From NCBI GenBank assembly GCA_019637695.1, contig JAHBVG010000003.1, positions 62,001 to 126,000 of the forward strand: 64,000 bases of DNA. Reading direction: 5' to 3'. The notes under the pieces were generated by a model. It saw only the letters and a list, made by a program, of their open reading frames with translations, was not told the origin of the DNA and made no database searches. This document shows, in pieces, positions 1-64,000 of this stretch; position 1 is the first letter of the stretch, and each line of letters begins with the position of its first letter. The position numbers and the translations under genes are program-made. This DNA comes from Caldilineaceae bacterium. Its GTDB lineage: Bacteria; Chloroflexota; Anaerolineae; Caldilineales; Caldilineaceae.

Positions 1-133
1 GAAGAGACCCTGTCTGTTCACTTTGCGCTGTCACTTGAAATGCCAGCAAGAGGACGATGCCGTTGTTCAGAATAGGTTCCGCTCCGGCCAACCCGATCCG
101 TACCTGGCCGACCTCGCCTCCGTTGCTGACGAT

Positions 134-517
134 TCACCAGTCATCTACCATCAGGCCAGTTGTTACGCTGCCGAATACAACCATGTCCGCATCGTAGCCG
201 ATGACCAGATCCATACTGTAGATGGCGTTCCCCTGTGGGGTCAAACCAAAGGGGACAACGAGATCCCCACCGATTGAACCCACAACGGTAGATAAGGATA
301 GGATTGCTTCTGCATGGGTGCCTGCAATTATGGGCGTTGGGAGGCTGGGATAGCCTCCCTGTGTGTCTATAATGCCTCTTGCGGTAGACTCAAACACTGT
401 AGCCCCTAACTGTCGAAAGGCATCCCGCACAGTTGATTCTAAGGTATCGCCTTGCTCATAGAGCAAGCGCTGCGGTTGTCTAACCTGCTTGAGTTCTTCT
501 TGGGCTAGTTCATACAC
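134..517 (-). CDS. Hypothetical protein (127 aa), possibly a fragment
   Basis: I do not recognise this gene. It is a 127-residue reading frame with an ATG start, pointing away from the HEPN-type gene that begins 37 bases further on. Its first 45 residues (LLYEQGDTLESTVRDAF and the following LGATVFE) look like an amphipathic helix leading into a strand, as seen near the start of some nuclease-like hypothetical proteins. The rest is glycine- and valine-rich and suggests beta strands. There is no signal peptide or membrane segment. A shorter frame covers part of it on the other strand (23-277), and it may be the remnant of a larger gene. That it is coding at all is only moderately supported. Confidence 0.4.
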   Translation of the reverse strand: MYELAQEELKQVRQPQRLLYEQGDTLESTVRDAFRQLGATVFESTARGIIDTQGGYPSLPTPIIAGTHAEAILSLSTVVGSIGGDLVVPFGLTPQGNAIYSMDLVIGYDADMVVFGSVTTGLMVDDW

Positions 518-554
518 AATGTTTGATGATACTTTACTGTAGTAGGGGGCTACT

Positions 555-1943
555 ATGTCATTAGAGTTTTTGGGCCAGGGTCTAAAAGAAGACGAAATAT
601 TAGATCTTCAGGATGGGAAGTTTGAGATTCATTGCTTGGAGATGATTCTAGAGCAACACACTAGTGATCAACCTAAGATTTACACTGGACCCGGTCTTAT
701 AAGACAGAATTCAGATGGCGAGTTAGTGTTTAGCTTGTATGCAAAAGAATCGATTGACATCTTATTTGTCTTGAAATCATTAGGTGGTGGTGTCCCCGCA
801 GGAAAGATTATTCCAGACGAAAGATACTATAGGCTAAATGCCATCGATTCCAAACAACGCAGATGGGAAAGTAAGCGTGTACTACCGAACACAACCAGCA
901 ATGGACGGCCAGGCACGATATGTACAGGTAACATAAGCGAACTGTCTTTGGTGTGTGAGGGTTTGCCTGCTGAACTTCTCTTCCTTCGGTTTTTGGAAAC
1001 CTTCCAACTACCCTACAATGCTTTGACAACAACTGAAATCGAAATTGCCGATAAAACAGATAGAAGATCCGCAAGGAATGTCCTACATTTTCTAGCTGTC
1101 GGCCATGAGTTCTATCTACGTGAAGATCATAATACCCTTCTCGTGCAAGTTAAATCAGAACAATCAAAGTTTTCGAAGAGTATCGAAGACCGCATTACTG
1201 AGACACTACAGTTTATGCTTGCAAGACCTCTCGCATGGACGATTATGACCAAGTATACCGAAGGTAAGAAGATGGTTTCTATTCGAAAGCATCGATCTGA
1301 TGTACTACGTCCGCGTTGTCAACCGCCTGTGAGTACTCAAATTGGTGAAGATGCGCCATTCTGCACCCTGTTTGAGAAGTACTTTCAGTACGTTATCTCT
1401 TATCCAGAAGAAGGGAAAATACATCCAATATCGGCCCACATGCGTGCAATTTGTAGGGCAAGCACTGGTTCTATTAATGCTGAGGCATTGACCATTTGCA
1501 CTGCTATTGAAAGCCTTTTGAAGGAAATGCCGGAAGCAACACATGAGCTTACAGATGAGGAAAAAGAATGGATTGGAGAAGTTAGAAACTTCATCCGAAG
1601 TGGACCTACCACGCTCAGCAAAGTTAAAATCCGACTAGAGGGAACACTGGGACTCCTGAGCAATCCTGTACCTCGTGCAGCGCTAAAGGCACTGGAGAGT
1701 AAAGAGGTAGTGACAAAAAATCAGGTGAAATCTTGGAATAATCTTCGTAATGAAGTTGCACATGGAGATACGTTGGCCAGACACACTCTCCAAGAGCTAC
1801 TTAATCTGTGTGATGATGTCTTGACCCTTTTTTACCGTCTGGTGTTCTATAGAATAGGTTATTCAGGTAAGTTCATAGACTACTCTGAATCTGGCTGGCC
1901 TACTAAAGAATTCACCGTTTCGTCATCACAAGATCCCCAATGA
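555..1943 (+). CDS. HEPN-motif protein, possible abortive-infection RNase (ApeA-like)
   Basis: This 462-residue soluble protein has no signal peptide or membrane helix. The clearest motif is RNEVAH at residues 398-403, inside the helix stretch WNNLRNEVAHGD. This is the R-N-x3-H active-site pattern of HEPN ribonucleases. The N-terminal 250 residues are mixed alpha/beta without a motif I can name. The layout of a large N-terminal domain followed by a C-terminal HEPN domain, and the length, recall ApeA-type phage-defence proteins; that assignment is inference. Base composition is clearly more AT-rich than the flanking genes, which fits horizontal transfer. Its neighbours (an hsdR remnant, a recombinase, a type III R-M operon) are defence genes. 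A GGGG-rich stretch precedes the ATG, and a strong hairpin follows the stop. Confidence 0.72.
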   Translation: MSLEFLGQGLKEDEILDLQDGKFEIHCLEMILEQHTSDQPKIYTGPGLIRQNSDGELVFSLYAKESIDILFVLKSLGGGVPAGKIIPDERYYRLNAIDSKQRRWESKRVLPNTTSNGRPGTICTGNISELSLVCEGLPAELLFLRFLETFQLPYNALTTTEIEIADKTDRRSARNVLHFLAVGHEFYLREDHNTLLVQVKSEQSKFSKSIEDRITETLQFMLARPLAWTIMTKYTEGKKMVSIRKHRSDVLRPRCQPPVSTQIGEDAPFCTLFEKYFQYVISYPEEGKIHPISAHMRAICRASTGSINAEALTICTAIESLLKEMPEATHELTDEEKEWIGEVRNFIRSGPTTLSKVKIRLEGTLGLLSNPVPRAALKALESKEVVTKNQVKSWNNLRNEVAHGDTLARHTLQELLNLCDDVLTLFYRLVFYRIGYSGKFIDYSESGWPTKEFTVSSSQDPQ

Positions 1944-1950
1944 CGACGAA

Positions 1951-1988
1951 ACACAAAGACCCTACTCGCAGCGTTAGGGTCTTTGTGT
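1951..1988. terminator. Hairpin terminator after the HEPN gene
   Basis: Perfect 14-bp stem (arm ACACAAAGACCCTA at 1951-1964, its complement at 1975-1988) with a 10-base loop, starting 8 bases after the HEPN stop codon. It lies between that gene and the oppositely oriented hsdR remnant, so it can serve both strands. There is no long T-run, so intrinsic termination is likely but not certain. Confidence 0.7.
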
Positions 1989-2057
1989 GTACATAGAAAT
2001 TCAAAAAAGCCAGGAAGAGGATACGTTTGGCCTTCTCTCCCACAAGCGCCAGATAAC

Positions 2058-2813
2058 CTAAAATGCGGTGTAGGTCTTGCCTGTGCCGGTCGCCATCTCA
2101 AAGAGGAAGCGATCCTTGTCGTCCTTGACAGCCTGTTGCAAGGCGTGGATAGCCTTCAACTGATAAGGACGCAAGAAACGCAGTTTGTTGGTCTGGATGA
2201 AGCCAGGTCGTTCGGCCTCATTCTTCCACGCCACTTCGGAGGCATAGCCAGGGCGCTGGGTCAGCACCACATAGTCAGCGCCCACATCTTCTTTTATCAA
2301 GCGCTGTAGGTCGGGCGTCACCCGTTGATAGCCCATCACCGAGGTCGGCGTGGGGAAGGTGGTGATGATGTAGGGGTTGCCCCTGTCCAGATCCCAGAAG
2401 TAGTGCAGGTTGCCGTTGGAGAGCATGACAAAGCGACAGTTGAGCGAACGGGCATACTTGCGGGCTTGTTCCTTGCCCACCAGGGGATTTTTGTCCTCGG
2501 CCTTGGCTTCCAACACAATCAGCGGGAAGCCCTTCTCGTTGAGCAGCAGAAAATCAACAAAGCCCTTGCCTGCCTTCTCAAAGTTATCGCCCAAAGCGTC
2601 AAGGTCCGCTGGTTTGAGCTTGACGCTGGGTTCCAGGACGATGTTGGCCGGTCCGCTGACATCGGCAAAGAAACGCCAGCCAGCGGCCTTGAGCAGGTCG
2701 TTGATCTTGATGCGTGCGGTGGCTTCGGATTGTGGCACGGGTGCGATTCCTGTGTCGGTGTTGATTGGTGTGATGCTGGTGGACGGGGGATTGTCCTGTG
2801 GAAAGTATAGCAT
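2058..2813 (-). pseudogene. hsdR: Truncated type I restriction subunit HsdR (N-terminal fragment)
   Basis: The 251 residues match the start of an HsdR/DEAD-type restriction subunit. A short proline-rich head comes first, then an HSDR_N nuclease domain with GFVDFLLL and PLIVLEAKAEDKNP (the D ... E-x-K core of a PD-(D/E)XK nuclease), then RPYQLKAIHAL and the Walker A motif ATGTGKT. The frame stops three residues after the Walker lysine and threonine (GKTYTAF, stop). A functional HsdR needs several hundred more residues for its helicase motor, and no hsdM or hsdS gene is nearby. The nuclease residues are intact, so an isolated nuclease cannot be excluded, but a decayed type I system is the simpler reading. 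Confidence 0.8.
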
Positions 2814-2952
2814 CGGGCGTGGTGGTGGACAAAGAATATGGTATACTACTATCAGTCAGACAGGTATAGCCAATATACCCCCGTCGCTACCCTCATTGTT
2901 ATTGTCTGACCGCTACGTAGTCATCCATAGTCACCTCGAAGTGGAGTATAGC

Positions 2953-4455
2953 ATGTACCCCAAGGCTGGTCTCGCCTTACTCGCTTGCTGTCTGTTACTG
3001 TTCAGCAGTGTTCTGTTTTCTGTTTATGCAGAGGAGACCGACACAGTTTACCTCCCATTCATCACAAATGGTAGCGTGCCAGTGTCTGTTACAACAACTC
3101 CGACTTTGACGGCCACACCTACCATCTTGTCTGCAACACAGACTCCGACGTTGACGGCTACGCCTACCGTTGCGTCTGCAACACAAACAAGCACGGCAAC
3201 ATCTACGGCAACCAGCACACCGTCTCAGACTGTTACTGCTACACCGACAGAAACTGCAACTGCAACTTATACATCCACCCCCACCTCAACGCAAACAGCT
3301 ACTCCTACAGCGACTGCTACGCCTAGATGTCCATATACCTGGAGTATCCCCGAATCTTTAGAAGAAGATACGGATGAGGTAGCAATAAGCCTTCAAAGTG
3401 TCGTTTTGGATTCTGAAGGCAATTTACATCTTCTTTACGCTACAGGCCCATTTGAAGGTGAAGATTATGAAATCCGCTATATATCACTTTCCTCAAATGG
3501 TATGGGATGGAGTAAACCTACCACATTGATGAAAGGAAGCGTCAGCACACCAGCGATTGCATTGGACAGTAATGACAGATTAGTTGCCTACTGGCATACT
3601 TTTCAGCCTGAACAAGCTTGGCAACCAGTTGGTATGTTTGCCTATCAGACTGAAAATAAGCAATGGACTGAACCACGGGTTATTCAAACAATATCCGGCG
3701 ATAATATCATGTCTAATCTAGCAGAATATATGCCAACCATAGCAGTAGATGGCGAAAATACTGTTCATATAGTCTGGCGTGGAAAAGGGCCGGAAGATGC
3801 ATTTCAGAATATCTTCCATACAATGCAATCTGAAGGTGACTATTGGACTCCTAGAAAAAACTTGTCTGAAGCTACTGATTCAAATAGCCAGTTTCATTTT
3901 CCCAGCATTATAACAACGCTAGATGGCAAAATTGGTATCTTCTGGGAGCGGCTTGATAGACCTTACTCTGGTACCTTCTACTCCGAGTTTGATCCCTTGC
4001 TCAACTCCTGGTCATTAACGTCAGTTGGGGCTGGGTTTAGTTACGGATTTTTCGTACCATTAGCAAAAGATGGATTTGGTAATATCTATGCCCTTATCAG
4101 GCACAATTATATTGGATGGTTCGTACGAGCCAGATCATCTTCGGGTGAATGGATCTCCCAGGAGAAACCTACTGAACGTATTTTTATGAATTCATACCCG
4201 TATAGCATGGGTTTTCAGTCCAGTGCTGACGGTACACTTCATGTCGCTTATCTGGACTCTTATTATTGTTTACCCCCGAATGCTGAAGCATGGGAGCCAG
4301 GTCAACCAGTAATAGAGACTGACAATCTTCCTTTTAGTGAAGGAATTTACCCTAATCTTCTAGTGGATCAAGAAGGTGGAATTCATATTTTGTGGCGGCT
4401 CAATAGGGGGCTTGTTTATGTAACTACTAATCATCACTACACCATCCGCCCCTAA
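2953..4455 (+). CDS. Secreted beta-propeller-like protein with Thr/Pro linker
   Basis: The start at 2953 is chosen because GGAG lies 6 bases upstream and the product then begins with a signal peptide (MYPKAGLALLACCLLLFSS, about residues 1-26). The upstream extension of the open frame lies opposite hsdR. Right after the signal comes VYLPFITNG, which resembles the C-terminal tags of the secreted proteins at 36-57 kb. A low-complexity Thr/Pro/Ala linker spans about residues 45-125. The remaining 370 residues show repeated units of the type AIALDSNDRLVAYWH and TIAVDGENTVHIVWRG, typical of BNR/sialidase-like propeller blades. The protein is probably displayed on the cell surface; its ligand or substrate is unknown. 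The gene is AT-richer than most of the window. Confidence 0.78.
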   Translation: MYPKAGLALLACCLLLFSSVLFSVYAEETDTVYLPFITNGSVPVSVTTTPTLTATPTILSATQTPTLTATPTVASATQTSTATSTATSTPSQTVTATPTETATATYTSTPTSTQTATPTATATPRCPYTWSIPESLEEDTDEVAISLQSVVLDSEGNLHLLYATGPFEGEDYEIRYISLSSNGMGWSKPTTLMKGSVSTPAIALDSNDRLVAYWHTFQPEQAWQPVGMFAYQTENKQWTEPRVIQTISGDNIMSNLAEYMPTIAVDGENTVHIVWRGKGPEDAFQNIFHTMQSEGDYWTPRKNLSEATDSNSQFHFPSIITTLDGKIGIFWERLDRPYSGTFYSEFDPLLNSWSLTSVGAGFSYGFFVPLAKDGFGNIYALIRHNYIGWFVRARSSSGEWISQEKPTERIFMNSYPYSMGFQSSADGTLHVAYLDSYYCLPPNAEAWEPGQPVIETDNLPFSEGIYPNLLVDQEGGIHILWRLNRGLVYVTTNHHYTIRP

Positions 4456-4515
4456 TACCGTTTATACAATGTTAGTTCCCTCCCCATTTTTATCGGTATA
4501 TTAAAAGGCTTAGAA

Positions 4516-4553
4516 AGAGAGCGATAGCAATAAATCCATTGCCATCGCTCTCT
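4516..4553. terminator. Bidirectional hairpin terminator
   Basis: Arms AGAGAGCGATAGCAA (4516-4530) and TTGCCATCGCTCTCT (4539-4553) pair with a single mismatch, and TGTTGTTTT follows. The hairpin sits between the convergent secreted-protein gene and the recombinase gene. Confidence 0.75.
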
Positions 4554-4563
4554 TGTTGTTTTC

Positions 4564-5505
4564 CTACAACAACGTATCCGCTGGCGAGTGTTGGGCGTGG
4601 ACTTCGCCCAGGTCTTCCTTGATCTGCTTCAGATAGCGTGTCAGCACGGGTAAGCTACCATGCCCCATCATGCGGCTCAATGAAACGAGATCCGCTCCGT
4701 TGCGCAGCATGGTGAGTGCAAAGCTACGCCGGAAGCTGTGCAATGTTGGCGCTGTGACGCCTGCCTGCTTTGCCCTTCTCCTCACAATGTCCCTCAACCC
4801 CTCATACTGAAGTCGAGTCCGTTCCCCATCCTGGTGGTGGGCTACCCATAGTGGGCGTGTGGGTTCGTCCTCTTGGCGAGTGCGCAGATAGGCAGCAATC
4901 GCTTTACGGGCCTGTCGTCCGACGAAGACGAAGCGCCCCTTGCGGTTCTTGGTCTTGTGCAGGGTGATGCTGCCATCGTTCAGGTTCACATCGGCCATGT
5001 TGAGGGATACCATTTCACTGGCTCTGAGTCCTGTGTCGAGCAGCGTCAAGAGGATGGCCTTGTCCCGTAGGCCGAGGTCGCTCTTGTCACAGGTTGCCAG
5101 CAGTGCGTTGACCGTCTCTGTGCTGACTGGATCGAGCAGGTCTTGGTCTACCTTGGGGCTGCGCATCTTTTCCAGCGGGTTGCGGTCAATGGCGTCTTCT
5201 CGGACCAGGAAACGCACAAAGGCACGCACGGCACGCCAGTAGGCATGGACACCGCCTGACTCACGGCTTTCCCCTAGATGGACGAGGAATGAGCGCAGGT
5301 GTCTGGCGGTAATCTGGGCTGGGTCGGTGACACCCTGCTCTTCCAGGTAGGCCAGGAAAGGCTTGAGCTTCCCCTCATAGAAGCCGATGGTCGCTTCGGA
5401 GCGGTTGGCTGCACGCACGTCGAGGATGAAATCTCGTAGCCAGGTATGGAGTTGGTTGGGGGTGACGATTTGTAAAATCCGTCGGGGCTGGTTTTGAGCT
5501 TGCAT
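4564..5505 (-). CDS. Tyrosine recombinase / integrase, XerC/D-like
   Basis: This 313-residue protein has the two-domain plan of tyrosine recombinases. An N-terminal SAM-like core-binding domain (about 20-115) contains EATIGFYEGKLKPFLAYL. The C-terminal catalytic domain shows the first Arg in DTGLRASEM, then HSFRRSF (H-x-x-R), MGHG and the nucleophile Tyr in LTRYLKQI. The start at 5505 is chosen because AGGAGA lies 9 bases upstream. The open frame continues another 61 codons, but those codons read backwards through tRNA-Leu. The size fits XerC/XerD or a small integrase. The gene sits 5' of the tRNA and points away from it, which is not the usual geometry of a tRNA-integrated island, so a housekeeping or integron-like role remains possible. 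Confidence 0.88.
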   Translation of the reverse strand: MQAQNQPRRILQIVTPNQLHTWLRDFILDVRAANRSEATIGFYEGKLKPFLAYLEEQGVTDPAQITARHLRSFLVHLGESRESGGVHAYWRAVRAFVRFLVREDAIDRNPLEKMRSPKVDQDLLDPVSTETVNALLATCDKSDLGLRDKAILLTLLDTGLRASEMVSLNMADVNLNDGSITLHKTKNRKGRFVFVGRQARKAIAAYLRTRQEDEPTRPLWVAHHQDGERTRLQYEGLRDIVRRRAKQAGVTAPTLHSFRRSFALTMLRNGADLVSLSRMMGHGSLPVLTRYLKQIKEDLGEVHAQHSPADTLL

Positions 5506-5588
5506 GTTGGATTCTCCTAAATGGCGCTGGGGAATACAACATATAGTGCTATCTATTTGATTGTTCACTATATCTAGTGGGTGTCTTT

Positions 5589-5672
5589 GGGTCGGTGGCG
5601 GAATGGCAGACGCAACGGACTTAAAATCCGTCGGGGAAACCCGTGTGGGTTCGACTCCCACCCGACCTACCA
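5589..5672 (+). tRNA. tRNA-Leu (anticodon TAA), CCA encoded
   Basis: The cloverleaf can be folded by hand. Acceptor arms are GGGTCGG (5589-5595) and CCGACCT (5662-5668), with a G-U pair at the first position. The anticodon stem is ACGGA/TCCGT with loop CTTAAAA, giving anticodon TAA. A variable arm suits a class II leucine tRNA. The T-arm is GTGGG/CCCAC with loop TTCGACT, followed by discriminator A and an encoded CCA. The length is 84 nt. No second copy of its 3' end was found in the window, so there is no direct evidence of an integrated element bounded by it. Confidence 0.93.
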
Positions 5673-5786
5673 ATCGTAGATGATCCACATATCCATAGTC
5701 TGCCTCGTCAGCAACGGACCATCATCGCCTTCCTCACAAGCTGACTGGCCCCACTGCCTATCCATATGCGGAAAGGGTCTGGCCCT

Positions 5787-8700
5787 ATGCCCTCCCTCGA
5801 CATCAACATGCTGCGCCAGGTGAGCGGCGTGGGCGCTTCCACCATTCGCAACCTTGTCGCCGCGGGTTACGCGTCGCTGGATGATCTCAAACCCGCCAGC
5901 GTGGAGCAACTCTCCGCCATCAGCGGCATCGGCGCGGGGACGGCCCAGGCCATTCGCGACTTTCTCGACAGGCTGGGCGAGGGCGGGGATCGCGTGCGGG
6001 TCTACCGCTACGACGAGAAGCGCAAGAACATCCCTTCGGCGGAACTGGCGGCGCAGGGACGGGTGCAGGAGCAGCCCAAGAGCCGCTACAGCTATGACCC
6101 GCACCTGCCGCCCACGCTGCGCTTTGCCGCCGACGGTTCCCCCGACCGCCTGCCCGACCTGTTGGAAACAGCCAAACAGCGCAAGTTGACCGACGACGAG
6201 GCCCGTTTGCTGGCCGACAGGTTGCGCAACCAGCAGCCCTGGCTGGAGTGGAGCGGCAAACGGGAGAAAAGTTGGTTCGACGTGGACCCGGTGGCGCTGC
6301 ACATCCACGAGCGCATCTCTGCCGAGGCGATTGTGCGATTGGCCCAACGCCAACCGTTGCAACGCTCGCTCTTTGCCGACCCCGAACTGCCCTACCAACA
6401 GGAAGTGGATTTTTACAAACACGATGTGGATTGGGCCAACCGGCTGATCTTGGGCGACTCGTTGACGGTGATGACCAGCCTGGCCCGCCGCGAGGATCTG
6501 GCCGGCAAGGTGCAGATGATCTACATCGACCCGCCCTACGGCATCAAATTTGCCTCGAACTTTCAGCCCTTTGTCAACAACCGCGAGGTGAAGGACCGCG
6601 ACCAGGACCTGACCCGCCAGCCGGAGCAGGTGAAGGCGTACCGGGATACGTGGACGCTGGGCATCCACTCGTACCTGGCCTATCTGCGCGACCGGCTGAT
6701 GGCGGCCAAAGAATTGCTCAAGCCGGAGGGCAGCATCTTTGTGCAGATTTCCGATGAGAACGTGCATCGGGTGCGGATGCTGTTAGATGAGGTGTTTGGG
6801 AACGAAAACTTTATTGCGTTGATTCCCTTTGTAACAACCAGCAGCCAGACTAGCTCTCTCTTGCCAAGCACTTCTGACTTTTTGATATGGTATGCACGAA
6901 ATCGCACAAGCATTAAATATCGACAGATCTACCTTGAAAAGGTTGCGGGTGAAACAGGCGGTTCAAAATATACGAGTACAGAGTTGGCTACAGGTGAACG
7001 ACTACCGCTAGGATTAGCAGAGGACCAGTATGAGAGGGCAAGATTGGAAAAAAGTAGAATCTTTCGCCCCAGTCCATTGGTTTCACAAAGTGGCGGAGAG
7101 TCAAGCCGCTTCCCCGTTCAAGTTTATGGGCAAGCATATGTACCAAGAACTGGTTTTTGGAAAACAAACAAAGAGGGATTCAAACGCCTCATTGATTCCA
7201 ACCGAATCGTAATAGAAGGTCGTTCACTTGCCTACGTTCGCTTTTTAGATGACTTTGCCGTGTATCCACTAAATAACTTGTGGGAGGACACATGGGGAGT
7301 ACAAAGCAGAAGCGATCCTAAAGTCTATGTAGTACAGACTGCAACGAAGATTATTGAGCGTTGTATGCTTATGACCACAGACCCCGGCGATCTGGTCCTC
7401 GACCCGACGTGCGGCAGCGGCACCACGGCCTACGTGGCCGAACAGTGGGGACGGCGCTGGATCACCATCGACACCAGCCGTGTGGCCGTGGCGTTGGCCC
7501 GGCAGCGGCTGCTCACTTCCAAATTCGACTACTACGAAAAGGAAGATCCCAGCCGTCCTCTGCACCCTGAGACCAATAAGTTTCTCTACGAGAGCGTGCC
7601 CCACATTATGCTCAGCACCATCGCCCAGTGCGCCGCCCTCGATCCCATCTTCGCTCGCTGGGAACCCGTCCTGGCCGAAAAGCTGGAACGCCTCAACCTG
7701 GCCCTTTCCACTGTGACGCCGGAAATACGCACGATCTTGCAGCGCAAATTGGCCGCCAAAGAAAAGGCCGAGGGCAGGCGTTCCATCACCGACGCCGATA
7801 CCCGCCGTTGGATTTTGCCATCCGTAGGGGTGGACCCCCGTGTCCACCCGCAGACCCCCACCGGCGACGTAGGGGTGGCCCCCCGTGTCCACCCGCAGAC
7901 CCCCACCGGCGACGTAGGGGTGGACCCCCGTGTCCACCCGCAGACCCCCACCGGCGACGTAGGGGTGGACCCCCGTGTCCACCCGAATCCCTTGTGGGTG
8001 GACCCCCGTGTCCACCCGCAAGGGCAGGCACAGGGGCCTGCCCCTACGGGCGGATGGCAGGAATGGGAAGTCCCCTTTGACACGGACCCCGATTGGCCGC
8101 AAGCGTTACAAGATGCGCTGACCGATTACCGCCAGGCGTGGCGACAGAAGATGGACGAGGTCAACGCCACGATTGCCGCCAGCGCGCCCCAGGAAACGCT
8201 GGTGGATCGTCCACGCGTCGTCAAAAACGTGGTGCGCGTCAGCGGTCCCTTCACCGTGGAAGGGGTGCAGCCCGCCGAGGAGAATCTGGATTGGACCGAT
8301 TCCCCCATCGGCGGCGCGCCGGAACCCCCCGTAGGGGCGGACCCCCGTGTCCGCCCGGATTCACATACCCGCCCGGATGCCAGTGTCCGCCCGGATTCAC
8401 ATACCCGCCCGGATGCCAGTGTCCGCCCGCAAGGGCAGGCACAGGGGCCTGCCCCTACGGGGGATGGGTTGGACCCGACCAACGCCGAAGCCTATTTCGA
8501 CCAGATGATCCGGCTGCTCAAGGAGAGCGGCATCCGCTTTTTGGGCAACAAACAGGTGAGCATCGACCAGTTGCAAGCCTACAGCGGCAGCGTCTATCTG
8601 CACGCCGAAGGCGAGTGGAACCCGCAGGAAGAGAAAACGCCTCGACGGCTGGCGGTCTCGTTTGGTCCGCAGTATGGTCCGCTGACGGCATTACAGGCAG

Positions 8701-9275
8701 AAGAAGGTCTGCGTGAGGCCTATCGACGTGGCTATGACGACATTGTTTTTGCCGGGTTCGACATTGACGGTGCAGCACAGGCAATCATCGACGCAAACAT
8801 CAACCCGCGTGTGCGTTGTCATACTGCCCGCATCAGCCCCGATGTGCTCATGGGCAATCTGCTCAAGAGCAGCGCTGCCAGCCATATCTTTACGGTCACA
8901 GGTACGCCGCGTGTGGAAGTGGAAACCATCGACGGCGACTATGTGGTGCGCATGGAAGGGATGGATGTCTACGACCCGGTGAACAATGCCATCATCCCCA
9001 CCAATGCCAACGATGTGGCGGCCTGGTTCCTCGACTGCGATTACGACGGCAAGACCTTCTGCGTCAGCCAGGCGTTCTTTCCCAAACAGGATGCCTGGGA
9101 GAAGCTGGCGCGTGCGCTCAAGAGTTTTGTCGAGCCAGAACAGTTCGCCGCCTTCTCCGGTGCCCGTTCGCTGCCCTTTGCCGTGGGCAAACACAAGCGC
9201 ATCGCCGTCAAGGTCATCGATCCACGCGGCAACGAGGTCATGCGGGTGATCCATTTGGAGGGGGTGCGGTATTGA
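5787..9275 (+). CDS. Type III-like DNA adenine methyltransferase (Mod) with internal REP arrays
   Basis: The protein has 1162 residues. An N-terminal helix-hairpin-helix domain (about 1-60) contains VSGVGASTIRNLV and ISGIGAGTAQAI. The methyltransferase follows in beta-class order: motif IV DPPY at 248-251, a target-recognition stretch at about 335-530, then motif I DPTCGSGT starting at 539. DPPY suggests N6-adenine methylation. Two insertions of tandem palindromic repeats, both in frame, lie at about residues 680-755 and 848-892 (VDPRVHPQTPTGD-type units). The C-terminal domain ends IAVKVIDPRGNEVM, the same ending as the partial gene at the right edge of the window. The start at 5787 has AAAGGG upstream; 5766 is an alternative. 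The recognition region is more AT-rich than the rest. The stop overlaps the RAYT start (TGATG), so this is the first gene of a coupled operon. Confidence 0.88.
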   Translation: MPSLDINMLRQVSGVGASTIRNLVAAGYASLDDLKPASVEQLSAISGIGAGTAQAIRDFLDRLGEGGDRVRVYRYDEKRKNIPSAELAAQGRVQEQPKSRYSYDPHLPPTLRFAADGSPDRLPDLLETAKQRKLTDDEARLLADRLRNQQPWLEWSGKREKSWFDVDPVALHIHERISAEAIVRLAQRQPLQRSLFADPELPYQQEVDFYKHDVDWANRLILGDSLTVMTSLARREDLAGKVQMIYIDPPYGIKFASNFQPFVNNREVKDRDQDLTRQPEQVKAYRDTWTLGIHSYLAYLRDRLMAAKELLKPEGSIFVQISDENVHRVRMLLDEVFGNENFIALIPFVTTSSQTSSLLPSTSDFLIWYARNRTSIKYRQIYLEKVAGETGGSKYTSTELATGERLPLGLAEDQYERARLEKSRIFRPSPLVSQSGGESSRFPVQVYGQAYVPRTGFWKTNKEGFKRLIDSNRIVIEGRSLAYVRFLDDFAVYPLNNLWEDTWGVQSRSDPKVYVVQTATKIIERCMLMTTDPGDLVLDPTCGSGTTAYVAEQWGRRWITIDTSRVAVALARQRLLTSKFDYYEKEDPSRPLHPETNKFLYESVPHIMLSTIAQCAALDPIFARWEPVLAEKLERLNLALSTVTPEIRTILQRKLAAKEKAEGRRSITDADTRRWILPSVGVDPRVHPQTPTGDVGVAPRVHPQTPTGDVGVDPRVHPQTPTGDVGVDPRVHPNPLWVDPRVHPQGQAQGPAPTGGWQEWEVPFDTDPDWPQALQDALTDYRQAWRQKMDEVNATIAASAPQETLVDRPRVVKNVVRVSGPFTVEGVQPAEENLDWTDSPIGGAPEPPVGADPRVRPDSHTRPDASVRPDSHTRPDASVRPQGQAQGPAPTGDGLDPTNAEAYFDQMIRLLKESGIRFLGNKQVSIDQLQAYSGSVYLHAEGEWNPQEEKTPRRLAVSFGPQYGPLTALQAEEGLREAYRRGYDDIVFAGFDIDGAAQAIIDANINPRVRCHTARISPDVLMGNLLKSSAASHIFTVTGTPRVEVETIDGDYVVRMEGMDVYDPVNNAIIPTNANDVAAWFLDCDYDGKTFCVSQAFFPKQDAWEKLARALKSFVEPEQFAAFSGARSLPFAVGKHKRIAVKVIDPRGNEVMRVIHLEGVRY
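7824..8051 (+). repeat. In-frame tandem REP-like array inside mod (45-bp units)
   Basis: GTAGGGG marks the unit starts at 7824, 7869, 7914 and 7959, giving a strict 45-bp (15-codon) period. Each unit contains the palindrome GGGTGGAC / GTCCACCC. A fifth degenerate palindrome follows, and the array closes with the inverted element GGGCAGGC / GCCTGCCCCTAC. The outer ends therefore read GTAG ... CTAC. The reading frame stays open throughout and encodes VGVDPRVHPQTPTGD repeats. Confidence 0.9.
8330..8462 (+). repeat. Second in-frame REP-like array inside mod
   Basis: This array begins with GTAGGGGCGGAC paired with GTCCGCCC. Two copies of a 42-bp unit of the type CGGATTCACATACCCG ... TGTCCGCC follow. 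It ends with the inverted partner GGGCAGGC / GCCTGCCCCTAC. As in the first array, the ends are GTAG and CTAC and the frame is kept. Confidence 0.88.
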
Positions 9276-10291
9276 TGAAACGACGCAAGAACAGCATACG
9301 CAAGCCGGGGTACGATTATACGAATGCGGGTGTTTACTTTGTAACCATCTGTGTCCAAGATTTCTTGCATCTGCTTGGCGCTGTCCACAGCCATGCGGAT
9401 AGGCACGAAATGGTCCTCAACGAGGCGGGGCAGATGGTTCAGCAGGTTTGGGAGAGCATTCCCCAAAAATTTCCAACAACGGCATTGGACGAAATCATCA
9501 TCATGCCCAACCACATCCACCTTCTGCTCTGGCTGGGCACCCAAACCGTAGGGGCGGACCCCCGTGTCCGCCCGCAGGCCGCAACCGGCGACGATGGGCA
9601 GGCGCGGGGGCCTGCCCCTACGGGAGCGTCGTTCGCGATTGACCCCGACGATATGACAACCGTAGGGGCGGACCCCCGTGTCCGCCCGCAGGATGCAACC
9701 TCCGACGATGGGCAGGCACAGGGGCCTGCCCCTACGGGAGCGTCGTTCGCGATTGACCCCGACGATATGACAACCGTAGGGGCGGACCCCCGTGTCCGCC
9801 CGCAGGCCGCAACCGGCGACGATGGGCAGGCACAGGGGCCTGCCCCTACGGGAGCGTCGTTCGCGATTGACCCCGACGATATGACAACCGTAGGGCCGGA
9901 CCCCCGTGTCCGCCCGCAGGCCGCAACCGGCGACAATGGGCAGGCACAGGGGCCTGCCCCTACGGGTGATGGGGTAATGATTCAACGGTATGATCCTGCA
10001 TTGGCCGATGTGATGGCATGGTTCAAGTCATTGACGACGGCAAAATACCGTCGTGCTGTCTATGAGCAGCATTGGACACCCTACAACCAGAAATTGTGGC
10101 AACGCAGCTACTACGATCATATTGTGCGCAGCGATGCGTCGCTCAACGCCATCCGTCATTACATCTGCGAAAACCCTCGACGCTGGGGATTCGATCGCTA
10201 TCATCCCAACCCACAGGGACCCGATCCAGTTGCCGTGGAAATCTGGCGACAATTGCAGGCTGAATCTAAACAGTTCAGGAAATTTTTATGA
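9275..10291 (+). CDS. REP-associated tyrosine transposase (RAYT, HUH Y1 family)
   Basis: This is a Y1 transposase-fold protein. The N-terminus (KPGYDYTNAGVYFVTICV) is typical of RAYTs. The HUH metal motif is MPNHIHLLL (His80, His82), and the catalytic Tyr is probably Tyr296 in AIRHYICENPRRWG. RAYTs excise or join REP hairpins with a 5' GTAG. The protein is 338 residues rather than about 200 because some 139 residues (about 92-231) are encoded by four 114-bp repeats that themselves look like REP/REPIN units. They lie between the HIH motif and the C-terminal helix, probably in a loop. The start codon overlaps the mod stop and the end overlaps the res start by 4 nt (ATGA), so it is translated within the R-M operon. 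Activity is unproven; the key residues are present. Confidence 0.88.
   Translation: MKRRKNSIRKPGYDYTNAGVYFVTICVQDFLHLLGAVHSHADRHEMVLNEAGQMVQQVWESIPQKFPTTALDEIIIMPNHIHLLLWLGTQTVGADPRVRPQAATGDDGQARGPAPTGASFAIDPDDMTTVGADPRVRPQDATSDDGQAQGPAPTGASFAIDPDDMTTVGADPRVRPQAATGDDGQAQGPAPTGASFAIDPDDMTTVGPDPRVRPQAATGDNGQAQGPAPTGDGVMIQRYDPALADVMAWFKSLTTAKYRRAVYEQHWTPYNQKLWQRSYYDHIVRSDASLNAIRHYICENPRRWGFDRYHPNPQGPDPVAVEIWRQLQAESKQFRKFL
9548..9966 (+). repeat. Four 114-bp REPIN-like tandem units inside the RAYT gene
   Basis: GTAGGG marks the unit starts at 9548, 9662, 9776 and 9890, an exact 114-bp (38-codon) period; the last unit is partial. Each unit has a 5' GTAG followed by a hairpin (GGGCGGAC / GTCCGCCC), a spacer, then an inverted second hairpin (GGGCAGGC / GCCTGCCC) ending CTAC. 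The spacer between units encodes ASFAIDPDDMTT. Units differ by single bases, such as GGGCCGGAC in the fourth. Confidence 0.92.
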
Positions 10292-13278
10292 GTGGCAAAC
10301 GTACAGGCGATACCACCCAGGAACCGCTGACCATCCAGCCGGTCAACCGTCCCATCTTGTCCAGCCCCTATGTAGAACCGCAAAAGCACTGGGTTTACGA
10401 CACCGACACGGGGCTGGCCCACATTGCCGAAGGACGGCGACCAGCCTCCTTCCTCTTCCGCTACCAGACGCCCACCGCCAAAGCCCAGTATCAGCAGTCG
10501 CTCTTTTTAGAAGAGGAGATGGAAGAGCTGCCGCTGGTCAACGCCCTGCGCCAGGATATTCGAGGCTGGCGCAACCGCGACTACGAGGGCGCCACGGAGA
10601 TCACCAAACAGTTGCTGCGCCATTGGGGGCGAGCGGATCGCCCGCGCCGTCTCTTTTTCTGCCAATTGGAAGCCGTGGAGAGCGTCATCTTCCTCAACGA
10701 GATCCGGCTGAGCGGCAAGTTCTTCCGCGGCAAACCTAACTTCACCGACGAACACTTGAGTACCCTCTGGGACACCCCGGCGGATCCTTCCTTTCCTCTG
10801 CTGCGGCGGATGGGGGTGAAGATGGCGACCGGCTCTGGCAAGACGGTGGTGATGTCGATGTTGATCGCCTGGGCCTTCTGCAACCGCGGACAGGTTGCCA
10901 GCGATGATCGCTTCCCCTCGGCAGTGCTGGCCGTCTGCCCCAACCTCACCATCAAAGAGCGCTTGCAGGTGCTGCGTCCCGACAATCCCGCCAACTACTA
11001 CGAACGCTTCGATCTGGTCCCCACCAAACTGCGTCCCCTACTCCAAAGCGGCAAGGTGTTGGTGGAAAACTGGCATCTCTTTCTGCCTGAATCGGAACAC
11101 GCCGAAGGGGGGCAGAGCTACGCCGTGGTCAACAAAGGACCGGAAGGGCCGGAGGCCTATGCGCGCAAGCGGCTGGGCGATCTCTTCGAGCGTGCGCCGG
11201 TGATGCTCCTCAACGACGAGGCGCACCATGCCTGGCGACCGGCTGCGCTGCTCAACGGCGTTGCCAGCGACGTGGACCAGGAGGAGTGGCAGGAGGCCAC
11301 GGTCTGGGTCAACGGCCTGGACATGATCAACCTTGGGGCGAACAACGGCGAAGGGATCAAGTTCTGTGTGGATCTGTCGGCGACTCCTTTTTATATTGGC
11401 GGCAGCGGCTACACCGAAGGACAGCCCTACCCGTGGATTGTCAGCGATTTTGGACTGGTGGACGCCATTGAGAGCGGCATTGTCAAGATCCCCCGCCTGC
11501 CGGTCAGCGACACCACAGGACGGCCCGAAGCCAAGTTCTTTCACCTGTGGCGCAACATTGTCGACAATCTGCAACCGGGGGAACGTCTGCCGGGCAAGGG
11601 ACGCAAGCCCAAGCCCGATGTGATCTATCGGGAAGCGCACGACGCCCTCACCACCTTAGCCAGCCAGTGGAAAGAGCGCTACGGCTACATTGAGGCCGCC
11701 TCCAATGTGCAGGAGAAGACACCGCCGGTGATGATCGTGGTCTGTGACAACACCGACCTTGCCGAAGTCTTCTACCGGCATATTTCGGGCGAGTACGAGG
11801 AGAAATATACCGACGAAGAGGGCAAGGAGCAGAAGCGGGTCCTCTACCGGGGCAGCGAGATTTTGCCTGAATTCAGCAACAGCGAGCATTTCAAACCGAC
11901 TGTGCGCATTGACAGCAAACTGCTGGCCCAGGCCGAAAGCGCCGATCTCAGCCGCGAAGATGCCGCCGAGCAGTTGCGTCAGATTGTGGCGACCGTGGGC
12001 AAACCCGGCGAACCCGGCGAGCATGTGCGCTGTGTGGTCTCTGTCGCCATGCTCACCGAAGGTTGGGACGCCAACAATGTCACCCACATTTTGGGGCTGC
12101 GCGCCTTTGGCAGCCAATTGCTCTGTGAACAGGTGGTGGGCCGCGGTCTGCGCCGTATGGACTACACGCCCGACCCGCAGACGGGGATGCTCACCGAGGA
12201 GTATGTGGATATCTACGGCGTGCCCTTCAGTTTGATCCCTTTCAAGGGACGCAAACCCAAAGAAACCACCATCGAGGACAGGCCAAAAAATCACGTGCGC
12301 AGTCTGGACGAACGGGCGCACTACCGCATCGAGTTCCCCGTGGTGGAGGGCTACGCCTTTGCGCTCAAACGCAACGCTATCAAAGCAGACGTGGCGCAGA
12401 TCGAGCCACTGCGCATCCAGCCGGAAGCGAACCCTACCTCTGTCTTCGTCAAGCCGCGCGTCGGCTACGAGAGCGGATCCATCTCGTTGGCCGGTCCTGG
12501 CGAGTTTGCCGAGCAGGATCGGCAGGCATTCTACGACAGCACCCATATCCAGACCCTCAAATTCCAGATTGCCGGGGAGATTGTCTTTCAGATGGTGGGC
12601 GAGGATGGGGCGATCCGTAACGGCGAAGCCAACAAGCGCTATGTCTCCCGCCACCAGTTGTTCCCCCAGGTCTTTCGCATTGTGGACGCCTATGTGGAGA
12701 ATCGTATCGACTTCCGCGCAGTGGACCGGCGCGAGCTTGGCCTGAAGCGCTACTTTGATCTGGTGGTGGAACGGCTCATGCAAGCTATCCGTCCTGATGA
12801 CGGCCAGGGAGAGTCACCACTGCTGCCCATCCTCAACCGTTACCAGCCCAAAGGCAGCACCGATGGTGTCAACTTCACCACGACCCGGCCCATCTTCAGC
12901 ACCCATTTCAGCCACATCAACGCCGTGGCTGCGGATACGGCTACCTGGGAACAGTCGGCGGCCTTCCGTCTGGAACAAGCGGCCATGCGCGGCATCATCG
13001 AATGCTACGCCCGCAACGACAACCTCGACTTCACCATTCCCTACGAATTCCTGGGCGTCAGCCACCACTACGAACCCGACTTCCTGGTTCGCTATCCTGG
13101 GCAGAAGACGCTGATCCTCGAAATCAAGGGATGGCAGAAAGAAGAAGCCGCCACCAAACACGAAGCGGCCAAGCGCTGGGTCAGTGCGGTGAACAACTGG
13201 GGCAAGATGGGTCAGTGGGCGTTTCATGTGAACAAAGATCCGCAGTTGTTGTTGGGGGAGTTGGGTGGTCTTACATGA
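10288..13278 (+). CDS. Type III restriction subunit Res (helicase-nuclease)
   Basis: The 996-residue protein has the superfamily 2 motor and C-terminal nuclease expected of Res subunits. Walker A is ATGSGKT at about 180-186. Motif II is DEAHHAW at 310-316. The second RecA lobe includes VAMLTEGWDANNVTHI and EQVVGRGLRRMDY (motif VI). The C-terminal PD-(D/E)XK site is visible as Asp931 in EPDFLV and Glu945/Lys947 in LILEIKGW. With Mod it would form a complex that translocates or slides on DNA and cuts between inverted sites. It starts with ATGA overlapping the RAYT stop and its own stop overlaps the next start, so the four genes are coupled. No frameshift is visible and the length is normal for the family. 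Confidence 0.92.
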   Translation: MSGKRTGDTTQEPLTIQPVNRPILSSPYVEPQKHWVYDTDTGLAHIAEGRRPASFLFRYQTPTAKAQYQQSLFLEEEMEELPLVNALRQDIRGWRNRDYEGATEITKQLLRHWGRADRPRRLFFCQLEAVESVIFLNEIRLSGKFFRGKPNFTDEHLSTLWDTPADPSFPLLRRMGVKMATGSGKTVVMSMLIAWAFCNRGQVASDDRFPSAVLAVCPNLTIKERLQVLRPDNPANYYERFDLVPTKLRPLLQSGKVLVENWHLFLPESEHAEGGQSYAVVNKGPEGPEAYARKRLGDLFERAPVMLLNDEAHHAWRPAALLNGVASDVDQEEWQEATVWVNGLDMINLGANNGEGIKFCVDLSATPFYIGGSGYTEGQPYPWIVSDFGLVDAIESGIVKIPRLPVSDTTGRPEAKFFHLWRNIVDNLQPGERLPGKGRKPKPDVIYREAHDALTTLASQWKERYGYIEAASNVQEKTPPVMIVVCDNTDLAEVFYRHISGEYEEKYTDEEGKEQKRVLYRGSEILPEFSNSEHFKPTVRIDSKLLAQAESADLSREDAAEQLRQIVATVGKPGEPGEHVRCVVSVAMLTEGWDANNVTHILGLRAFGSQLLCEQVVGRGLRRMDYTPDPQTGMLTEEYVDIYGVPFSLIPFKGRKPKETTIEDRPKNHVRSLDERAHYRIEFPVVEGYAFALKRNAIKADVAQIEPLRIQPEANPTSVFVKPRVGYESGSISLAGPGEFAEQDRQAFYDSTHIQTLKFQIAGEIVFQMVGEDGAIRNGEANKRYVSRHQLFPQVFRIVDAYVENRIDFRAVDRRELGLKRYFDLVVERLMQAIRPDDGQGESPLLPILNRYQPKGSTDGVNFTTTRPIFSTHFSHINAVAADTATWEQSAAFRLEQAAMRGIIECYARNDNLDFTIPYEFLGVSHHYEPDFLVRYPGQKTLILEIKGWQKEEAATKHEAAKRWVSAVNNWGKMGQWAFHVNKDPQLLLGELGGLT

Positions 13279-13496
13279 CGACGCAAACCCCAAGGATGCT
13301 TGAAAGGCTTGGCTTTTCCACAACGCATTATGTTCTGGGAAGAGGGTCAATTGCCCACTTGTTCCCAAAAGATGAACGCTGCGGCATCTATGTCTTGCAC
13401 TTTACAGATGGCGGGTTCTATATTTTGGGGGGATACGGAATAGGCCAGCTCATTGTATACTCCTCCGTACCGCCCTCTGCCATTTTTACCCTATAA
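13275..13496 (+). pseudogene. Truncated GIY-YIG nuclease-like ORF
   Basis: The ATG overlaps the res stop (ATGA), giving a 73-residue frame. Residues 36-52 (RCGIYVLHFTDGGFYIL) match the first strands of a GIY-YIG nuclease domain. The expected continuation (YIGQA followed by a helix with the catalytic Arg) is replaced by GGYGIGQLIVYSSVPP and a stop. It looks like the start of a companion nuclease gene that was cut by a rearrangement. The next gene, a SnoaL-like protein, begins only 10 bases later, which suggests a join point near 13440. It could also be translated as a short peptide without nuclease activity. Confidence 0.6.
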
Positions 13497-13506
13497 GGAG
13501 CCCAGA

Positions 13507-13932
13507 ATGTCACATGAAAATGTAACTGTCATTCACCGTCTGTACGAAGCATTTGGGCAAGGTGATATTCCCACAGTTTTAGGCAGTATGGATGCGGATA
13601 TCACCTGGATCGGCGCCGAAAATTCTCTCTATGCCGGGGAAAGTCCCTACACTGGCATCAATGCCGTTGTTGAAAATGTGCTAATGCGCATTGGAGTTGA
13701 TTGGGATAATTTTGCCATCCAGGTGGATGAGCTACTTGATGCTGGCGATAAGGTTGTCATGTTGGGCTATTATTCTGGCATATACAAAACGACAGGAAAG
13801 CAGATTTTAGCCCAAGTCAGCCATGTTTGGACTTTGGAAGGTGGCAAGATTGTAAAATTCCAGCAGTACACTGACACAAAGCAGTTTGCACAGATTACTG
13901 AAAGTCTACCCGGAGTCCTGGCTGCTGCTTAG
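13507..13932 (+). CDS. SnoaL-like / NTF2-fold protein
   Basis: A small 141-residue protein of the SnoaL-like (ketosteroid isomerase / NTF2 fold) superfamily. Typical features are the start helix VTVIHRLYEAFGQGDIPTVL, the strand DADITWIG, GINAVVENVL, and the closing strands SHVWTLEGGKIVKFQQYTDT. The start at 13507 is preceded by AAGGAG with 7-base spacing; an upstream in-frame codon at 13453 lacks one. Members include polyketide cyclases, limonene epoxide hydrolases and many uncharacterised stress proteins. No substrate can be inferred here. It stands alone after the R-M operon. Confidence 0.85.
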   Translation: MSHENVTVIHRLYEAFGQGDIPTVLGSMDADITWIGAENSLYAGESPYTGINAVVENVLMRIGVDWDNFAIQVDELLDAGDKVVMLGYYSGIYKTTGKQILAQVSHVWTLEGGKIVKFQQYTDTKQFAQITESLPGVLAAA

Positions 13933-14242
13933 GCACAGTCAAAGGATGAGAGACAGCGATCTCGGTGATAAGTCCCCGGCACTTGGCCGACCCCTAAATT
14001 GAACTGCGCCTTTTCCGGGGTCGCCCAAGACCGGTTCGCAAAGCCGAAGTCCCCTGGGCGATTCCCGGAATCGGTTGTCCCCAACTTGAAATACATCCCC
14101 GCTGAAATTCAATTGACAGGCATCGATCACCATGTTAGCATGATGATAAATTTTGCAGAGCATAAAAATAAATTCACACCCACCCCAAAGATCAACCGGA
14201 TCGCGAATGGGGCATGATATAGCCCCAGAGGAGCCTGGCAGC
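13933..14242. other. Intergenic region with a half copy of a dispersed palindrome
   Basis: No gene is seen. The segment contains AAGTCCCCGGCAC at 13970-13982, which is one arm of the inverted repeat found complete near 25.0 and 30.1 kb. A possible alternative start of the SorC gene lies at 14207. No convincing promoter could be fixed. Confidence 0.5.
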
Positions 14243-15202
14243 ATGACAGGCGAACGAGAAGATCTCCTGGCTATGGTCGCCACTCTGTACTACAAACTCC
14301 ACCAGAGCCAATCTGAGATTGCGCAGCGTCTGAGTGTATCCAATTCAACGGTTTCACGGCTGCTCAAGGAAGCCTGGGAGCGCGGCGTGATCGAGGTGCA
14401 GATCCACTCGCCGATCCCGCGGGATTTTCGGCTTGAACAGCAATTGCTCGACAGTTTTCATCTGCGCGATGCCTACGTGTTGGAAACCAAAGCCGAAACC
14501 GAAGAATCGACCCTGTTGACGACTACAGGACAACTGGCCGCTGCCTATCTTCAGCGTGTGATCCCTACGCTGGCGCCCGGTTCCTCGATTGGCGTCGCCT
14601 GGGGGACAGGTGTACACGCCACAGTCAGCGCGTTGCCCAACAACTTCAGCCATCAGATCGACGTGGCGCAGTTGATGGGCGGGGTCGGCGCGCTGGCGGT
14701 GGATAGCCCTGATCTGGCGCGCATGGTCGCTGCCAAGTTGGGGGGGCGTCATTATGACATGCATGCGCCCGTCCTTGTGGAACGGCCTGACGTGCGCGAA
14801 CTCTTTTTGAAAGAACCTGTGGTGCGCGATAGCATTCAGCGCGCGCACAGTGTGCAGTTGGCGATTACTGGCATTGGCAGTGTGGACGAGAGAGCCTCCA
14901 GCTTTCTGCGCGCCGGTCTATTGACCCGCGCTGATCTGGCTGAATTGCGCAACCTCGGCGCAGTCGGCGAGATGGTTGGGCGATTCTTCAACGCCCAGGG
15001 TATCTGCGATGGGATTGACATCAATCAACGCATTATCGGCATTGAGTTGGCCGATCTATGCCGGATCCCACAGGTACTCGCCGTCGCCCGTGGCATCGAA
15101 AAGGCGCCGGCGATCCTGGGCGCGCTGCACGGTAAATATCTGACAGTTCTGGCGACCGACGACGCCACGGCCCGCGCCATCCTGGCGCAGGAGGGGAAAT
15201 GA
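14243..15202 (+). CDS. SorC-family transcriptional regulator
   Basis: A 319-residue regulator. Residues about 8-50 form a sigma-like helix-turn-helix (QSEIAQRLSVSNSTVSRLLK), followed by GVIEVQI, the standard junction to the sugar-binding domain of SorC/DeoR-type regulators. The long C-terminal domain contains GVAWGTGVHATVSAL, VAQLMGGVGAL, AITGIGSVDE, GAVGEMVGRFF and GKYLTVLATDDATARAIL, all characteristic of the phosphosugar-binding fold. It would act as a DNA-binding repressor or activator responding to a phosphorylated sugar. The start at 14243 has GAGGAG 9 bases upstream; 14207 and a TTG at 14153 are alternatives. No sugar transport or kinase genes are adjacent, so the target is unknown. 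It overlaps the next gene by 4 nt. Confidence 0.9.
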   Translation: MTGEREDLLAMVATLYYKLHQSQSEIAQRLSVSNSTVSRLLKEAWERGVIEVQIHSPIPRDFRLEQQLLDSFHLRDAYVLETKAETEESTLLTTTGQLAAAYLQRVIPTLAPGSSIGVAWGTGVHATVSALPNNFSHQIDVAQLMGGVGALAVDSPDLARMVAAKLGGRHYDMHAPVLVERPDVRELFLKEPVVRDSIQRAHSVQLAITGIGSVDERASSFLRAGLLTRADLAELRNLGAVGEMVGRFFNAQGICDGIDINQRIIGIELADLCRIPQVLAVARGIEKAPAILGALHGKYLTVLATDDATARAILAQEGK

Positions 15203-15903
15203 CCTTCGATCCACCCCCAGTTGGGGAAATTGTGCCACCGCTCGAAACCGTGGAAGGGCCAACTCGTTATCCGTCCGCGGGTCACTACGTAGCGTTGACG
15301 CCCCTTGATGCGGATGCCCACGCTGAGGCTCTCTTTGCGGCGTCCCACCGAGATGAGGAAAAGTTGCGCCTGTGGACCTACATGACGGCGGGGCCGTTTG
15401 CCGATGTTGCCGCCATGCGCGACTGGCTGCGCGGCTGTGAGCGTTCAACCGATCCGCTCTTCTTCACGGTGATTGATCTGTCCAGCAACCAGCCCGTCGG
15501 CATGGTGAGCTACATGAACATTCTCCCTGCGATGCGCCGGTTAGAACTGGGCAACATCTGGTACACGCCAGGGGCGCAGAACACCAAAGTCAACACCGAG
15601 ACCATCTACCTCATGCTCTGCGAGACTTTTGATCGTCTCCAATATCGCCGCGCCGAGTGGAAGTGCGATGCACTCAATGCCCGCTCACGGGCGGCAGCGC
15701 AGCGGCTAGGATTCAGCTTCGAGGGGATCTTCCGCCAGCACATGATCGTACGGGGTCGCAACCGCGATACTGCCTGGTTCGCCATGATCCGCGAAGATTG
15801 GCCCATGATCAAAACCAATATGCAACGATGGCTCTACGGCGCAGACGAATCCCTCTCCTTGCGCGCGCTCAACGCCCCGTTGCTTCGCCCCATTCCCGCT
15901 TGA
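15199..15903 (+). CDS. GNAT acetyltransferase, RimJ/RimL type
   Basis: A 234-residue protein of the RimJ/RimL branch of GNAT N-acetyltransferases. It shows GHYVALTPLDADAHAEALF at the start, the core strand PVGMVSYMNI, the pocket segment RLELGNIWYTP, and the late motif NARSRAAAQRLGFSFEGIFR, which is strongly conserved in the family (LGF.FEG). It would transfer an acetyl group from acetyl-CoA to an amine of a protein N-terminus or small molecule. The ATG overlaps the SorC stop, so the two are co-transcribed; whether the regulator controls it is not known. Confidence 0.88.
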   Translation: MTFDPPPVGEIVPPLETVEGPTRYPSAGHYVALTPLDADAHAEALFAASHRDEEKLRLWTYMTAGPFADVAAMRDWLRGCERSTDPLFFTVIDLSSNQPVGMVSYMNILPAMRRLELGNIWYTPGAQNTKVNTETIYLMLCETFDRLQYRRAEWKCDALNARSRAAAQRLGFSFEGIFRQHMIVRGRNRDTAWFAMIREDWPMIKTNMQRWLYGADESLSLRALNAPLLRPIPA

Positions 15904-15956
15904 TTGTAACCCACTTACCTCTGCTCTAGGGGGCGTGTCCCAGATTGCGCTCAGGT

Positions 15957-15993
15957 CGGGTCCGTGACCCGGCCGCCGCCGGTCACGGACCGG
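15957..15993. repeat. Dispersed GGTCCGTGACC palindrome pair
   Basis: Two adjacent mini-hairpins, CGGGTCCGTGACCCGG and its inverted relative CCGGTCACGGACCGG. The same core occurs near 30.25 kb and, degenerated, near 57.87 kb. The rest of 15904-16177 contains no recognisable gene. Confidence 0.7.
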
Positions 15994-16177
15994 CGAGGAG
16001 CATTCCCACCCCAAATTGCGGCGGCGCTGCGCCATCCCAGCGTCGTCATCAGCCTCACCGATGAACAGGAGCGTTGGAATCCTCTCGATCTCTATTTGCA
16101 TCGGGTGGGGATCGGGTATCACGCCGCATCAGTCGTCTGCGGCCGGCGGTCTGCGGTCTGACGTCCGCCATCCAGCA

Positions 16178-16918
16178 TCACCCCGCCAGCATCCGCCGCC
16201 CGGCCGCGGTGATGTTGCGGCTGTCGATCTCAACCAGGCAGGCCAGTTGATCCCCCTGGGCGTGGCCGGGGTTTCGTTCCACAAAAAAGGCAATGTCGGG
16301 GTTCTTCAGCCGCCGTTCGTCCACCTCGGCGACGCCTTCGCGCAGCGGCGATGAGGAGTGAAAGCGAATGATTCCACTTTGGGGATCGTATTGATCGCCG
16401 AATTTATAACAGGCGAACGCATCGAGGATGCGTTGAACCTGCGGCGGCGTCGGCTGACGATAATTAGGGTAAAAGGTCTCGAAAAAGACGGGCAGAAAGC
16501 GATAGGTCTTGTAACCAGATGAGATGAGAAACCAGTAAATCTTGGCATTCGGCTTCTCGGTGTGGATGATATCGGCCAGGGCAAAGACATGGTTGCCCCA
16601 GAGTTTGGGCAACTCCATCTCGTGCCAGTAATCGGGATGGATGATCGTATCCCCCGAATAGACCGCCACCACCGGCTGACCATCCACCATCAGGTTGATA
16701 CGCATTAACGTGGAGAAGCCCTGGATCATCCCCGCGGCGTCGGTGAAGACAAAGACCCACTCCTTTTCCAACAGATCCTGCTCGAACTGCTCGCGTGTCA
16801 CGTTCTCAAAAAACTGATTCAGCAGTTCTGCCATGCGTCCGCGCTGATCTGCGCCGATCTCGTGTGGGCGGAAGACTTGTCCGCTGAGTTGGGCAGTTGT
16901 GGTTAGCTGGTATGGCAT
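16178..16918 (-). CDS. Hypothetical GNAT-like protein (246 aa)
   Basis: I do not know the specific family. The protein has no signal peptide. It shows GNAT-like features: EKEWVFVFTDAAGMIQGFST (core strand pair), VVAVYSGDTIIHPDYW (a beta-bulge segment similar to acetyl-CoA binding regions) and WFLISSGYKTYRFLPVFF (the K/R-T-Y-R-x-L-P element). It is the second gene of a pair: the 368-residue GNAT-like gene upstream ends 29 bases before it. AAGGAG lies 12 bases before the start. Such paired acetyltransferase-like proteins are often found in secondary-metabolite or envelope loci, but nothing specific is shown here. Confidence 0.7.
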   Translation of the reverse strand: MPYQLTTTAQLSGQVFRPHEIGADQRGRMAELLNQFFENVTREQFEQDLLEKEWVFVFTDAAGMIQGFSTLMRINLMVDGQPVVAVYSGDTIIHPDYWHEMELPKLWGNHVFALADIIHTEKPNAKIYWFLISSGYKTYRFLPVFFETFYPNYRQPTPPQVQRILDAFACYKFGDQYDPQSGIIRFHSSSPLREGVAEVDERRLKNPDIAFFVERNPGHAQGDQLACLVEIDSRNITAAGRRMLAG

Positions 16919-16947
16919 TCCGTAGACCTACTCCTTGGTTTCGGTGG

Positions 16948-18054
16948 TTATAGCGTCGCCAATTCGACATAGAGAGGACGATCATCAAGCCGACTGTGCC
17001 AATCCTCGTCGCCGGGCCAGCAGACAGTATAGATCAGGCTGGTGTAGGGGATATTCAGCCACTTTTTCGCCACCGCCAACAGCGGATCGCTCTGCGCCAG
17101 GCCAAGCATGACAAAGGCAAATCCACGCTCAGCAGCCCGGTTGTAGACACGTGTGAGCAGCGCGTTGAAGATCACGGGATCATCCTCGGCGACGCAGGCA
17201 AAGCTGGCATAGGCAAAATGGATGGGATCGCCGATCTCGGTGAGCGGGCGCGCGCCCAATACCTTCGCCCCCGCATTGTAGAGCGGACGCGCCCGCAGCA
17301 GGTTTTGTCCGTAGGCCCGCACCACAGTCTGCTTGTAGCGAGATTGATCCCACAAACCGAGGACGCCGAGAATGGCGCTGCCCTGGCAGGCCACAGCGAA
17401 ATCAGCCAGGCTGAAATCGAGCGTCGTCGGGCTGTTGAAATCCGCTTCGGAATAGACCGGGAAAAATTGCTTACGCCGTCCATGTTCTTGGAGGAAGGCG
17501 ACGATCTCACTCAGTTCCACTTCGTCGCCGTCGAGTACCTCAAACGTAGAAGTCGAAAATCGCTTAGGACGGCGCACAGCCAGCGCCAGCGTAAAGAGCC
17601 GATCCACTTGACGATAGGCGGGATAGTGGCGGCGCGCTTTTTCCACCAGCAAGGCTTTGGCCTCGTCGTTGCCCTCAATGATGGTGGTGATGTAGCCGGT
17701 GGCCGCGCCGTCCGCGTGGAGTTGATGGAAGAGGCGAAAGCCTGACGGCAGCAGCCAGCGCCCGCGATGGGCCTCATCCACGCGCAGTTGACCGATGTAG
17801 CCGACATCCTCGACTTCGCCGTTGACAAAACGCGGACGCAGCGAGCGCGTCGCCAGCCCCACCACCTCTCCGCTCTCCTCGGCGCGGGCGACCAGCGTCT
17901 GGCAGCGCGACCCCAGGATCGACTCGCCCAAAAAGTAATCGGGTTCGCGCTCGTAGGTCAGGTCCAATTGGCCGGGGACCGGGTTCTCGCGCAGCAAGCG
18001 GCGGATGGCGGGGTCATCGGTTGGGGTGGCAAGATCGAAGGAGTAGTTGGTCAC
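16948..18054 (-). CDS. GNAT-fold protein (368 aa)
   Basis: A 368-residue soluble protein beginning at a GTG codon. The N-terminal half fits an N-acetyltransferase: TPTDDPAIRRLLRENP at the start, EESGEVVGLATRSLRP (core strands), VGYIGQLRVDEAHRGRWLL (the R-x-x-x-G-x-A-like pocket, here H-R-G-R-W) and TTIIEGNDEAKALL. The C-terminal half carries a second, more divergent lobe. The resulting bilobal shape resembles other double-GNAT proteins. It is the first gene of a two-gene unit with the 246-residue protein. The substrate is unknown. Confidence 0.75.
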   Translation of the reverse strand: MTNYSFDLATPTDDPAIRRLLRENPVPGQLDLTYEREPDYFLGESILGSRCQTLVARAEESGEVVGLATRSLRPRFVNGEVEDVGYIGQLRVDEAHRGRWLLPSGFRLFHQLHADGAATGYITTIIEGNDEAKALLVEKARRHYPAYRQVDRLFTLALAVRRPKRFSTSTFEVLDGDEVELSEIVAFLQEHGRRKQFFPVYSEADFNSPTTLDFSLADFAVACQGSAILGVLGLWDQSRYKQTVVRAYGQNLLRARPLYNAGAKVLGARPLTEIGDPIHFAYASFACVAEDDPVIFNALLTRVYNRAAERGFAFVMLGLAQSDPLLAVAKKWLNIPYTSLIYTVCWPGDEDWHSRLDDRPLYVELATL

Positions 18055-18092
18055 AGGAAGAGGGTGTTTACTAGGGTTAGCAGACGCATAAA

Positions 18093-18308
18093 CTATTTCT
18101 TCTGAACCTCTCTGCGTTGTCTGATCTCTACTACTAGCTCCTGCACTGTCGCATCTGCAAACATCTCATCTCTTTCTGCTGTATAATCTCCATAACCTGT
18201 TGTAAATTGATTGAGAAACCGAACAGTGTTCACAACCCCCATCTCCCGGTAGAGGATCTGAAGTGCTTCCTGCGTGATTTCGGCAAGCGGTCGAGTATCC
18301 ATTACCAT
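18093..18308 (-). CDS. Small conserved protein (71 aa), possible antitoxin-like partner of a PIN remnant
   Basis: A 71-residue acidic/basic helical protein with the conserved-looking core EMGVVNTVRFLNQFTTGYGD followed by DYTAERDEMFADATVQELV. I recall closely similar small proteins in cyanobacteria and other phototrophs, but no function for them. Its start overlaps the stop of the broken PIN-domain frame just upstream by 7 nt, so the two were translated together. That arrangement suggests a toxin-antitoxin-like pair; the assignment as antitoxin is inference. Confidence 0.65.
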   Translation of the reverse strand: MVMDTRPLAEITQEALQILYREMGVVNTVRFLNQFTTGYGDYTAERDEMFADATVQELVVEIRQRREVQKK

Positions 18309-18484
18309 CTTTCTAACTCCTCGATCAACTCAAGCGGAGAAAAGGGTTTCACCTTAAGATCCGCTATCTGTTTTGCTTTACGAAGAAAGCGATCATCACA
18401 AGTACAGAAGTACTCTGTTTGATCGGCCTCTGCGGCTGCCAAATGGAGCGCATCAATCGCATTGTATCTAGCGGACGTTGGATA
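18302..18484 (-). pseudogene. PIN-domain (VapC-like) remnant, C-terminal part only
   Basis: This frame is not opened by a start codon. It begins after a TAG at 18485-18487 and encodes about 60 residues, including ARYNAIDALHLAAAEA, TEYFCTCDDRFLRKA and KPFSPLELIEEL. These match the last half of PIN nucleases: the D-A-x-H-x-A helix, and the T-x-D-x-x-F segment with the final acidic residues. The N-terminal half with the first catalytic Asp is missing or out of frame. It ends overlapping the 71-residue gene. The whole looks like a decayed VapC-type toxin. Confidence 0.6.
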
Positions 18485-18676
18485 CTACACATATCAAGGT
18501 AAGACTTTGGGCATTGCAGTTGTTCCCCTCTGTCCTTAGTTTAGCAGGTTTACTGTATACTAGTCCAACCACTTCCCTTCCCAAGACTGCCTTTTTCAAA
18601 TTTATATTATGGTGTAATGGGTCCCTCTAGATCAACCATATTTATTCTCTCTTGCCACCTACTGTGGGCAGTATCA

Positions 18677-20035
18677 CTAATTTGCTTTCAACAGATCGCC
18701 TGTCCACAGCGGATCGCCCAGGGGATAGAAATCGCGCGCGCCGACCTCGCCGCGGATCATCCAGTTGATCAGGTAGAAATTCCAAAACATGAAGAAATCG
18801 GGGCGGTTGATCGGGTCGAGGCTGCGACGGACGATGCTGGGCCACGCGTAGAAGGCTTTGCGCGCCTCCAGGCAGCCGCGTTGGAGTTCCTCCGGCGACA
18901 TGCGCTTGGGTTGGAAGGGGATCATGTTGTAGCGGTAATTTTCGTCGAGCCACCAGGCGTCGTAAAGCAGACGATTTTCCTGGGCCAGCCGGTCGTAGAG
19001 CGGCGTGCCGGGGAAGGGGGTCAGGTGGTTGAACGCGCCGATGTAGATGCGGTGATCTTTGGCAAACTCCACCGTCTCGCCGAAGGAATCGACGGTGTCC
19101 TCGTCGTAGCCGAAGACAAAGGTGAGGTAGAGCTTGATACCGTAACGGCGCAGATTGGCCAGCGCCGCCTCGAAGCCGCCCTTCATGGTGTTGAAGCCCT
19201 TGTCCATCGCCTTAAGGTTGTCGGGGTTGAGGCTCTCGAAGCCGATGAGCAATCCTTCGCAGCCGCTGCGTCGGATCAGATCAAGGAATTCTTCATCGTG
19301 GGCGGCGTTGATGCTGGCCTGGCTCACCCAGCGGATCTTGAGCGGGATCAGCGCCTCGTAGAGTTCCTTGGCCTGACGCATGTTGGAGGTGATGTTGTCG
19401 TCCACGAAGAAGAAGAAGCGTTTACCCTGGCCGCGCAACGTTTCCAACTCGGCGAGGATGTCGTCCACCGGGCGGCGGCTCTGTGTGCGCTCGAAGACGG
19501 TCTGGATGGCGCAGAAATCGCACTTGAAGTGACAGCCCCGCCCCGCTTCCACCAGACCGATGGGCAGGTAGCGCTTGCCCTGAAAGATCGACCGATTCGG
19601 GCGCAAGCCGCGCAAGGGTGGACGCTTCCCAGCCCGGTAGATCTTTTGCAGCGTGCCGTGGCGGGCGTCGTCGATCAGCTGCGGCCAGATCTGCTCGGCC
19701 TCGCCCACCACCACCGCTTCGGCGTAATCGGCCACTTCCTCAGGGCAGAGCATGGCGTGGAAGCCGCCCATCACCACGGGTACGCCGCGCCGCCGGTAGT
19801 CGCTGGCGATCTGGTAGGCCCGCTTGGCCGTGTACGTTTCCACGCTGATGGCGACCAGATCCGTCGGCTCGTCGAAGGGAATCGCCTCCATGCGGTCGTC
19901 GTAGAACCGGATATCCACATCGGGCGGCGTTAACCCGGCAATCGTCGCCGCCGGCAGCGGCTCCATCTGCCAGGTGCCGATATACTTTTCGCCGGGTTTG
20001 TGTCCAATCGCGGGGTGGATCAAGGTGAGACGCAT
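18677..20035 (-). CDS. B12-binding-type radical SAM protein, paralogue 1
   Basis: The 452-residue protein has an N-terminal Rossmann-like cobalamin-binding-type domain (about 1-140; LTPPDVDIRFYDDRMEAIPF, VETYTAKRAYQIA, VVMGGFHAML). It lacks the D-x-H-x-x-G lower-ligand motif. The radical SAM cluster motif CHFKCDFC (C-x3-C-x2-C) follows at about residue 180, then FFFVDDN, LLIGFESLN and a C-terminal helical extension. It would bind a 4Fe-4S cluster and cleave S-adenosylmethionine. Three paralogues lie on the same strand within 10 kb (23.6, 27.1 and 28.6 kb). The substrate is unknown; hopanoid, lipid or natural-product modification is typical of such enzymes. The metallophosphoesterase gene lies immediately upstream with an 8-base gap. 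Confidence 0.88.
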   Translation of the reverse strand: MRLTLIHPAIGHKPGEKYIGTWQMEPLPAATIAGLTPPDVDIRFYDDRMEAIPFDEPTDLVAISVETYTAKRAYQIASDYRRRGVPVVMGGFHAMLCPEEVADYAEAVVVGEAEQIWPQLIDDARHGTLQKIYRAGKRPPLRGLRPNRSIFQGKRYLPIGLVEAGRGCHFKCDFCAIQTVFERTQSRRPVDDILAELETLRGQGKRFFFFVDDNITSNMRQAKELYEALIPLKIRWVSQASINAAHDEEFLDLIRRSGCEGLLIGFESLNPDNLKAMDKGFNTMKGGFEAALANLRRYGIKLYLTFVFGYDEDTVDSFGETVEFAKDHRIYIGAFNHLTPFPGTPLYDRLAQENRLLYDAWWLDENYRYNMIPFQPKRMSPEELQRGCLEARKAFYAWPSIVRRSLDPINRPDFFMFWNFYLINWMIRGEVGARDFYPLGDPLWTGDLLKAN

Positions 20036-20043
20036 ACAATCCC

Positions 20044-20748
20044 CTATCGTGGGCCAAAAAAGAAGTGAGCGACTTTCATTTCGCCTGCGCGCAATTCAAG
20101 TTGATCCATTGCCTGGCGCAGGGGATCGAGATCGTAGGGGACGCGATGCAGCGCGAGGACGCCGTCGGTCAGGGTGGCGTAGTGCGCCGTCTGATCAGGA
20201 TCGTCCTGGCGGCGATAGGAGACGCTGCCGGGGTTGATCCATAGATAATCGTCGCTCAGGTAGCGGACCGACTGGCGGTGGGTATGCCCAAAGATCAGCC
20301 GCTGGAGACTGCCATTGTTGAAAGCCTGCCCCACAAATTGATCGAAGGCATGAAGGCTGACGATCTCTTGATAATCGTCGTAGAGATGGGTCATGCCGTA
20401 GGGAACGCCATCCAGATCCACAACTACGGAGAGGGGCAACTCTTCTAAAAAAGACGCGTCCGTCTCGTCGATCCGCCCCACATTGTAGTGGACCCACGCC
20501 CGTTCTGCCACAGGGACACTCTCCAACGTCTGCCCTTCGCGGAAGTGACGCGCCACCCAGCGATCGTGGTTCCCCTGTGTGCAGATGACTCCATGCGCCC
20601 GCACCCAATCCAGCGCCTCTTTGGGGAAGGGACCATAGTCGACAAGGTCCCCTGTGCAGAGGATCAGATCGCTGTCCCGTTCCTGCGCCCAAATGGTCTC
20701 CAGCGCGATGATGTTGGCGTGAATGTCCGAAAGGATTAGCGTCTTCAT
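20044..20748 (-). CDS. Calcineurin-like metallophosphoesterase (YfcE/MJ0936 type)
   Basis: The metal-binding motifs of the family are all visible in order: LILSDIHANIIALE (D-x-H), CTGDLVDYGPFP (G-D), CTQGNHDRWV (G-N-H-D), then MTHLYDD and IFGHTHRQ (G-H-x-H). The length of 234 residues is usual. These proteins bind two metal ions and hydrolyse phosphodiesters or phosphomonoesters; the physiological substrate is unknown. The start at 20748 is placed directly before MKTLILSD, nine codons inside the longest frame. The gene directly precedes radical SAM paralogue 1 and is probably co-transcribed with it. Confidence 0.9.
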   Translation of the reverse strand: MKTLILSDIHANIIALETIWAQERDSDLILCTGDLVDYGPFPKEALDWVRAHGVICTQGNHDRWVARHFREGQTLESVPVAERAWVHYNVGRIDETDASFLEELPLSVVVDLDGVPYGMTHLYDDYQEIVSLHAFDQFVGQAFNNGSLQRLIFGHTHRQSVRYLSDDYLWINPGSVSYRRQDDPDQTAHYATLTDGVLALHRVPYDLDPLRQAMDQLELRAGEMKVAHFFFGPR

Positions 20749-20902
20749 GACGCTATTGTAGCGCAAAGCAGCCATGGGGAGAAAGCGTACTGCGTCAGCG
20801 CGCGCGATAGTCTAAGGATTAGAGACGGGGATTGGTGACTGGGGATTGGACCATGTTCGTCTGTCAATATGTGTTGTCCATCCGTTTCCTCATAGACCGA
20901 CG

Positions 20903-21436
20903 CTACAAACGTTCGGGCGCGACCAGACGATTATACCAATCCTCGACCGTGGCTCTATAATCGTGTGACCAGATCGCCCAGACCTGCTCAACGTAAGCGC
21001 GGACCTGCGCTGTCCGCGCAGCCGGGGTCGGCAATTGGACAATCTCAGCCACTGTCAAGCTGCCCTCAAGGAGGGGAGGGGTGAGCCAATGAAATTGGTT
21101 ATGCTGCGCTGCTTTGTGACGCAGCGCGCGTTGGCGGATCCACAGGGTATCACCCGCAGAAACGCCGCGCTCGAAGACGCCATACAAGGTAATCAGATGG
21201 ATTGCCACCGATTGGATCGCCTGCGCGGAGGGTGTTCCTGGATGTTGGGCGGCGTAGGCGTCTACCAGCAGGTTGTTCCACGGGGATGGGATCAGCGGCG
21301 GCTCGCCTGCGTTGAGCAGATTGGAAAAGATAGCCCAGCACGTCGCCGACGCGCCGATGTAACGGTGGGTCGGTCCATCGGATGGTGGCAGATGCGCGCC
21401 ACAGCCGGGGCATGGTTCGAGGTCAATGGCAGACAT
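20903..21436 (-). CDS. DUF5946 family protein
   Basis: A 177-residue protein starting at MSAIDLEPCPGCGAHLP. The N-terminal C-P-G-C-G knuckle, DGPTHRYIGASATCW, VDAYAAQHPGTPSAQAIQSV and the closing ATVEDWYNRL are the conserved blocks I associate with DUF5946. Cys12 and Cys15 with a following His and Cys may bind zinc. Function is unknown. It follows the DinB gene with only 2 bases between stop and start, so the two are translated from one message. Confidence 0.82.
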   Translation of the reverse strand: MSAIDLEPCPGCGAHLPPSDGPTHRYIGASATCWAIFSNLLNAGEPPLIPSPWNNLLVDAYAAQHPGTPSAQAIQSVAIHLITLYGVFERGVSAGDTLWIRQRALRHKAAQHNQFHWLTPPLLEGSLTVAEIVQLPTPAARTAQVRAYVEQVWAIWSHDYRATVEDWYNRLVAPERL

Positions 21437-21438
21437 GC

Positions 21439-21990
21439 TCAACCTGCCCTCTCCGTTGCGGCGTAGAGCAGACGGATGTAACCGATCTCCGCCACATTTT
21501 TCATCAACTCGGCATTGGCCCAGGCCAGCGCAATGCGCAGGGGACGCGGCTCCGGCCACGGATGGGCAAGAGGACGGTCGAGATCAGCGTCGTCGAGATC
21601 AGCAAGCAGGGCGGACCAGTCGGCGGCCAGGCTTTCCAGGCGTTGCACAATGGCTTCGGCGCTGCCCGGCCAGGGGATCTCATGATGGGTGGGCGGTCTC
21701 TCCTCGCGGATGGCAGCCAGCAGTCCGGTCCACCACCAGAGCAAGTGCCAGGTGATCCAGCCGATGGTGGCGGTGGGGATGGGGTCTGGTTCCACATCCG
21801 CCCAATCGGGATGCCACGTTCCCTCCGCGCCGCGGCGGACCGTCCAACTGTGGGGTGAGGGTTCCCAGAGACAGGCGTCATCGGTCAAGGATGGCAGATG
21901 GTATTGGGCCAGTCGCCAGATCAGGCCAAACTGCCATTGCAAGGTGTGGATCTGCGGCGACGGCGTCGTGGGTGCTGTTTTATCGTTCAT
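21439..21990 (-). CDS. DinB-like four-helix protein
   Basis: A 183-residue protein with a DinB/YfiT-like four-helix plan: QFGLIWRLAQYHLPSLTDDACLWEP, ATIGWITWHLLWWWTGLLAAI, WSALLADLDDADLDRPL and ALAWANAELMKNVAEIGYIRLL. The internal G-W-I-x-W-H-L element supplies one putative metal-binding His, as in DinB proteins. Such proteins act as thiol S-transferases or stress proteins with a nickel or zinc site. The start at 21990 is preceded by an AAGGAAAAGG stretch; the longer open frame runs through the hairpin at 22018-22049. It is first in a unit with the DUF5946 gene. Confidence 0.8.
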   Translation of the reverse strand: MNDKTAPTTPSPQIHTLQWQFGLIWRLAQYHLPSLTDDACLWEPSPHSWTVRRGAEGTWHPDWADVEPDPIPTATIGWITWHLLWWWTGLLAAIREERPPTHHEIPWPGSAEAIVQRLESLAADWSALLADLDDADLDRPLAHPWPEPRPLRIALAWANAELMKNVAEIGYIRLLYAATERAG

Positions 21991-22017
21991 GGCAACCTTT
22001 TCCTTTGGATTGACGCA

Positions 22018-22049
22018 GACCTGCCAGGTTTCAGAAAACCTGGCAGGTC
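22018..22049. terminator. Hairpin between NmrA-like and DinB genes (repeat-type)
   Basis: Perfect 14-bp arms (GACCTGCCAGGTTT at 22018-22031, complement at 22036-22049) with a 4-base loop. It can terminate the NmrA-like gene. The CCTGCCAGGTTT core is also of the dispersed-repeat type; a related hairpin follows the DEAD-box gene at 31693. Confidence 0.7.
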
Positions 22050-22093
22050 CACACTTTATTGATTTCCGCTTCCAGTCAGCAGAATTTGTTACT

Positions 22094-22984
22094 TCAACCC
22101 CCGTCAACGCGCTCGTGGATGAATGCTTCCAGCGTGGTGAGCCGCGTCGGGAATTGGGCGAGCAGCGACGTTGGATCGAACTCCTCGTTGAAGGCGTCGT
22201 CGGGCAGGCTGTTCATATACATCACCCGGCTGACGCCCGGCTTGAAGGGTTGCAGGATCAATCTCAACATCTTGACCATTGGCGTTGGCACATGGCTCAC
22301 CTTGAGAGGGATGTTGGCGATCCTGGCGTACATGACCGCCACTTGTTTGTTGGTAAAGTTCCCCAGCCCGCCGATTTCCAGGGTCAGATTCTTCATCTTA
22401 GGATCGGTGAGGGCCAGGACTGCATAATGGGCCACATCGCGTACAGCCACAAAGTTGCGCGGCTTTGTTCCCTTGCCCAATAGCGTTGTCTTTCCGCTCT
22501 CTAACAGCGGTTTGCCGTTGAGGGCGTGGGCGTGCGTCTCCATAAAGGCGGAAGGCCGCAGAATAGTATAGCTCAGACCGCTGGCTTTGAGATATTCCTC
22601 AATGCCGTATTTCGTACGCCAGAAATCGACAGGATGATTGGCCGATGCCCCCAAGATCGACATGTAGACAAAATGGGAAACGCCTTCCGCTTTGGCGGCA
22701 TCGATTAAGGCACGATGGCCGGCGTCATCCACGGCTTCGGAACTGTAACGGCCATCGCCCACAATTGAATGGGCAGCCGCCAGGACTCGATCCACACCCT
22801 GGCAAGCCCGACGCAGCGACGGTGGATCGATGAGATCGCCCTGCATCACCTCGGCCCCGGTCTTCTTCAAATCATCCACGTTGGCATGCGTGCGTGTAAA
22901 GGCGCGTACCTGCTCTCCTTGCGCAAGCAGCGTTTTCGCCGCTTCTCGCCCCAATAAGCCACTCGCACCAACAATCAGGATCAT
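22094..22984 (-). CDS. NmrA-like NAD(P)-binding atypical short-chain dehydrogenase
   Basis: A 296-residue protein beginning ILIVGASGLLGREAAKTLL, the G-x-x-G-x-x-G dinucleotide-binding loop. GDLIDPPSLRRACQGVDRVL, the catalytic-like segment HFVYMSILGAS, FWRTKYGIEEYLKASGLSYTILRPSAFME and the later RDVAHYAVLAL are the conserved blocks of atypical SDRs related to NmrA and complex I assembly proteins. It likely binds NADPH and acts as a reductase or redox sensor. GGAGGA lies 7 bases before the chosen ATG, while the longer frame has no ribosome site. A hairpin follows its stop. Confidence 0.88.
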   Translation of the reverse strand: MILIVGASGLLGREAAKTLLAQGEQVRAFTRTHANVDDLKKTGAEVMQGDLIDPPSLRRACQGVDRVLAAAHSIVGDGRYSSEAVDDAGHRALIDAAKAEGVSHFVYMSILGASANHPVDFWRTKYGIEEYLKASGLSYTILRPSAFMETHAHALNGKPLLESGKTTLLGKGTKPRNFVAVRDVAHYAVLALTDPKMKNLTLEIGGLGNFTNKQVAVMYARIANIPLKVSHVPTPMVKMLRLILQPFKPGVSRVMYMNSLPDDAFNEEFDPTSLLAQFPTRLTTLEAFIHERVDGG

Positions 22985-23143
22985 AGACTCTTCCTCCCGG
23001 TAATTGAGTGATGGCTGACCGATGATGAACTTTGATAGTTCAATCTGGTTTGAGTCTATAATCCTTTTTTCTCGCTTGTCTATAGACAATTGACAGAATT
23101 TTTGGTCGAGTTGGAGATAAAATTCTGGGTGTGGATATACTCG

Positions 23144-23470
23144 CTAACTTCCGTGCCGTGCGATTGCGTCAGTTACAGTAGGAATCAACTCTACTACCGC
23201 CGATAACTGTTCGCCTATGCTCATTTCTGCTTGTTTCAGATCATACGTTGTCTGCAAGTTGAGCCAATACTGTGGAGACTGCCCCAATGCGCGGCCAAAG
23301 AGCAGCGCAAGTTCCGCTGTGACAGGGCGTGTGTTGTTAACAATATGCGAAATCCGCATTGGCGATACCCCTATCGCCCGCGCAAACTGTGCCTGTGAGA
23401 TTTTTTGCTCCTCAAGGATTTCTGCCAGGAATTCTCCCGGGTGAATGGGTGTTAAACCGCTTCTAAACAT
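23144..23470 (-). CDS. higA: HigA-type antitoxin (XRE family)
   Basis: A 108-residue protein starting MFRSGLTPIHPGEFLAEILEE, the signature opening of HigA antitoxins. It continues with a helix-turn-helix (ISQAQFARAIGVSPMRISHI), then NNTRPVTAELALLFGRALG and SPQYWLNLQTTYDLKQAE. It would bind its own promoter and, in an intact module, neutralise the HigB mRNA interferase. The order higB-higA is kept, with 12 bases between the higB stop and the higA start, but only the end of higB remains. It may now be an orphan antitoxin. Confidence 0.9.
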   Translation of the reverse strand: MFRSGLTPIHPGEFLAEILEEQKISQAQFARAIGVSPMRISHIVNNTRPVTAELALLFGRALGQSPQYWLNLQTTYDLKQAEMSIGEQLSAVVELIPTVTDAIARHGS

Positions 23471-23482
23471 GATCTTCTCACC

Positions 23483-23566
23483 TTAATGATAGTCGACGAT
23501 CTCCACGTCGAAAGCATCTCCATCTTCAAAACGAAAACAGACGCGCCATTGTTGGTCTCGGTACAT
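23483..23566 (-). pseudogene. higB: HigB toxin remnant (C-terminal 27-30 residues)
   Basis: Directly upstream of higA, a short frame encodes MYRDQQWRVCFRFEDGDAFD followed by VEIVDYH and a stop. This is the highly conserved end of HigB/RelE-type toxins, where WRVCFRF carries a catalytic Arg. About 60 N-terminal residues are missing. The radical SAM gene ends only 10 bases away, so the toxin gene was cut at that junction. Confidence 0.75.
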
Positions 23567-23576
23567 GCACAACGTC

Positions 23577-24911
23577 TCACCGTAGACCAAAGCGCATCCC
23601 CTGCTTTTTAAAGACCTCCTTGCGGAAGATGGGACTGTACCTGAGGTAGACGCCCAATTTGTAGAGCGTACGCAGGTTGGTCTTAAAATCGAAGATGCGG
23701 CGGATGAGGAAGCCGAGGCTGTTGTAGGTGGAACGCGCCTGCCAGCAGGCTTCGGTCAACTCGTCGGGTGTCATATTTTTGGGGCGGAAGGCGGCATAGT
23801 TGAAACGGTACTCAGGGTGCAGCCACCATTTACCGTCGTAGAGCAGGCGATCCTCGGCTTGCAGCTTTTGATAAAGCGGCGTCTTAGGATAAGGGACGAG
23901 GATGTTGAAGGCCGCCAGCGGGAATTTGTTTGTCATCGCCCAATCCAGCGTCTCGGCGATGGACTCTTTGGTATCGTGATCGTGGCCGAGGGTAAAGGCG
24001 GCCCACAGTTGAATGCCATAATCGCGGATCACTTCGATCTGCTGTTTGTAGCCGTCGAAACCGCCGATAAAGTTGGGCGATTTGCGCATCCAGCGCAGGC
24101 TCTCTTTGTTGATCGACTCGAAGCCCACCACCATGCCGATGCAGCCGCTCTTCACCATCAGATCCATCAACTCCCGATCCTGGGTCATGTCGATGCTGCC
24201 CTGGCTCACCCAATGGACCTTGAGCGGGATCAGGGCGCGGAAGAGTTTCTTTGCCGCGTCGAAATTCGAGAGAATGTTGTCGTCCACAAAGAAGATGATC
24301 TGGTTGCGCTCGCGCGCTTCGATCTCGGCCACTACTTCTTCAACACGGCGGGTGTAGTGTCCGCGCTCGAAGTAGGTGCTGACGGCGCAAAAATTGCAGG
24401 CAAAGCGACATCCCCGGCTGAACTGCATAAGCGAAATCGGCAGATAGCCCTTGCCCTTAAAGATATCGCGCCGCGTGAAGACGCCCGGATGAGCCACCCC
24501 CACCGGCGCATCGTAGACGGGGCGCAACACGCCCTTGCGGAAGTCATCGAGGACGCCCAGCCATTTCGTCTCGGCGTCGCCGATAAAGATCGCATCGGCG
24601 TGGGGCGTCACCTCTTCGGGGATGAGCGTGGGCTGCATCCCCCCCATGATCACGGGGACGCCGCGGGCGCGATACTCGTCCGCGATCTCGTAAGCGCGGC
24701 GCGCTGTGTACGTTTCCACGGTGATGGCGACCAGGTCCGTCGGCTTGTCGTAGGGGATCGGCTCGAGCCGGTCGTCCCACAGCGACACCGCCACATCGGG
24801 CGGCGTCAACGCGGCAAGGACGCCCAGTTGTAGCGGTTCCATGCGGCCTTCATCCACATAGAGGCTGTGTTCCATGCGGCCAATGTTGGGTTTGATCAGG
24901 GTGAGGTGCAT
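23577..24911 (-). CDS. B12-binding-type radical SAM protein, paralogue 2
   Basis: The 444-residue protein has the same domain order as its three neighbours. A Rossmann-like N-terminal domain (LTPPDVAVSLWDDRLEPIPY, ITVETYTARRAYEIA, VIMGGMQPTL) lacks D-x-H-x-x-G. The cluster motif is CRFACNFC, followed by IIFFVDDNILSN, MVVGFESINKESL and FNILVPYPKTPLY. It differs from paralogue 1 in the insert before the cluster and at the C-terminus. GGAG lies 5 bases before the start. The gene ends next to the higB remnant, which suggests that it or a flanking rearrangement truncated the toxin gene. Confidence 0.88.
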   Translation of the reverse strand: MHLTLIKPNIGRMEHSLYVDEGRMEPLQLGVLAALTPPDVAVSLWDDRLEPIPYDKPTDLVAITVETYTARRAYEIADEYRARGVPVIMGGMQPTLIPEEVTPHADAIFIGDAETKWLGVLDDFRKGVLRPVYDAPVGVAHPGVFTRRDIFKGKGYLPISLMQFSRGCRFACNFCAVSTYFERGHYTRRVEEVVAEIEARERNQIIFFVDDNILSNFDAAKKLFRALIPLKVHWVSQGSIDMTQDRELMDLMVKSGCIGMVVGFESINKESLRWMRKSPNFIGGFDGYKQQIEVIRDYGIQLWAAFTLGHDHDTKESIAETLDWAMTNKFPLAAFNILVPYPKTPLYQKLQAEDRLLYDGKWWLHPEYRFNYAAFRPKNMTPDELTEACWQARSTYNSLGFLIRRIFDFKTNLRTLYKLGVYLRYSPIFRKEVFKKQGMRFGLR

Positions 24912-24983
24912 TGTGGCTCCAAGGATAGTGATTAGGGATTGGGGACTGGGGCATAGGCGCTAACTTAAGGGGTAAACGGGCAT

Positions 24984-25058
24984 GTGCCGGGGACTTTTCG
25001 CCGCAGCAAGTCGAGGCATCCACGCCTGGCGTCACGTCCAGTGTGAAGTCCCCGGCAC
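24984..25058. repeat. Dispersed inverted repeat with core AAGTCCCCGGCAC
   Basis: Arm GTGCCGGGGACTT (24984-24996) and its exact complement (25046-25058) flank a 49-base loop. The same 13-bp arms occur at 30074-30114 with a shorter loop, and one arm alone lies at 13970-13982. The elements are intergenic. Confidence 0.8.
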
Positions 25059-25132
25059 TTTCGCAGGCCCTTATCGTAGCGCCTATGAGGGACTGGGGAC
25101 TGGGAATTTACGCCGACCGCAGCGGTCGGACG

Positions 25133-26008
25133 TTATCGCCCTCTCTCTCCGTTATCCGCTGTCCGCTGTCTGTGCTCCCCACTGAGCAGGGCCGCTTCGA
25201 TCCGCGCCATCCTGGCCTGGAGCTGGCGCAGTTCGACCAGCAGATCATCGTTCACCTGCGCCACCGGGATCAGCGGCACTGTCGCCGACAGGTTTTCGGC
25301 CTCTTCTGCGGCGTGCAGCGACTGCATGGCGTTGACGATGATGGCGATGAAGAGGTTGAGCATGGTAAAAGTTGCCACCAAAATAAACGGGATGAAGAAG
25401 AGGAAGGCGTAGGGGAACTCTTCGATCACCGGACGGGCAATGCCCATCGACCAGCTTTCCAACGTCATCACCTGGAAGAGTGTATAGGCGGACGCACCCA
25501 GGTCGCCAAACCATTCGGGGAAGACAGGCCCAAAGAGCGTCGTGCCGATGACGGCGAAAATATAGAAGACAAGCACCAGCATCAAGAGTACCCAACTAAT
25601 GCTGGGGATCGCCTGGAGCATGGCTTCGATAATCAGCCGCAGACGAGGTACTTTGTTGAGCAGACGCAGCAAGCGGAAGACGCGCAGGGTGCGCAGGATC
25701 GAGAGGGCGCTGGCCGCTGGCACCAGCGAAATCGCCACGATGACAAAGTCGAAGAGATTCCACGCGCTGCGGAAGAAGCGCAGCCCGCTGCCGATCAACT
25801 TCAACCCAATCTCCACCACAAAGATGCCGATGATGATCTGATCCAATAAGTGGAGCAGACCGCCCGTGCGTTGATAGACCGCTGGCACAGTCTCTAACCC
25901 CAAGGTTACTGCATTGAAGAGAATCACCGCAATGATAATCGTTTGCTGCCGTGGATGCTCGATCCACTCGCCAATCTGCGCTCGTGTGCGCTGCCCACTG
26001 TTTCCCAT
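25133..26008 (-). CDS. Bacterial voltage-gated sodium channel (NaChBac/NavMs type)
   Basis: A 291-residue six-transmembrane channel subunit. The voltage-sensor helix S4 (about 104-119) reads ILRTLRVFRLLRLL, with arginines at 106, 109, 112 and 115, each three apart. The pore loop holds FQVMTLESWSMG (filter TLESWS at 182-187), the sodium-selective sequence of bacterial Nav channels; glutamate 184 is the key ion-binding residue. S6 (about 201-230) is followed by a cytoplasmic neck and a coiled coil (DDLLVELRQLQARMARIEAALL region), which normally drives tetramer formation. AGGAG lies 5 bases before the ATG at 26008; the longer open frame upstream overlaps the GNAT gene. It stands alone on the minus strand. 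Confidence 0.93.
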   Translation of the reverse strand: MGNSGQRTRAQIGEWIEHPRQQTIIIAVILFNAVTLGLETVPAVYQRTGGLLHLLDQIIIGIFVVEIGLKLIGSGLRFFRSAWNLFDFVIVAISLVPAASALSILRTLRVFRLLRLLNKVPRLRLIIEAMLQAIPSISWVLLMLVLVFYIFAVIGTTLFGPVFPEWFGDLGASAYTLFQVMTLESWSMGIARPVIEEFPYAFLFFIPFILVATFTMLNLFIAIIVNAMQSLHAAEEAENLSATVPLIPVAQVNDDLLVELRQLQARMARIEAALLSGEHRQRTADNGERGR

Positions 26009-26162
26009 AGATCTCCTGTTCTCCTCTGATTTGAATAATAGACGACGGACAACGGACAATTTAGAGCCGTCTGCAAGTAGCAGGTGGCAAGTGGCAGGTG
26101 GCAGGTGACAAATTCGCAATTCGCCCCACCATCTTTGCCCTAATCCGAGTCCAAAGTCCCCA

Positions 26163-27107
26163 TCACACCGACAACTTCTTCTCGTAGCGATGGATGCTCT
26201 TCTGCACATGGAAGCCGGCGCGTCCGTAGAGGCGGGGCGCGCCGGTAGGGCTTTCCGCATCAACGTTAAGCGAGGCGGTGCGGATGCCGCGCTGCCAAAA
26301 TTCGCCAAGGGCATGGCGCAACATAGACAATCCCATCCCCTGCCGCCGCCAGCGAGGACGCACGCCCAGCCTGTCCACCATGCCGACGCCCGCCACGATC
26401 GAGCAGAGACAGATCGCCGCGATCTCATCGCTTTCCACATGATAGGGTAGAAACCAGAGCGTGGGGTCAAAGTCTTCGGCGGTGGTGGGTTCCAACCAGC
26501 GTTCCTTGGTGCCGGGCAGACGGTTCCACATGTCTTGGAAAGAGTCTTCGGCGGCTTCGTAGAATTTATCGCTCTCCTCGTCGGCGACGAAGGATCGCAT
26601 CGCGATCCCTGCCGGCCAGGTTGGGGCAGACGGCGGCGCGTCGAGTTTGGCTTCCATAATGTAGTGGGTGCGCACCAGCGTGTATCCATGCGCTGCTAAA
26701 AAGTCGGCGGCGGCGCGGTTGTTGGCGTGGATAAAGTGGTAGACGCTCACCTCATGGGCATTTTCGGCCAGAGGAAGATGGGATTGCGCCCACCGTTCGC
26801 CCCACGCCGTGAGATAGGACCAGATCGCTTCCCAATGCTCGCCGGGCGGGACAAAGGGATAGACGTTCACCTGCATGTAGCGGAGGTCCATGAGATCGGC
26901 GTAGCCGACCGCCTCGCCGGTTGGCCCTAGCACAAGGATTGCTTCGTCGTCGAGATCCACGCCATGCCAGTCGTTGATCAGCTCTTCCGCTGTTATATCG
27001 GGTTCATCGCCTTCGGCGCGCTGGCAGGCGCTGATCAGATCCACAATGATGGGTGCATCCTCTCGACGGGGCGGGCGCACAATGAATTGGGGATACAGAT
27101 TGCGCAT
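26163..27107 (-). CDS. Tandem GNAT protein (mycothiol synthase-like)
   Basis: The 314-residue protein contains two acetyltransferase lobes. The first (about 1-155) has DDEAILVLGPTGEAVGYADLMD, VYHFIHANNRAAADFLAAHG and VRTHYIME. The second (about 160-314) has the clearer acetyl-CoA site VDRLGVRPRWRRQGMGLSML (R-x-x-G-x-G) and ASLNVDAESPTGAPRLYGRAGF. Such double GNAT proteins resemble MshD mycothiol synthase and related enzymes; the actual acceptor is unknown. The start codon shares one base with the stop of radical SAM paralogue 3 (TAATG), with AGGAGAAGG upstream, so the two are co-translated. The acceptor may therefore be a product of that enzyme, which is inference. Confidence 0.85.
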   Translation of the reverse strand: MRNLYPQFIVRPPRREDAPIIVDLISACQRAEGDEPDITAEELINDWHGVDLDDEAILVLGPTGEAVGYADLMDLRYMQVNVYPFVPPGEHWEAIWSYLTAWGERWAQSHLPLAENAHEVSVYHFIHANNRAAADFLAAHGYTLVRTHYIMEAKLDAPPSAPTWPAGIAMRSFVADEESDKFYEAAEDSFQDMWNRLPGTKERWLEPTTAEDFDPTLWFLPYHVESDEIAAICLCSIVAGVGMVDRLGVRPRWRRQGMGLSMLRHALGEFWQRGIRTASLNVDAESPTGAPRLYGRAGFHVQKSIHRYEKKLSV

Positions 27108-28420
27108 TACAGATTACCTTCTCCTAACGGCTGCCCCTGCTTCTTGTTGATCATCCATTTGCTCACCAAATTGGAGGCCAGATGCAGCCCTAGCCGGTAA
27201 GGATCGCGGGCATTGGTGCGCCGATCTGCGGCGCGGACGGCAATCGAGCGCAGGCTGTGGAACTCCTGGCGGATGCGGTAACAGCCTTCGGTGAGCTGAT
27301 CCGCCGTCATCCCGGCCGGCGCAAAGACGGCCTCGCCGTAGCGGAAGCGAGGATCGAGCCACCAGCGATCGTAGAGCAGCCGCCCCTCCGCGGCCAGCCG
27401 GTCGTAGAGCGCAGCGCCGGGCATGGGCGTCAGCGGGTTGAAGTTGGCCGTGTAAAATTTGCTGTCGATGGCAAACTTCAGCGTGCGGTCGAAGGAGTCG
27501 GGCGTGTCCTCGTCGTAGCCGAAGACAAACGAGCCGTAGATCATCACACCGTGATCTTGAAAGATGCGCACCGAGGTGGCGTAATCGTGATGCTTCAGGT
27601 TCCAATGCTTCTTCATGCGGCGCAGATTAGCCTCGTTGAGCGACTCGAAACCGATCACCGCCGTGGTGCAGCCGCTTCGCTCCAGCAACCGCATCAACTC
27701 CAGATCGTGGGCCATGTCGATGCTGACCTGGCACGACCAGCGGATCTTCAACGGGATCAGCGCCTCAAAGAGTTCCTTCGCCTTGGGCACGTCCACGAAG
27801 ATGTTGTCATCGATGAGGAAGATGTGCTTTTTGCCCGTCGCCCGGATCTCGTCCACCACCTCATCCACCGGGCGTTGGCGCAGGTTCTTGCCGTAGAAAG
27901 CGTGGATCGAGCAAAATTCGCAGGCAAAGCGGCAGCCGCGACCATACTGCACCAATGCCGCCGGCGCGTAGTGTTTGCCGCGAAAGAGAGTGCGATCCGG
28001 CTGAAAGTTGTGCAGCGGTGGATAGCCATCTTGCCGGTAGATCGGCTGAAGCTGGCCCCGTTCGGCGTCAGCCACCACCTGCGGCCAGATCCCCTCGGCG
28101 TCGCCGATCACCACGGCGTCGGCGTGATCCAGCACTTCTTCGGGCAGAAAGGTGGCATGGTAACCGCCCATCACCACCGGCGTCCCGCGCCGTCGATATT
28201 CTGCTGCAATCTGATACGCCCGCCGCGCCGTATATGTTTCCACGGTGATGGCAACCATATCTGTCCGCTCGTCGTAGGGGATCGGTTCAATGCGGTCGTC
28301 GTAGAGGACCGTTTCCACATGCGGCGGCGTCAGTCCGGCCAAAATGGCAAAGACCAGCGGCTCCATGGCGTCGTTGCCGCGCACGGGCAGCATGTTGGGG
28401 CGGATGAAGGTGATTTTCAA
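27107..28420 (-). CDS. B12-binding-type radical SAM protein, paralogue 3
   Basis: The 437-residue protein has the same plan as the others: N-terminal domain with LTPPHVETVLYDDRIEPIPY, ITVETYTARRAYQIAAEYRR and VVMGGYHATFLPEEV; cluster motif CRFACEFC; HIFLIDDNIFVDV; AVIGFESLNEANL; FNPLTPMPGAALYDRL. No D-x-H-x-x-G cobalamin ligand is visible. It overlaps the tandem GNAT gene by one base and follows paralogue 4 after 133 bases, so paralogue 4, paralogue 3 and the GNAT gene may form one transcription unit. Reaction and substrate are unknown. Confidence 0.88.
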   Translation of the reverse strand: MKITFIRPNMLPVRGNDAMEPLVFAILAGLTPPHVETVLYDDRIEPIPYDERTDMVAITVETYTARRAYQIAAEYRRRGTPVVMGGYHATFLPEEVLDHADAVVIGDAEGIWPQVVADAERGQLQPIYRQDGYPPLHNFQPDRTLFRGKHYAPAALVQYGRGCRFACEFCSIHAFYGKNLRQRPVDEVVDEIRATGKKHIFLIDDNIFVDVPKAKELFEALIPLKIRWSCQVSIDMAHDLELMRLLERSGCTTAVIGFESLNEANLRRMKKHWNLKHHDYATSVRIFQDHGVMIYGSFVFGYDEDTPDSFDRTLKFAIDSKFYTANFNPLTPMPGAALYDRLAAEGRLLYDRWWLDPRFRYGEAVFAPAGMTADQLTEGCYRIRQEFHSLRSIAVRAADRRTNARDPYRLGLHLASNLVSKWMINKKQGQPLGEGNL

Positions 28421-28553
28421 CAGGGCCTCGGATCTCTCAGATCGGCAAATTGATCGGTGGAGATGGTGCGACTGACGATTAAGAGATTAGGCGATTTTAG
28501 ATCCTATACACGATCCCCAATCTCTCTATCACCCAATCGCTCAATCGCATCTC

Positions 28554-29942
28554 CTAAGCCAGCACCTTGTCTGTCAAGGAAATCTGCCAATCGCATGTGT
28601 AATACTTGTGCAGGTTGTGGGCGTAGAAACGATAGCCCAGGTTGCCTGCCAGGGCCAGGGGAAGCATCACCCGTCCGCTCCAAGGGCGGGCGGCGAGCAG
28701 CCGTTTGGCAATGGATACATAGCTGTAGGTCTTCTTCCACGCCCATTCTGCGCCGCGTAGCAATTCGTCCGCGCCCATGCCTTTAGGTTGATAGACCACA
28801 TGCTGGCCGTCGTAGAGTGTCCAATCTTCGCTGAGGATGCGTCCATCTCGCTTGAGCCTGTCGAAGAGCGGTGTGCCCGGGAAGGGGGTGAGGATGGCGT
28901 AACGGGGCAGATCGATGTTGGCGTCCATCACAAAATCGACGGTCTCGGCGAAGACATCTCCGCTGTGGTTGTCGAAGCCGAAGACGAAGCAGCCCTGTAC
29001 GCCGATGCCGTGGGCATGTAGCCGTCGCATCACGTCTTTGTAATCCTGGCGGGCGTTAAACTGTTTTTTCGTCTCGGCCAGCGCGCTAGAGGAAAGGGTC
29101 TCAAAACCGAGCAGCAACCCCTTGCATCCACTGCGCGCCGCCAATGCCAGCAGATCATCGTCCATGGTGATGATGGTTGTGGTCAGCCCGCCCCATTGGA
29201 TCTTGAGCGGGATGAGCGCCGTGAAGAGTTCGCGGGCGTAGTCCATGTCCGAAATCAGGTTGAGATCGAGGAAGATCAGCCGCTTCGCCCCCATCTGTTG
29301 GATGTCGGCGATCACGTCCGCCACAGGGTGTTGCAGCGGACGGCCCCAGGCGCTGGGCACGACACAAAAATCGCACTGATGGATGCATCCCCGCGTTGCC
29401 TCGATGGTGTGGGCCACCACAAAATCCTTGCTGCCCAACAGATCGCGCCGTGGAAAGGGGCGGTTCGCCAGGCTCAACCCCGGCCCCTGATCATAGCGGC
29501 TCTTCATACGACCGGCCACAAAGTCGCGCAGGAGTTGCGGCCACGTATCCTCGGCATAGCCAACCACAATGGCGTCGGCGTGCTGTTGCGCTTCGTCAGG
29601 CATCAAAGTCACGTGGACGCCGCCCAGCACTACAGGGATGCCTCGGCGGCGGAAGTGCGCAGCCAATTCATAGGAGCGGGGCGCAGTGCCGGTGATCAAA
29701 CTGATACCGATCAGATCGGCGTCAACGTCGAGATCAATGTCGTGAATGCCTTCGTCGACGAGGGTGATCTTGGCGTTGAGTTCGGGCGGAACCAGCGCGG
29801 CGAGTGTGGTCAGCGTGAGCGGGGCGTAGCGCAGTGACTTGCTCCACGTTCCCCCGCGGCGGCGGTAGAGCGGTCCGCGCGGCGAGATGAGCAGAATGCG
29901 CAAGGGTGCAGCCCGATCCACAGGCGGTTGACGAGTAGTCAT
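28554..29942 (-). CDS. B12-binding-type radical SAM protein, paralogue 4 (divergent)
   Basis: A protein of about 462 residues, the most divergent of the four. It starts MTTRQPPVDRAAPLRILLIS; the next upstream ATG at 29957 has its AGG directly abutting, so 29942 is preferred. The N-terminal domain has LAALVPPELNAKITLVDEGI and VVLGGVHVTLMPDEAQQHAD. The cluster motif is CIHQCDFC. Later blocks are LIFLDLNLISDMDYARELF, LLLGFETLSSSAL, GCFVFGFDNH and ILTPFPGTPLFDRL. D-x-H-x-x-G is absent here too. It begins the likely operon with paralogue 3 and the tandem GNAT gene. Confidence 0.87.
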   Translation of the reverse strand: MTTRQPPVDRAAPLRILLISPRGPLYRRRGGTWSKSLRYAPLTLTTLAALVPPELNAKITLVDEGIHDIDLDVDADLIGISLITGTAPRSYELAAHFRRRGIPVVLGGVHVTLMPDEAQQHADAIVVGYAEDTWPQLLRDFVAGRMKSRYDQGPGLSLANRPFPRRDLLGSKDFVVAHTIEATRGCIHQCDFCVVPSAWGRPLQHPVADVIADIQQMGAKRLIFLDLNLISDMDYARELFTALIPLKIQWGGLTTTIITMDDDLLALAARSGCKGLLLGFETLSSSALAETKKQFNARQDYKDVMRRLHAHGIGVQGCFVFGFDNHSGDVFAETVDFVMDANIDLPRYAILTPFPGTPLFDRLKRDGRILSEDWTLYDGQHVVYQPKGMGADELLRGAEWAWKKTYSYVSIAKRLLAARPWSGRVMLPLALAGNLGYRFYAHNLHKYYTCDWQISLTDKVLA

Positions 29943-30073
29943 AGGGAGTCCATTCATCCTATCGATTTGATCACGGTAGAGTAGATCGTACAGTAGCGGG
30001 TGTGGGCTGTCAATCGGCAGATTGTCCAAAAATTCTCAGAGGGTGGGGTGAGTTCAATTTAGGGACAGGCCAG

Positions 30074-30114
30074 GTGCCGGGGACTTATCGCCGCGTTTGT
30101 GAAGTCCCCGGCAC
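30074..30114. repeat. Dispersed inverted repeat, core AAGTCCCCGGCAC (short-loop copy)
   Basis: Arms GTGCCGGGGACTT (30074-30086) and AAGTCCCCGGCAC (30102-30114) enclose 15 bases. They match the copy at 24984-25058 base for base in the arms and continue similarly on the right (TTTCGC). Confidence 0.82.
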
Positions 30115-30241
30115 TTTCGCCCAGGGTGGGGAGAAGTTGGTAGATCCATTCAAAGGTGATAGAGTAAGACTCCGTTTGTGGCAATCGGTTCACAACGTTA
30201 TCGGCAAAATGGAATATGGTAGTTCACGATTTATGCTCTCG

Positions 30242-30282
30242 CCGGGTCCGTGACCCGGTGAAAGGCCGGTCCGTGACCGGCC
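30242..30282. repeat. Dispersed GGTCCGTGACC hairpin pair
   Basis: CCGGGTCCGTGACCCGG (30242-30258) and GGCCGGTCCGTGACCGGCC (30264-30282) are two successive self-complementary hairpins with the same core as at 15957-15993. The region 30030-30376 otherwise holds no gene; it separates divergent transcription units. Confidence 0.78.
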
Positions 30283-30376
30283 CAGAGCGCATGAAATCAT
30301 GAATTACTGAAATTTCCAATCATATCATTCGGGCTAAGAGTGCGACTTGGCTCAATGGAGTCATGGAGTACACTCA

Positions 30377-31687
30377 GTGAATTTTGAACAATTTTCTCTT
30401 GATCCGCGCATTATGGCGGGTGTCAAGGCGATGGGCTATACCACGCCCACACCGATTCAACAGCAGGCCATCCCCGTGGTGCTGGCTGGCAAGGATGTGT
30501 TGGGGCTGGCCCAGACCGGCACTGGCAAAACGGCGGCCTTTGTGCTGCCTATGTTGCAGCATCTGAGCAAAGGAGCGCTGCGCCAGGTGCGCGCCCTCAT
30601 TGTTGCCCCTACCCGCGAACTGGCCGAACAGATCCACCAGGCGATTGTGGATCTGGGCAAGAATACCAAGATCCGCAGTATTACCCTCTATGGCGGCGTG
30701 GGCAAAGGACCGCAAGTTGCAGCCCTGCGCCGAGGACCGGAGATCGTCGTCGCCTGCCCTGGGCGGCTGCTCGATCATATTGGCGACGGCAATATCGACC
30801 TCTCGCGAGTGGAGCTGCTGGTGTTGGATGAAGCCGACCGCATGTGCGACATGGGCTTTTTGCCCGATGTGCGTCGCATCCTCGGCCATCTGCCCAAACA
30901 GCGCCAGACCCTCTTTTTCTCTGCCACCATGCCCGACGAGATCCGTTCGTTGGCCGATAGCATCCTCAAAGATCCGGTGACGGTGCAGATCGGCATGATC
31001 GCGCCGGCGACAACTGTATCCCATGCGCTCTATCCTGTGCCGGAGGGGTTGAAGAAGCGGCTGCTTCTGGCGTTGTTGAAGACGACGGTGACCGGGCGGA
31101 CGCTGATCTTTACCCGCACCAAACGCCGCGCCCGCACGCTCGCCCTTGATCTGAGCAACGAAGGCTATAACGTCGCTGCCCTGCAGGGGAACATGGCGCA
31201 GAATCGCCGCCTGGAGGCTATGAATGGGTTCCGCGACGGCAAGTATGACATACTCGTTGCCACGGACATCGCCGCCCGCGGCATTGACGTGGCCGAGATC
31301 GCCCATGTGATCAACTTCGACATGCCCGATACAGTGGACGCCTACACCCACCGCATTGGCCGCACAGGGCGCGCCCTGCAAACTGGCGAAGCGCTGACCT
31401 TTGCCGTTGCCGATGATGTGGAGATGGTGCGCGCCGTGGAACGAGTGCTGGGCGAGACAATCGAACGACGGCAGTTGAGCGGCTTCGATTACAGCGGCGT
31501 CAAACCGGAGACGATCTTGGCGTCGGCGTCTGGCAATGGGGCGCGCCAACCGCAGCGCAACCCCAGATCCACAGCCTCTTCACCGCGAGCGGGGCAGGGT
31601 TCCGCTGCGCGTGCGCCGTTTGGGCAGTCTGGCCGGTCGGCGCCTGCCCCACGGCGTCGCCAGCCTCAACGTCGATCCCAGGGCTGA
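30377..31687 (+). CDS. DEAD-box RNA helicase
   Basis: All helicase motifs are present: Q motif (YTTPTPIQQQAIP), Walker A AQTGTGKT, PTRELAEQ, LVLDEADRM (DEAD), FFSATMP, IFTRTKRRA, VATDIAARGIDV and HRIGRTGR. The last 60 residues are a basic, low-complexity Gln/Arg/Ser/Pro tail, common in RhlE-type cold-shock and ribosome-assembly helicases. The GTG at 30377 is chosen as start because GGAG lies 8 bases upstream; the frame can be extended to a TTG at 30347. It would unwind RNA in ribosome assembly or mRNA decay. A hairpin follows the stop. Confidence 0.93.
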   Translation: MNFEQFSLDPRIMAGVKAMGYTTPTPIQQQAIPVVLAGKDVLGLAQTGTGKTAAFVLPMLQHLSKGALRQVRALIVAPTRELAEQIHQAIVDLGKNTKIRSITLYGGVGKGPQVAALRRGPEIVVACPGRLLDHIGDGNIDLSRVELLVLDEADRMCDMGFLPDVRRILGHLPKQRQTLFFSATMPDEIRSLADSILKDPVTVQIGMIAPATTVSHALYPVPEGLKKRLLLALLKTTVTGRTLIFTRTKRRARTLALDLSNEGYNVAALQGNMAQNRRLEAMNGFRDGKYDILVATDIAARGIDVAEIAHVINFDMPDTVDAYTHRIGRTGRALQTGEALTFAVADDVEMVRAVERVLGETIERRQLSGFDYSGVKPETILASASGNGARQPQRNPRSTASSPRAGQGSAARAPFGQSGRSAPAPRRRQPQRRSQG

Positions 31688-31692
31688 GATTA

Positions 31693-31724
31693 GACCCGCT
31701 AGGTTGCAGAAAACCTCGCGGGTC
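31693..31724. terminator. Hairpin after the DEAD-box helicase gene
   Basis: Arms GACCCGCTAGGTT (31693-31705) and AACCTCGCGGGTC (31712-31724) pair with one mismatch around a 6-base loop, starting 5 bases after the stop codon. There is no long T-run. Confidence 0.6.
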
Positions 31725-31793
31725 TCCAGAGAATCGCTATTACCGATAGAGCCTATTCCTGAGACGATTCTCTGTCCGATCCCTATTTTTCCA

Positions 31794-31823
31794 TTGACAT
31801 GGCCCTGTTTGCGGCGCGACAAT
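31794..31823 (+). promoter_or_regulatory. Possible sigma-70-type promoter for the alcohol dehydrogenase
   Basis: A perfect -35 hexamer TTGACA (31794-31799) is followed after 18 bases by GACAAT (31818-31823), one mismatch from TATAAT-like boxes seen in GC-rich bacteria. The gene starts 58 bases further on, with GGAG before its ATG. The call rests on sequence likeness only. Confidence 0.35.
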
Positions 31824-31881
31824 GGCGCAATCAATATAGAAGCTCTATTCTATCAAACGCACAAAGCATAGGGAGTGAATT

Positions 31882-32970
31882 ATGACAACCAAGGCGCGGG
31901 GAGCGATTGCACGCGTACCGGGCGCGGCAGTCGAAATCGAAGAATTTACCCTCGACGACCCAGGTCCGCGCGATGTTGTGGTGCGGATCCTGGCGTCGGG
32001 CGTCTGTCATACCGATCTTGGCATCAAGAGCGGCACGTATGGAACAAGCGGCTTCCCCTTCCTGCTTGGCCACGAAGGCGCGGGTGTGGTTGAGGAGGTG
32101 GGATCTGCGGTTACCCGCGTCAAGGTGGGCGATCATGTGATGCTCAACTGGCGCGCTCCTTGTGGTGAATGCCGGTTTTGTTTGAAAGGCGAGCATAATT
32201 ATTGTGCCTCCAGTTTGCACGCCGAGGGCAAGATGCGCAGTGAAAGCGGCGATCCTCTCAACGCTGCGCTGGGGATCGGCACCTTTTGCACCCATACCCT
32301 GGTGCATGAAGTTCAGTGCGTCACCTACGATTCCTCGTTGCGCCCCGAACCAATTTCCTTGATCGGTTGCGGCGTGGTGACAGGTGTGGGCGCGGCTCTC
32401 TATTCGGCCAAAGTGACTCAAGGCAGCAGCGTGGCCGTTTTCGGCTGCGGCGGTGTGGGCGATAGTGTGATCCAGGGTGCGCGTATCGCCGGCGCGACCA
32501 CCATCATCGCTGTGGATATTGATCCTCGAAAGTTGGAATGGGCCAGGGATTTCGGCGCTACCCATACTGTCAACGCCGGCGAAGTCGATCCCGTAGAGGA
32601 GGTCAAACGGTTGACGAATGGACACGGCGTCAACTTCTCATTTGAAGCGGTGGGCACACCCGAAGTCCTCAAGCAAGCGCTCTTCAGCCGGGATCTGGCG
32701 GGAACTTGTGTGTTGATCGGCGTCCCCGGTCCTGGTCCGCGGCTGGAGATGGAGTTGCAACAGTTCTTCGATCTGGGCGGCAGTCTGACAGTCTCGTGGT
32801 ATGGGAACTGCATCCCGGCGCGCGATTTTCCCATCCTTGCCGATTGGTACAAACAGGGTAAACTCGATCTGGATGGGCTCGTCACCCGCACCATCCGCCT
32901 GGAGGAGACCGAGTCCGCTTTCGATGCCATGAAACGAGGCGAAACCCTGCGCTCGGTGATCGTTTTCTAA
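31882..32970 (+). CDS. Zinc-dependent alcohol dehydrogenase (class III / mycothiol-type MDR)
   Basis: A 362-residue medium-chain dehydrogenase. The catalytic zinc ligands lie in ILASGVCHTDL and PFLLGHEGAGVV, with a distal Cys in ISLIGCGVVTG. The structural zinc loop is CGECRFCLKGEHNYC. The Rossmann motif is VFGCGGVGDSVIQGA, and VDIDPRKLEWA ends with the Asp that favours NAD over NADP. The overall pattern, including GTFCTHTLVHEVQCV, resembles glutathione- or mycothiol-dependent formaldehyde dehydrogenases. It would oxidise an alcohol or thiohemiacetal in the cytoplasm. A TTGACA promoter candidate lies upstream and a hairpin downstream, so it is probably a single-gene unit. Confidence 0.92.
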   Translation: MTTKARGAIARVPGAAVEIEEFTLDDPGPRDVVVRILASGVCHTDLGIKSGTYGTSGFPFLLGHEGAGVVEEVGSAVTRVKVGDHVMLNWRAPCGECRFCLKGEHNYCASSLHAEGKMRSESGDPLNAALGIGTFCTHTLVHEVQCVTYDSSLRPEPISLIGCGVVTGVGAALYSAKVTQGSSVAVFGCGGVGDSVIQGARIAGATTIIAVDIDPRKLEWARDFGATHTVNAGEVDPVEEVKRLTNGHGVNFSFEAVGTPEVLKQALFSRDLAGTCVLIGVPGPGPRLEMELQQFFDLGGSLTVSWYGNCIPARDFPILADWYKQGKLDLDGLVTRTIRLEETESAFDAMKRGETLRSVIVF

Positions 32971-32985
32971 GCGGCCTGAAACAGC

Positions 32986-33030
32986 ATCCACGAAGGCAAC
33001 GAAACCAGGACTCGGTCTGCCTTCGTGGAT
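32986..33030. terminator. Hairpin after the alcohol dehydrogenase gene
   Basis: Arms ATCCACGAAGGCA (32986-32998) and TGCCTTCGTGGAT (33018-33030) are perfectly complementary around a 19-base loop, 16 bases after the stop. There is no T-run. Confidence 0.6.
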
Positions 33031-33059
33031 CATCCAATGCTGCGAGGGAGGGTTGATCC

Positions 33060-33569
33060 ATGCCCCGCCAGTACAGCATGAAGGACGCAACAGATGTGGC
33101 GAAGGTTGCAACCGCCGATATTGAGCGCTGGCTGCGCGGATTGCGCCAGACCCGTTCGGTCGCCAATGTTGAGGATGATCCCGCTTATCAACGCATCGAT
33201 GTAGATCTGATTTGGGTGACGCAAACCCGCACCTATCAGGTTGAGATCAAAGGGGATCGCTGGCAGGGGACCGGCAATTTTTTCTTCGAGACGCAGAGCA
33301 ACGCCGAACAGCAAACCCCTGGCTGCTTCCTCTACACCGAGGCAGATCTGCTCTTCTACTACTTTGTCCACGCGCAGGAACTCTACATTTTGCCCATGCC
33401 CCAGACCCGTGACTGGTTTCTCGTCCATATGGACGAGTTCAAGGAGAGAGCCACCACCACACTTGTCGGCAACAGCCGCTACACCACGGTGGGGCGGCTG
33501 ACGCCGATCCAGCGGGTGCTGCGCGAAGTGGATGGCGTCCGCCGATACAACCTTTCCTCTCTCGATTGA
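33060..33569 (+). CDS. PD-(D/E)XK nuclease-like hypothetical protein (169 aa)
   Basis: I do not recognise a named family. The centre reads RIDVDLIWVTQTRTYQVEIK, giving an Asp on one strand followed by E-x-K on the next, the core of the PD-(D/E)XK nuclease fold. The N-terminal helix (KDATDVAKVATADIERWLRG) and a later helix also fit that fold. Residues 75-150 contain YTEADLLFYYF and QELYILPMP, suggesting further strands. GGAGGG precedes the start. It heads a likely operon with DUF4058, a methyltransferase and an unknown protein, with a 55-base gap to the next gene. It might equally be a non-nucleolytic relative. Confidence 0.65.
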   Translation: MPRQYSMKDATDVAKVATADIERWLRGLRQTRSVANVEDDPAYQRIDVDLIWVTQTRTYQVEIKGDRWQGTGNFFFETQSNAEQQTPGCFLYTEADLLFYYFVHAQELYILPMPQTRDWFLVHMDEFKERATTTLVGNSRYTTVGRLTPIQRVLREVDGVRRYNLSSLD

Positions 33570-33624
33570 CGCCTCCGATCCTGGCTGATACAATGCCAAC
33601 AGGAAATCAGCAAAGGAGGTCTCT

Positions 33625-34407
33625 ATGCGTTGCCCCTTCCCTGGCATGGATCCTTATTTGGAACACCCGTCGCTCTGGCCCGATGTTCACAATCGGTTGA
33701 TTGCCGCAATCGCCGACGTACTCGTGCCCCAGGTGGCGCCGCGCTATTACGTGGCGTTGGAACGCCGCGCCTATCTGCTTTCGCCCGATGATGTTGTCTT
33801 TGTGGGGCGACCCGATATTGCGCTGGTCCCCACGGATGGGTCAAAATGGCAGTCGATACCGGTCGCCGTAGCGGAAGGCAGCGCAATCTACGCGGTGGAG
33901 GTGCCGATGGCCGATGAAGTGGACGAAAACTATCTTGAGATCCGCGAGGTCAAAACGGGGAAGCTGGTGACGATTCTTGAGTTGCTGTCGCCCACAAACA
34001 AACTACACGAGGAGGGCCGTTGCCAATACACGGAAAAGCGGGCCACTGTATTGCGCAGCCGCACCAGTCTGGTAGAGATCGATCTGCTGCGCGCCGGCGA
34101 ACCCATGACGGTAGTTGGACCGGATGTGCGCAGCGACTACCGGGTCTTGATCAGCCCGGGTTGGCGGCGCCCTCATGCGCAGATGTACGCCTTCAGCCTG
34201 CGCGATCCAATCCCGGAATTTCCGATTCCGCTGCTGCCGAAGGAAGATCCACCCACCCTGCCGCTCAACGATGTAATCCACGATCTCTATACCCGCGCCC
34301 GTTTTGATCTCCGCATTGACTACGCGCAGCAACCCATACCACCGCTCACCGAGGATGCCATCCAATGGGCGCGTCCTCTGCTCGACGCCATGATCGGCGC
34401 GCCATGA
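33625..34407 (+). CDS. DUF4058 family protein
   Basis: A 260-residue protein that opens with MRCPFPGMDPYLEHPSLWPD, the hallmark N-terminus of DUF4058, found often in cyanobacteria and Chloroflexota. Later blocks are YYVALERRAYLL, RPDIALVP, YLEIREVKTGKLVTILELLS and YTEKRATVLRSRTSLVEIDLL. The acidic/basic pairs (PDIAL, then E-L-L-S-P-T-N-K) resemble a Uma2-like nuclease core, but activity has not been shown for the family to my knowledge. GGAGG lies 6 bases upstream. It overlaps the methyltransferase start by 4 nt. Confidence 0.9.
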   Translation: MRCPFPGMDPYLEHPSLWPDVHNRLIAAIADVLVPQVAPRYYVALERRAYLLSPDDVVFVGRPDIALVPTDGSKWQSIPVAVAEGSAIYAVEVPMADEVDENYLEIREVKTGKLVTILELLSPTNKLHEEGRCQYTEKRATVLRSRTSLVEIDLLRAGEPMTVVGPDVRSDYRVLISPGWRRPHAQMYAFSLRDPIPEFPIPLLPKEDPPTLPLNDVIHDLYTRARFDLRIDYAQQPIPPLTEDAIQWARPLLDAMIGAP

Positions 34408-35045
34408 CCTTCTCCCTTTCCAGAGTCATCCGTCCGCTCTACCTCTGGGCGTATGACCGCCTCTACCACGAACTGGCCTGGGGATATGATCTCGTCAGTT
34501 GGTTTGTGAGCCTGGGCCAGTGGGATAGCTGGCGTCGTGCTGCTTTGCGGTTTGTCCGCGGCGAACGTGTGTTGGAAGTTGGCTTCGGCACCGGGGAACT
34601 GCTGCCCCTGCTGGCGGTGAAAGCGGAACGAGCCATGGGTCTTGAAGCTTCAGCGGCTATGCATCGGATCACAGCGCGCAAGCTGGCTCGACGCCATGTG
34701 AAGGTGATCCGGGTGCAGGGGATCGCCCAATACCTGCCCTTCACCGATGAATCCATCGACAGCATCGTCTGCACCTTCCCGGCGAGGTTCATCCTCGACC
34801 CGGCGGCGCACAGGGAATTTGCGCGTGTCCTGCGCCCTGGCGGGCGGCTGATTGTGGTGGATGTGCAACTGAACTCGGCCAATCCGATTCTCCGACTCTT
34901 CTTTCAAATTGTCTTCCCGCCAGTGAAAGAAGCACGAGCACGTTACCAGAGCGCGTCCGCTGCTGCCGCGTTGATCTCCACTGTCCACTGCTTAGGGGAT
35001 GGACCCGTGCAGACAGTAGTCACCGTCTCGGAAAAAGCCGCATAA
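34404..35045 (+). CDS. Class I SAM-dependent methyltransferase
   Basis: A 213-residue protein with motif I VLEVGFGTGELLPLL, motif II AMGLEASAAMH, then RVQGIAQYLPFTDESIDSIVCTFPA (motifs III and IV) and RVLRPGGRLIVVDV (post-IV), the standard UbiE/MenG-like small-molecule methyltransferase pattern. The N-terminus (IRPLYLWAYDRLYHELAWGYDLVSW region) forms a cap helix. The ATG overlaps the DUF4058 stop and its own stop overlaps the next start by one base, so translation is coupled through the operon. The acceptor substrate is not evident. Confidence 0.9.
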   Translation: MTFSLSRVIRPLYLWAYDRLYHELAWGYDLVSWFVSLGQWDSWRRAALRFVRGERVLEVGFGTGELLPLLAVKAERAMGLEASAAMHRITARKLARRHVKVIRVQGIAQYLPFTDESIDSIVCTFPARFILDPAAHREFARVLRPGGRLIVVDVQLNSANPILRLFFQIVFPPVKEARARYQSASAAAALISTVHCLGDGPVQTVVTVSEKAA

Positions 35046-35878
35046 TGGGTCAACGGTCGCCGCTCTACGTCCGCTTTGCCGGGGAGATTTCATCCTATTG
35101 GCGGCGTCATGCTGTTGGGCAAGGGCTGCTCGATCAAACGGGCGAGACACTACGATTGACCAATATCGACGCCCGTGCTGACGCCTACACCAACGCCCAG
35201 ATCGACGACTATCAACATCTCTCCCGTTCTCACTTTCCCTGGCAACCGCCGCTTCGTTTCAGTGTACGGGCGCGCTTTTCCCACCCTGGCGCACATGAAA
35301 GCGGCGCTGGCGACCGATTGGGCGGCACCGCAGGTTTCGGTTTTTGGAACGATCCGTTCATGACGGAACTTCGATTCCCGGCTTTGCCCCGCGCCATCTG
35401 GTTCTTCTACGCGTCGCCGCCCTCCAACATGAAATTCGATCTGCATACACCCGGCTGGGGATGGAAGGCCGCCACCATCGATGCGGCGCGCATCCCCTTT
35501 TTACTGCTCGCCCCCACTGCGCCGCTGGCGCTGCCGCTCATGCACATCCCGCCGCTCTATCGCGCCCTATGGCCGCTTGCCCAGCGCGCCATGCGGGTCA
35601 GCGAAAGAGCAATCGACGTTGCCATGTGCGATTGGCATATCTATACATTGGATTGGGGCAACCGCTCCGCCCGTTTCAGCGTGGATGGACGCCCAATCTT
35701 GATCTGTGATACCCCTCCCCGCGGACCGCTAGGGCTGGTACTCTGGATCGACAACCAATATATGCAGGTGACGCCACAAGGACGCATCCGCCACGGACTG
35801 CTGGGCAGACCAGGACGCCAGTGGCTTGAGCTAGCGTGGCTGGCCGTGGAACCCTACGCTGGATACGTGACTATTTAA
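35045..35878 (+). CDS. Hypothetical protein (277 aa), possible jelly-roll fold
   Basis: I do not recognise this family. There is no signal peptide. Strand-rich segments such as LRFSVRARFSHP, AGFGFWNDPF, WFFYASPPSNMKFDL, WHIYTLDWGNRSARFSVDGR and GPLGLVLWIDNQY resemble the concanavalin-like/glycoside hydrolase 16 sandwich, in which a phrase like HIYTLDWG...VDG is typical. A Pro/Leu-rich segment (FLLLAPTAPLALPLMHIPPL) interrupts the middle. It is the last gene of the four-gene operon, joined to the methyltransferase by a one-base overlap (TAATG). Confidence 0.7.
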   Translation: MGQRSPLYVRFAGEISSYWRRHAVGQGLLDQTGETLRLTNIDARADAYTNAQIDDYQHLSRSHFPWQPPLRFSVRARFSHPGAHESGAGDRLGGTAGFGFWNDPFMTELRFPALPRAIWFFYASPPSNMKFDLHTPGWGWKAATIDAARIPFLLLAPTAPLALPLMHIPPLYRALWPLAQRAMRVSERAIDVAMCDWHIYTLDWGNRSARFSVDGRPILICDTPPRGPLGLVLWIDNQYMQVTPQGRIRHGLLGRPGRQWLELAWLAVEPYAGYVTI

Positions 35879-36442
35879 CTTCGCCTGGCGGCAGCCAATC
35901 CTTCCACTTGTCAATCTCCGCCATTACACCCTTGCTGTGATCCGATGCACACGGCGATTGGCTTCTTTCTAAGAAGATAGAATGTAAGCGTGGAAGCGCA
36001 GTTGTTGCATCTCTACGTATCTTTTCAACCCTGGCGAGACACTACATATTCACAAAACATATTCACAAAACTTCATGTCAATAAGCCATTTTGCTTAGAT
36101 CACTCTTGACGAAAAAAGGTGAGTGGAGTACGCTAGAGGTGAATTCCCTCCTTACTGATAGCTGAATCTTTGTCTTTAGGCCCTTGTTGATATAGAATCG
36201 CGATTCCGTTTGGTCTTCAATACTGAGTCAGGGTTGGCATTTCAAGTTTGGGATGAAGCTCGCCACTTGTATCCAATCGTCGCGGCAGCAACTCGGGGTT
36301 CAGTGCCTGTGGGCATTTTCCAATGTCAGTTGCCGGATTTACCCATTACTCTTCTGCTCTTCCGTTCTCCTGTCCGCTTGTTTGATTCCGAAAGCATTAT
36401 TATGCAATTTGATATTCAGGGTGTTCATAGGAAGCGCTCATT
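35879..36442. other. Intergenic region (564 bp) before the secreted peptidase cluster
   Basis: No convincing gene. A 78-codon frame (36210-36446) overlaps the next gene start and lacks recognisable features. A 13-base direct repeat ATATTCACAAAAC occurs twice in a row at about 36046-36071. The segment is AT-richer than its surroundings and probably holds the promoter of the cluster, which I cannot place. Confidence 0.4.
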
Positions 36443-38677
36443 ATGATTGCCGGTTCATCCTTTTTACGGCGTAACTGTGCGCACGTCGGTATCATCGCCG
36501 CCGTAGTCGTGATGATGGGTTTGCTGGGGGTTGCCGCCCAGCGGCTCGGTGCGGGGATCTATCAGCCGATGCCGGAACTCTATGCCGCACCCGCCAATGG
36601 CTTTCCGGATTCCACCGCCGACGGTATCCGCGCCTTTGCGCCCGGTCCCTCCGGTGTGGCGATTGCCCCCAATGGCCGGATCTACGTGGCTGTCTATCAG
36701 GACAACCGGGTCTATTCCTGGCCGGGTGTGGCGGGGATGTTTGCCGGGAACGCCCCCGATAAAACCTTTGGTATCGCCAATGGCAACCCAGATGCAGGCT
36801 GTACCAACGGCCCCACGGCTACAGTTCTCTGCGGCCCAGAAAGCGTGGCTGTAGACGCGGCGGGGAATCTCTATGTCGCCGACACCTACCACCACCGGAT
36901 TCTGGTTTTCTACAACCCGGACACAGACACCACCAGCACGGCAGCAGATGCATGGCTGGGTCAACCTGGCCTGAACAGCGGCTGGGGTAACTATGATAGC
37001 AATGGCAGCGATGGCATTGTGGAGGGCTTCTGTCATCCGCGCGGGGTGGCCGTGGACGCCAACGGTACCGTCTATGTGGCGGATGGGGGGAATCACCGGG
37101 TCTTGATTTTCAACAATCCGCTCACCGGCGACCGGCTGCCGGATCGGGTGCTGGGCCAGGCAAATTTTTCAAATGGCATCAATAGCCAGTGCGGCGTCGC
37201 TTACCCGGCTGGCGGCAGCGCGGCCAACCGTTTCTATTCACCGCTGGGTGTTGCTGTAGACAGCGGGGGGCATGTCTACGTGGCGGATCTTGTCAACAAC
37301 CGGGTGCAAGGGTTCGCCCCACCCCTGACCAACGGCATGAACGCGACCATAACCTTCGGGGGGCTGCACTTTCCCCACGACGTAGCCGTGGACAGGAACG
37401 ATAATCTCTATATTGCGGACACGCGCAACGACCGGGTGCTGGCCTACAGCCATCCACCGACCAACGATACCGTCGCCGACCACCTGTTTAGCGGGTTGAG
37501 CTACCCCATGGGGATGGCCTTCACCGCTGAGGGCCATTTTGTCCAGACCAATTGCGGCCCCAATTCCGTTGCCAATCCCCATGACTATCCGCCCTGTTTG
37601 GTGAATCCGCGCGATGTGCGTATCTTCCACGCGCCAGCCAGCGCGCCGACAGCGACGCCGACAGCGACCAACACGCCGACGGCGACGCGCACACCCACAG
37701 CGACGCCCACTCGCACGCCCACAGCCACGGCCACCAGCTCCATTGCCGATGGTTTTGAGCCGGACAATAGCTGCGAACAGGCGAAAGTCATTCCCACCAA
37801 CGGTAGCTTCCAGAACCGCAATTTCCACAACGAAGCCGACACCGATTGGATCCGCTTCTCGGCCCAGGCCAACAAAACCTATATCATCCAGGTGGAAAAT
37901 TTGGGGGCGCTGGCCGACGCCGTGGTCTTTTTGTACGATTCCTGTACCTCTGCGCCGGCGACAGCCGAGAACAACGCCTTCGGTTCCACGGTCACTATCG
38001 AGTGGGACTCGACCGAGAATCGCGATTACTACATTCAACTGCGCCAGTTCGACCCAACCCAGTTTGGGGCCACGGCCAACTACCGCATCTCCATCCGCGT
38101 GGACGGGACGCCGCCCTCTGCGCCCACCAATCCGCGCTGTATTTCCATCAACGACACCACCATCGGTATGCAGTGGAGACGCAGTCCTGAGCGCGATGTA
38201 CGCCGCTATCGGGTTAGCTATATCGGCGTCTCCGGCTCGGGCAACGATGATGTGTTTGGTGGAGATACCACTTACTACGAATTGGGCGGATTGATACCCG
38301 GCCAGACCTACGACCTACGTGTACAGGCATTGGACTTCTCACTCAACGAAAGTCCGTTTTCTGGGATGGTGCGTTGTACGGCGCTCACCCCGGCGGACAC
38401 CACTAAGCCACAGGTAACAGTTCAACAGCCGTCGGCGTCGGCGGTCTATTCCACCACGGCCAACCAGGTGACGGTGAGCGGCGCAGCCACGGATGCTGGC
38501 AACAACCTGAGCCGCGCCAATGTCCGCAACATGACCAACGGCAACGAGGGGTGGGACTACACGCTGGAGGGCAACAACGACACCTTCCGCGTCACCAACA
38601 TCCCGCTCAACATCGGGGTCAACAACATCCGTGTGTGCAGGTCTTCGCCGCTGGCAACATGGGCGAGCAGACCGTGA
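36443..38677 (+). CDS. Secreted NHL-PPC-Fn3 protein, 5' part of a frameshifted C13-like peptidase gene
   Basis: The N-terminus has a signal or anchor helix (about residues 14-35). Residues about 60-370 hold NHL propeller blades (VAVDAAGNLYVADTYHHRIL, VAVDANGTVYVADGGNHRVL and similar). A Thr/Pro linker (398-432) leads to a PPC domain starting DGFEPDNSCEQAK (about 434-555), then an Fn3-like domain (PPSAPTNPRC onwards) and an Ig-like domain (SAVYSTTANQVTVSG). The frame is lost at 38631-38636: GTGTG replaces the GTA of the paralogue at 42557, a 2-base gain. The peptidase domain continues in another frame. Without that gain the gene would run to 39798 and encode about 1118 residues. It may be a real inactivation or a sequence error. 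Confidence 0.8.
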   Translation: MIAGSSFLRRNCAHVGIIAAVVVMMGLLGVAAQRLGAGIYQPMPELYAAPANGFPDSTADGIRAFAPGPSGVAIAPNGRIYVAVYQDNRVYSWPGVAGMFAGNAPDKTFGIANGNPDAGCTNGPTATVLCGPESVAVDAAGNLYVADTYHHRILVFYNPDTDTTSTAADAWLGQPGLNSGWGNYDSNGSDGIVEGFCHPRGVAVDANGTVYVADGGNHRVLIFNNPLTGDRLPDRVLGQANFSNGINSQCGVAYPAGGSAANRFYSPLGVAVDSGGHVYVADLVNNRVQGFAPPLTNGMNATITFGGLHFPHDVAVDRNDNLYIADTRNDRVLAYSHPPTNDTVADHLFSGLSYPMGMAFTAEGHFVQTNCGPNSVANPHDYPPCLVNPRDVRIFHAPASAPTATPTATNTPTATRTPTATPTRTPTATATSSIADGFEPDNSCEQAKVIPTNGSFQNRNFHNEADTDWIRFSAQANKTYIIQVENLGALADAVVFLYDSCTSAPATAENNAFGSTVTIEWDSTENRDYYIQLRQFDPTQFGATANYRISIRVDGTPPSAPTNPRCISINDTTIGMQWRRSPERDVRRYRVSYIGVSGSGNDDVFGGDTTYYELGGLIPGQTYDLRVQALDFSLNESPFSGMVRCTALTPADTTKPQVTVQQPSASAVYSTTANQVTVSGAATDAGNNLSRANVRNMTNGNEGWDYTLEGNNDTFRVTNIPLNIGVNNIRVCRSSPLATWASRP

Positions 38678-39798
38678 CCACTCCGGTTGGGAACAGCCCC
38701 GGCGCGGTGATCATCATCGCCGGCCACAACGAGACCTACGGCTTGCAGACCAACATCTACAACTCGACCAACCGCGCCTATCGTATCTTTAAGAGCGCTG
38801 GCTTCAGCGATGAGGACATTTACTATCTCGCCCCTGTCGCCCAGGACGTGGACGGCGACGGCACGCCGGATAGCCGAAACGTTTCGCTCAACCCGACGGC
38901 GGTGCAACAGGCCATCACCGTATGGGCCAAGGATAAGGTGGGGCCGGACAAGCCCTTCTTCCTCTACATGATGGACCACGGTCTCGCCAACAAGTTCTGC
39001 GTCAACGGCTGCGCCGATGGTCTCAGCGTTACGCCCGACCAGTTGAACAGTTGGCTGAATACGCTGGAGGCAGAGACCGGCGTCACCGAGGTGACGGTGG
39101 TCTACGAGGCTTGCGTGTCGGGTAGTTTCATCCAGCGTGAGGGGAATGGCCTGGCGGGCAGCATCTCCAAACTAGGACGGGTGATTATCACCTCCACTGG
39201 CTACGACAACAACGCCTACGCTTCGGCGCAGGGCGCCTACTTCTCGGACGCCTTCTTCTCGTGTCTGGCCGACAGCGGCAACCTGGAGGAGTGTTTCATC
39301 GAGGGCAAGAATGCGGTGAGCGTCACCGGCGTTAACCAGACGCCCATGCTCGACGATAACGGCGATGGGATCTATGACTCGCCTGGCGATGGACTTGCTG
39401 CCCGTGAACGCTATGTGACCCGCTTCTTCAGCTCGGTGCGCCCCACCATTCAGGCATCGAATGTGGTGATCACAGGGACAAGTGGCCTCCTTTCTGCCAC
39501 CGTTCAGGAAGGGGCCGAAGTTGTGGAGCGGGTCTGGGCGGTGATCTTCCGGCCATCCTTCACCGAGCCGCCCGGCGATCCTACGCTGAACTTGAATGTC
39601 CCTGTGGTGGAGTTGAAACCGATCCCCAACCAGGCTGGGCGGTTCGAGATCAGCTATCCCGGCGGGTTCCAGGAGCAGGGCGAATATCGCGTCATCTTCT
39701 ACGCTCAGGATCGGTTGGGCATCAACGCCAAACCCTTGCGCCAGGGAGATGCGCCCGATATGGGGCACGGTATCTTTCTGCCCATGGTGGTTCGGTAA
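38659..39798 (+). CDS. C13 (legumain)-like peptidase domain, 3' part of the frameshifted gene
   Basis: This frame carries the catalytic part of the gene above. GAVIIIAGHNETYGLQTNIY starts the caspase-like fold. The catalytic His is in LYMMDHGLAN (codon 38977-38979), and the catalytic Cys is in VVYEACVSGSF (codon 39112-39114), matching the H-G ... E-A-C-x-S-G-S pattern of C13 legumains and GPI8. A beta-sandwich follows, and the protein ends GIFLPMVVR, the tag shared by the cluster. The ATG at 38659 is the first after the frameshift but lacks a ribosome site and a signal peptide, so an independent product would stay in the cytoplasm. The domain is about 85% like that of the next paralogue by eye. 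Confidence 0.8.
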   Translation: MGEQTVTTPVGNSPGAVIIIAGHNETYGLQTNIYNSTNRAYRIFKSAGFSDEDIYYLAPVAQDVDGDGTPDSRNVSLNPTAVQQAITVWAKDKVGPDKPFFLYMMDHGLANKFCVNGCADGLSVTPDQLNSWLNTLEAETGVTEVTVVYEACVSGSFIQREGNGLAGSISKLGRVIITSTGYDNNAYASAQGAYFSDAFFSCLADSGNLEECFIEGKNAVSVTGVNQTPMLDDNGDGIYDSPGDGLAARERYVTRFFSSVRPTIQASNVVITGTSGLLSATVQEGAEVVERVWAVIFRPSFTEPPGDPTLNLNVPVVELKPIPNQAGRFEISYPGGFQEQGEYRVIFYAQDRLGINAKPLRQGDAPDMGHGIFLPMVVR

Positions 39799-39905
39799 AG
39801 AGTAATGAGTAACGAGTAATGAGTAAACCGTGTTGAGAGGCCAAACGGACAAAGAGACTCTTGCCATGGTGGAGTCTCAATCTACTCATCACTCATTACT
39901 CGTTT
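39799..39905 (+). repeat. 107-bp 3'-flank repeat, copy 1 (with hairpin)
   Basis: Starts right after the stop codon. It matches 43712-43818 at all but two of 107 positions. Inside it, ACGAGTAATGAGT near the start can pair with ACTCATTACTCGT at the end, so it can also act as a terminator-like hairpin. Confidence 0.88.
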
Positions 39906-39969
39906 TACGCATTACGATTGACAGGTTTCAGGACTGTGTGGACTCAACATAAACTAGAGGATCTGAATT

Positions 39970-41229
39970 ATGAACTGGAAAACTCATTGGCTGTTCCAGA
40001 ATCGTTCTCGTGTCGCTTTGATTGCGAGCAGTGCTATGCTGCTGATGGCCCTGATCACGCTCTTGAGTGTATACGCTACGCTGACAGCGGATGCTGTCTC
40101 CATCGAGGCCAGGCCGGCGGCGGAGACGGCCGCGGTCTCCCCGGTCCTCACCTATCAGGGGCGGCTACTCAACCCGACCACGGGCGCGCCGCAGAACGGT
40201 ACACACACCTTTACCTTCGCCATCTACAATGTGGAGAGCGGGGGAGTGGCGCTGTGGACTGAAATCAAGAATGTTACGGTGAGCAATGGTCTCTTTTCAA
40301 CCTTGCTGGGGGATACAACTGCCATTCCTGCCAATCTCTTCACCGGACAGAATCTCTGGCTGGGGATCAAGGTGGGCGCGGATGCAGAGGCGACGCCGCG
40401 CCAGCGTCTGGCGCCTGTGGCCTACGCCATGTACAGCGACAACGCCGACCGGTTGGATGGGCTGGACAGCACCTATTTCCGCAATGCCACCAATATCAAC
40501 GCGGGCACGCTGGCCGATGCGCGCATCCCGGCGGCGATTACCCGCGACAATGAGGTGATGTCGATTGTAACAGCCAACGGCGGCACCGGCTCAGGATTGG
40601 ATGCAGATCTGCTCGATGGCAAGGATAGCACCGACTTTGCTGCGGCCAGTCATACTCACAATGGGAGTGATATTACTGCTGGTTCGATCGGCACAACCCA
40701 ACTAGCGAATAACGCTGTAACTGCGAGCAAAATAGCAACTGGCGCTGTAGGTGATGCCCAGATTGCAGATCGAACTCGTACCCTGTCGTTTCCTGCAAGC
40801 GCACTCAGCTTTGATCCCGCAAGTACCGTTATTAAAGCCGTTTTTAATGGGTTAGATTGGCAACGTAATTTTGCATCACCTGCGTATTTGATTATCTCCC
40901 GACCCGATGATTGGGATGGAACGAGCAATGTCTCTTTCACGATTCATTTCTATCCAACAACAAACTCCGCGGGGAATGTAGACTTTTTTATCAGACCCCG
41001 CGCTTATTCGGTAGGCGCTACATTTGCAGATGCATCTAGCCTCAACGCAACTCCAGTGGCCGCTGCTGGCACATCTGTAATTAATAAACAAACATTCTCT
41101 ATTTCCGCATCAAGCTTTAGCACTAGGGAACTCTGGGTTATCGCCATACAGAATCAAGGATCGGGATCTACTTATCCAGATGCGGTTCGTGTGATGTCAG
41201 TATCACTATCCTACACAGCTGTTCGTTAG
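39970..41229 (+). CDS. Secreted stalk/fibre-like surface protein
   Basis: A 419-residue exported protein. Residues about 15-40 form a signal or anchor helix (VALIASSAMLLMALITLLSV). Residues 55-160 (VLTYQGRLLNPTTGAPQNGT ... FSTLLGDT) are a domain seen at the start of many large bacterial surface proteins. Residues 160-265 contain collagen-free stalk-like units typical of phage tail fibres (LADARIPAAIT, GSGLDADLLDGKDSTDFAAA, QLANNAVTASKIATGAVG). The C-terminal 150 residues are beta-rich. It does not end in the LPxV tag. AGGA precedes the start. It lies between two near-identical peptidase genes, but its codon and GC style drops after about 40670, suggesting a different origin for the C-terminal part. 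Confidence 0.78.
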   Translation: MNWKTHWLFQNRSRVALIASSAMLLMALITLLSVYATLTADAVSIEARPAAETAAVSPVLTYQGRLLNPTTGAPQNGTHTFTFAIYNVESGGVALWTEIKNVTVSNGLFSTLLGDTTAIPANLFTGQNLWLGIKVGADAEATPRQRLAPVAYAMYSDNADRLDGLDSTYFRNATNINAGTLADARIPAAITRDNEVMSIVTANGGTGSGLDADLLDGKDSTDFAAASHTHNGSDITAGSIGTTQLANNAVTASKIATGAVGDAQIADRTRTLSFPASALSFDPASTVIKAVFNGLDWQRNFASPAYLIISRPDDWDGTSNVSFTIHFYPTTNSAGNVDFFIRPRAYSVGATFADASSLNATPVAAAGTSVINKQTFSISASSFSTRELWVIAIQNQGSGSTYPDAVRVMSVSLSYTAVR

Positions 41230-41269
41230 GCCCATTAATCACTCTGGGAAGAACGAAAAGGGAGCAACC

Positions 41270-43711
41270 TTGAAGCAGAGGCGTTATAGTCCAATTTGGG
41301 CTTTCATTTTACTCATATTACTGGCTGGTGTGACTTTGGCCCAGGTTTCCCCCAACTTCGACCTGCGTTGGTGGACTTTCCACGCGGGCGGGTCGCGCCA
41401 ATCGGCCAATTTCCTGATCCAAGACAGCGCCGGGCAGATGGCAGCGGGCGTCTCGACCAGCGCCGGCGCCAGGATCGAAAGTGGTTTCGTCCCCGGCATT
41501 GCGGCTGCGACGGCTACATCGACGCCCACGGCCACGCGCACGCCGACACACACACCGACCGTCACCAATACTTCGCCGCCCACAGCCACCCCGACGGCCA
41601 CGCGCACGCCGACAGCCACACACACGCCGACAGTGACACCGACGTCAACTAGCTCTATCGCCGATGCCTTCGAGCCGGACAACACCTGCGCGCAGGCCAA
41701 GCCCATCTCCACGGACGGCAGCTTCCAGAATCGCAACTTCCATGACGAAGCCGACAACGATTGGATCCGCTTCACCGCCCAGGCCAACCGAACCTATATC
41801 ATCCAGGTGGAAAATTTGGGGGCGCTGGCCGATGCTGTGGTCTTTTTGTACGATTCCTGTGGCGCTGTACCGGGGACGGCCGAGAACAACGCCTTCGGTC
41901 CCACCGTCACCATTGAGTGGGATTCGACCAAGAACGGCGATTACTACATTCAACTGCGCCAGTTCGACCCAACCAAGTTTGGGGCCACGGCCAACTATCG
42001 CATCTCCATCCGCGTGGACGGGACGCCGCCCTCTGCGCCCACCAATCCGCGCTGTCTTTCCATCAACGCTACCACGCTGGCGATGCAGTGGCGACGCAGC
42101 CCGGAGCGGGACGTGGTGCGCTATCGCGTCAACTTTGCCAATATCAACGGCACGTCCTCCGGCAGCGATGATGTACTGGGCGGGGATACCACCTATTATG
42201 AGTTGGGTGGGCTGAACACCGGCGATACCTATCGACTGCGTGTGCAGGCATTGGACTTCTCTAACAACGAAAGCCCGCTCTCCGGCCAGGTGGAGTGTAC
42301 GGTCAGCGTGCCGCCGGACATCACAATCCCGCAGGTAACGATCCAACAGCCGTCGGCGTCGGCGGTCTATTCCACCACGGCGAACCAGGTAACGGTGAGC
42401 GGTGTGGCGACGGACGCGGGCAACAACCTGAGCCGCGCCAACGTGCGCAACATGACCAACGGCAACGAAGGCTGGGACTACACGCTGGAGGGCAACAACG
42501 ACACCTTCCGCGTTACCAACATTCCGCTGCAGATTGGCGTCAACACCATCCGTGTACAGGTCTTCGATGCCGCTGGCAACATGGGCGAGCAGACCATGAC
42601 CATCACCCGGCTGGGGAACAGCCCCGGCGCGGTGATCATCATAGCCGGCCACAACGAGACCTTCGGCTTGCAGACCAACATCTACAACTCGACCAACCGC
42701 GCCTATCGCATCTTCAAGAGCGCTGGCTTCAGCGAGGATGACATCTATTACCTGGCCCCAGTAGCCCAGGATGCGGACGGCGACGGCGCACCCGACACCG
42801 ACGCCATCGCCACGCCGGCCAACTTCCAACAGGCCATCACCGTCTGGGCCAAGGACAAAGTCGGGCCGGACAAACCCTTCTTCCTCTACATGATGGACCA
42901 TGGGCTTGCCAACAAGTTCTGCGTCAGTGGCTGCGCCGACGGTCTCAGCGTTACGCCCGATCAACTCGATGAGTGGCTGCGCACACTGGAGACCGACACT
43001 GGCGTTACCGATGTGACCGTGGTCTACGAAGCCTGTGTGTCGGGCAGCTTCATCCAACGCGAGGGCGCACTGGGCAGCATCTCCAAACTAGGGCGGGTGA
43101 TCATCACCTCCACCGGTTTCAACAACAACGCCTACGCCTCGGCGCAGGGCGCGTACTTCTCGGATGCCTTCTTCTCGTGCCTGGCCGATAGTGGCAATTT
43201 GGAAGATTGTTTCAATGAAGGCAAGGATGCTGTCAACGTTACCGGCGTCAACCAGACGCCCATGCTCGACGACAACGGCGATGGGTTCTACAACGCTGGC
43301 GACGGCAGCGTGGCCCGTGAGCGCTTTGTGACGCGCTTCTTCAGTTCGGTGCGCCCGTCGATCGCGGCGTCGAATGTACAGCAGACGGGCGTAAACGGCG
43401 TCCTTTCGGCCACGGTGCAGGAAGGGGCCGAGGTCGTGAATCTGGTCTGGGCGGTCGTCTTCCCGCCCTCCTTCACGGAGCCAAGCGGCGATCCTACGTT
43501 GAATTTGAATGTGCCCGTCGTACGGCTCGAACCGGTCCCCAATCAGAAGGGGCAGTTCCAGGTCAGCTATCCCAACGGCTTCATCGAGGACGGCGAGTAC
43601 CGTATCATCTTCTACGCTCAGGACCGCCTGGGCGTCAACGCCAAACCCCTCCGCCAGGGAGATACGCCCACGTTGGAGAACAGTATCTTCCTGCCCATGG
43701 TGGTTCGGTAA
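41270..43711 (+). CDS. Secreted PPC-Fn3-C13 (legumain)-like peptidase
   Basis: The 813-residue protein starts at TTG with GGAG 5 bases upstream. A signal peptide (about 1-25, AFILLILLAGVTLAQ) precedes FDLRWWTFHAGGSRQSANFL, a short domain common in Chloroflexota exported proteins. A Thr/Pro linker spans about 82-125; then follow a PPC domain (FEPDNTCAQAK, about 130-250), Fn3 and an Ig-like domain. The C13-like domain spans about 460-680, with His544 (MMDHGLAN) and Cys589 (YEACVSGSF). A C-terminal sandwich ends in SIFLPMVVR. The legumain family cleaves after Asn or Asp and some members transfer peptides; which applies here is unknown. It is the intact relative of the frameshifted gene upstream. 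Confidence 0.85.
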   Translation: MKQRRYSPIWAFILLILLAGVTLAQVSPNFDLRWWTFHAGGSRQSANFLIQDSAGQMAAGVSTSAGARIESGFVPGIAAATATSTPTATRTPTHTPTVTNTSPPTATPTATRTPTATHTPTVTPTSTSSIADAFEPDNTCAQAKPISTDGSFQNRNFHDEADNDWIRFTAQANRTYIIQVENLGALADAVVFLYDSCGAVPGTAENNAFGPTVTIEWDSTKNGDYYIQLRQFDPTKFGATANYRISIRVDGTPPSAPTNPRCLSINATTLAMQWRRSPERDVVRYRVNFANINGTSSGSDDVLGGDTTYYELGGLNTGDTYRLRVQALDFSNNESPLSGQVECTVSVPPDITIPQVTIQQPSASAVYSTTANQVTVSGVATDAGNNLSRANVRNMTNGNEGWDYTLEGNNDTFRVTNIPLQIGVNTIRVQVFDAAGNMGEQTMTITRLGNSPGAVIIIAGHNETFGLQTNIYNSTNRAYRIFKSAGFSEDDIYYLAPVAQDADGDGAPDTDAIATPANFQQAITVWAKDKVGPDKPFFLYMMDHGLANKFCVSGCADGLSVTPDQLDEWLRTLETDTGVTDVTVVYEACVSGSFIQREGALGSISKLGRVIITSTGFNNNAYASAQGAYFSDAFFSCLADSGNLEDCFNEGKDAVNVTGVNQTPMLDDNGDGFYNAGDGSVARERFVTRFFSSVRPSIAASNVQQTGVNGVLSATVQEGAEVVNLVWAVVFPPSFTEPSGDPTLNLNVPVVRLEPVPNQKGQFQVSYPNGFIEDGEYRIIFYAQDRLGVNAKPLRQGDTPTLENSIFLPMVVR

Positions 43712-43818
43712 AGAGTAATGAGTAACGAGTAATGAGTAAACCGTGTTGAGAGGCCAAACGGACAAAGAGCCTCTTGCCATGGTGGAGTCTCAACCTACTC
43801 ATCACTCATTACTCGTTT
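43712..43818 (+). repeat. 107-bp 3'-flank repeat, copy 2
   Basis: Follows the stop codon of the second C13-like gene exactly as copy 1 follows the first. Only two base differences were seen. The ribosome site of the next gene (AAGGAG) lies just beyond it. Confidence 0.88.
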
Positions 43819-43837
43819 CAAAAAGGAGCCTTTTGCA

Positions 43838-46800
43838 ATGCGACAAAGAGTAGCCGTATCGATCCTGATCCTGAGCCTAGCCGCCATCCTGATCCTACGC
43901 GATCAGGCGACAGCAGCGCGCATGGATCTTGACCTGAGCGCGCTGCGCGCGTCCGCTGCCAACCTGCTCGGCTCGGCCATGCCCCGCGACCGGGGAGGGG
44001 CAACCACGCCTTCGCTCAACAGCGACCGTTTGGAGATCAACCTGAGCGGCGTGCAATCGCCCCCGGCTGGCTTCGATCTGCAAGCCTATTTGCTGGATGG
44101 CAACAACGGCGCGTTCTGCGGTACGTTGACCGTCAACAACGGCAACGTCAACGCGGTGAAGGAATTCGATGACAGAAATCTGGTGCAGAGCTACAACAGT
44201 TTCCGCCTGATGTGGGAGCGCTCGCTTTTTGAGACGACGACGCCCGACGCCGCCTTGACCTATCTGCGCCAGGTGCTGACCACCGTCGCCGGTACACCGC
44301 AGCAGGTGGGCTATGGCGTGGGCATGGTACGCGAGGCGCGCACCCTCTTGGAACATGCCAGCCTGGCCGCAGGATCGCCAAACCTGGCTGGCGCAAGACT
44401 CCATACAGAACATGTGCTGAACATCCTGTATGGCAAGGCCGATCCGCGCCACCAGGACTACGACGGCAACGGTGCAGCGGAAAACCCCGGCGATGGCTTT
44501 GGCCTCCTCCCCTATGTGGCCGGGGTCGATCTGGCGATGACCTATGCCGCCGAGAGTGAGGGGCGCACCGAACACATCTTCCAACAGTCGTTGGCGACCC
44601 TCACCACCCTGGGCAACTTCGCCCCCGCCGACGGAGATGGAACTTGGGCGGATCTGGTGGTAGCGCAGGCCCATCAGGTGCTGGCCGCAGGGACTATCGG
44701 CGCAGCCAGGACGCCTGTCGATACCATGCGCGATCTCGCTGCGCAGATCCTCAACGGCACAGACGCCAACTCCAACGGAACCGTGGAACCCATCGCCGGC
44801 GAAGGTGGGGTGTGGACAGCCTACGCCGCCGCGCAAGGCGCAGCCGATTTCCTCCCCAGCGGCGCGATCACAGGCTCAGTGCGCCACGTCCGCGCCGGCA
44901 ACAACCCCACCAGCGACCGCCTGGTGATCAGCCTGGACAATGTGCCCCAGCCCCCCAGCGGCTTCCAGGTCTGGGGCTATCTCATCGGCCCGAACGATAA
45001 CCGGCTGGTGCTGGGCCAGCTTCCCTGGAACAACGGCAAAGTTGAAACCACCCTGACCTATGCCAATCGCAACCTGATCGGCGAGTTCCACGGCTTGCAG
45101 CTGGTCCACGCCTCGATCTATGCCCAGGATACATTGCCGACAGCCCCGCTCACCCCCATCCGCACGATTTTGGGGACATCTAACAGTACGCCGGGCAATG
45201 TTGGCTACGGTGTGGGGCTGGTGCAACAGGCGCAGATTCTACGAACCCTAGCCGAGCAGGCCAGCGCTGCAGCTTCATTCAACAATTTACCCCTGGCCCA
45301 GCAACGGGCCAAAGAAGCGTTGAATGTCCTTGTGGGTGAGGACGATCCACGCTACCAACCCGACGCCGCTAACCCTGGCGATGGCTTCGGCGTGCTGGTC
45401 TATGCGGCGCGGCTGGATCTATCCATGCAGCAGGCCGCCGCCAATGCCAGCGCCACCGTCAACATGATCCAGCGCAGCGACCAGGCCCGCGCTGCCGTCG
45501 CCAACTTTGCACCCGCCATTGGCGGCGGCACATGGTCCGACGAATTGATCAGCCAGATTCAACAGATCCTGGCCGCACAAATGCCGGATGCCGCCACGGT
45601 CCCCGCCAGCCAGGCCGCTACGTTGGCGGATCGTATCCTCAACGGCCAGGGAGATCTGGGCGGGGCAAGGGCGGCCTATCTTGCCAGCCAGCAGAGCGCG
45701 GATTATTTCCCGCTGGAAGCAGGGGCGACACAGCCCGGCGAGAACCCGGTCCCCGGCCCCAACCCGGATGCGTTCGAGAACGACGATCTGTGCAGTCGCG
45801 CCCGCATTATCACCACCGATGGGGTGGCGCAGCGGCGCACCTTCCACTACGACGGCGATCAGGATTGGGTACGCTTCACGGCCCAGGCCAACAAGAGTTA
45901 TGTCATCGATGTGATCGGCGTGGGCAACAAGGCCGATCCTGTGATCTTCCTCTTTGACACCTGTGGCGCAGCGCCCGGCGCGTTTGAGAACAACACCTTT
46001 GGCAACAGTGTGCGCCTGATCTGGAATTCCACCAAGAACGGGACTTATTACATGCAGTTGCGCCAGTTCGATCCGGCGGATTTTGGACCGGACACCGAAT
46101 ACGATCTGCGCGTCACCGTGGACGAGACGCCTCCCTCGCCGCCCACCAATCTGCGCTGCCTCGCCATCGACCAGAACACGCTGGCTCTGCAATGGCGGCG
46201 CAGTCCCGAGTTGGATGTGAAACAGTACCGGGTCAGCTACGCCAACGAGAACCAGTCCAATACTGGCATCATCAATGTGGACGGGGCCGATACGACCTTT
46301 GTGCAACTGGGCGGGTTGACCCACAACGAACTCTTCAATTTGAGTGTGACAGCAGTGGACTTCTCGAACAACCAGAGTGCCCCTGCCGGCCCACTCCCAT
46401 GCCGCCCGGTACAGCCGACAGACGCCACCCAACCGGTGATCGGCAGCTTGTCACCCTCCTTTTCTGCGATCTATACCACCACGGCGCCGTTGCTCACCTT
46501 CAGCGGCACGGCCCAGGACGCTGGCAACAACCTGAGCCGGGTGCGTGTGCGCAACAGCAGCGTGGGCCAGGAGAAGACAGACTTCACCCTCTCCGGCGGC
46601 GCGGCAGAGTTCCGCGTCGAGGACATCCCCATCCGCGTGGGGGTCAACAACGTGCAGGTGACGGTCTTCGACGAGGCCAACAACAGCAGCAGCCACAACA
46701 TGGTCATCAACCGGCTGGCCGAAGGACGCGGCGCGGCCATCATCGTGGCCGGTCATAACGAGACCTTCGGCTTGCAGACCAACATCTACAACGCGGCCAA

Positions 46801-47806
46801 CCGCGCCTATCGGATCTTCCTCAGCGCCGGTTTCAGCGCCGACGATATCTACTATCTCGCCCCCGTCGCCCAGGACGCCACCGGCGACGGCACGCCCAAT
46901 ACGCGCAATCTTCCCCTCAGCCCGGCAGCAGTGCAGGAGGCGATCACCGGCTGGGCTAAGGACAAGGTGGGCGACGGCAAGCCGCTTTTCATCTATCTGA
47001 TGGACCACGGCTTCGCTGACCGCTATTGTGTCACCGGTTGTACGCCCGGCAATGTGATCAGCCCGGCGGAGCTGGACACCTGGCTGCGCAATCTGGAAGA
47101 CACCACCGGTGTGAACGAGGTCAATATCTTTATTGAGGCGTGTGAATCGGGCAGCTTTTTGGACAACCTGCCTGATCCGAGCAACAGCCTGGCCCGCCAG
47201 AACCGGGTGGTAATCACCTCTACCAGCCGCGATAAGAACGCCTACGCTTCCACCGATGGAGCTATCTTCTCGGATACCTTCTTCTCGTGTCTGGCCGACA
47301 GCGGCACTATTAAAGCCTGCTTCGACGAGGCCAGCGTCGCCGTCGCCATTACCGGCGTACAGCAGGAACCCTGGCTCGACGACAACGCTGATGGCGTCCC
47401 CAATTCAGGGGATGGCACTGTCGCCAGTTCGCGCACGCTGACCCGCTTCTTCAGTTCGGTGCGCCCGCGTATCCTGGAGACCGAGGTGACGCGCAGTGGC
47501 AACAATGGCGTCCTCACGGCGCGGGTAGAGGCCGGGGCTGAATCGTTGCGACTGGTCTGGGCTGCGGTCTACGCGCCGTCGTTCACCGAGCCAACCACCA
47601 CTACGCTCAACTTGAATGTGCCTGTGGTACGGCTTGAGCCGGTCCCCGACGATCCGGGACTCTTCCGCTTCAATTACACGAATGGATTTACCGAACCCGG
47701 CGACTATCGGGTCATCTTCTACGCCCAGGATCGTCTGGGCATCAACGCCACGCCCAGACGTTTCGGCGCGGTCGAGGAGATCTATTTGCCAGTGGTCAAT
47801 CGGTGA
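43838..47806 (+). CDS. Large secreted C13 (legumain)-like peptidase with duplicated N-terminal domain
   Basis: The 1322-residue protein has a signal peptide (about 1-27). Two copies of an unrecognised domain follow at about 58-330 (DRLEINLSGVQSPPAGFDLQ) and 362-640 (DRLVISLDNVPQPPSGFQVW). Each carries a strand-rich start, GYGVGMV or GYGVGLV helices and an NPGDGFG turn. Then come a PPC domain (FENDDLCSRAR), an Fn3 domain and an Ig-like domain. The C13-like domain (about 965-1190) has His1057 in LMDHGFAD and Cys1102 in FIEACESGSFLD, the closest of the three to canonical E-A-C-E-S-G-S legumain sites. It ends EEIYLPVVNR. GGAG lies 9 bases upstream. The first domain pair might bind substrate or surface polymer; that is a guess. 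Confidence 0.85.
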   Translation: MRQRVAVSILILSLAAILILRDQATAARMDLDLSALRASAANLLGSAMPRDRGGATTPSLNSDRLEINLSGVQSPPAGFDLQAYLLDGNNGAFCGTLTVNNGNVNAVKEFDDRNLVQSYNSFRLMWERSLFETTTPDAALTYLRQVLTTVAGTPQQVGYGVGMVREARTLLEHASLAAGSPNLAGARLHTEHVLNILYGKADPRHQDYDGNGAAENPGDGFGLLPYVAGVDLAMTYAAESEGRTEHIFQQSLATLTTLGNFAPADGDGTWADLVVAQAHQVLAAGTIGAARTPVDTMRDLAAQILNGTDANSNGTVEPIAGEGGVWTAYAAAQGAADFLPSGAITGSVRHVRAGNNPTSDRLVISLDNVPQPPSGFQVWGYLIGPNDNRLVLGQLPWNNGKVETTLTYANRNLIGEFHGLQLVHASIYAQDTLPTAPLTPIRTILGTSNSTPGNVGYGVGLVQQAQILRTLAEQASAAASFNNLPLAQQRAKEALNVLVGEDDPRYQPDAANPGDGFGVLVYAARLDLSMQQAAANASATVNMIQRSDQARAAVANFAPAIGGGTWSDELISQIQQILAAQMPDAATVPASQAATLADRILNGQGDLGGARAAYLASQQSADYFPLEAGATQPGENPVPGPNPDAFENDDLCSRARIITTDGVAQRRTFHYDGDQDWVRFTAQANKSYVIDVIGVGNKADPVIFLFDTCGAAPGAFENNTFGNSVRLIWNSTKNGTYYMQLRQFDPADFGPDTEYDLRVTVDETPPSPPTNLRCLAIDQNTLALQWRRSPELDVKQYRVSYANENQSNTGIINVDGADTTFVQLGGLTHNELFNLSVTAVDFSNNQSAPAGPLPCRPVQPTDATQPVIGSLSPSFSAIYTTTAPLLTFSGTAQDAGNNLSRVRVRNSSVGQEKTDFTLSGGAAEFRVEDIPIRVGVNNVQVTVFDEANNSSSHNMVINRLAEGRGAAIIVAGHNETFGLQTNIYNAANRAYRIFLSAGFSADDIYYLAPVAQDATGDGTPNTRNLPLSPAAVQEAITGWAKDKVGDGKPLFIYLMDHGFADRYCVTGCTPGNVISPAELDTWLRNLEDTTGVNEVNIFIEACESGSFLDNLPDPSNSLARQNRVVITSTSRDKNAYASTDGAIFSDTFFSCLADSGTIKACFDEASVAVAITGVQQEPWLDDNADGVPNSGDGTVASSRTLTRFFSSVRPRILETEVTRSGNNGVLTARVEAGAESLRLVWAAVYAPSFTEPTTTTLNLNVPVVRLEPVPDDPGLFRFNYTNGFTEPGDYRVIFYAQDRLGINATPRRFGAVEEIYLPVVNR

Positions 47807-47989
47807 ATGGGGATTGGTGACTGGTGACTGGTGACTGGGATCTGGTACAGGATCTGACATCACTGAATGACTCAATCGCTGTTGACAAAGGAATAACGGC
47901 TGAGATTCTCTACCCAATTCCTAGTCACCAGTCAACTATCACCGCCGTGTATCAAATTCCGGCCTCAGGGCCACCAATTGGATAAGCCT

Positions 47990-50900
47990 ATGTCATCTAT
48001 GCATTCATCCCACTCGCTTCAACCCACGTTGCCCACCCGGACCAGGCGGTTCTTGCTGGCCGGGGTGGTGTTGGCTTTGCTGGCTGCGTTGGCAATGGTA
48101 GCCCTGCGCCAGGTCCAGGCCGCGCCCGATACGGGTCCTGATTTGACGGTGGAACTCCAGGTGATCCCTAGCGTCCCCAACCCAGGGGAAGCGTCCACCG
48201 TGCGCATGATCTTCCGCAACCGTGGAACGGCTCCTTCATCCCCGGCAACCTTTTACTTCTATGTGAACCCGGCTCAGAAACCGCCCACCCAGGCCACGGC
48301 GCCCTCCTATTTTTCGGGTGTGCCCAGCCTGCCCGCCGGTGGATCGTTCCAGTTTGAACGCTCTGTTACCTTCAACACGGTCGGCTGTGATCATATCGTC
48401 TATACATGGGTGGATCGAGACCAACAGGTGACGGATGTGGATCGCAGCAACAACCTGGTCGGCTTACAGGTCTGCGTCGGCGTGCAGTGCGAAGTGGACG
48501 ATTTCGAGGATGATGACAATTCGGACAAGGCTGGCTGGATCAACGTGAGCGCGACCCAGGAGCGCAGCTTCTGCCGGGACACCAACACGGGGCTCACGCC
48601 CAAAGGCGATCAGGATTGGGTCAAGTTCACTGCCTTTGCCGGGCTGACCTATACGCTGGCGACCACAAATAGCGGGCTACACGCCGAGCCGCGCATTGTC
48701 CTCTGGTCGGGCGGATTGAGCTACACATTGGCGGGACCGTCGGCGAGTGTGGTCTGGCAACCCCCGGCCAACGGCGTCTACTATGCCCAGATCCGCAACA
48801 ACTTCGACGAGGACGAGGCCAAACTGGGCCCTCTCAGCCGTTACGACCTCCGCCTGTCGGCGGTCCCCGCGGTGACGGATAGTTTCGAGCCGGACGATGT
48901 GTGCGGCCAGGCGCGCGAGATCCCCACGAACGGCACACACCAGACGCGTCTCTTCCAGGCCCCCGGCGATGTGGATTGGATCAAGTTCACCATCGCCGCC
49001 GGCGAGACCTTCGCCCTGGTGGCGGATCAGACGGCGCAGGGCGTCGTCCCGACGATCACGCTCTTCAGTTCCTGTGTGCAATCGCGCAGCGCCGAGAACG
49101 TGGCCGAAGGAGTGCGGCAGGTGAGCGCCTTCAGCAGTTCAGATCAGATCTACTATGCGCGCATCGCCAACCAGGACCCGAACCGCTTCGGCGCAGACGC
49201 CAGCTATCGGCTCTCGGTGCTGGCGGCCAATTGTATCCCCGATGCGTTTGAGGAGAACGATACCCTCAACCAGGCCAAGCCGCTGGGGTTGAACCAGCCG
49301 CAGACCCACAACATCTGCCCGGCTGGGGATCAGGACTGGGTCTCTCTCAACCTCACCGCCGGCCAGATCTATGTGATCAAAACCAGCAACCTGGGCTTCG
49401 CCGCCGACACGGTTTTGGAACTCTATAACGCGCAGGGTGTGAAAATTGCCGAAAACGACGATTACGACTATGTCAAAGCCTCGCGCCTCTTCTATCAGCC
49501 GACCACCAGCGGCGTCTATTACGCCATGGTGCGCCATCACGATCCGGTGGCAGCGGGGGCCAATACCAACTATGATCTGACCCTGGAGGTCGGTTTCTGC
49601 ATCCCCGACGAGGCGGACGACGCCACTGGCGACAACGGACCTGCCGACGCCCGCACCGTCCCCACCAATGGGACGCCGGTGGCGCGCAACTTCTGCGTCA
49701 ACCCGTCCACGCGCAGCCAGGGGGATCAGAGCAGCCTGGGCGATCAAGACTGGATGCGCTTCACCGCTGTGGCCGGGGCCAGATACCATCTCTACACCGA
49801 TGACTTGGGTCCCAACGCCGATACCATTGTCAGCCTCTATGACCGTGACGGCTTCACGCTGCTTGCGCGCAGCGACGACAACGGGCCGGGGCTTTCCACG
49901 GCGGTGATCTATACGCCCACAGTGGCCGGCGACTATTTTGTGCAGGTGACCCAGTACAATTCCCGGCTGGTGGGGCGCGAAACATCGTACAATCTGCGCA
50001 TTGAGGAAAATCTACCGCCGCCTACACCGACACCCACACCGCTGCCGCCCACGCCCACGCCAACGGCAACGCCCACGCCTGATCCGTCGGGGGTGCGCAC
50101 GCTGATCGTCGCCAACCGTGCGCGCATGGAGAGCATCCACGGCGCGGGCCCCACAGGGCTGATCATGGCGAAGCTCTTCGAGCTGGCCGATCATACGGGT
50201 GTGGATGGCGCGGTGCTTCAGGTTGAACAAGATCCGGCGGTGGCGGCAGCCTACGCTGCGTGGACGGCCAGCGCCTCAACCCAGATGAGCAACACACTGG
50301 CGAATAACGTGGCCTCTGCCATTCGCAACAGCATCCTCTCGTTTTCGGCGGCAGCGCCTGATCTTGCCTATCTTGTCATCGTTGGGGATGATCGGGTGAT
50401 CCCCTTCCGGCGCGTGGCGGAGGCCAAGCTGAGCAAGAACGAAAATGCGTACGCCACACAGCTTACCACGCCCAACACCATTGCCGCGGCGTTGGCCGAG
50501 GACATGATCCTCACCGACGATTTCTACGCCGATCTGGAGCCGAGTCAGTGGAAGGGCAATGAACTCTTCGTGCCTGATTTCGCAATCGGGCGGCTGATCC
50601 AGGAGCCGAACGAGATCATTGGGCAGATCGACATCTTCCTGGGCGGTGGCCTGATCGACACCGAGCGCGCATTGGTAACTGGCTACGATTTTGTGCAGGA
50701 CAGCGCCAGCCTGATCCGCGGGCTGATGGTGAACGACAGTGAATTCGAGGTCTTCCCGCCCACGTATATCGGTAATATCTGGCCTGGGTCGGGAGCGGGT
50801 GGGCTACGCTCGACACTGCTGACGGCTTCGCCGGCGGGCAGCCGCTTCGACATGATCTCCATCAACGGCCACGCCACCCATGTTTCCATCGGCGTACCCT

Positions 50901-52168
50901 TGGGTGGAGATATTCGGGCCAGTGAGATCATGACCGCCACCAATAGCTTTGTGCGCTCGCTGGTCTACAACGTGGGCTGTCACGGCGGCCTCAACGATAG
51001 CGCCGTCCTCGATCTGCCGCAGGCATTTGTCTCCAAGGGTGCAATCTATGTGGGCAATACTGGTTTCGGCTGGGGCGGCGGCGGCATCGTCTACTCCGAA
51101 GCGTTGATGCGCAACTTCACGCGCGAGTTCCTCACCGAACGGAAGGCTATCATCGGCCCGTCGCTCTCGGCGGCGAAACAGAGCTATGTGGCGCGGGCGC
51201 GCACCTTCGGCGGCTACGACGCCAAGATCCTCATGCAGACGACGCTCTACGGCCTGCCCATGTTCGAGATCACCAGCGGCGGCACGCTGAGCGACGATGA
51301 TCCCTTCACCGATGTGGCGCCATCGATTTCTCCGCCGGGATCGTTCAGCGAAGAGCCGAACCGGGGCAGTTTCGGCTATGGGTTGCCCCAATCCTTCGGC
51401 GCGTTCAGCGCGGACGATAACGACTATCGGACCAATCTGAAGAGTACCGACAGCATCTTCTTCGAGGCTGGCGCGCCGATTCAGCCCAGCTATTATCGAG
51501 ATCTGTCGGTCCCCAATGCTGGCAGCCTGCGCGGGGTCCTCTTCCGCGGCGGCGTCTATACAGACACAGTGGCGGAAGCGCCCATCGCCCTGGCTCTCAA
51601 CGAATATATCACCGAGACCACAGCGCCGGATTTCAACACGACTGGTTGGTATCCGTCTGTGCCCTTTGCCGTACAGAGCAGCGCCCTGAATCCATCTCTG
51701 CGCGATACGGTGGCCCTCTCGCTGGGTCAATACGACAGCGCGACCGGTACACAGCGTGTCTTCGACCGCATGAGCTTTGACACCTATTACTCGGATAGTC
51801 CGGATCGCAGCCTAGCCGAGATCCACCATATAGACGCTGTCCTTGATGTGGTCGCTGGCAAAGGTATCTTCAAGGTAGAGACCACCGACGCATCTGGCGT
51901 CAACCGCGTGGTGATCGCCTATACCGAAGGCACTGGCACCTGGACCAGCCAGGATCTTCTCTATGATCAAGCCGCCGTCAAGTGGACGGGGTTGATCACT
52001 GCAACCACCAATACCCGCTACTTCGTCCAGGTGGTGGATGGCGCCGGCAACATCGCCATCGACGACAACAAGGGGCAGTACTATCCCCTGCTGCCGCCGC
52101 TGCCACTGGCCCAGGGACGAGCGTTAGACAATCGGCTCTATTTACCCGCTGTTACGAAAGGAAATTGA
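47990..52168 (+). CDS. Secreted C25 (gingipain)-like peptidase with four PPC domains
   Basis: The 1392-residue protein has a signal helix (about 20-43), a CARDB-like domain (DLTVELQVIPSVPNPGEAST) and four PPC domains (FEDDDNSDKAG, FEPDDVCGQAR, FEENDTLNQAK, ADDATGDNGPADAR, each with a GDxDW strand). A Pro/Thr linker (about 675-705) precedes the C25-like domain. There, His961 sits in SINGHATHVS and Cys997 in NVGCHGGLND, the H-G/C dyad of gingipains and PorU. LAYLVIVGDDRVIPF also matches this family. A C-terminal sandwich follows and the protein ends NRLYLPAVTKGN. In Bacteroidota, C25 members include secreted proteases and the T9SS sortase PorU; no other T9SS gene is in view. The start codon is chosen among TTG 47978, ATG 47990 and ATG 47999. 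Confidence 0.86.
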   Translation: MSSMHSSHSLQPTLPTRTRRFLLAGVVLALLAALAMVALRQVQAAPDTGPDLTVELQVIPSVPNPGEASTVRMIFRNRGTAPSSPATFYFYVNPAQKPPTQATAPSYFSGVPSLPAGGSFQFERSVTFNTVGCDHIVYTWVDRDQQVTDVDRSNNLVGLQVCVGVQCEVDDFEDDDNSDKAGWINVSATQERSFCRDTNTGLTPKGDQDWVKFTAFAGLTYTLATTNSGLHAEPRIVLWSGGLSYTLAGPSASVVWQPPANGVYYAQIRNNFDEDEAKLGPLSRYDLRLSAVPAVTDSFEPDDVCGQAREIPTNGTHQTRLFQAPGDVDWIKFTIAAGETFALVADQTAQGVVPTITLFSSCVQSRSAENVAEGVRQVSAFSSSDQIYYARIANQDPNRFGADASYRLSVLAANCIPDAFEENDTLNQAKPLGLNQPQTHNICPAGDQDWVSLNLTAGQIYVIKTSNLGFAADTVLELYNAQGVKIAENDDYDYVKASRLFYQPTTSGVYYAMVRHHDPVAAGANTNYDLTLEVGFCIPDEADDATGDNGPADARTVPTNGTPVARNFCVNPSTRSQGDQSSLGDQDWMRFTAVAGARYHLYTDDLGPNADTIVSLYDRDGFTLLARSDDNGPGLSTAVIYTPTVAGDYFVQVTQYNSRLVGRETSYNLRIEENLPPPTPTPTPLPPTPTPTATPTPDPSGVRTLIVANRARMESIHGAGPTGLIMAKLFELADHTGVDGAVLQVEQDPAVAAAYAAWTASASTQMSNTLANNVASAIRNSILSFSAAAPDLAYLVIVGDDRVIPFRRVAEAKLSKNENAYATQLTTPNTIAAALAEDMILTDDFYADLEPSQWKGNELFVPDFAIGRLIQEPNEIIGQIDIFLGGGLIDTERALVTGYDFVQDSASLIRGLMVNDSEFEVFPPTYIGNIWPGSGAGGLRSTLLTASPAGSRFDMISINGHATHVSIGVPLGGDIRASEIMTATNSFVRSLVYNVGCHGGLNDSAVLDLPQAFVSKGAIYVGNTGFGWGGGGIVYSEALMRNFTREFLTERKAIIGPSLSAAKQSYVARARTFGGYDAKILMQTTLYGLPMFEITSGGTLSDDDPFTDVAPSISPPGSFSEEPNRGSFGYGLPQSFGAFSADDNDYRTNLKSTDSIFFEAGAPIQPSYYRDLSVPNAGSLRGVLFRGGVYTDTVAEAPIALALNEYITETTAPDFNTTGWYPSVPFAVQSSALNPSLRDTVALSLGQYDSATGTQRVFDRMSFDTYYSDSPDRSLAEIHHIDAVLDVVAGKGIFKVETTDASGVNRVVIAYTEGTGTWTSQDLLYDQAAVKWTGLITATTNTRYFVQVVDGAGNIAIDDNKGQYYPLLPPLPLAQGRALDNRLYLPAVTKGN

Positions 52169-52244
52169 TCCTATGGCATGAACTACGCGCTATTCTTGTC
52201 CCCCCGAGATAGTAGAGATTCAATTTACTCAAGGAGGAAACCGA

Positions 52245-54548
<2,304 letters not shown>

Positions 54549-54562
54549 CCTGTACGCTTCTA

Positions 54563-54646
54563 GCCTGGCGGGTTTGTAGCCTGGGGCTTAAGCCCCAGGC
54601 TACAAACCCCAGGCTACAAACCCCAGGCTACAAACCCGCCAGGAGG
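54563..54646. repeat. Large palindrome with repeated arm, covering a ribosome-binding site
   Basis: The centre 54573-54606 is a perfect 34-bp palindrome around CTTAAG. Its right arm (CCCCAGGCTACAAA) is repeated twice more at 54608-54634. Outer arms CCTGGCGGG (54564-54572) and CCCGCCAGG (54635-54643) close the structure. The AGGAGG ribosome site of the lipoprotein gene (54641-54646) begins inside the outer arm. It may also terminate the upstream gene. Confidence 0.88.
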
Positions 54647-54652
54647 CGTTGT

Positions 54653-55132
54653 ATGTTCAATTCTTGTCGCAGGTTGGTCATGCTCCTGCTCAGTCTCATC
54701 ATTACCGGCTGTATAGGAATACCCACTGCGACCGTTCCTCAGGAACAGCTTCTTCCTGAACCTGTGGAGATCCGCATCATCCAGGGGGAGCAGCAACAGA
54801 CGCTTGTCCCCGCGGATGAGGAATTCGGTGCTGTCGTGGCGGCGCTGCGGCCTGTGTTGGCAAATATTGACAACCAGGCGCGGACCTTCTTCTCGCCAGA
54901 TCGCTTTGCCGAAGAAATTGAACCGATTGCTTATGTTTATATTCGTTTCGACGATGATGAGAAATTCAGTGGTCAGGAGATCTCGTGGTTCGCATCCGAA
55001 CTCATCGTCACCCAGGTTGCCGACGAAGCGCTCTTACTGGCGCGGACAATCAATGTTGTGGATTGGGCTGTCTATCTACCAGCGGACCCGGCAACCGTTG
55101 AGGGATTTCTCAGCGCGCTGATCCCGCGATGA
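54653..55132 (+). CDS. Small lipoprotein of unknown function (159 aa)
   Basis: The N-terminus MFNSCRRLVMLLLSLIITGC is a type II signal peptide with lipobox I-I-T-G-C, so the mature protein would begin at Cys20 with a lipid anchor. The mature 140 residues have alternating strands and helices (VEIRIIQGEQQQTLVPADEE, AYVYIRFDDDEKFSG, WAVYLPADPATVEGFLSALI) without a motif I can name. AGGAGG lies 6 bases upstream and overlaps the palindrome stem. The gene sits between the two related clan CD-like genes, so it may be an accessory factor for one of them; that is inference. Confidence 0.8.
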   Translation: MFNSCRRLVMLLLSLIITGCIGIPTATVPQEQLLPEPVEIRIIQGEQQQTLVPADEEFGAVVAALRPVLANIDNQARTFFSPDRFAEEIEPIAYVYIRFDDDEKFSGQEISWFASELIVTQVADEALLLARTINVVDWAVYLPADPATVEGFLSALIPR

Positions 55133-55446
55133 TCGGGCATTCGATCCTCGCTGCTTTCAGCGCAGACCTCGCTCCTTTTGGGGAATCGAGTCAGATCCTC
55201 TCCCCAAACCGATGGCGTCGTCCATAAGTTTGCTCATATCCGTGCAGGGACAATATTAATCATCCCTTCACATTAGATAGAACGTGTCACAGTGAGCAAC
55301 TGTTTTCCAGGGGTAAGAAAGGAGAATTCGCCCCAAGCGCTACTGAAGGGTTGATGAACTTAGGGTCATATTCAACCGTTCAGCAGCACCACCGAGATCG
55401 TTTGTAAACGGCTCGACCCATCAATGTAATCAACGAGGAGCGAACA
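55133..55446. other. Intergenic region (314 bp)
   Basis: No gene, repeat or clear promoter was recognised. GAGGAG at 55436-55441 is the ribosome site of the following gene. Confidence 0.4.
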
Positions 55447-57624
55447 ATGTCAGGTAAAATACATGTCCGTATGTTGTATACTTTGCCGCTTGTGCTGCTG
55501 ATGCTTTTACTATTGGCATCCGCCGTATGGGCAGGCGAACCCGAAGAAGAACCCGGCGGCTCAGGTGAGCCTGTCGGTGAGACAAGCGCTGCCGCCGTTT
55601 CAGGTCCTTACGACGACGGCGGCAACTGGGAATTGGGCATCCACGGCACAGCCGGCGATCTTACAGCAGCCACGGCGGCTGAACGCGCCGGTATGAGCTA
55701 CTGGTTAGCCCCAGCCAGCAACTGGACCCAACGCTATAGCTTTGCCGAGTCCGGCTCTTGGGAAAAGGACTTCAAGCGTGATAACGTGACGCCGAGTGGT
55801 TGGGAGAATTCCTACATCGACAGCGTGGATCTCCAATTCTACGTCGGCCACGGCTGGCCGGGTGGTTTTACCTTCTTCAACAGCAGCTACAATGATGGCT
55901 CGCTCGTCCCCAACGACTGTTATCGGAGTTGGGGCGATAGAGACAACGAGTGGTTGGCGCTCACCTCCTGCCAGGTGCTGGCCGATTCCAACCTGGGCAA
56001 CTGGGCGGCCTGTATGTACGGCCAACATCTGATCATGGGTTTTGTCACCAACGCCAGCGCCTACAACAACGCGTCGAGTACACAGGCCTATCACTTTGGC
56101 CGTTACATCATGCAGAATTACACCATGCCGCAAGCCTGGTACAAAGCCTGCGATGTAGCCCAGCGCGGTCGCATTACCCGCACCATCATCAACGAATTGG
56201 ATTGTCTAAACGACAAACCCAACTATGGTCAAGTATGCGCGGATTCCTATGATTGGGACTGGTGGTATCAGACCCACTCGTGTGGAACGGAAACGGCTCT
56301 CTATGTACCATCCCAGGATATTCAACAGTTGCCGGTCTTCAAGGCCAAAGCGTTGACGCTACAAGAAGCAGATAACAGATTTGCGACCCTGGGCGAAACG
56401 TTCGGGCTGCCCACCACGCCAACTGTACAGGCTGCTGGTTTAGGTCAGGACGACTCGAACTTCTACATCACCGAGGTGAACTCGCGCACGCTGGAGATGG
56501 ACAAGGTCAGCGGTCTCTTCAACTACTCAGACTTGAACGCACTGTGGACGACGGACCAGGCAGTGCGCGCCATGTCTGTGAGCGCAGCCTCGCCCAACTA
56601 CATCAGTCAGGATGACGCCAGACAGATCGCCGATGCCTTCTTGCGCAACAGCAAGCTAGGCGCGTCCGACGCCGTCTTCTACGAAGTGATCTCCGACACG
56701 ATCTCTAGTGAGATCATTACGACGACGTTGACGGCGGCGGCGTTGGACGATGTGGAAGAGTTCCCCATCCTCTGGCAGGTGATCTACTCACGCCGCCTCC
56801 ATGCGCAGACCATCAACGCGGCCGGCGTTATGCAGGAACAAGAATTCTCGGTCGTTGGCTCTGGCGCCAAGCAGAAGGTCTACGTACCTGTAGCGGCAGA
56901 GGTCGGCGCAGCGGATATCTTGCAGACGCAACCTAACGGTGTCCAGGGTGGCTGGCGCCAAATCGAGCAGGCGGTGGATGCAGCCACCGGTGAAGCCCTC
57001 TACACCACGATCCTCACGGCAGAGGAGGTGAAGGCGCTCTATCTCGCATTGCTGGATAAAGTCGCGCTTAACGACCTTCCCATTGAGGTAAAGAGTCGTG
57101 AGATTCTGACCCATACTATCGCTTATTGGGAAGAACCTGTAGGCGTGGATCAGGGTGAGTTCATCCCTGTCTACGAGCTGAAGCTCAAACTGGTTGAAGC
57201 GCAGAGCGATGCTGTGGTTGAGGACTTTGTCTATGTTCCGGCCAGCCCGATCTATATGCGTCCTGTGGCGAAGATCTTGGATGCGCCGACAGAACCCATC
57301 AACGCAGGGACGGCCATCAGCCTGACAGCAGCCGATGCCAGCAAGTCGCTCAAGGAATTGGGATTCGGCGACTTCAACATTGTGTTAGGCAGCGGAGATC
57401 CGACAGATTACCAATACGACTGGTATCTCGACGGCGAACTGATTGAGAGTGGACCGGCGCTCAACAATTTCGTCATTCCATTTAGTGCAGATAATCGCGC
57501 GCTATCGGTGACAATTGAATTGCGGGTGAAAGATATCCGAAGCCCCAACACCAATACAGTTGCTACGGACAAGGCTGTTATCACCAGCGACCTCGGCATC
57601 TTCTTGCCTACGGTCACTCGATAA
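55447..57624 (+). CDS. Secreted clan CD-like protein with GHG/Cys dyad (DUF6345-like), copy 2
   Basis: The 725-residue protein has a signal peptide (about 1-29, TLPLVLLMLLLLASAVWA). The catalytic-type domain (about 55-280) contains YIDSVDLQFYVGHG with His135, SWGDRDNEWLALTSCQVL with Cys175, HLIMGFVTN and FGRYIMQNYTMPQAWYKACD. These blocks align one-to-one with the protein at 52245, including the 40-residue His-Cys spacing. The central segment LEMDKVSGLFNYSDLNALW and the sandwich near YLDGELIESGPALN also match. The last residues are LGIFLPTVTR. Extra cysteines in copy 2 could form disulfides outside the cell. GAGGAG lies 5 bases upstream. A strong hairpin follows 60 bases after the stop. Confidence 0.8.
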   Translation: MSGKIHVRMLYTLPLVLLMLLLLASAVWAGEPEEEPGGSGEPVGETSAAAVSGPYDDGGNWELGIHGTAGDLTAATAAERAGMSYWLAPASNWTQRYSFAESGSWEKDFKRDNVTPSGWENSYIDSVDLQFYVGHGWPGGFTFFNSSYNDGSLVPNDCYRSWGDRDNEWLALTSCQVLADSNLGNWAACMYGQHLIMGFVTNASAYNNASSTQAYHFGRYIMQNYTMPQAWYKACDVAQRGRITRTIINELDCLNDKPNYGQVCADSYDWDWWYQTHSCGTETALYVPSQDIQQLPVFKAKALTLQEADNRFATLGETFGLPTTPTVQAAGLGQDDSNFYITEVNSRTLEMDKVSGLFNYSDLNALWTTDQAVRAMSVSAASPNYISQDDARQIADAFLRNSKLGASDAVFYEVISDTISSEIITTTLTAAALDDVEEFPILWQVIYSRRLHAQTINAAGVMQEQEFSVVGSGAKQKVYVPVAAEVGAADILQTQPNGVQGGWRQIEQAVDAATGEALYTTILTAEEVKALYLALLDKVALNDLPIEVKSREILTHTIAYWEEPVGVDQGEFIPVYELKLKLVEAQSDAVVEDFVYVPASPIYMRPVAKILDAPTEPINAGTAISLTAADASKSLKELGFGDFNIVLGSGDPTDYQYDWYLDGELIESGPALNNFVIPFSADNRALSVTIELRVKDIRSPNTNTVATDKAVITSDLGIFLPTVTR

Positions 57625-57684
57625 CCGCTTCTGTTTCTGTGAAGTAAGTTAGGCCGCTGCAAACAATTGAATCCATTTGTGCCA

Positions 57685-57727
57685 CGATGCGACACACTGA
57701 CCAGCTCGTGGTCAGTGTGTCGCATCG
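57685..57727. terminator. Strong 19-bp hairpin after the second clan CD-like gene
   Basis: Arms CGATGCGACACACTGACCA (57685-57703) and its complement (57709-57727) with loop GCTCG. The perfect 19-bp stem is suited to termination or mRNA protection. No T-run follows directly. Confidence 0.7.
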
Positions 57728-57768
57728 GATAACGGGATTCTATTTCTCGTAACGGCCCTATATCCAGC

Positions 57769-57796
57769 ACGGGGCGCTCTGAGAAGGGCGCCCCGT
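57769..57796 (+). terminator. GC-rich intrinsic terminator
   Basis: Arms ACGGGGCGC (57769-57777) and GCGCCCCGT (57788-57796) with a 10-base loop, followed by TGCATTTT. Confidence 0.65.
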
Positions 57797-57855
57797 TGCA
57801 TTTTCCTCTCCACTCGCACACGGCGGCGGAAATAAGACCATAGTTCCTGCTCTGC

Positions 57856-57910
57856 GCCGGTCCATGACCGGCAGTTGCTGCCCACCTGATGCCACCGCGT
57901 CACGGACCCA
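57856..57910. repeat. Degenerate copy of the GGTCCGTGACC palindrome
   Basis: GCCGGTCCATGACCGGC (57856-57872) forms a hairpin, and GTCACGGACCCAGCGG follows about 27 bases later in inverted sense. The cores match the elements at 15957 and 30242 with point changes. Confidence 0.55.
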
Positions 57911-57956
57911 GCGGGAGCAATCCTATCTGTATAGCGATTTACACCGGGTTGTACTG

Positions 57957-58043
57957 GTGTTGTGTCAGTCATAAATTGATTGAAACAGGGTACGGGCGCT
58001 GCAAGCAGCGCCCGTACCCCTCAATTTATGTTTGACGCAACAC
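57957..58043. repeat. 87-bp MITE-like inverted repeat element
   Basis: Outer 23-bp arms (57957-57979 and 58021-58043) match at 20 of 23 positions when inverted. Between them lies a perfect 15-bp hairpin (GGGTACGGGCGCTGC, complement at 58005-58019). No coding capacity is present. The rest of 57625-58202 holds only the hairpins listed here. Confidence 0.65.
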
Positions 58044-58202
58044 TAGTCAAATGACCAGCAGAGACCCCGCCGATCTGCTTACGCAATCCTCCCCTCCTGA
58101 CCTTTCTTTTTGCCGACTCGCTACGCTAGGATAGCCCTGTTGTCGTTCGAGAAGTGGATTCCTAGAGATTCTTTTATGAATGGATAGAGAGGCAGAGAAA
58201 TT

Positions 58203-59243
58203 ATGTCGGATGTACTTTCACGTCGGAACTTTTTGCGCGCGGCAGGGATCGCCGGCGCGGCCACGGTCGGCGTCGCCAGCACACCAGCTGTCTGGGCGGC
58301 CAGCCCCGCACCCAAAGCGGACCCGGTCCACACATCGCATACGGCGGCAAGCCAGGCGGCGGCAACCAGCGCCGACGAAATGGACGATCATCACGAAGAG
58401 GGCGTGAAGATCTTCTTGGAAAATATTGGCAAAGATGAACGTTTTTGGAACAATCGGCTCCCCTATCGCGAGGAAGATGGGGTCAAGGTCTTTGAGTTGA
58501 CCTGCCAGGAGATCGATTGGGAAGTTGCCGTCGGCCAAACTGTCAAGGCGATGGCCTTCAACGGCAGCGTCCCCGGCCCAGAGATCCGCATCACCGAAGG
58601 GGATCAGGTGCGCATTATCGTCCACAACGAGATGAGCCAAAGCACGGGCATCCACTGGCATGGGGTCATCGTCCCCAACAACATGGACGGCGTCCCTTTC
58701 ATCACGCAGCCGCCGATCAAACCGGGCGAGAGCTTCACCTACGAGTTCACCGCCCGCAATTCGGGATCGCACATGTACCATTCGCACCACAACGCCATGG
58801 AACAGGTGACCCGTGGCCTGCTGGGCGCGTTCATCATCGACCGCAAGGACCCGTCTAAAGATCCGCAGTACGACGCCGATTACACCATCATCCTCAACGA
58901 TGCGGGCATCGGCATGACGCTCAACGGCAAATCCTTCCCCTATACCCAGCCGATTTTGGCAAAACTAGGGGACAAGGTGCGCATCCGCTATATGAACGAA
59001 GGCTTGCAGATCCACCCGATGCACCTGCACGGGCTGGAGCAGCTTGTCTTCGCCAAAGATGGATGGAAGCTGCCGCTGCCCTATTACTGCGACACCGTCA
59101 ACGTCGCTCCCGGCGAACGCTACGATGTACTCGTCCACTGCCACACGCCGGGGCTGTGGGCCTTCCACTGCCATATCCTCAGCCACGCCGAATCGGCCCA
59201 CGGCATGTTCGGCATGGTGACGGTAATGGTGGTGGAAGAATAA
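58203..59243 (+). CDS. Tat-exported two-domain multicopper oxidase
   Basis: The 346-residue protein begins with a Tat signal (SRRNFLRAAG, Arg7-Arg8, then an Ala-rich helix to about 32). Copper motifs are complete: STGIHWHGV (about 150), GSHMYHSHHNAM (about 188-199), IHPMHLHG (about 269-276) and WAFHCHILSHAESAHGM (about 318-334; the H-C-H ... H pattern with a terminal Met as axial type 1 ligand). Two cupredoxin domains, at about 75-215 and 225-346, put it among small laccases and nitrite-reductase-like enzymes. It would oxidise metals or phenols, or reduce nitrite, outside the membrane; the sequence alone does not decide. GAGAGG precedes the ATG. It is a single-gene unit ending in a very long hairpin. 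Confidence 0.9.
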   Translation: MSDVLSRRNFLRAAGIAGAATVGVASTPAVWAASPAPKADPVHTSHTAASQAAATSADEMDDHHEEGVKIFLENIGKDERFWNNRLPYREEDGVKVFELTCQEIDWEVAVGQTVKAMAFNGSVPGPEIRITEGDQVRIIVHNEMSQSTGIHWHGVIVPNNMDGVPFITQPPIKPGESFTYEFTARNSGSHMYHSHHNAMEQVTRGLLGAFIIDRKDPSKDPQYDADYTIILNDAGIGMTLNGKSFPYTQPILAKLGDKVRIRYMNEGLQIHPMHLHGLEQLVFAKDGWKLPLPYYCDTVNVAPGERYDVLVHCHTPGLWAFHCHILSHAESAHGMFGMVTVMVVEE

Positions 59244-59246
59244 AGA

Positions 59247-59326
59247 GCAGAAGATGAATGAAGAATAAAGAATGGGTAGAGCGACAATGTCCTCTACCCA
59301 TTCTTTATTCTTCATTCATCTTCTGC
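59247..59326. terminator. Perfect 35-bp hairpin between convergent genes
   Basis: Arms 59247-59281 and 59292-59326 are exact complements (left arm starts GCAGAAGATGAATGAAG) around a 10-base loop. It begins 4 bases after the multicopper oxidase stop, and its right arm includes the last codons of the methyltransferase on the other strand. The stem is AT-rich and much longer than usual terminators. Confidence 0.8.
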
Positions 59327-60164
59327 GCCCCACCAAATAGCGATGATGCGCCCACACCGCCTTGATCTGCCAGGGGATGGGCGCGTGGTCGAGCCAGGCG
59401 TAGCGCATCACCCTGTCGCGCAGATCCGGCTCAGCGCCGGTGTAATAGGACATGGTACTCCACTGCCATCCTTCGCCGGTGAATTGATCTTCTAGCGTCT
59501 GGCTGCGGATGCCCAGCCGCTTGAGGACCTCGTTGGCGGGCATGACGGTGTCGGGCCAGGGCGGCACGTCAAGGACACCCTCGTCGACGATCTCCACGCC
59601 CTGGCTTTCCAAAAGGCGGCGGATGCGGCCGATGTTGGTCCATGCTTCGTCGTGATTGGCGAAGAACGCTTGATCGATCACCAGTTTGCGCATCCAATAG
59701 CCCACTTGAATGTTGTTGGGCATGGCAACAAAGATGAGATCGCGGCTGGCGCGCACGAGTTCACCCAACAGCCCCGCCGGGTTGCGGATATACCAGAGCG
59801 CAGCCCAGCACCAGGTCAGATCAAAGCTGCGGCTGGCAAAGGGCAGGCTGCCCCATTCGTGGGGATCGATTTCCACAAGGTTGACCGGTTGGCGCAGGTC
59901 CTCGCGCCAGATGCGCTCGACGCCGGCGATGCGCTCAGGGATATCATCGACAAGGGTTACATCCACACCGGCCTGCGCCAGCATATAGCTGTTGATGCCG
60001 CTCACACCGGCCATCCCGTAGAGGGGAGCTTCGAGCAGAGATCGCACGCCGTAGCGGCGTCGTAGCTCATCCAAAAAGTCATTCAGCACAAAACGTTCGT
60101 AGACCAACCCCAATCCTTCGTTATAGTCGGTCAGATACTTGCGCCAGGTGTTCGGTTGGGACAC
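59316..60164 (-). CDS. SAM methyltransferase-like protein (282 aa)
   Basis: A soluble 282-residue protein with a degenerate class I methyltransferase core: SLLEAPLYGMAGVSGINSYM (motif I, with G-M-A-G in place of G-x-G), GVDVTLVDDIPERI (motif II, ending in acidic residues), LPFASRSFDLTWCWAALWYI (motif IV region) and LLGELVRASRDLIFVAMPN. The C-terminal 100 residues probably bind the acceptor. The closing residues are coded inside the 35-bp hairpin shared with the convergent oxidase gene. The substrate is unknown, and the weak motif I leaves activity uncertain. Confidence 0.8.
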   Translation of the reverse strand: MSQPNTWRKYLTDYNEGLGLVYERFVLNDFLDELRRRYGVRSLLEAPLYGMAGVSGINSYMLAQAGVDVTLVDDIPERIAGVERIWREDLRQPVNLVEIDPHEWGSLPFASRSFDLTWCWAALWYIRNPAGLLGELVRASRDLIFVAMPNNIQVGYWMRKLVIDQAFFANHDEAWTNIGRIRRLLESQGVEIVDEGVLDVPPWPDTVMPANEVLKRLGIRSQTLEDQFTGEGWQWSTMSYYTGAEPDLRDRVMRYAWLDHAPIPWQIKAVWAHHRYLVGRRR

Positions 60165-60184
60165 AGATCTTTCTCCATCTTTGC

Positions 60185-60327
60185 TAAGAGTGTATATTCT
60201 GTATTGGTCAACGACATGGTGGAATCTGTAAGTGCGGTTTGTAACCGCACGTCTACAGGTGAACGTGCGGTTACAAACCGCACCTACGTTTCATCATCAT
60301 CCTGACCAATACATAAGAGTGTATATT
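60185..60327. mobile_element. MITE-like element with 11-bp inverted ends and 14-bp flanking direct repeats
   Basis: TAAGAGTGTATATT occurs at 60185-60198 and again at 60314-60327. Between the copies lie inverted ends TGTATTGGTCA (60200-60210) and TGACCAATACA (60303-60313). The interior holds a perfect 21-bp hairpin (60232-60252 with 60263-60283; arm starts GTGCGGTTTG). There is no coding capacity. The arrangement is that of a small non-autonomous insertion with a duplicated target, placed in the gap between two divergent genes. Confidence 0.72.
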
Positions 60328-60439
60328 TGCATCCAATCAGCAGATAGCTTACAGCGCGTACAGCGCCTTTCTGCCTATGATAGCATAGGTCATGATGGCA
60401 TGGCAGCTACAAACACTCTAGACAGAAAGGGAAGACCCA

Positions 60440-61039
60440 ATGGCTTTCACACTTCAAATCGGCGAAAGCGCCCCCAATTTCCAGAATTTACCAGCCACCG
60501 ATGGCAAGAGCTACAGTCTCTCGGATTTCGACAGCGCCAACACACTGGTGATCTTTTTCACCTGTAACCATTGCCCCTACGTTATCGGCTCCGATGAGGT
60601 GACAAGGCGCACAGCAGAGAAGTTCGCCCATCACGGCGTCAAGTTTGTGGCGATCAACGCAAACAGCACCCACGTCCACCCTGAGGATGACTTTGAGGGC
60701 ATGGTCAAACGCATGGAGGAACACAACTTCCCCTGGGTCTACCTGCGCGATGAATCTCAGGATGTGGCCCGTGCTTATGGGGCGCTACGCACACCCCATT
60801 TCTACGTCTTCAACCAGGATCGGGAACTTGTCTACACCGGTCGCGGGGTGGACAGCCCCAAAGAGACACGCAATATGACGGTCAATGATCTGGAAAATGC
60901 GTTGGAAGATCATGTAGCTGGCCGTGCAGTGCGCAAATCGCTCACCAATCCCATTGGCTGTAACGTCAAATGGCAGGGCCAGGACGCTCATTGGATGCCA
61001 GCGGACGCCTGTGATCTTGTCTTTGAAGTTGCCAGGTAA
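60440..61039 (+). CDS. Thioredoxin-like (AhpC/TSA-type) protein
   Basis: A 199-residue cytoplasmic thioredoxin-fold protein. Residues 7-40 ([20 protein letters not shown]) are the standard opening of AhpC/TSA-type proteins. The redox site is [10 protein letters not shown] (C-N-H-C, about residues 42-45), and the cis-Pro is in [11 protein letters not shown]. The extra segment [20 protein letters not shown] is typical of the DUF-type thioredoxin family with the CxHCPYV motif. It would act as a disulfide reductase or peroxidase. GGGA lies 7 bases upstream. The start follows the MITE-like insertion by about 110 bases, and an intrinsic terminator closes the unit. Confidence 0.9.
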
Positions 61040-61070
61040 GTCAGACCGAACCTATTCTCAACTTTCTACA

Positions 61071-61110
61071 GCAGAAGTCGCCGCCCCGTGATGGGAGCGG
61101 CGACTTCTGC
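61071..61110 (+). terminator. Intrinsic terminator of the thioredoxin-like gene
   Basis: Arms GCAGAAGTCGCCGC (61071-61084) and its complement (61097-61110) with a 12-base loop, followed by TTTGATTCT, 31 bases after the stop. Confidence 0.8.
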
Positions 61111-61297
61111 TTTGATTCTCTGGCGTTGCGGATCATGGTCACCCGCCCGAGGGCGTCTCGCGGACGAGAATGGGCGTGGGCGCGACTGCGAGGGAAACAG
61201 TCGGGCAATACGATAGGGTAGGATCACTAGAAATGTTTCTCTGGCAAAGACATCGGCGTTGTGTCCGGCAATGTTTTCAAAGCGGATATCGGGCTAC

Positions 61298-62980
61298 CTA
61301 CTGCCCCCAGCCATCTAGATCCGGTGGTGTTCGCGGCGGAACCATCTGCTCGAAGGCGTAGGCGGCGGCGATCAAGGGACCATCGCTCAGGAAATCACCG
61401 ACGAGGGTAATAGCCAAGGGTTCACCACTTTCGAGGAAACCGACAGGAATGGCTAATGCTGGGAAACCGGCAGGTGCATACTCTGGGCTAAAAAGGGCGT
61501 TGACGCTGAGCAGGAAATCCAGGTTGTCTGCGGCCAGGGTGGCGCGGATTGCCTCCCGTTTCCGACTGCTTAGTTCGGCGACCTGCGCCTCATAGTCAGT
61601 ATCGCTGAGGTCATTCGCCACCACGAACTCCAGCAGGCCCTGGCCGTAGCGCGCCCGCACCGTCGGATCCTCGACATTGAAGGCCACAATCTCTGCCACC
61701 GACGAAACCGGCGGCTGTTCACCCAGCGTCGCCAGATAGGCGGGTAGCGCTCGCTGCATCCCCGCCGCCATCAGCGCCTGCTGCGCCAGCGACGATTGGT
61801 AGATGTCAAGTAGTGAAGCCTCGTACTTCACCTCAACCACAGTGGCGCCCGCTTCTTCCAATGTCTGTACCGCCGCCGCCACCAGCGAACGGGCTGAGAC
61901 AGGTATCAAAGCGGCCATGACGCCAATGCGCACACCCGACAACCCATCGGCCTGAAGATAAGTGGTGAAATCCTCTTCAGCTACATGGGCAACCTCAGCG
62001 GACACAGGAACGCTCGGATCGGCTGCTGCCAGCCCAGTGAAGAGAAAGGCCAGATCAGTGACCGTCCGCGCCATGGGGCCGGCCGTGTCCTGAGACGGCA
62101 GCAGAGGAATAGTGCCTGTTCCGCTCACCAGGCCTAGACTGGGCTTGAGCGCAAAGATGGCGTTCTGGCCTGCCGGCTGCGTCAGAGAGCCCATGGTCTC
62201 CGAGCCCACGGCCACCGTGACCAGATTCGCCGCCAGCGCTGCCGCCGAACCGGAGCTGGAACCGCCCACGTCGAAGCGGCCGTAGGGGTTGCGGGTGTGG
62301 CCGCCCAGGGCGGAATATCCTGCCGGCGCTTCCTCGCTCATGAAGTAGCCCCACTCGGAAAGGTTGGCCTTGCCCAGGATCAGAGCGCCCGCCTCCCGCA
62401 AGCGACGCACCATAAAGGCATCTTGATCCGACACTACACTCGCCAGGACGACGGAGCCGCCAGTGGTGGGCATGCCGGCAACGGCGATATTGTCCTTGAT
62501 CAGGACAGGGATGCCGTGGAGCAGGCCGTCGGCGTCGCCCGCCGCCCGCGCCGCGTCCAAGGCCCGCGCCTCTGCCAATGCCTGTGTACTCAGGGAGAGT
62601 ACACTGTTGAGCCGGTCCAGGTCGTAGCGCTCAATGCGGGTCAGATAGGTGAGCAGCAGTTCTTCTGTCGTCAATTTGCCAGCAGCCATCAGGTCCTGTA
62701 GTTCGGGAACAGTCTTGCCGGCGATGGCCTCCTCGATCTCATGCAGTCGAGTATTGCCAAGCGCTTCCAGGGCCTCGCGAAAGGGCATAAAGTTGAGGGG
62801 CTGTTTTACCAGGCTATCCGCGTTGTTCCACGCCATCGCTGCATGTGCCTGGCCAATGCCAGTGATCTGCCGGTCGATGTACCAGGCCAGGGGCTCGCCC
62901 CGGCTGATCAACAGGACCAGCACCACGGCAGCGACCAGCAGCAGCACAAGCCCCAGGGCAATTCGGCGGAACCATTTCAT
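61298..62980 (-). CDS. Membrane-anchored amidase (amidase signature family)
   Basis: A 560-residue protein whose first 30 residues (MKWFRRIALGLVLLLVAAVV) form a signal anchor, so the enzyme faces the outside. The amidase signature is clear: catalytic Lys in GIPVLIKDNIAVAGM, the Gly/Ser-rich loop DVGGSSSGSAAALAANLV, and the nucleophile region GSETMGSLTQPAGQNAIFAL with the Ser-cisSer-Lys triad. GPMARTVTDLAFLF and FPALAIPVGFLESGEPLAITLVG complete the family blocks. It would hydrolyse an amide such as a peptide or cell-wall fragment. The start at 62980 is preferred because GAGG lies 9 bases upstream; the frame extends upstream to 63085 over the neighbouring gene. It lies 14 bases after the frameshifted gene and may be co-transcribed. 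Confidence 0.9.
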   Translation of the reverse strand: MKWFRRIALGLVLLLVAAVVLVLLISRGEPLAWYIDRQITGIGQAHAAMAWNNADSLVKQPLNFMPFREALEALGNTRLHEIEEAIAGKTVPELQDLMAAGKLTTEELLLTYLTRIERYDLDRLNSVLSLSTQALAEARALDAARAAGDADGLLHGIPVLIKDNIAVAGMPTTGGSVVLASVVSDQDAFMVRRLREAGALILGKANLSEWGYFMSEEAPAGYSALGGHTRNPYGRFDVGGSSSGSAAALAANLVTVAVGSETMGSLTQPAGQNAIFALKPSLGLVSGTGTIPLLPSQDTAGPMARTVTDLAFLFTGLAAADPSVPVSAEVAHVAEEDFTTYLQADGLSGVRIGVMAALIPVSARSLVAAAVQTLEEAGATVVEVKYEASLLDIYQSSLAQQALMAAGMQRALPAYLATLGEQPPVSSVAEIVAFNVEDPTVRARYGQGLLEFVVANDLSDTDYEAQVAELSSRKREAIRATLAADNLDFLLSVNALFSPEYAPAGFPALAIPVGFLESGEPLAITLVGDFLSDGPLIAAAYAFEQMVPPRTPPDLDGWGQ

Positions 62981-62994
62981 GTTCACCATCCTCT

Positions 62995-63622
62995 TTATTG
63001 AGTCTGCAACTCCGCCAACACCTTCTGGCGTTTCTCGTCCAGTCGTTGCCGCTCCTTCTCCCGTTCCGGCGCCAGCGCTGTCCATTGGGGACTTTCGGGC
63101 ACGTTTTCGTCCATCCAGCCGCAGCGGGGGAGCTTACCCTGGCGCACCCAGCGTCGCTCGTCGGCGCCAGCGCGCCCGGTCGGCAATGGCCTTATCCACA
63201 TCCTTCTTCGCCAGGACATCGCCCGCCAGGAGAGCAGCCTGCTGGATCGGCGCAATGTTGACGCGCACCCCATAGTTGATGTCCACCTGCCATGCCTCTT
63301 CCTGGGCCAGGAGTGCGGCGTGGCTGGCGGGTGAGAAAATTCCGTCGCCACTCCAACGGTCCAGGGCTTCGTCTGCCACAAACTTATCTAGCGCCGCACA
63401 GGCAAACCCCTTCTCCTCCACCTGGCGCATACGGCGGGCAAAGTACTCTAACTCCTGGATCAGGGTATTAGCCTGAGCAGCGGCGGTCACATTGCCGTCG
63501 CGGCGGGCCTGGGGATCGTTGTGATCGATGCTCAGCCAGATGTCGTCGGAGATAGCCAATAGATCACTATAGACATTCTGCAATTCTTCGAGTACTCGTC
63601 GGGTTCGCTCCCCTATCGTCAT
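62995..63622 (-). pseudogene. Helical protein gene with a frameshift near 63165
   Basis: The first part (63622 down to about 63165) encodes about 150 residues of helical protein starting MTIGERTRRVLEELQNVYSD, including IQELEYFARRMRQVEEKGFA and ALLAGDVLAKKDVDKAIADR. That frame then ends in RRATLGAPG and a stop. In the neighbouring frame the sequence continues naturally as ADERRWVRQGKLPRCGWMDE and finishes EREKERQRLDEKRQKVLAEL. Dropping one C after the TGG codon rejoins the two parts into a protein of about 208 residues. The family is not recognised. It lies directly behind the second methyltransferase gene, suggesting a role in the same modification system. The shift could be a sequence error. 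Confidence 0.6.
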
Positions 63623-63676
63623 GTTTTCCCCCCCGGTATGGATATGGGAATTGAAGTCAATGGATCCGGCAGTGAG

Positions 63677-64000
63677 CTACCCCACACTAAACACCTTCAT
63701 GACCTCATCGCCCAGGTGATTGATTACCTTCACTGCGATACGCCCCGTCTCCGGCTTGGGGAAGGGACGCGAGGTGTCGCTGTGTAGGGTGGACCATGCT
63801 TCGTGGTCGATTTCAGCTTTGAGTGTGGTCTTCAGCGCTTTGTAGGGATCGTTGGCGCCCAGGAAGTAGGCGTGGCGCACGAAGAAGCTCTCCTCGTTGT
63901 AGTTGGTGTCGATGAACCAGCAGGCGATGTCGTCGGGGTCGCTAGAGCGGACCTGCCCCGACTGCGGGTGGAAGATGTCGACACCGTGGATAGTGACCTG
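63677..64000 (-). CDS. C-terminal part of a second DNA methyltransferase (Mod-like), runs off the window
   Basis: The frame is open from the window edge to the stop at 63677, 107 residues without a start. It reads VTIHGVDIFHPQSGQ, DPDDIACWFIDTNYNEESFF and finishes GRIAVKVINHLGDEVMKVFS. These blocks correspond to VRMEGMDVYDPVNNA, NANDVAAWFLDCDYDGKTFC and RIAVKVIDPRGNEVMRV at the end of the type III-like Mod encoded at 5787-9275. So this is the C-terminal domain of a second member of the same methyltransferase family, with its catalytic part outside the window. It begins a minus-strand unit with the frameshifted gene and the amidase. Confidence 0.82.
   Translation of the reverse strand, partial: QVTIHGVDIFHPQSGQVRSSDPDDIACWFIDTNYNEESFFVRHAYFLGANDPYKALKTTLKAEIDHEAWSTLHSDTSRPFPKPETGRIAVKVINHLGDEVMKVFSVG

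What the first reader, a model, noticed from the sequence alone, without database searches (positions are those of the whole stretch)
36443..57624. Cluster of six secreted clan CD (caspase-fold) proteins
Within 21 kb on one strand there are three C13/legumain-like proteins, one C25/gingipain-like protein and two DUF6345-like proteins, each with a strand-His-Gly and a later strand-Cys. They share PPC, Fn3 and Ig-like modules, while a lipoprotein and a stalk-like protein are interleaved. C25 includes PorU, a sortase-like enzyme, and C13 includes GPI8, a transamidase. A secreted peptide-processing or surface-attachment system is therefore a reasonable hypothesis.
Basis: partly seen in the sequence, partly recalled or inferred. 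Interest (0 to 1): 0.85.

Follow-up and report, generated by a model that had tools for sequence, protein, structure and literature searches.

The report
Conserved secreted caspase-fold protease gene cluster
A Chloroflexota bacterium (Caldilineaceae) carries a conserved row of genes for secreted caspase-fold protein-cutting enzymes, and every one of them ends in the same eight-residue type of tail that many other secreted proteins of this phylum carry, which looks like an undescribed address label for the cell exterior.

Summary
The cluster is real. Pfam places three C13/legumain-type, one C25 and two DUF6345 proteins on one strand. Catalytic His and Cys are conserved in orthologues. It is not scatter: the order fibre gene - C13 (1-3) - C25-like - DUF6345 (1-3), or most of it, recurs in at least seven related assemblies. 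Corrections: the first C13 gene is split by a frameshift; the C25-like protein has His-Ala/Ser, not His-Gly; the DUF6345 proteins lack PPC/Fn3; DUF6345's caspase fold is suggested, not proven.

This tag ends at least 23 own-genome proteins, mostly secreted, and recurs in several Chloroflexota families. The cluster proteins are therefore most likely tagged cargo: secreted cysteine endopeptidases held in one extracellular place. They are not the machine that reads the tag, because 9 of 20 tag-bearing family genomes lack the C13 subfamily. Across the phylum the tag tracks the C25 family; sortases track it within the family, but one tag-rich genome has none. Protease function and tag-based retention are inferred. 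I found no published description of the tag in the papers held.

The parts
36443..38677 (+). First C13-type gene, 5' part: signal peptide, NHL repeats, TP-rich linker, PPC, Fn3, Ig-like; ends by frameshift
   Evidence: Pfam NHL 133.6 bits, fn3 41.8, PPC 20.1; 83% identical to P0004 over 301 aa
38551..39798 (+). First C13-type gene, 3' part after the frameshift: legumain-type C13 domain and tag GIFLPMVVR-COOH (likely true coding from about 38637)
   Evidence: Pfam Peptidase_C13 31.5 bits; 82% identical to P0004; frame change
39970..41229 (+). Secreted stalk/fibre-like protein; no tag
   Evidence: NF053851 mosaic adhesive trimer N-terminus 40 bits, below cut-off 60; homologue heads the cluster in other genomes
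41270..43711 (+). Second C13-type protein: PPC, Fn3, Ig-like, C13, tag SIFLPMVVR-COOH (start codon TTG as called)
   Evidence: Pfam; DHG and EACVSGS motifs
43838..47806 (+). Third C13-type protein: unassigned N-terminal region, PPC, Fn3, Ig-like, C13, tag EIYLPVVNR-COOH
   Evidence: Pfam C13 36.5 bits; 57% identical to P0004 over 684 aa
47978..52168 (+). C25-like protein: CARDB, PPC repeats, TP linker, C25 domain, C-terminal region, tag RLYLPAVTKGN-COOH
   Evidence: Pfam C25 35.9 bits; hhalign to strong C25 set 96.5%, E 9e-10, over 334 columns with His and Cys aligned
52245..54548 (+). DUF6345 protein 1, tag PPIYLPAVQSQ-COOH; H143-G144 and C183 conserved
   Evidence: Pfam 124.9 bits; alignment; AlphaFold2 model pLDDT 74
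54653..55132 (+). Small lipoprotein-like protein; no tag
   Evidence: N-terminus with lipobox-like SLIITGC; 37% identical homologue in the same place in L101; no Pfam/NCBIfam hit
55447..57624 (+). DUF6345 protein 2, tag GIFLPTVTR-COOH
   Evidence: Pfam 112.8 bits; 37% identical to protein 1

Best explanation
A conserved Caldilineaceae gene cluster encodes a set of Sec-exported, multi-domain cysteine endopeptidases of (or resembling) clan CD, together with a fibre-like protein and a small lipoprotein. The enzymes carry a short C-terminal tag, [IL][YF]LPx[VIL]xR-COOH, shared with much of the large-protein exoproteome, and so are cargo delivered to or held at the same extracellular site. There the C13 enzymes probably cut after Asn/Asp and the C25-like one after a basic residue (by family analogy), digesting or maturing extracellular protein, while PPC, CARDB, Fn3 and Ig-like modules bind substrate or matrix. 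Shown: domains, conserved dyads, synteny, the tag and its enrichment. Inferred: export route, catalysis, specificities, that DUF6345 is a peptidase, and that the tag directs retention.
For: Domains; dyads conserved across divergent orthologues; C13 profile matches legumain in the PDB, E 0.0011, with DHG and EACxSGS aligned; C25-like matches a strong C25 profile, E 9e-10; conserved gene order. Tag: 25 C-terminal matches in 1605 frames against 2.9 expected; 14 of 106 secreted-like proteins tagged against 5 of 1398 others, p 3e-13; DNA pattern 38 hits against 1 control in this genome, and 8-45 against 0-1 in 18 other family genomes. Tagged proteins also include beta-helix, CHRD, beta-propeller/LCAT and SdrD-like proteins, so the tag belongs to no single fold. 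Several strong C25 proteins of tag-poor genomes end at the domain without a tag.
Against: No activity data. A nutritional role is not separated from predation, defence or maturation. AlphaFold2 failed for the C25-like half (pLDDT 45). One C25-like homologue (L174) has lost both His and Cys. Secretion was scored by a simple hydrophobicity rule. Not all large secreted-like proteins carry the tag (12 of 41 of 500 aa or more).
Confidence: 0.6

Rival explanations
1. The cluster is the processing machine: a C13 or C25 enzyme acts like PorU or GPI8, cutting the tag and attaching cargo to a surface molecule.
For: C25 tracks the tag: 13 of 14 phylum genomes with 4 or more tag hits have strong C25 against 17 of 187 others (p 2e-11), and 19 of 20 against 5 of 26 in the family.
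Against: 9 of 20 tag-bearing family genomes lack the C13 subfamily and 11 of 20 lack DUF6345. G002 (99% complete, 20 tags) has no strong C25; genus g3 has strong C25 without the tag. Most C25 proteins read in tag-bearing genomes themselves carry the tag or a variant, as cargo would. Associations are not corrected for phylogeny.
Confidence: 0.12
2. The tag is read by a classical sortase (LPXT-like), and the cluster proteins are its wall-anchored substrates.
For: In the family, sortase is in 20 of 20 tag-bearing and 6 of 26 other genomes (p 5e-8). A C25 gene lies beside a sortase gene in Herpetosiphon-like and Caldilineaceae genomes. LPx[VI] resembles LPXT.
Against: G212 (97% complete) has 15 tag hits against 1 control and no sortase. 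The phylum-wide association is weak (13 of 14 against 121 of 187, p 0.04). No membrane helix with basic tail follows the motif; some variants keep P but not LP.
Confidence: 0.15
3. The genes form an attack or defence set, for example a fibre plus proteases used in predation or against competitors.
For: The fibre gene heads the cluster and weakly matches a Bdellovibrio mosaic adhesive trimer model; the tag also occurs in Herpetosiphon-like genomes (the predatory habit of Herpetosiphon is from general knowledge).
Against: The fibre match is below its cut-off; no immunity gene or delivery component was seen; fibre-like stalks are widespread.
Confidence: 0.08
4. Neighbouring duplicates of unrelated secreted proteins with no shared function.
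For: C13 paralogues are clearly tandem duplicates; G043 has an array of about eight C13 proteins.
Against: Three different families keep the same order across genera.
Confidence: 0.05

Closest known systems
Peptidase family C13, legumain branch (PF01650)
   Same: DHG and EACxSGS catalytic motifs; nearly all PDB matches are legumain/asparaginyl endopeptidase
   Different: Secreted bacterial multi-domain proteins with PPC, Fn3, Ig-like, NHL or LRR modules and a C-terminal tag; weak Pfam scores (26-37 bits)
Peptidase family C25 / gingipain and PorU (PF01364, NF033707)
   Same: Aligned over 334 columns with both catalytic positions
   Different: Divergent; His-Ala/Ser instead of His-Gly; no PorU match for the window protein
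DUF6345 (PF19872)
   Same: Strong Pfam match
   Different: Family of unknown function; here His-Gly and Cys invariant; the model's best PDB matches are 5coz, the YpeB C-terminal domain and YycI, probably through the C-terminal part
Short C-terminal sorting signals (PEP-CTERM, GlyGly-CTERM, MYXO-CTERM, LPXTG; T9SS CTD)
   Same: A short C-terminal motif on many unrelated secreted proteins, patchy across genomes
   Different: Eight residues to the carboxyl end, no membrane helix, no basic tail beyond a final Arg/Lys, reader unknown

Membership tests
Peptidase C13 (legumain) | Pfam model above gathering score | tested here: met
   26.2, 31.5, 36.5 bits against 22.8
Peptidase C13 (legumain) | Catalytic His-Gly and E-A-C motif | tested here: met
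   17 of 17 relatives; aligned to legumain
Peptidase C13 (legumain) | Asn/Asp-specific peptidase activity | not testable with these tools
   needs protein
Peptidase C25 | Pfam model above gathering score; full domain | tested here: met
   35.9 bits, partial stretch only; hhalign E 9e-10 over the domain
Peptidase C25 | Catalytic His and Cys | tested here: met
   NGHAT and GCH align with the catalytic positions; conserved in 6 of 7
T9SS sortase PorU | NF033707 above cut-off | tested here: not met
   no hit for P0006; 126 and 135 bits against 420 for the genome's strong C25 proteins
Type IX secretion system | Translocon and core components | not tested
   no search was made for SprA, PorV or PorK-N
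GPI8 transamidase | GPI8-specific sequence and GPI pathway | not tested
   only legumain-type motif and PDB matches seen
Clan CD (for DUF6345) | Caspase fold with His and Cys at the ends of neighbouring strands | tested here: inconclusive
   model: strand 137-141 then H143, strand 177-181 then C183, pLDDT 74; PDB search led by other folds, MALT1 only at rank 49, E 0.11; hhalign not significant
Sortase substrate (LPXTG type) | Motif plus membrane helix plus basic tail | tested here: not met
   tag reaches the stop 8 residues after its start in 19 of 23; nothing follows it
Sortase substrate (LPXTG type) | Sortase present in every tag-bearing genome | tested here: not met
   G212 has none

The most novel reading that the evidence does not exclude
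[IL][YF]LPx[VIL]xR-COOH is an undescribed C-terminal protein-sorting signal of several Chloroflexota families, read by an unknown partner that needs the free C-terminus, and the caspase-fold cluster is one of its main cargo sets; C25 enzymes, in several genomes paired with a sortase gene, may take part in it.
Probability: 0.45. Interest if true: 0.85.

Novelty: new variant of a known kind. Interest (0 to 1): 0.6.

Why it matters
If the tag is a sorting signal, it would define the surface proteome of Caldilineaceae, Herpetosiphon-like and related Chloroflexota and give a simple sequence test for it. The conserved gene cluster makes DUF6345, a family without known function, testable as a peptidase, and offers bacterial legumain-type enzymes in a defined gene context.

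Tried and rejected
(1) C13/DUF6345/C25-like as the reader of the tag: rejected because tag-rich relatives lack them. (2) Classical sortase as sole reader: promising in the family, rejected as necessary by G212. (3) C25 as reader: best correlate, but G002 and genus g3 break it and C25 proteins are mostly tagged themselves. (4) AlphaFold2 of the C25-like half: pLDDT 45, not used. (5) Profile comparison of DUF6345 with C13 and C25: not significant; against the C25-like set it does pair GHG with GH and C with C, but at E 0.41, which proves nothing. (6) Literature searches for the tag, DUF6345 and the protein set: nothing found in the held library, which lacks most subscription papers. (8) 'Tag-negative' genus g8, and perhaps G052, may use a K or T variant, so negatives are approximate. 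(9) A first count of tag-bearing family genomes as 26 (used) was wrong; the correct 20 of 46 is used.

Full report
Setting. The window is contig C85, 62001-126000, of a 6.8 Mb assembly. Relatives of its C13 domain were found in assemblies named Caldilineaceae, Litorilinea aerophila and Anaerolineae (Chloroflexota), and one unnamed bacterium.

The observation. Nine reading frames from 36443 to 57624 lie on the + strand with gaps of 40-314 bases, apart from the two overlapping frames of the first gene. Pfam finds Peptidase_C13 in three of them, Peptidase_C25 in one and DUF6345 in two. The first C13 gene is broken: the NHL-PPC-Fn3-Ig half runs into a frame change near 38637, after which the C13 half is intact; the site contains a short TG repeat and differs from the paralogue there. 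This may be a recent mutation or an assembly error.

Catalytic sites. C13: DHG and EACx[SA]GS in 17 of 17 sequences; the profile reaches legumain in the PDB at E 0.0011 with both motifs aligned. C25-like: Pfam alone sees a partial domain, but profile comparison with five strong C25 proteins of the phylum gives 96.5% probability, E 9e-10, with NGHAT opposite GHGA and GCHGG opposite TCLEG; 6 of 7 orthologues keep both residues, the divergent L174 copy has lost both. DUF6345: H143-G144 and C183 invariant in 13 of 13. The AlphaFold2 model (mean pLDDT 74, pTM 0.79) puts H143 just after strand 137-141 and C183 just after strand 177-181, as in the caspase fold, but I could not measure distances, and the PDB search of the whole model was led by 5coz, YpeB and YycI, presumably through the C-terminal region. 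So DUF6345 as a clan CD peptidase is likely, not shown.

Conservation of the cluster. The order stalk - C13 - (C13) - C25-like - DUF6345 - (lipoprotein) - DUF6345, or most of it, recurs in RI_153 (L101), CHL15 (L102), ACE_CHL8 (L103, and a shorter second locus L104), Ww71 (L105, partial), CHL12 (L108), Gw_Eff_bin_337 (L109) and, without the C25-like gene in the piece held, CG2_30_64_16 (L110). In 46 family genomes the C13 subfamily occurs in 11, DUF6345 in 11, both in 8 (p 8e-5). Among the loci seen, an extra C13 gene upstream of the stalk gene was found in this genome only.

The shared tail. The six proteins end in IFLPMVVR, IFLPMVVR, IYLPVVNR, LYLPAVTKGN, IYLPAVQSQ and IFLPTVTR. In 1.96 Mb of this genome, 25 of 1605 frames end in [ILVFM][FYW]LP within 8 residues of the stop, against 2.9 expected from the internal rate. 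A stricter set of 23 falls into 10 homology groups; 19 of 23 are exactly eight residues from motif start to stop; the consensus is [IL]-[YF]-L-P-x-[VIL]-x-R. Tagged proteins include beta-helix, CHRD, beta-propeller/LCAT, SdrD-like and DUF11 proteins. The DNA form of the tag, with the same pattern read backwards as control, gives 38 against 1 here, 3-45 against 0-1 in 19 other family genomes and 0-1 in the remaining 26; a slightly wider pattern is enriched outside the family in families f12, f26, f27 and f37 of the phylum. f37 genome G154 has contig sizes that I recall as those of Herpetosiphon aurantiacus; that identification is from memory.

What reads the tag is unknown. The cluster's own enzymes do not fit, since 9 of 20 tag-bearing family genomes lack the C13 subfamily. 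C25 as a family fits best (13 of 14 against 17 of 187 phylum genomes), yet G002 has tags and no strong C25, genus g3 has C25 and no tags, and most C25 proteins read in tagged genomes carry the tag or a variant. Sortases are in all 20 tag-bearing family genomes but absent from tag-rich G212. These counts are not corrected for shared ancestry. A C25 gene adjoins a sortase gene in eight genomes of two classes, by coordinates and in part by reading the DNA, a link worth following.

Mechanism. The most likely reading is Sec export, tag-dependent delivery or retention at the surface, and cysteine-dependent cleavage of extracellular protein, with accessory modules for binding. Only the sequence-level steps are shown. 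Nutritional digestion is favoured because extracellular peptidase activity has been linked to Chloroflexota in activated sludge (PMC11495043) and because the enzymes are multi-modular and duplicated; maturation of the co-encoded fibre or lipoprotein is possible.

Verdict. Known enzyme families in a conserved cluster that I did not find described in the held literature, carrying an apparently undescribed C-terminal tag. The cluster alone would rate about 0.45; with the tag 0.6.

Noticed in passing
36443-57624 and genome-wide (L004-L100): Short C-terminal tag [IL][YF]LPx[VIL]xR-COOH on many unrelated secreted proteins, recurring in several Chloroflexota families.
   Followed up: partly
L181 1346-5046; L183 5478-9628; L184 4018-8174; L185 2552-6847: C25 gene directly beside a sortase gene, in Herpetosiphon-like and Caldilineaceae genomes, in different relative orders.
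   Followed up: partly
38551-38677: Frameshift splitting the first C13 gene; short TG repeat at the site; small differences from the paralogue.
   Followed up: partly
L171-L173 (G043:C410): Array of about eight C13 proteins, most with PPC and most tagged.
   Followed up: no
39970-41229: Stalk-like protein with weak similarity to the N-terminus of Bdellovibrio mosaic adhesive trimer fibres, conserved at the head of the cluster.
   Followed up: partly
52245-54548, protein residues about 285-620: Region after the DUF6345 domain probably resembles YpeB/YycI-type (PepSY-like) domains, which could be an inhibitory or folding region.
   Followed up: no
L006 3-9926: Very large tagged multi-Ig protein upstream on the same contig, ending LIYLPFISN.
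   Followed up: partly
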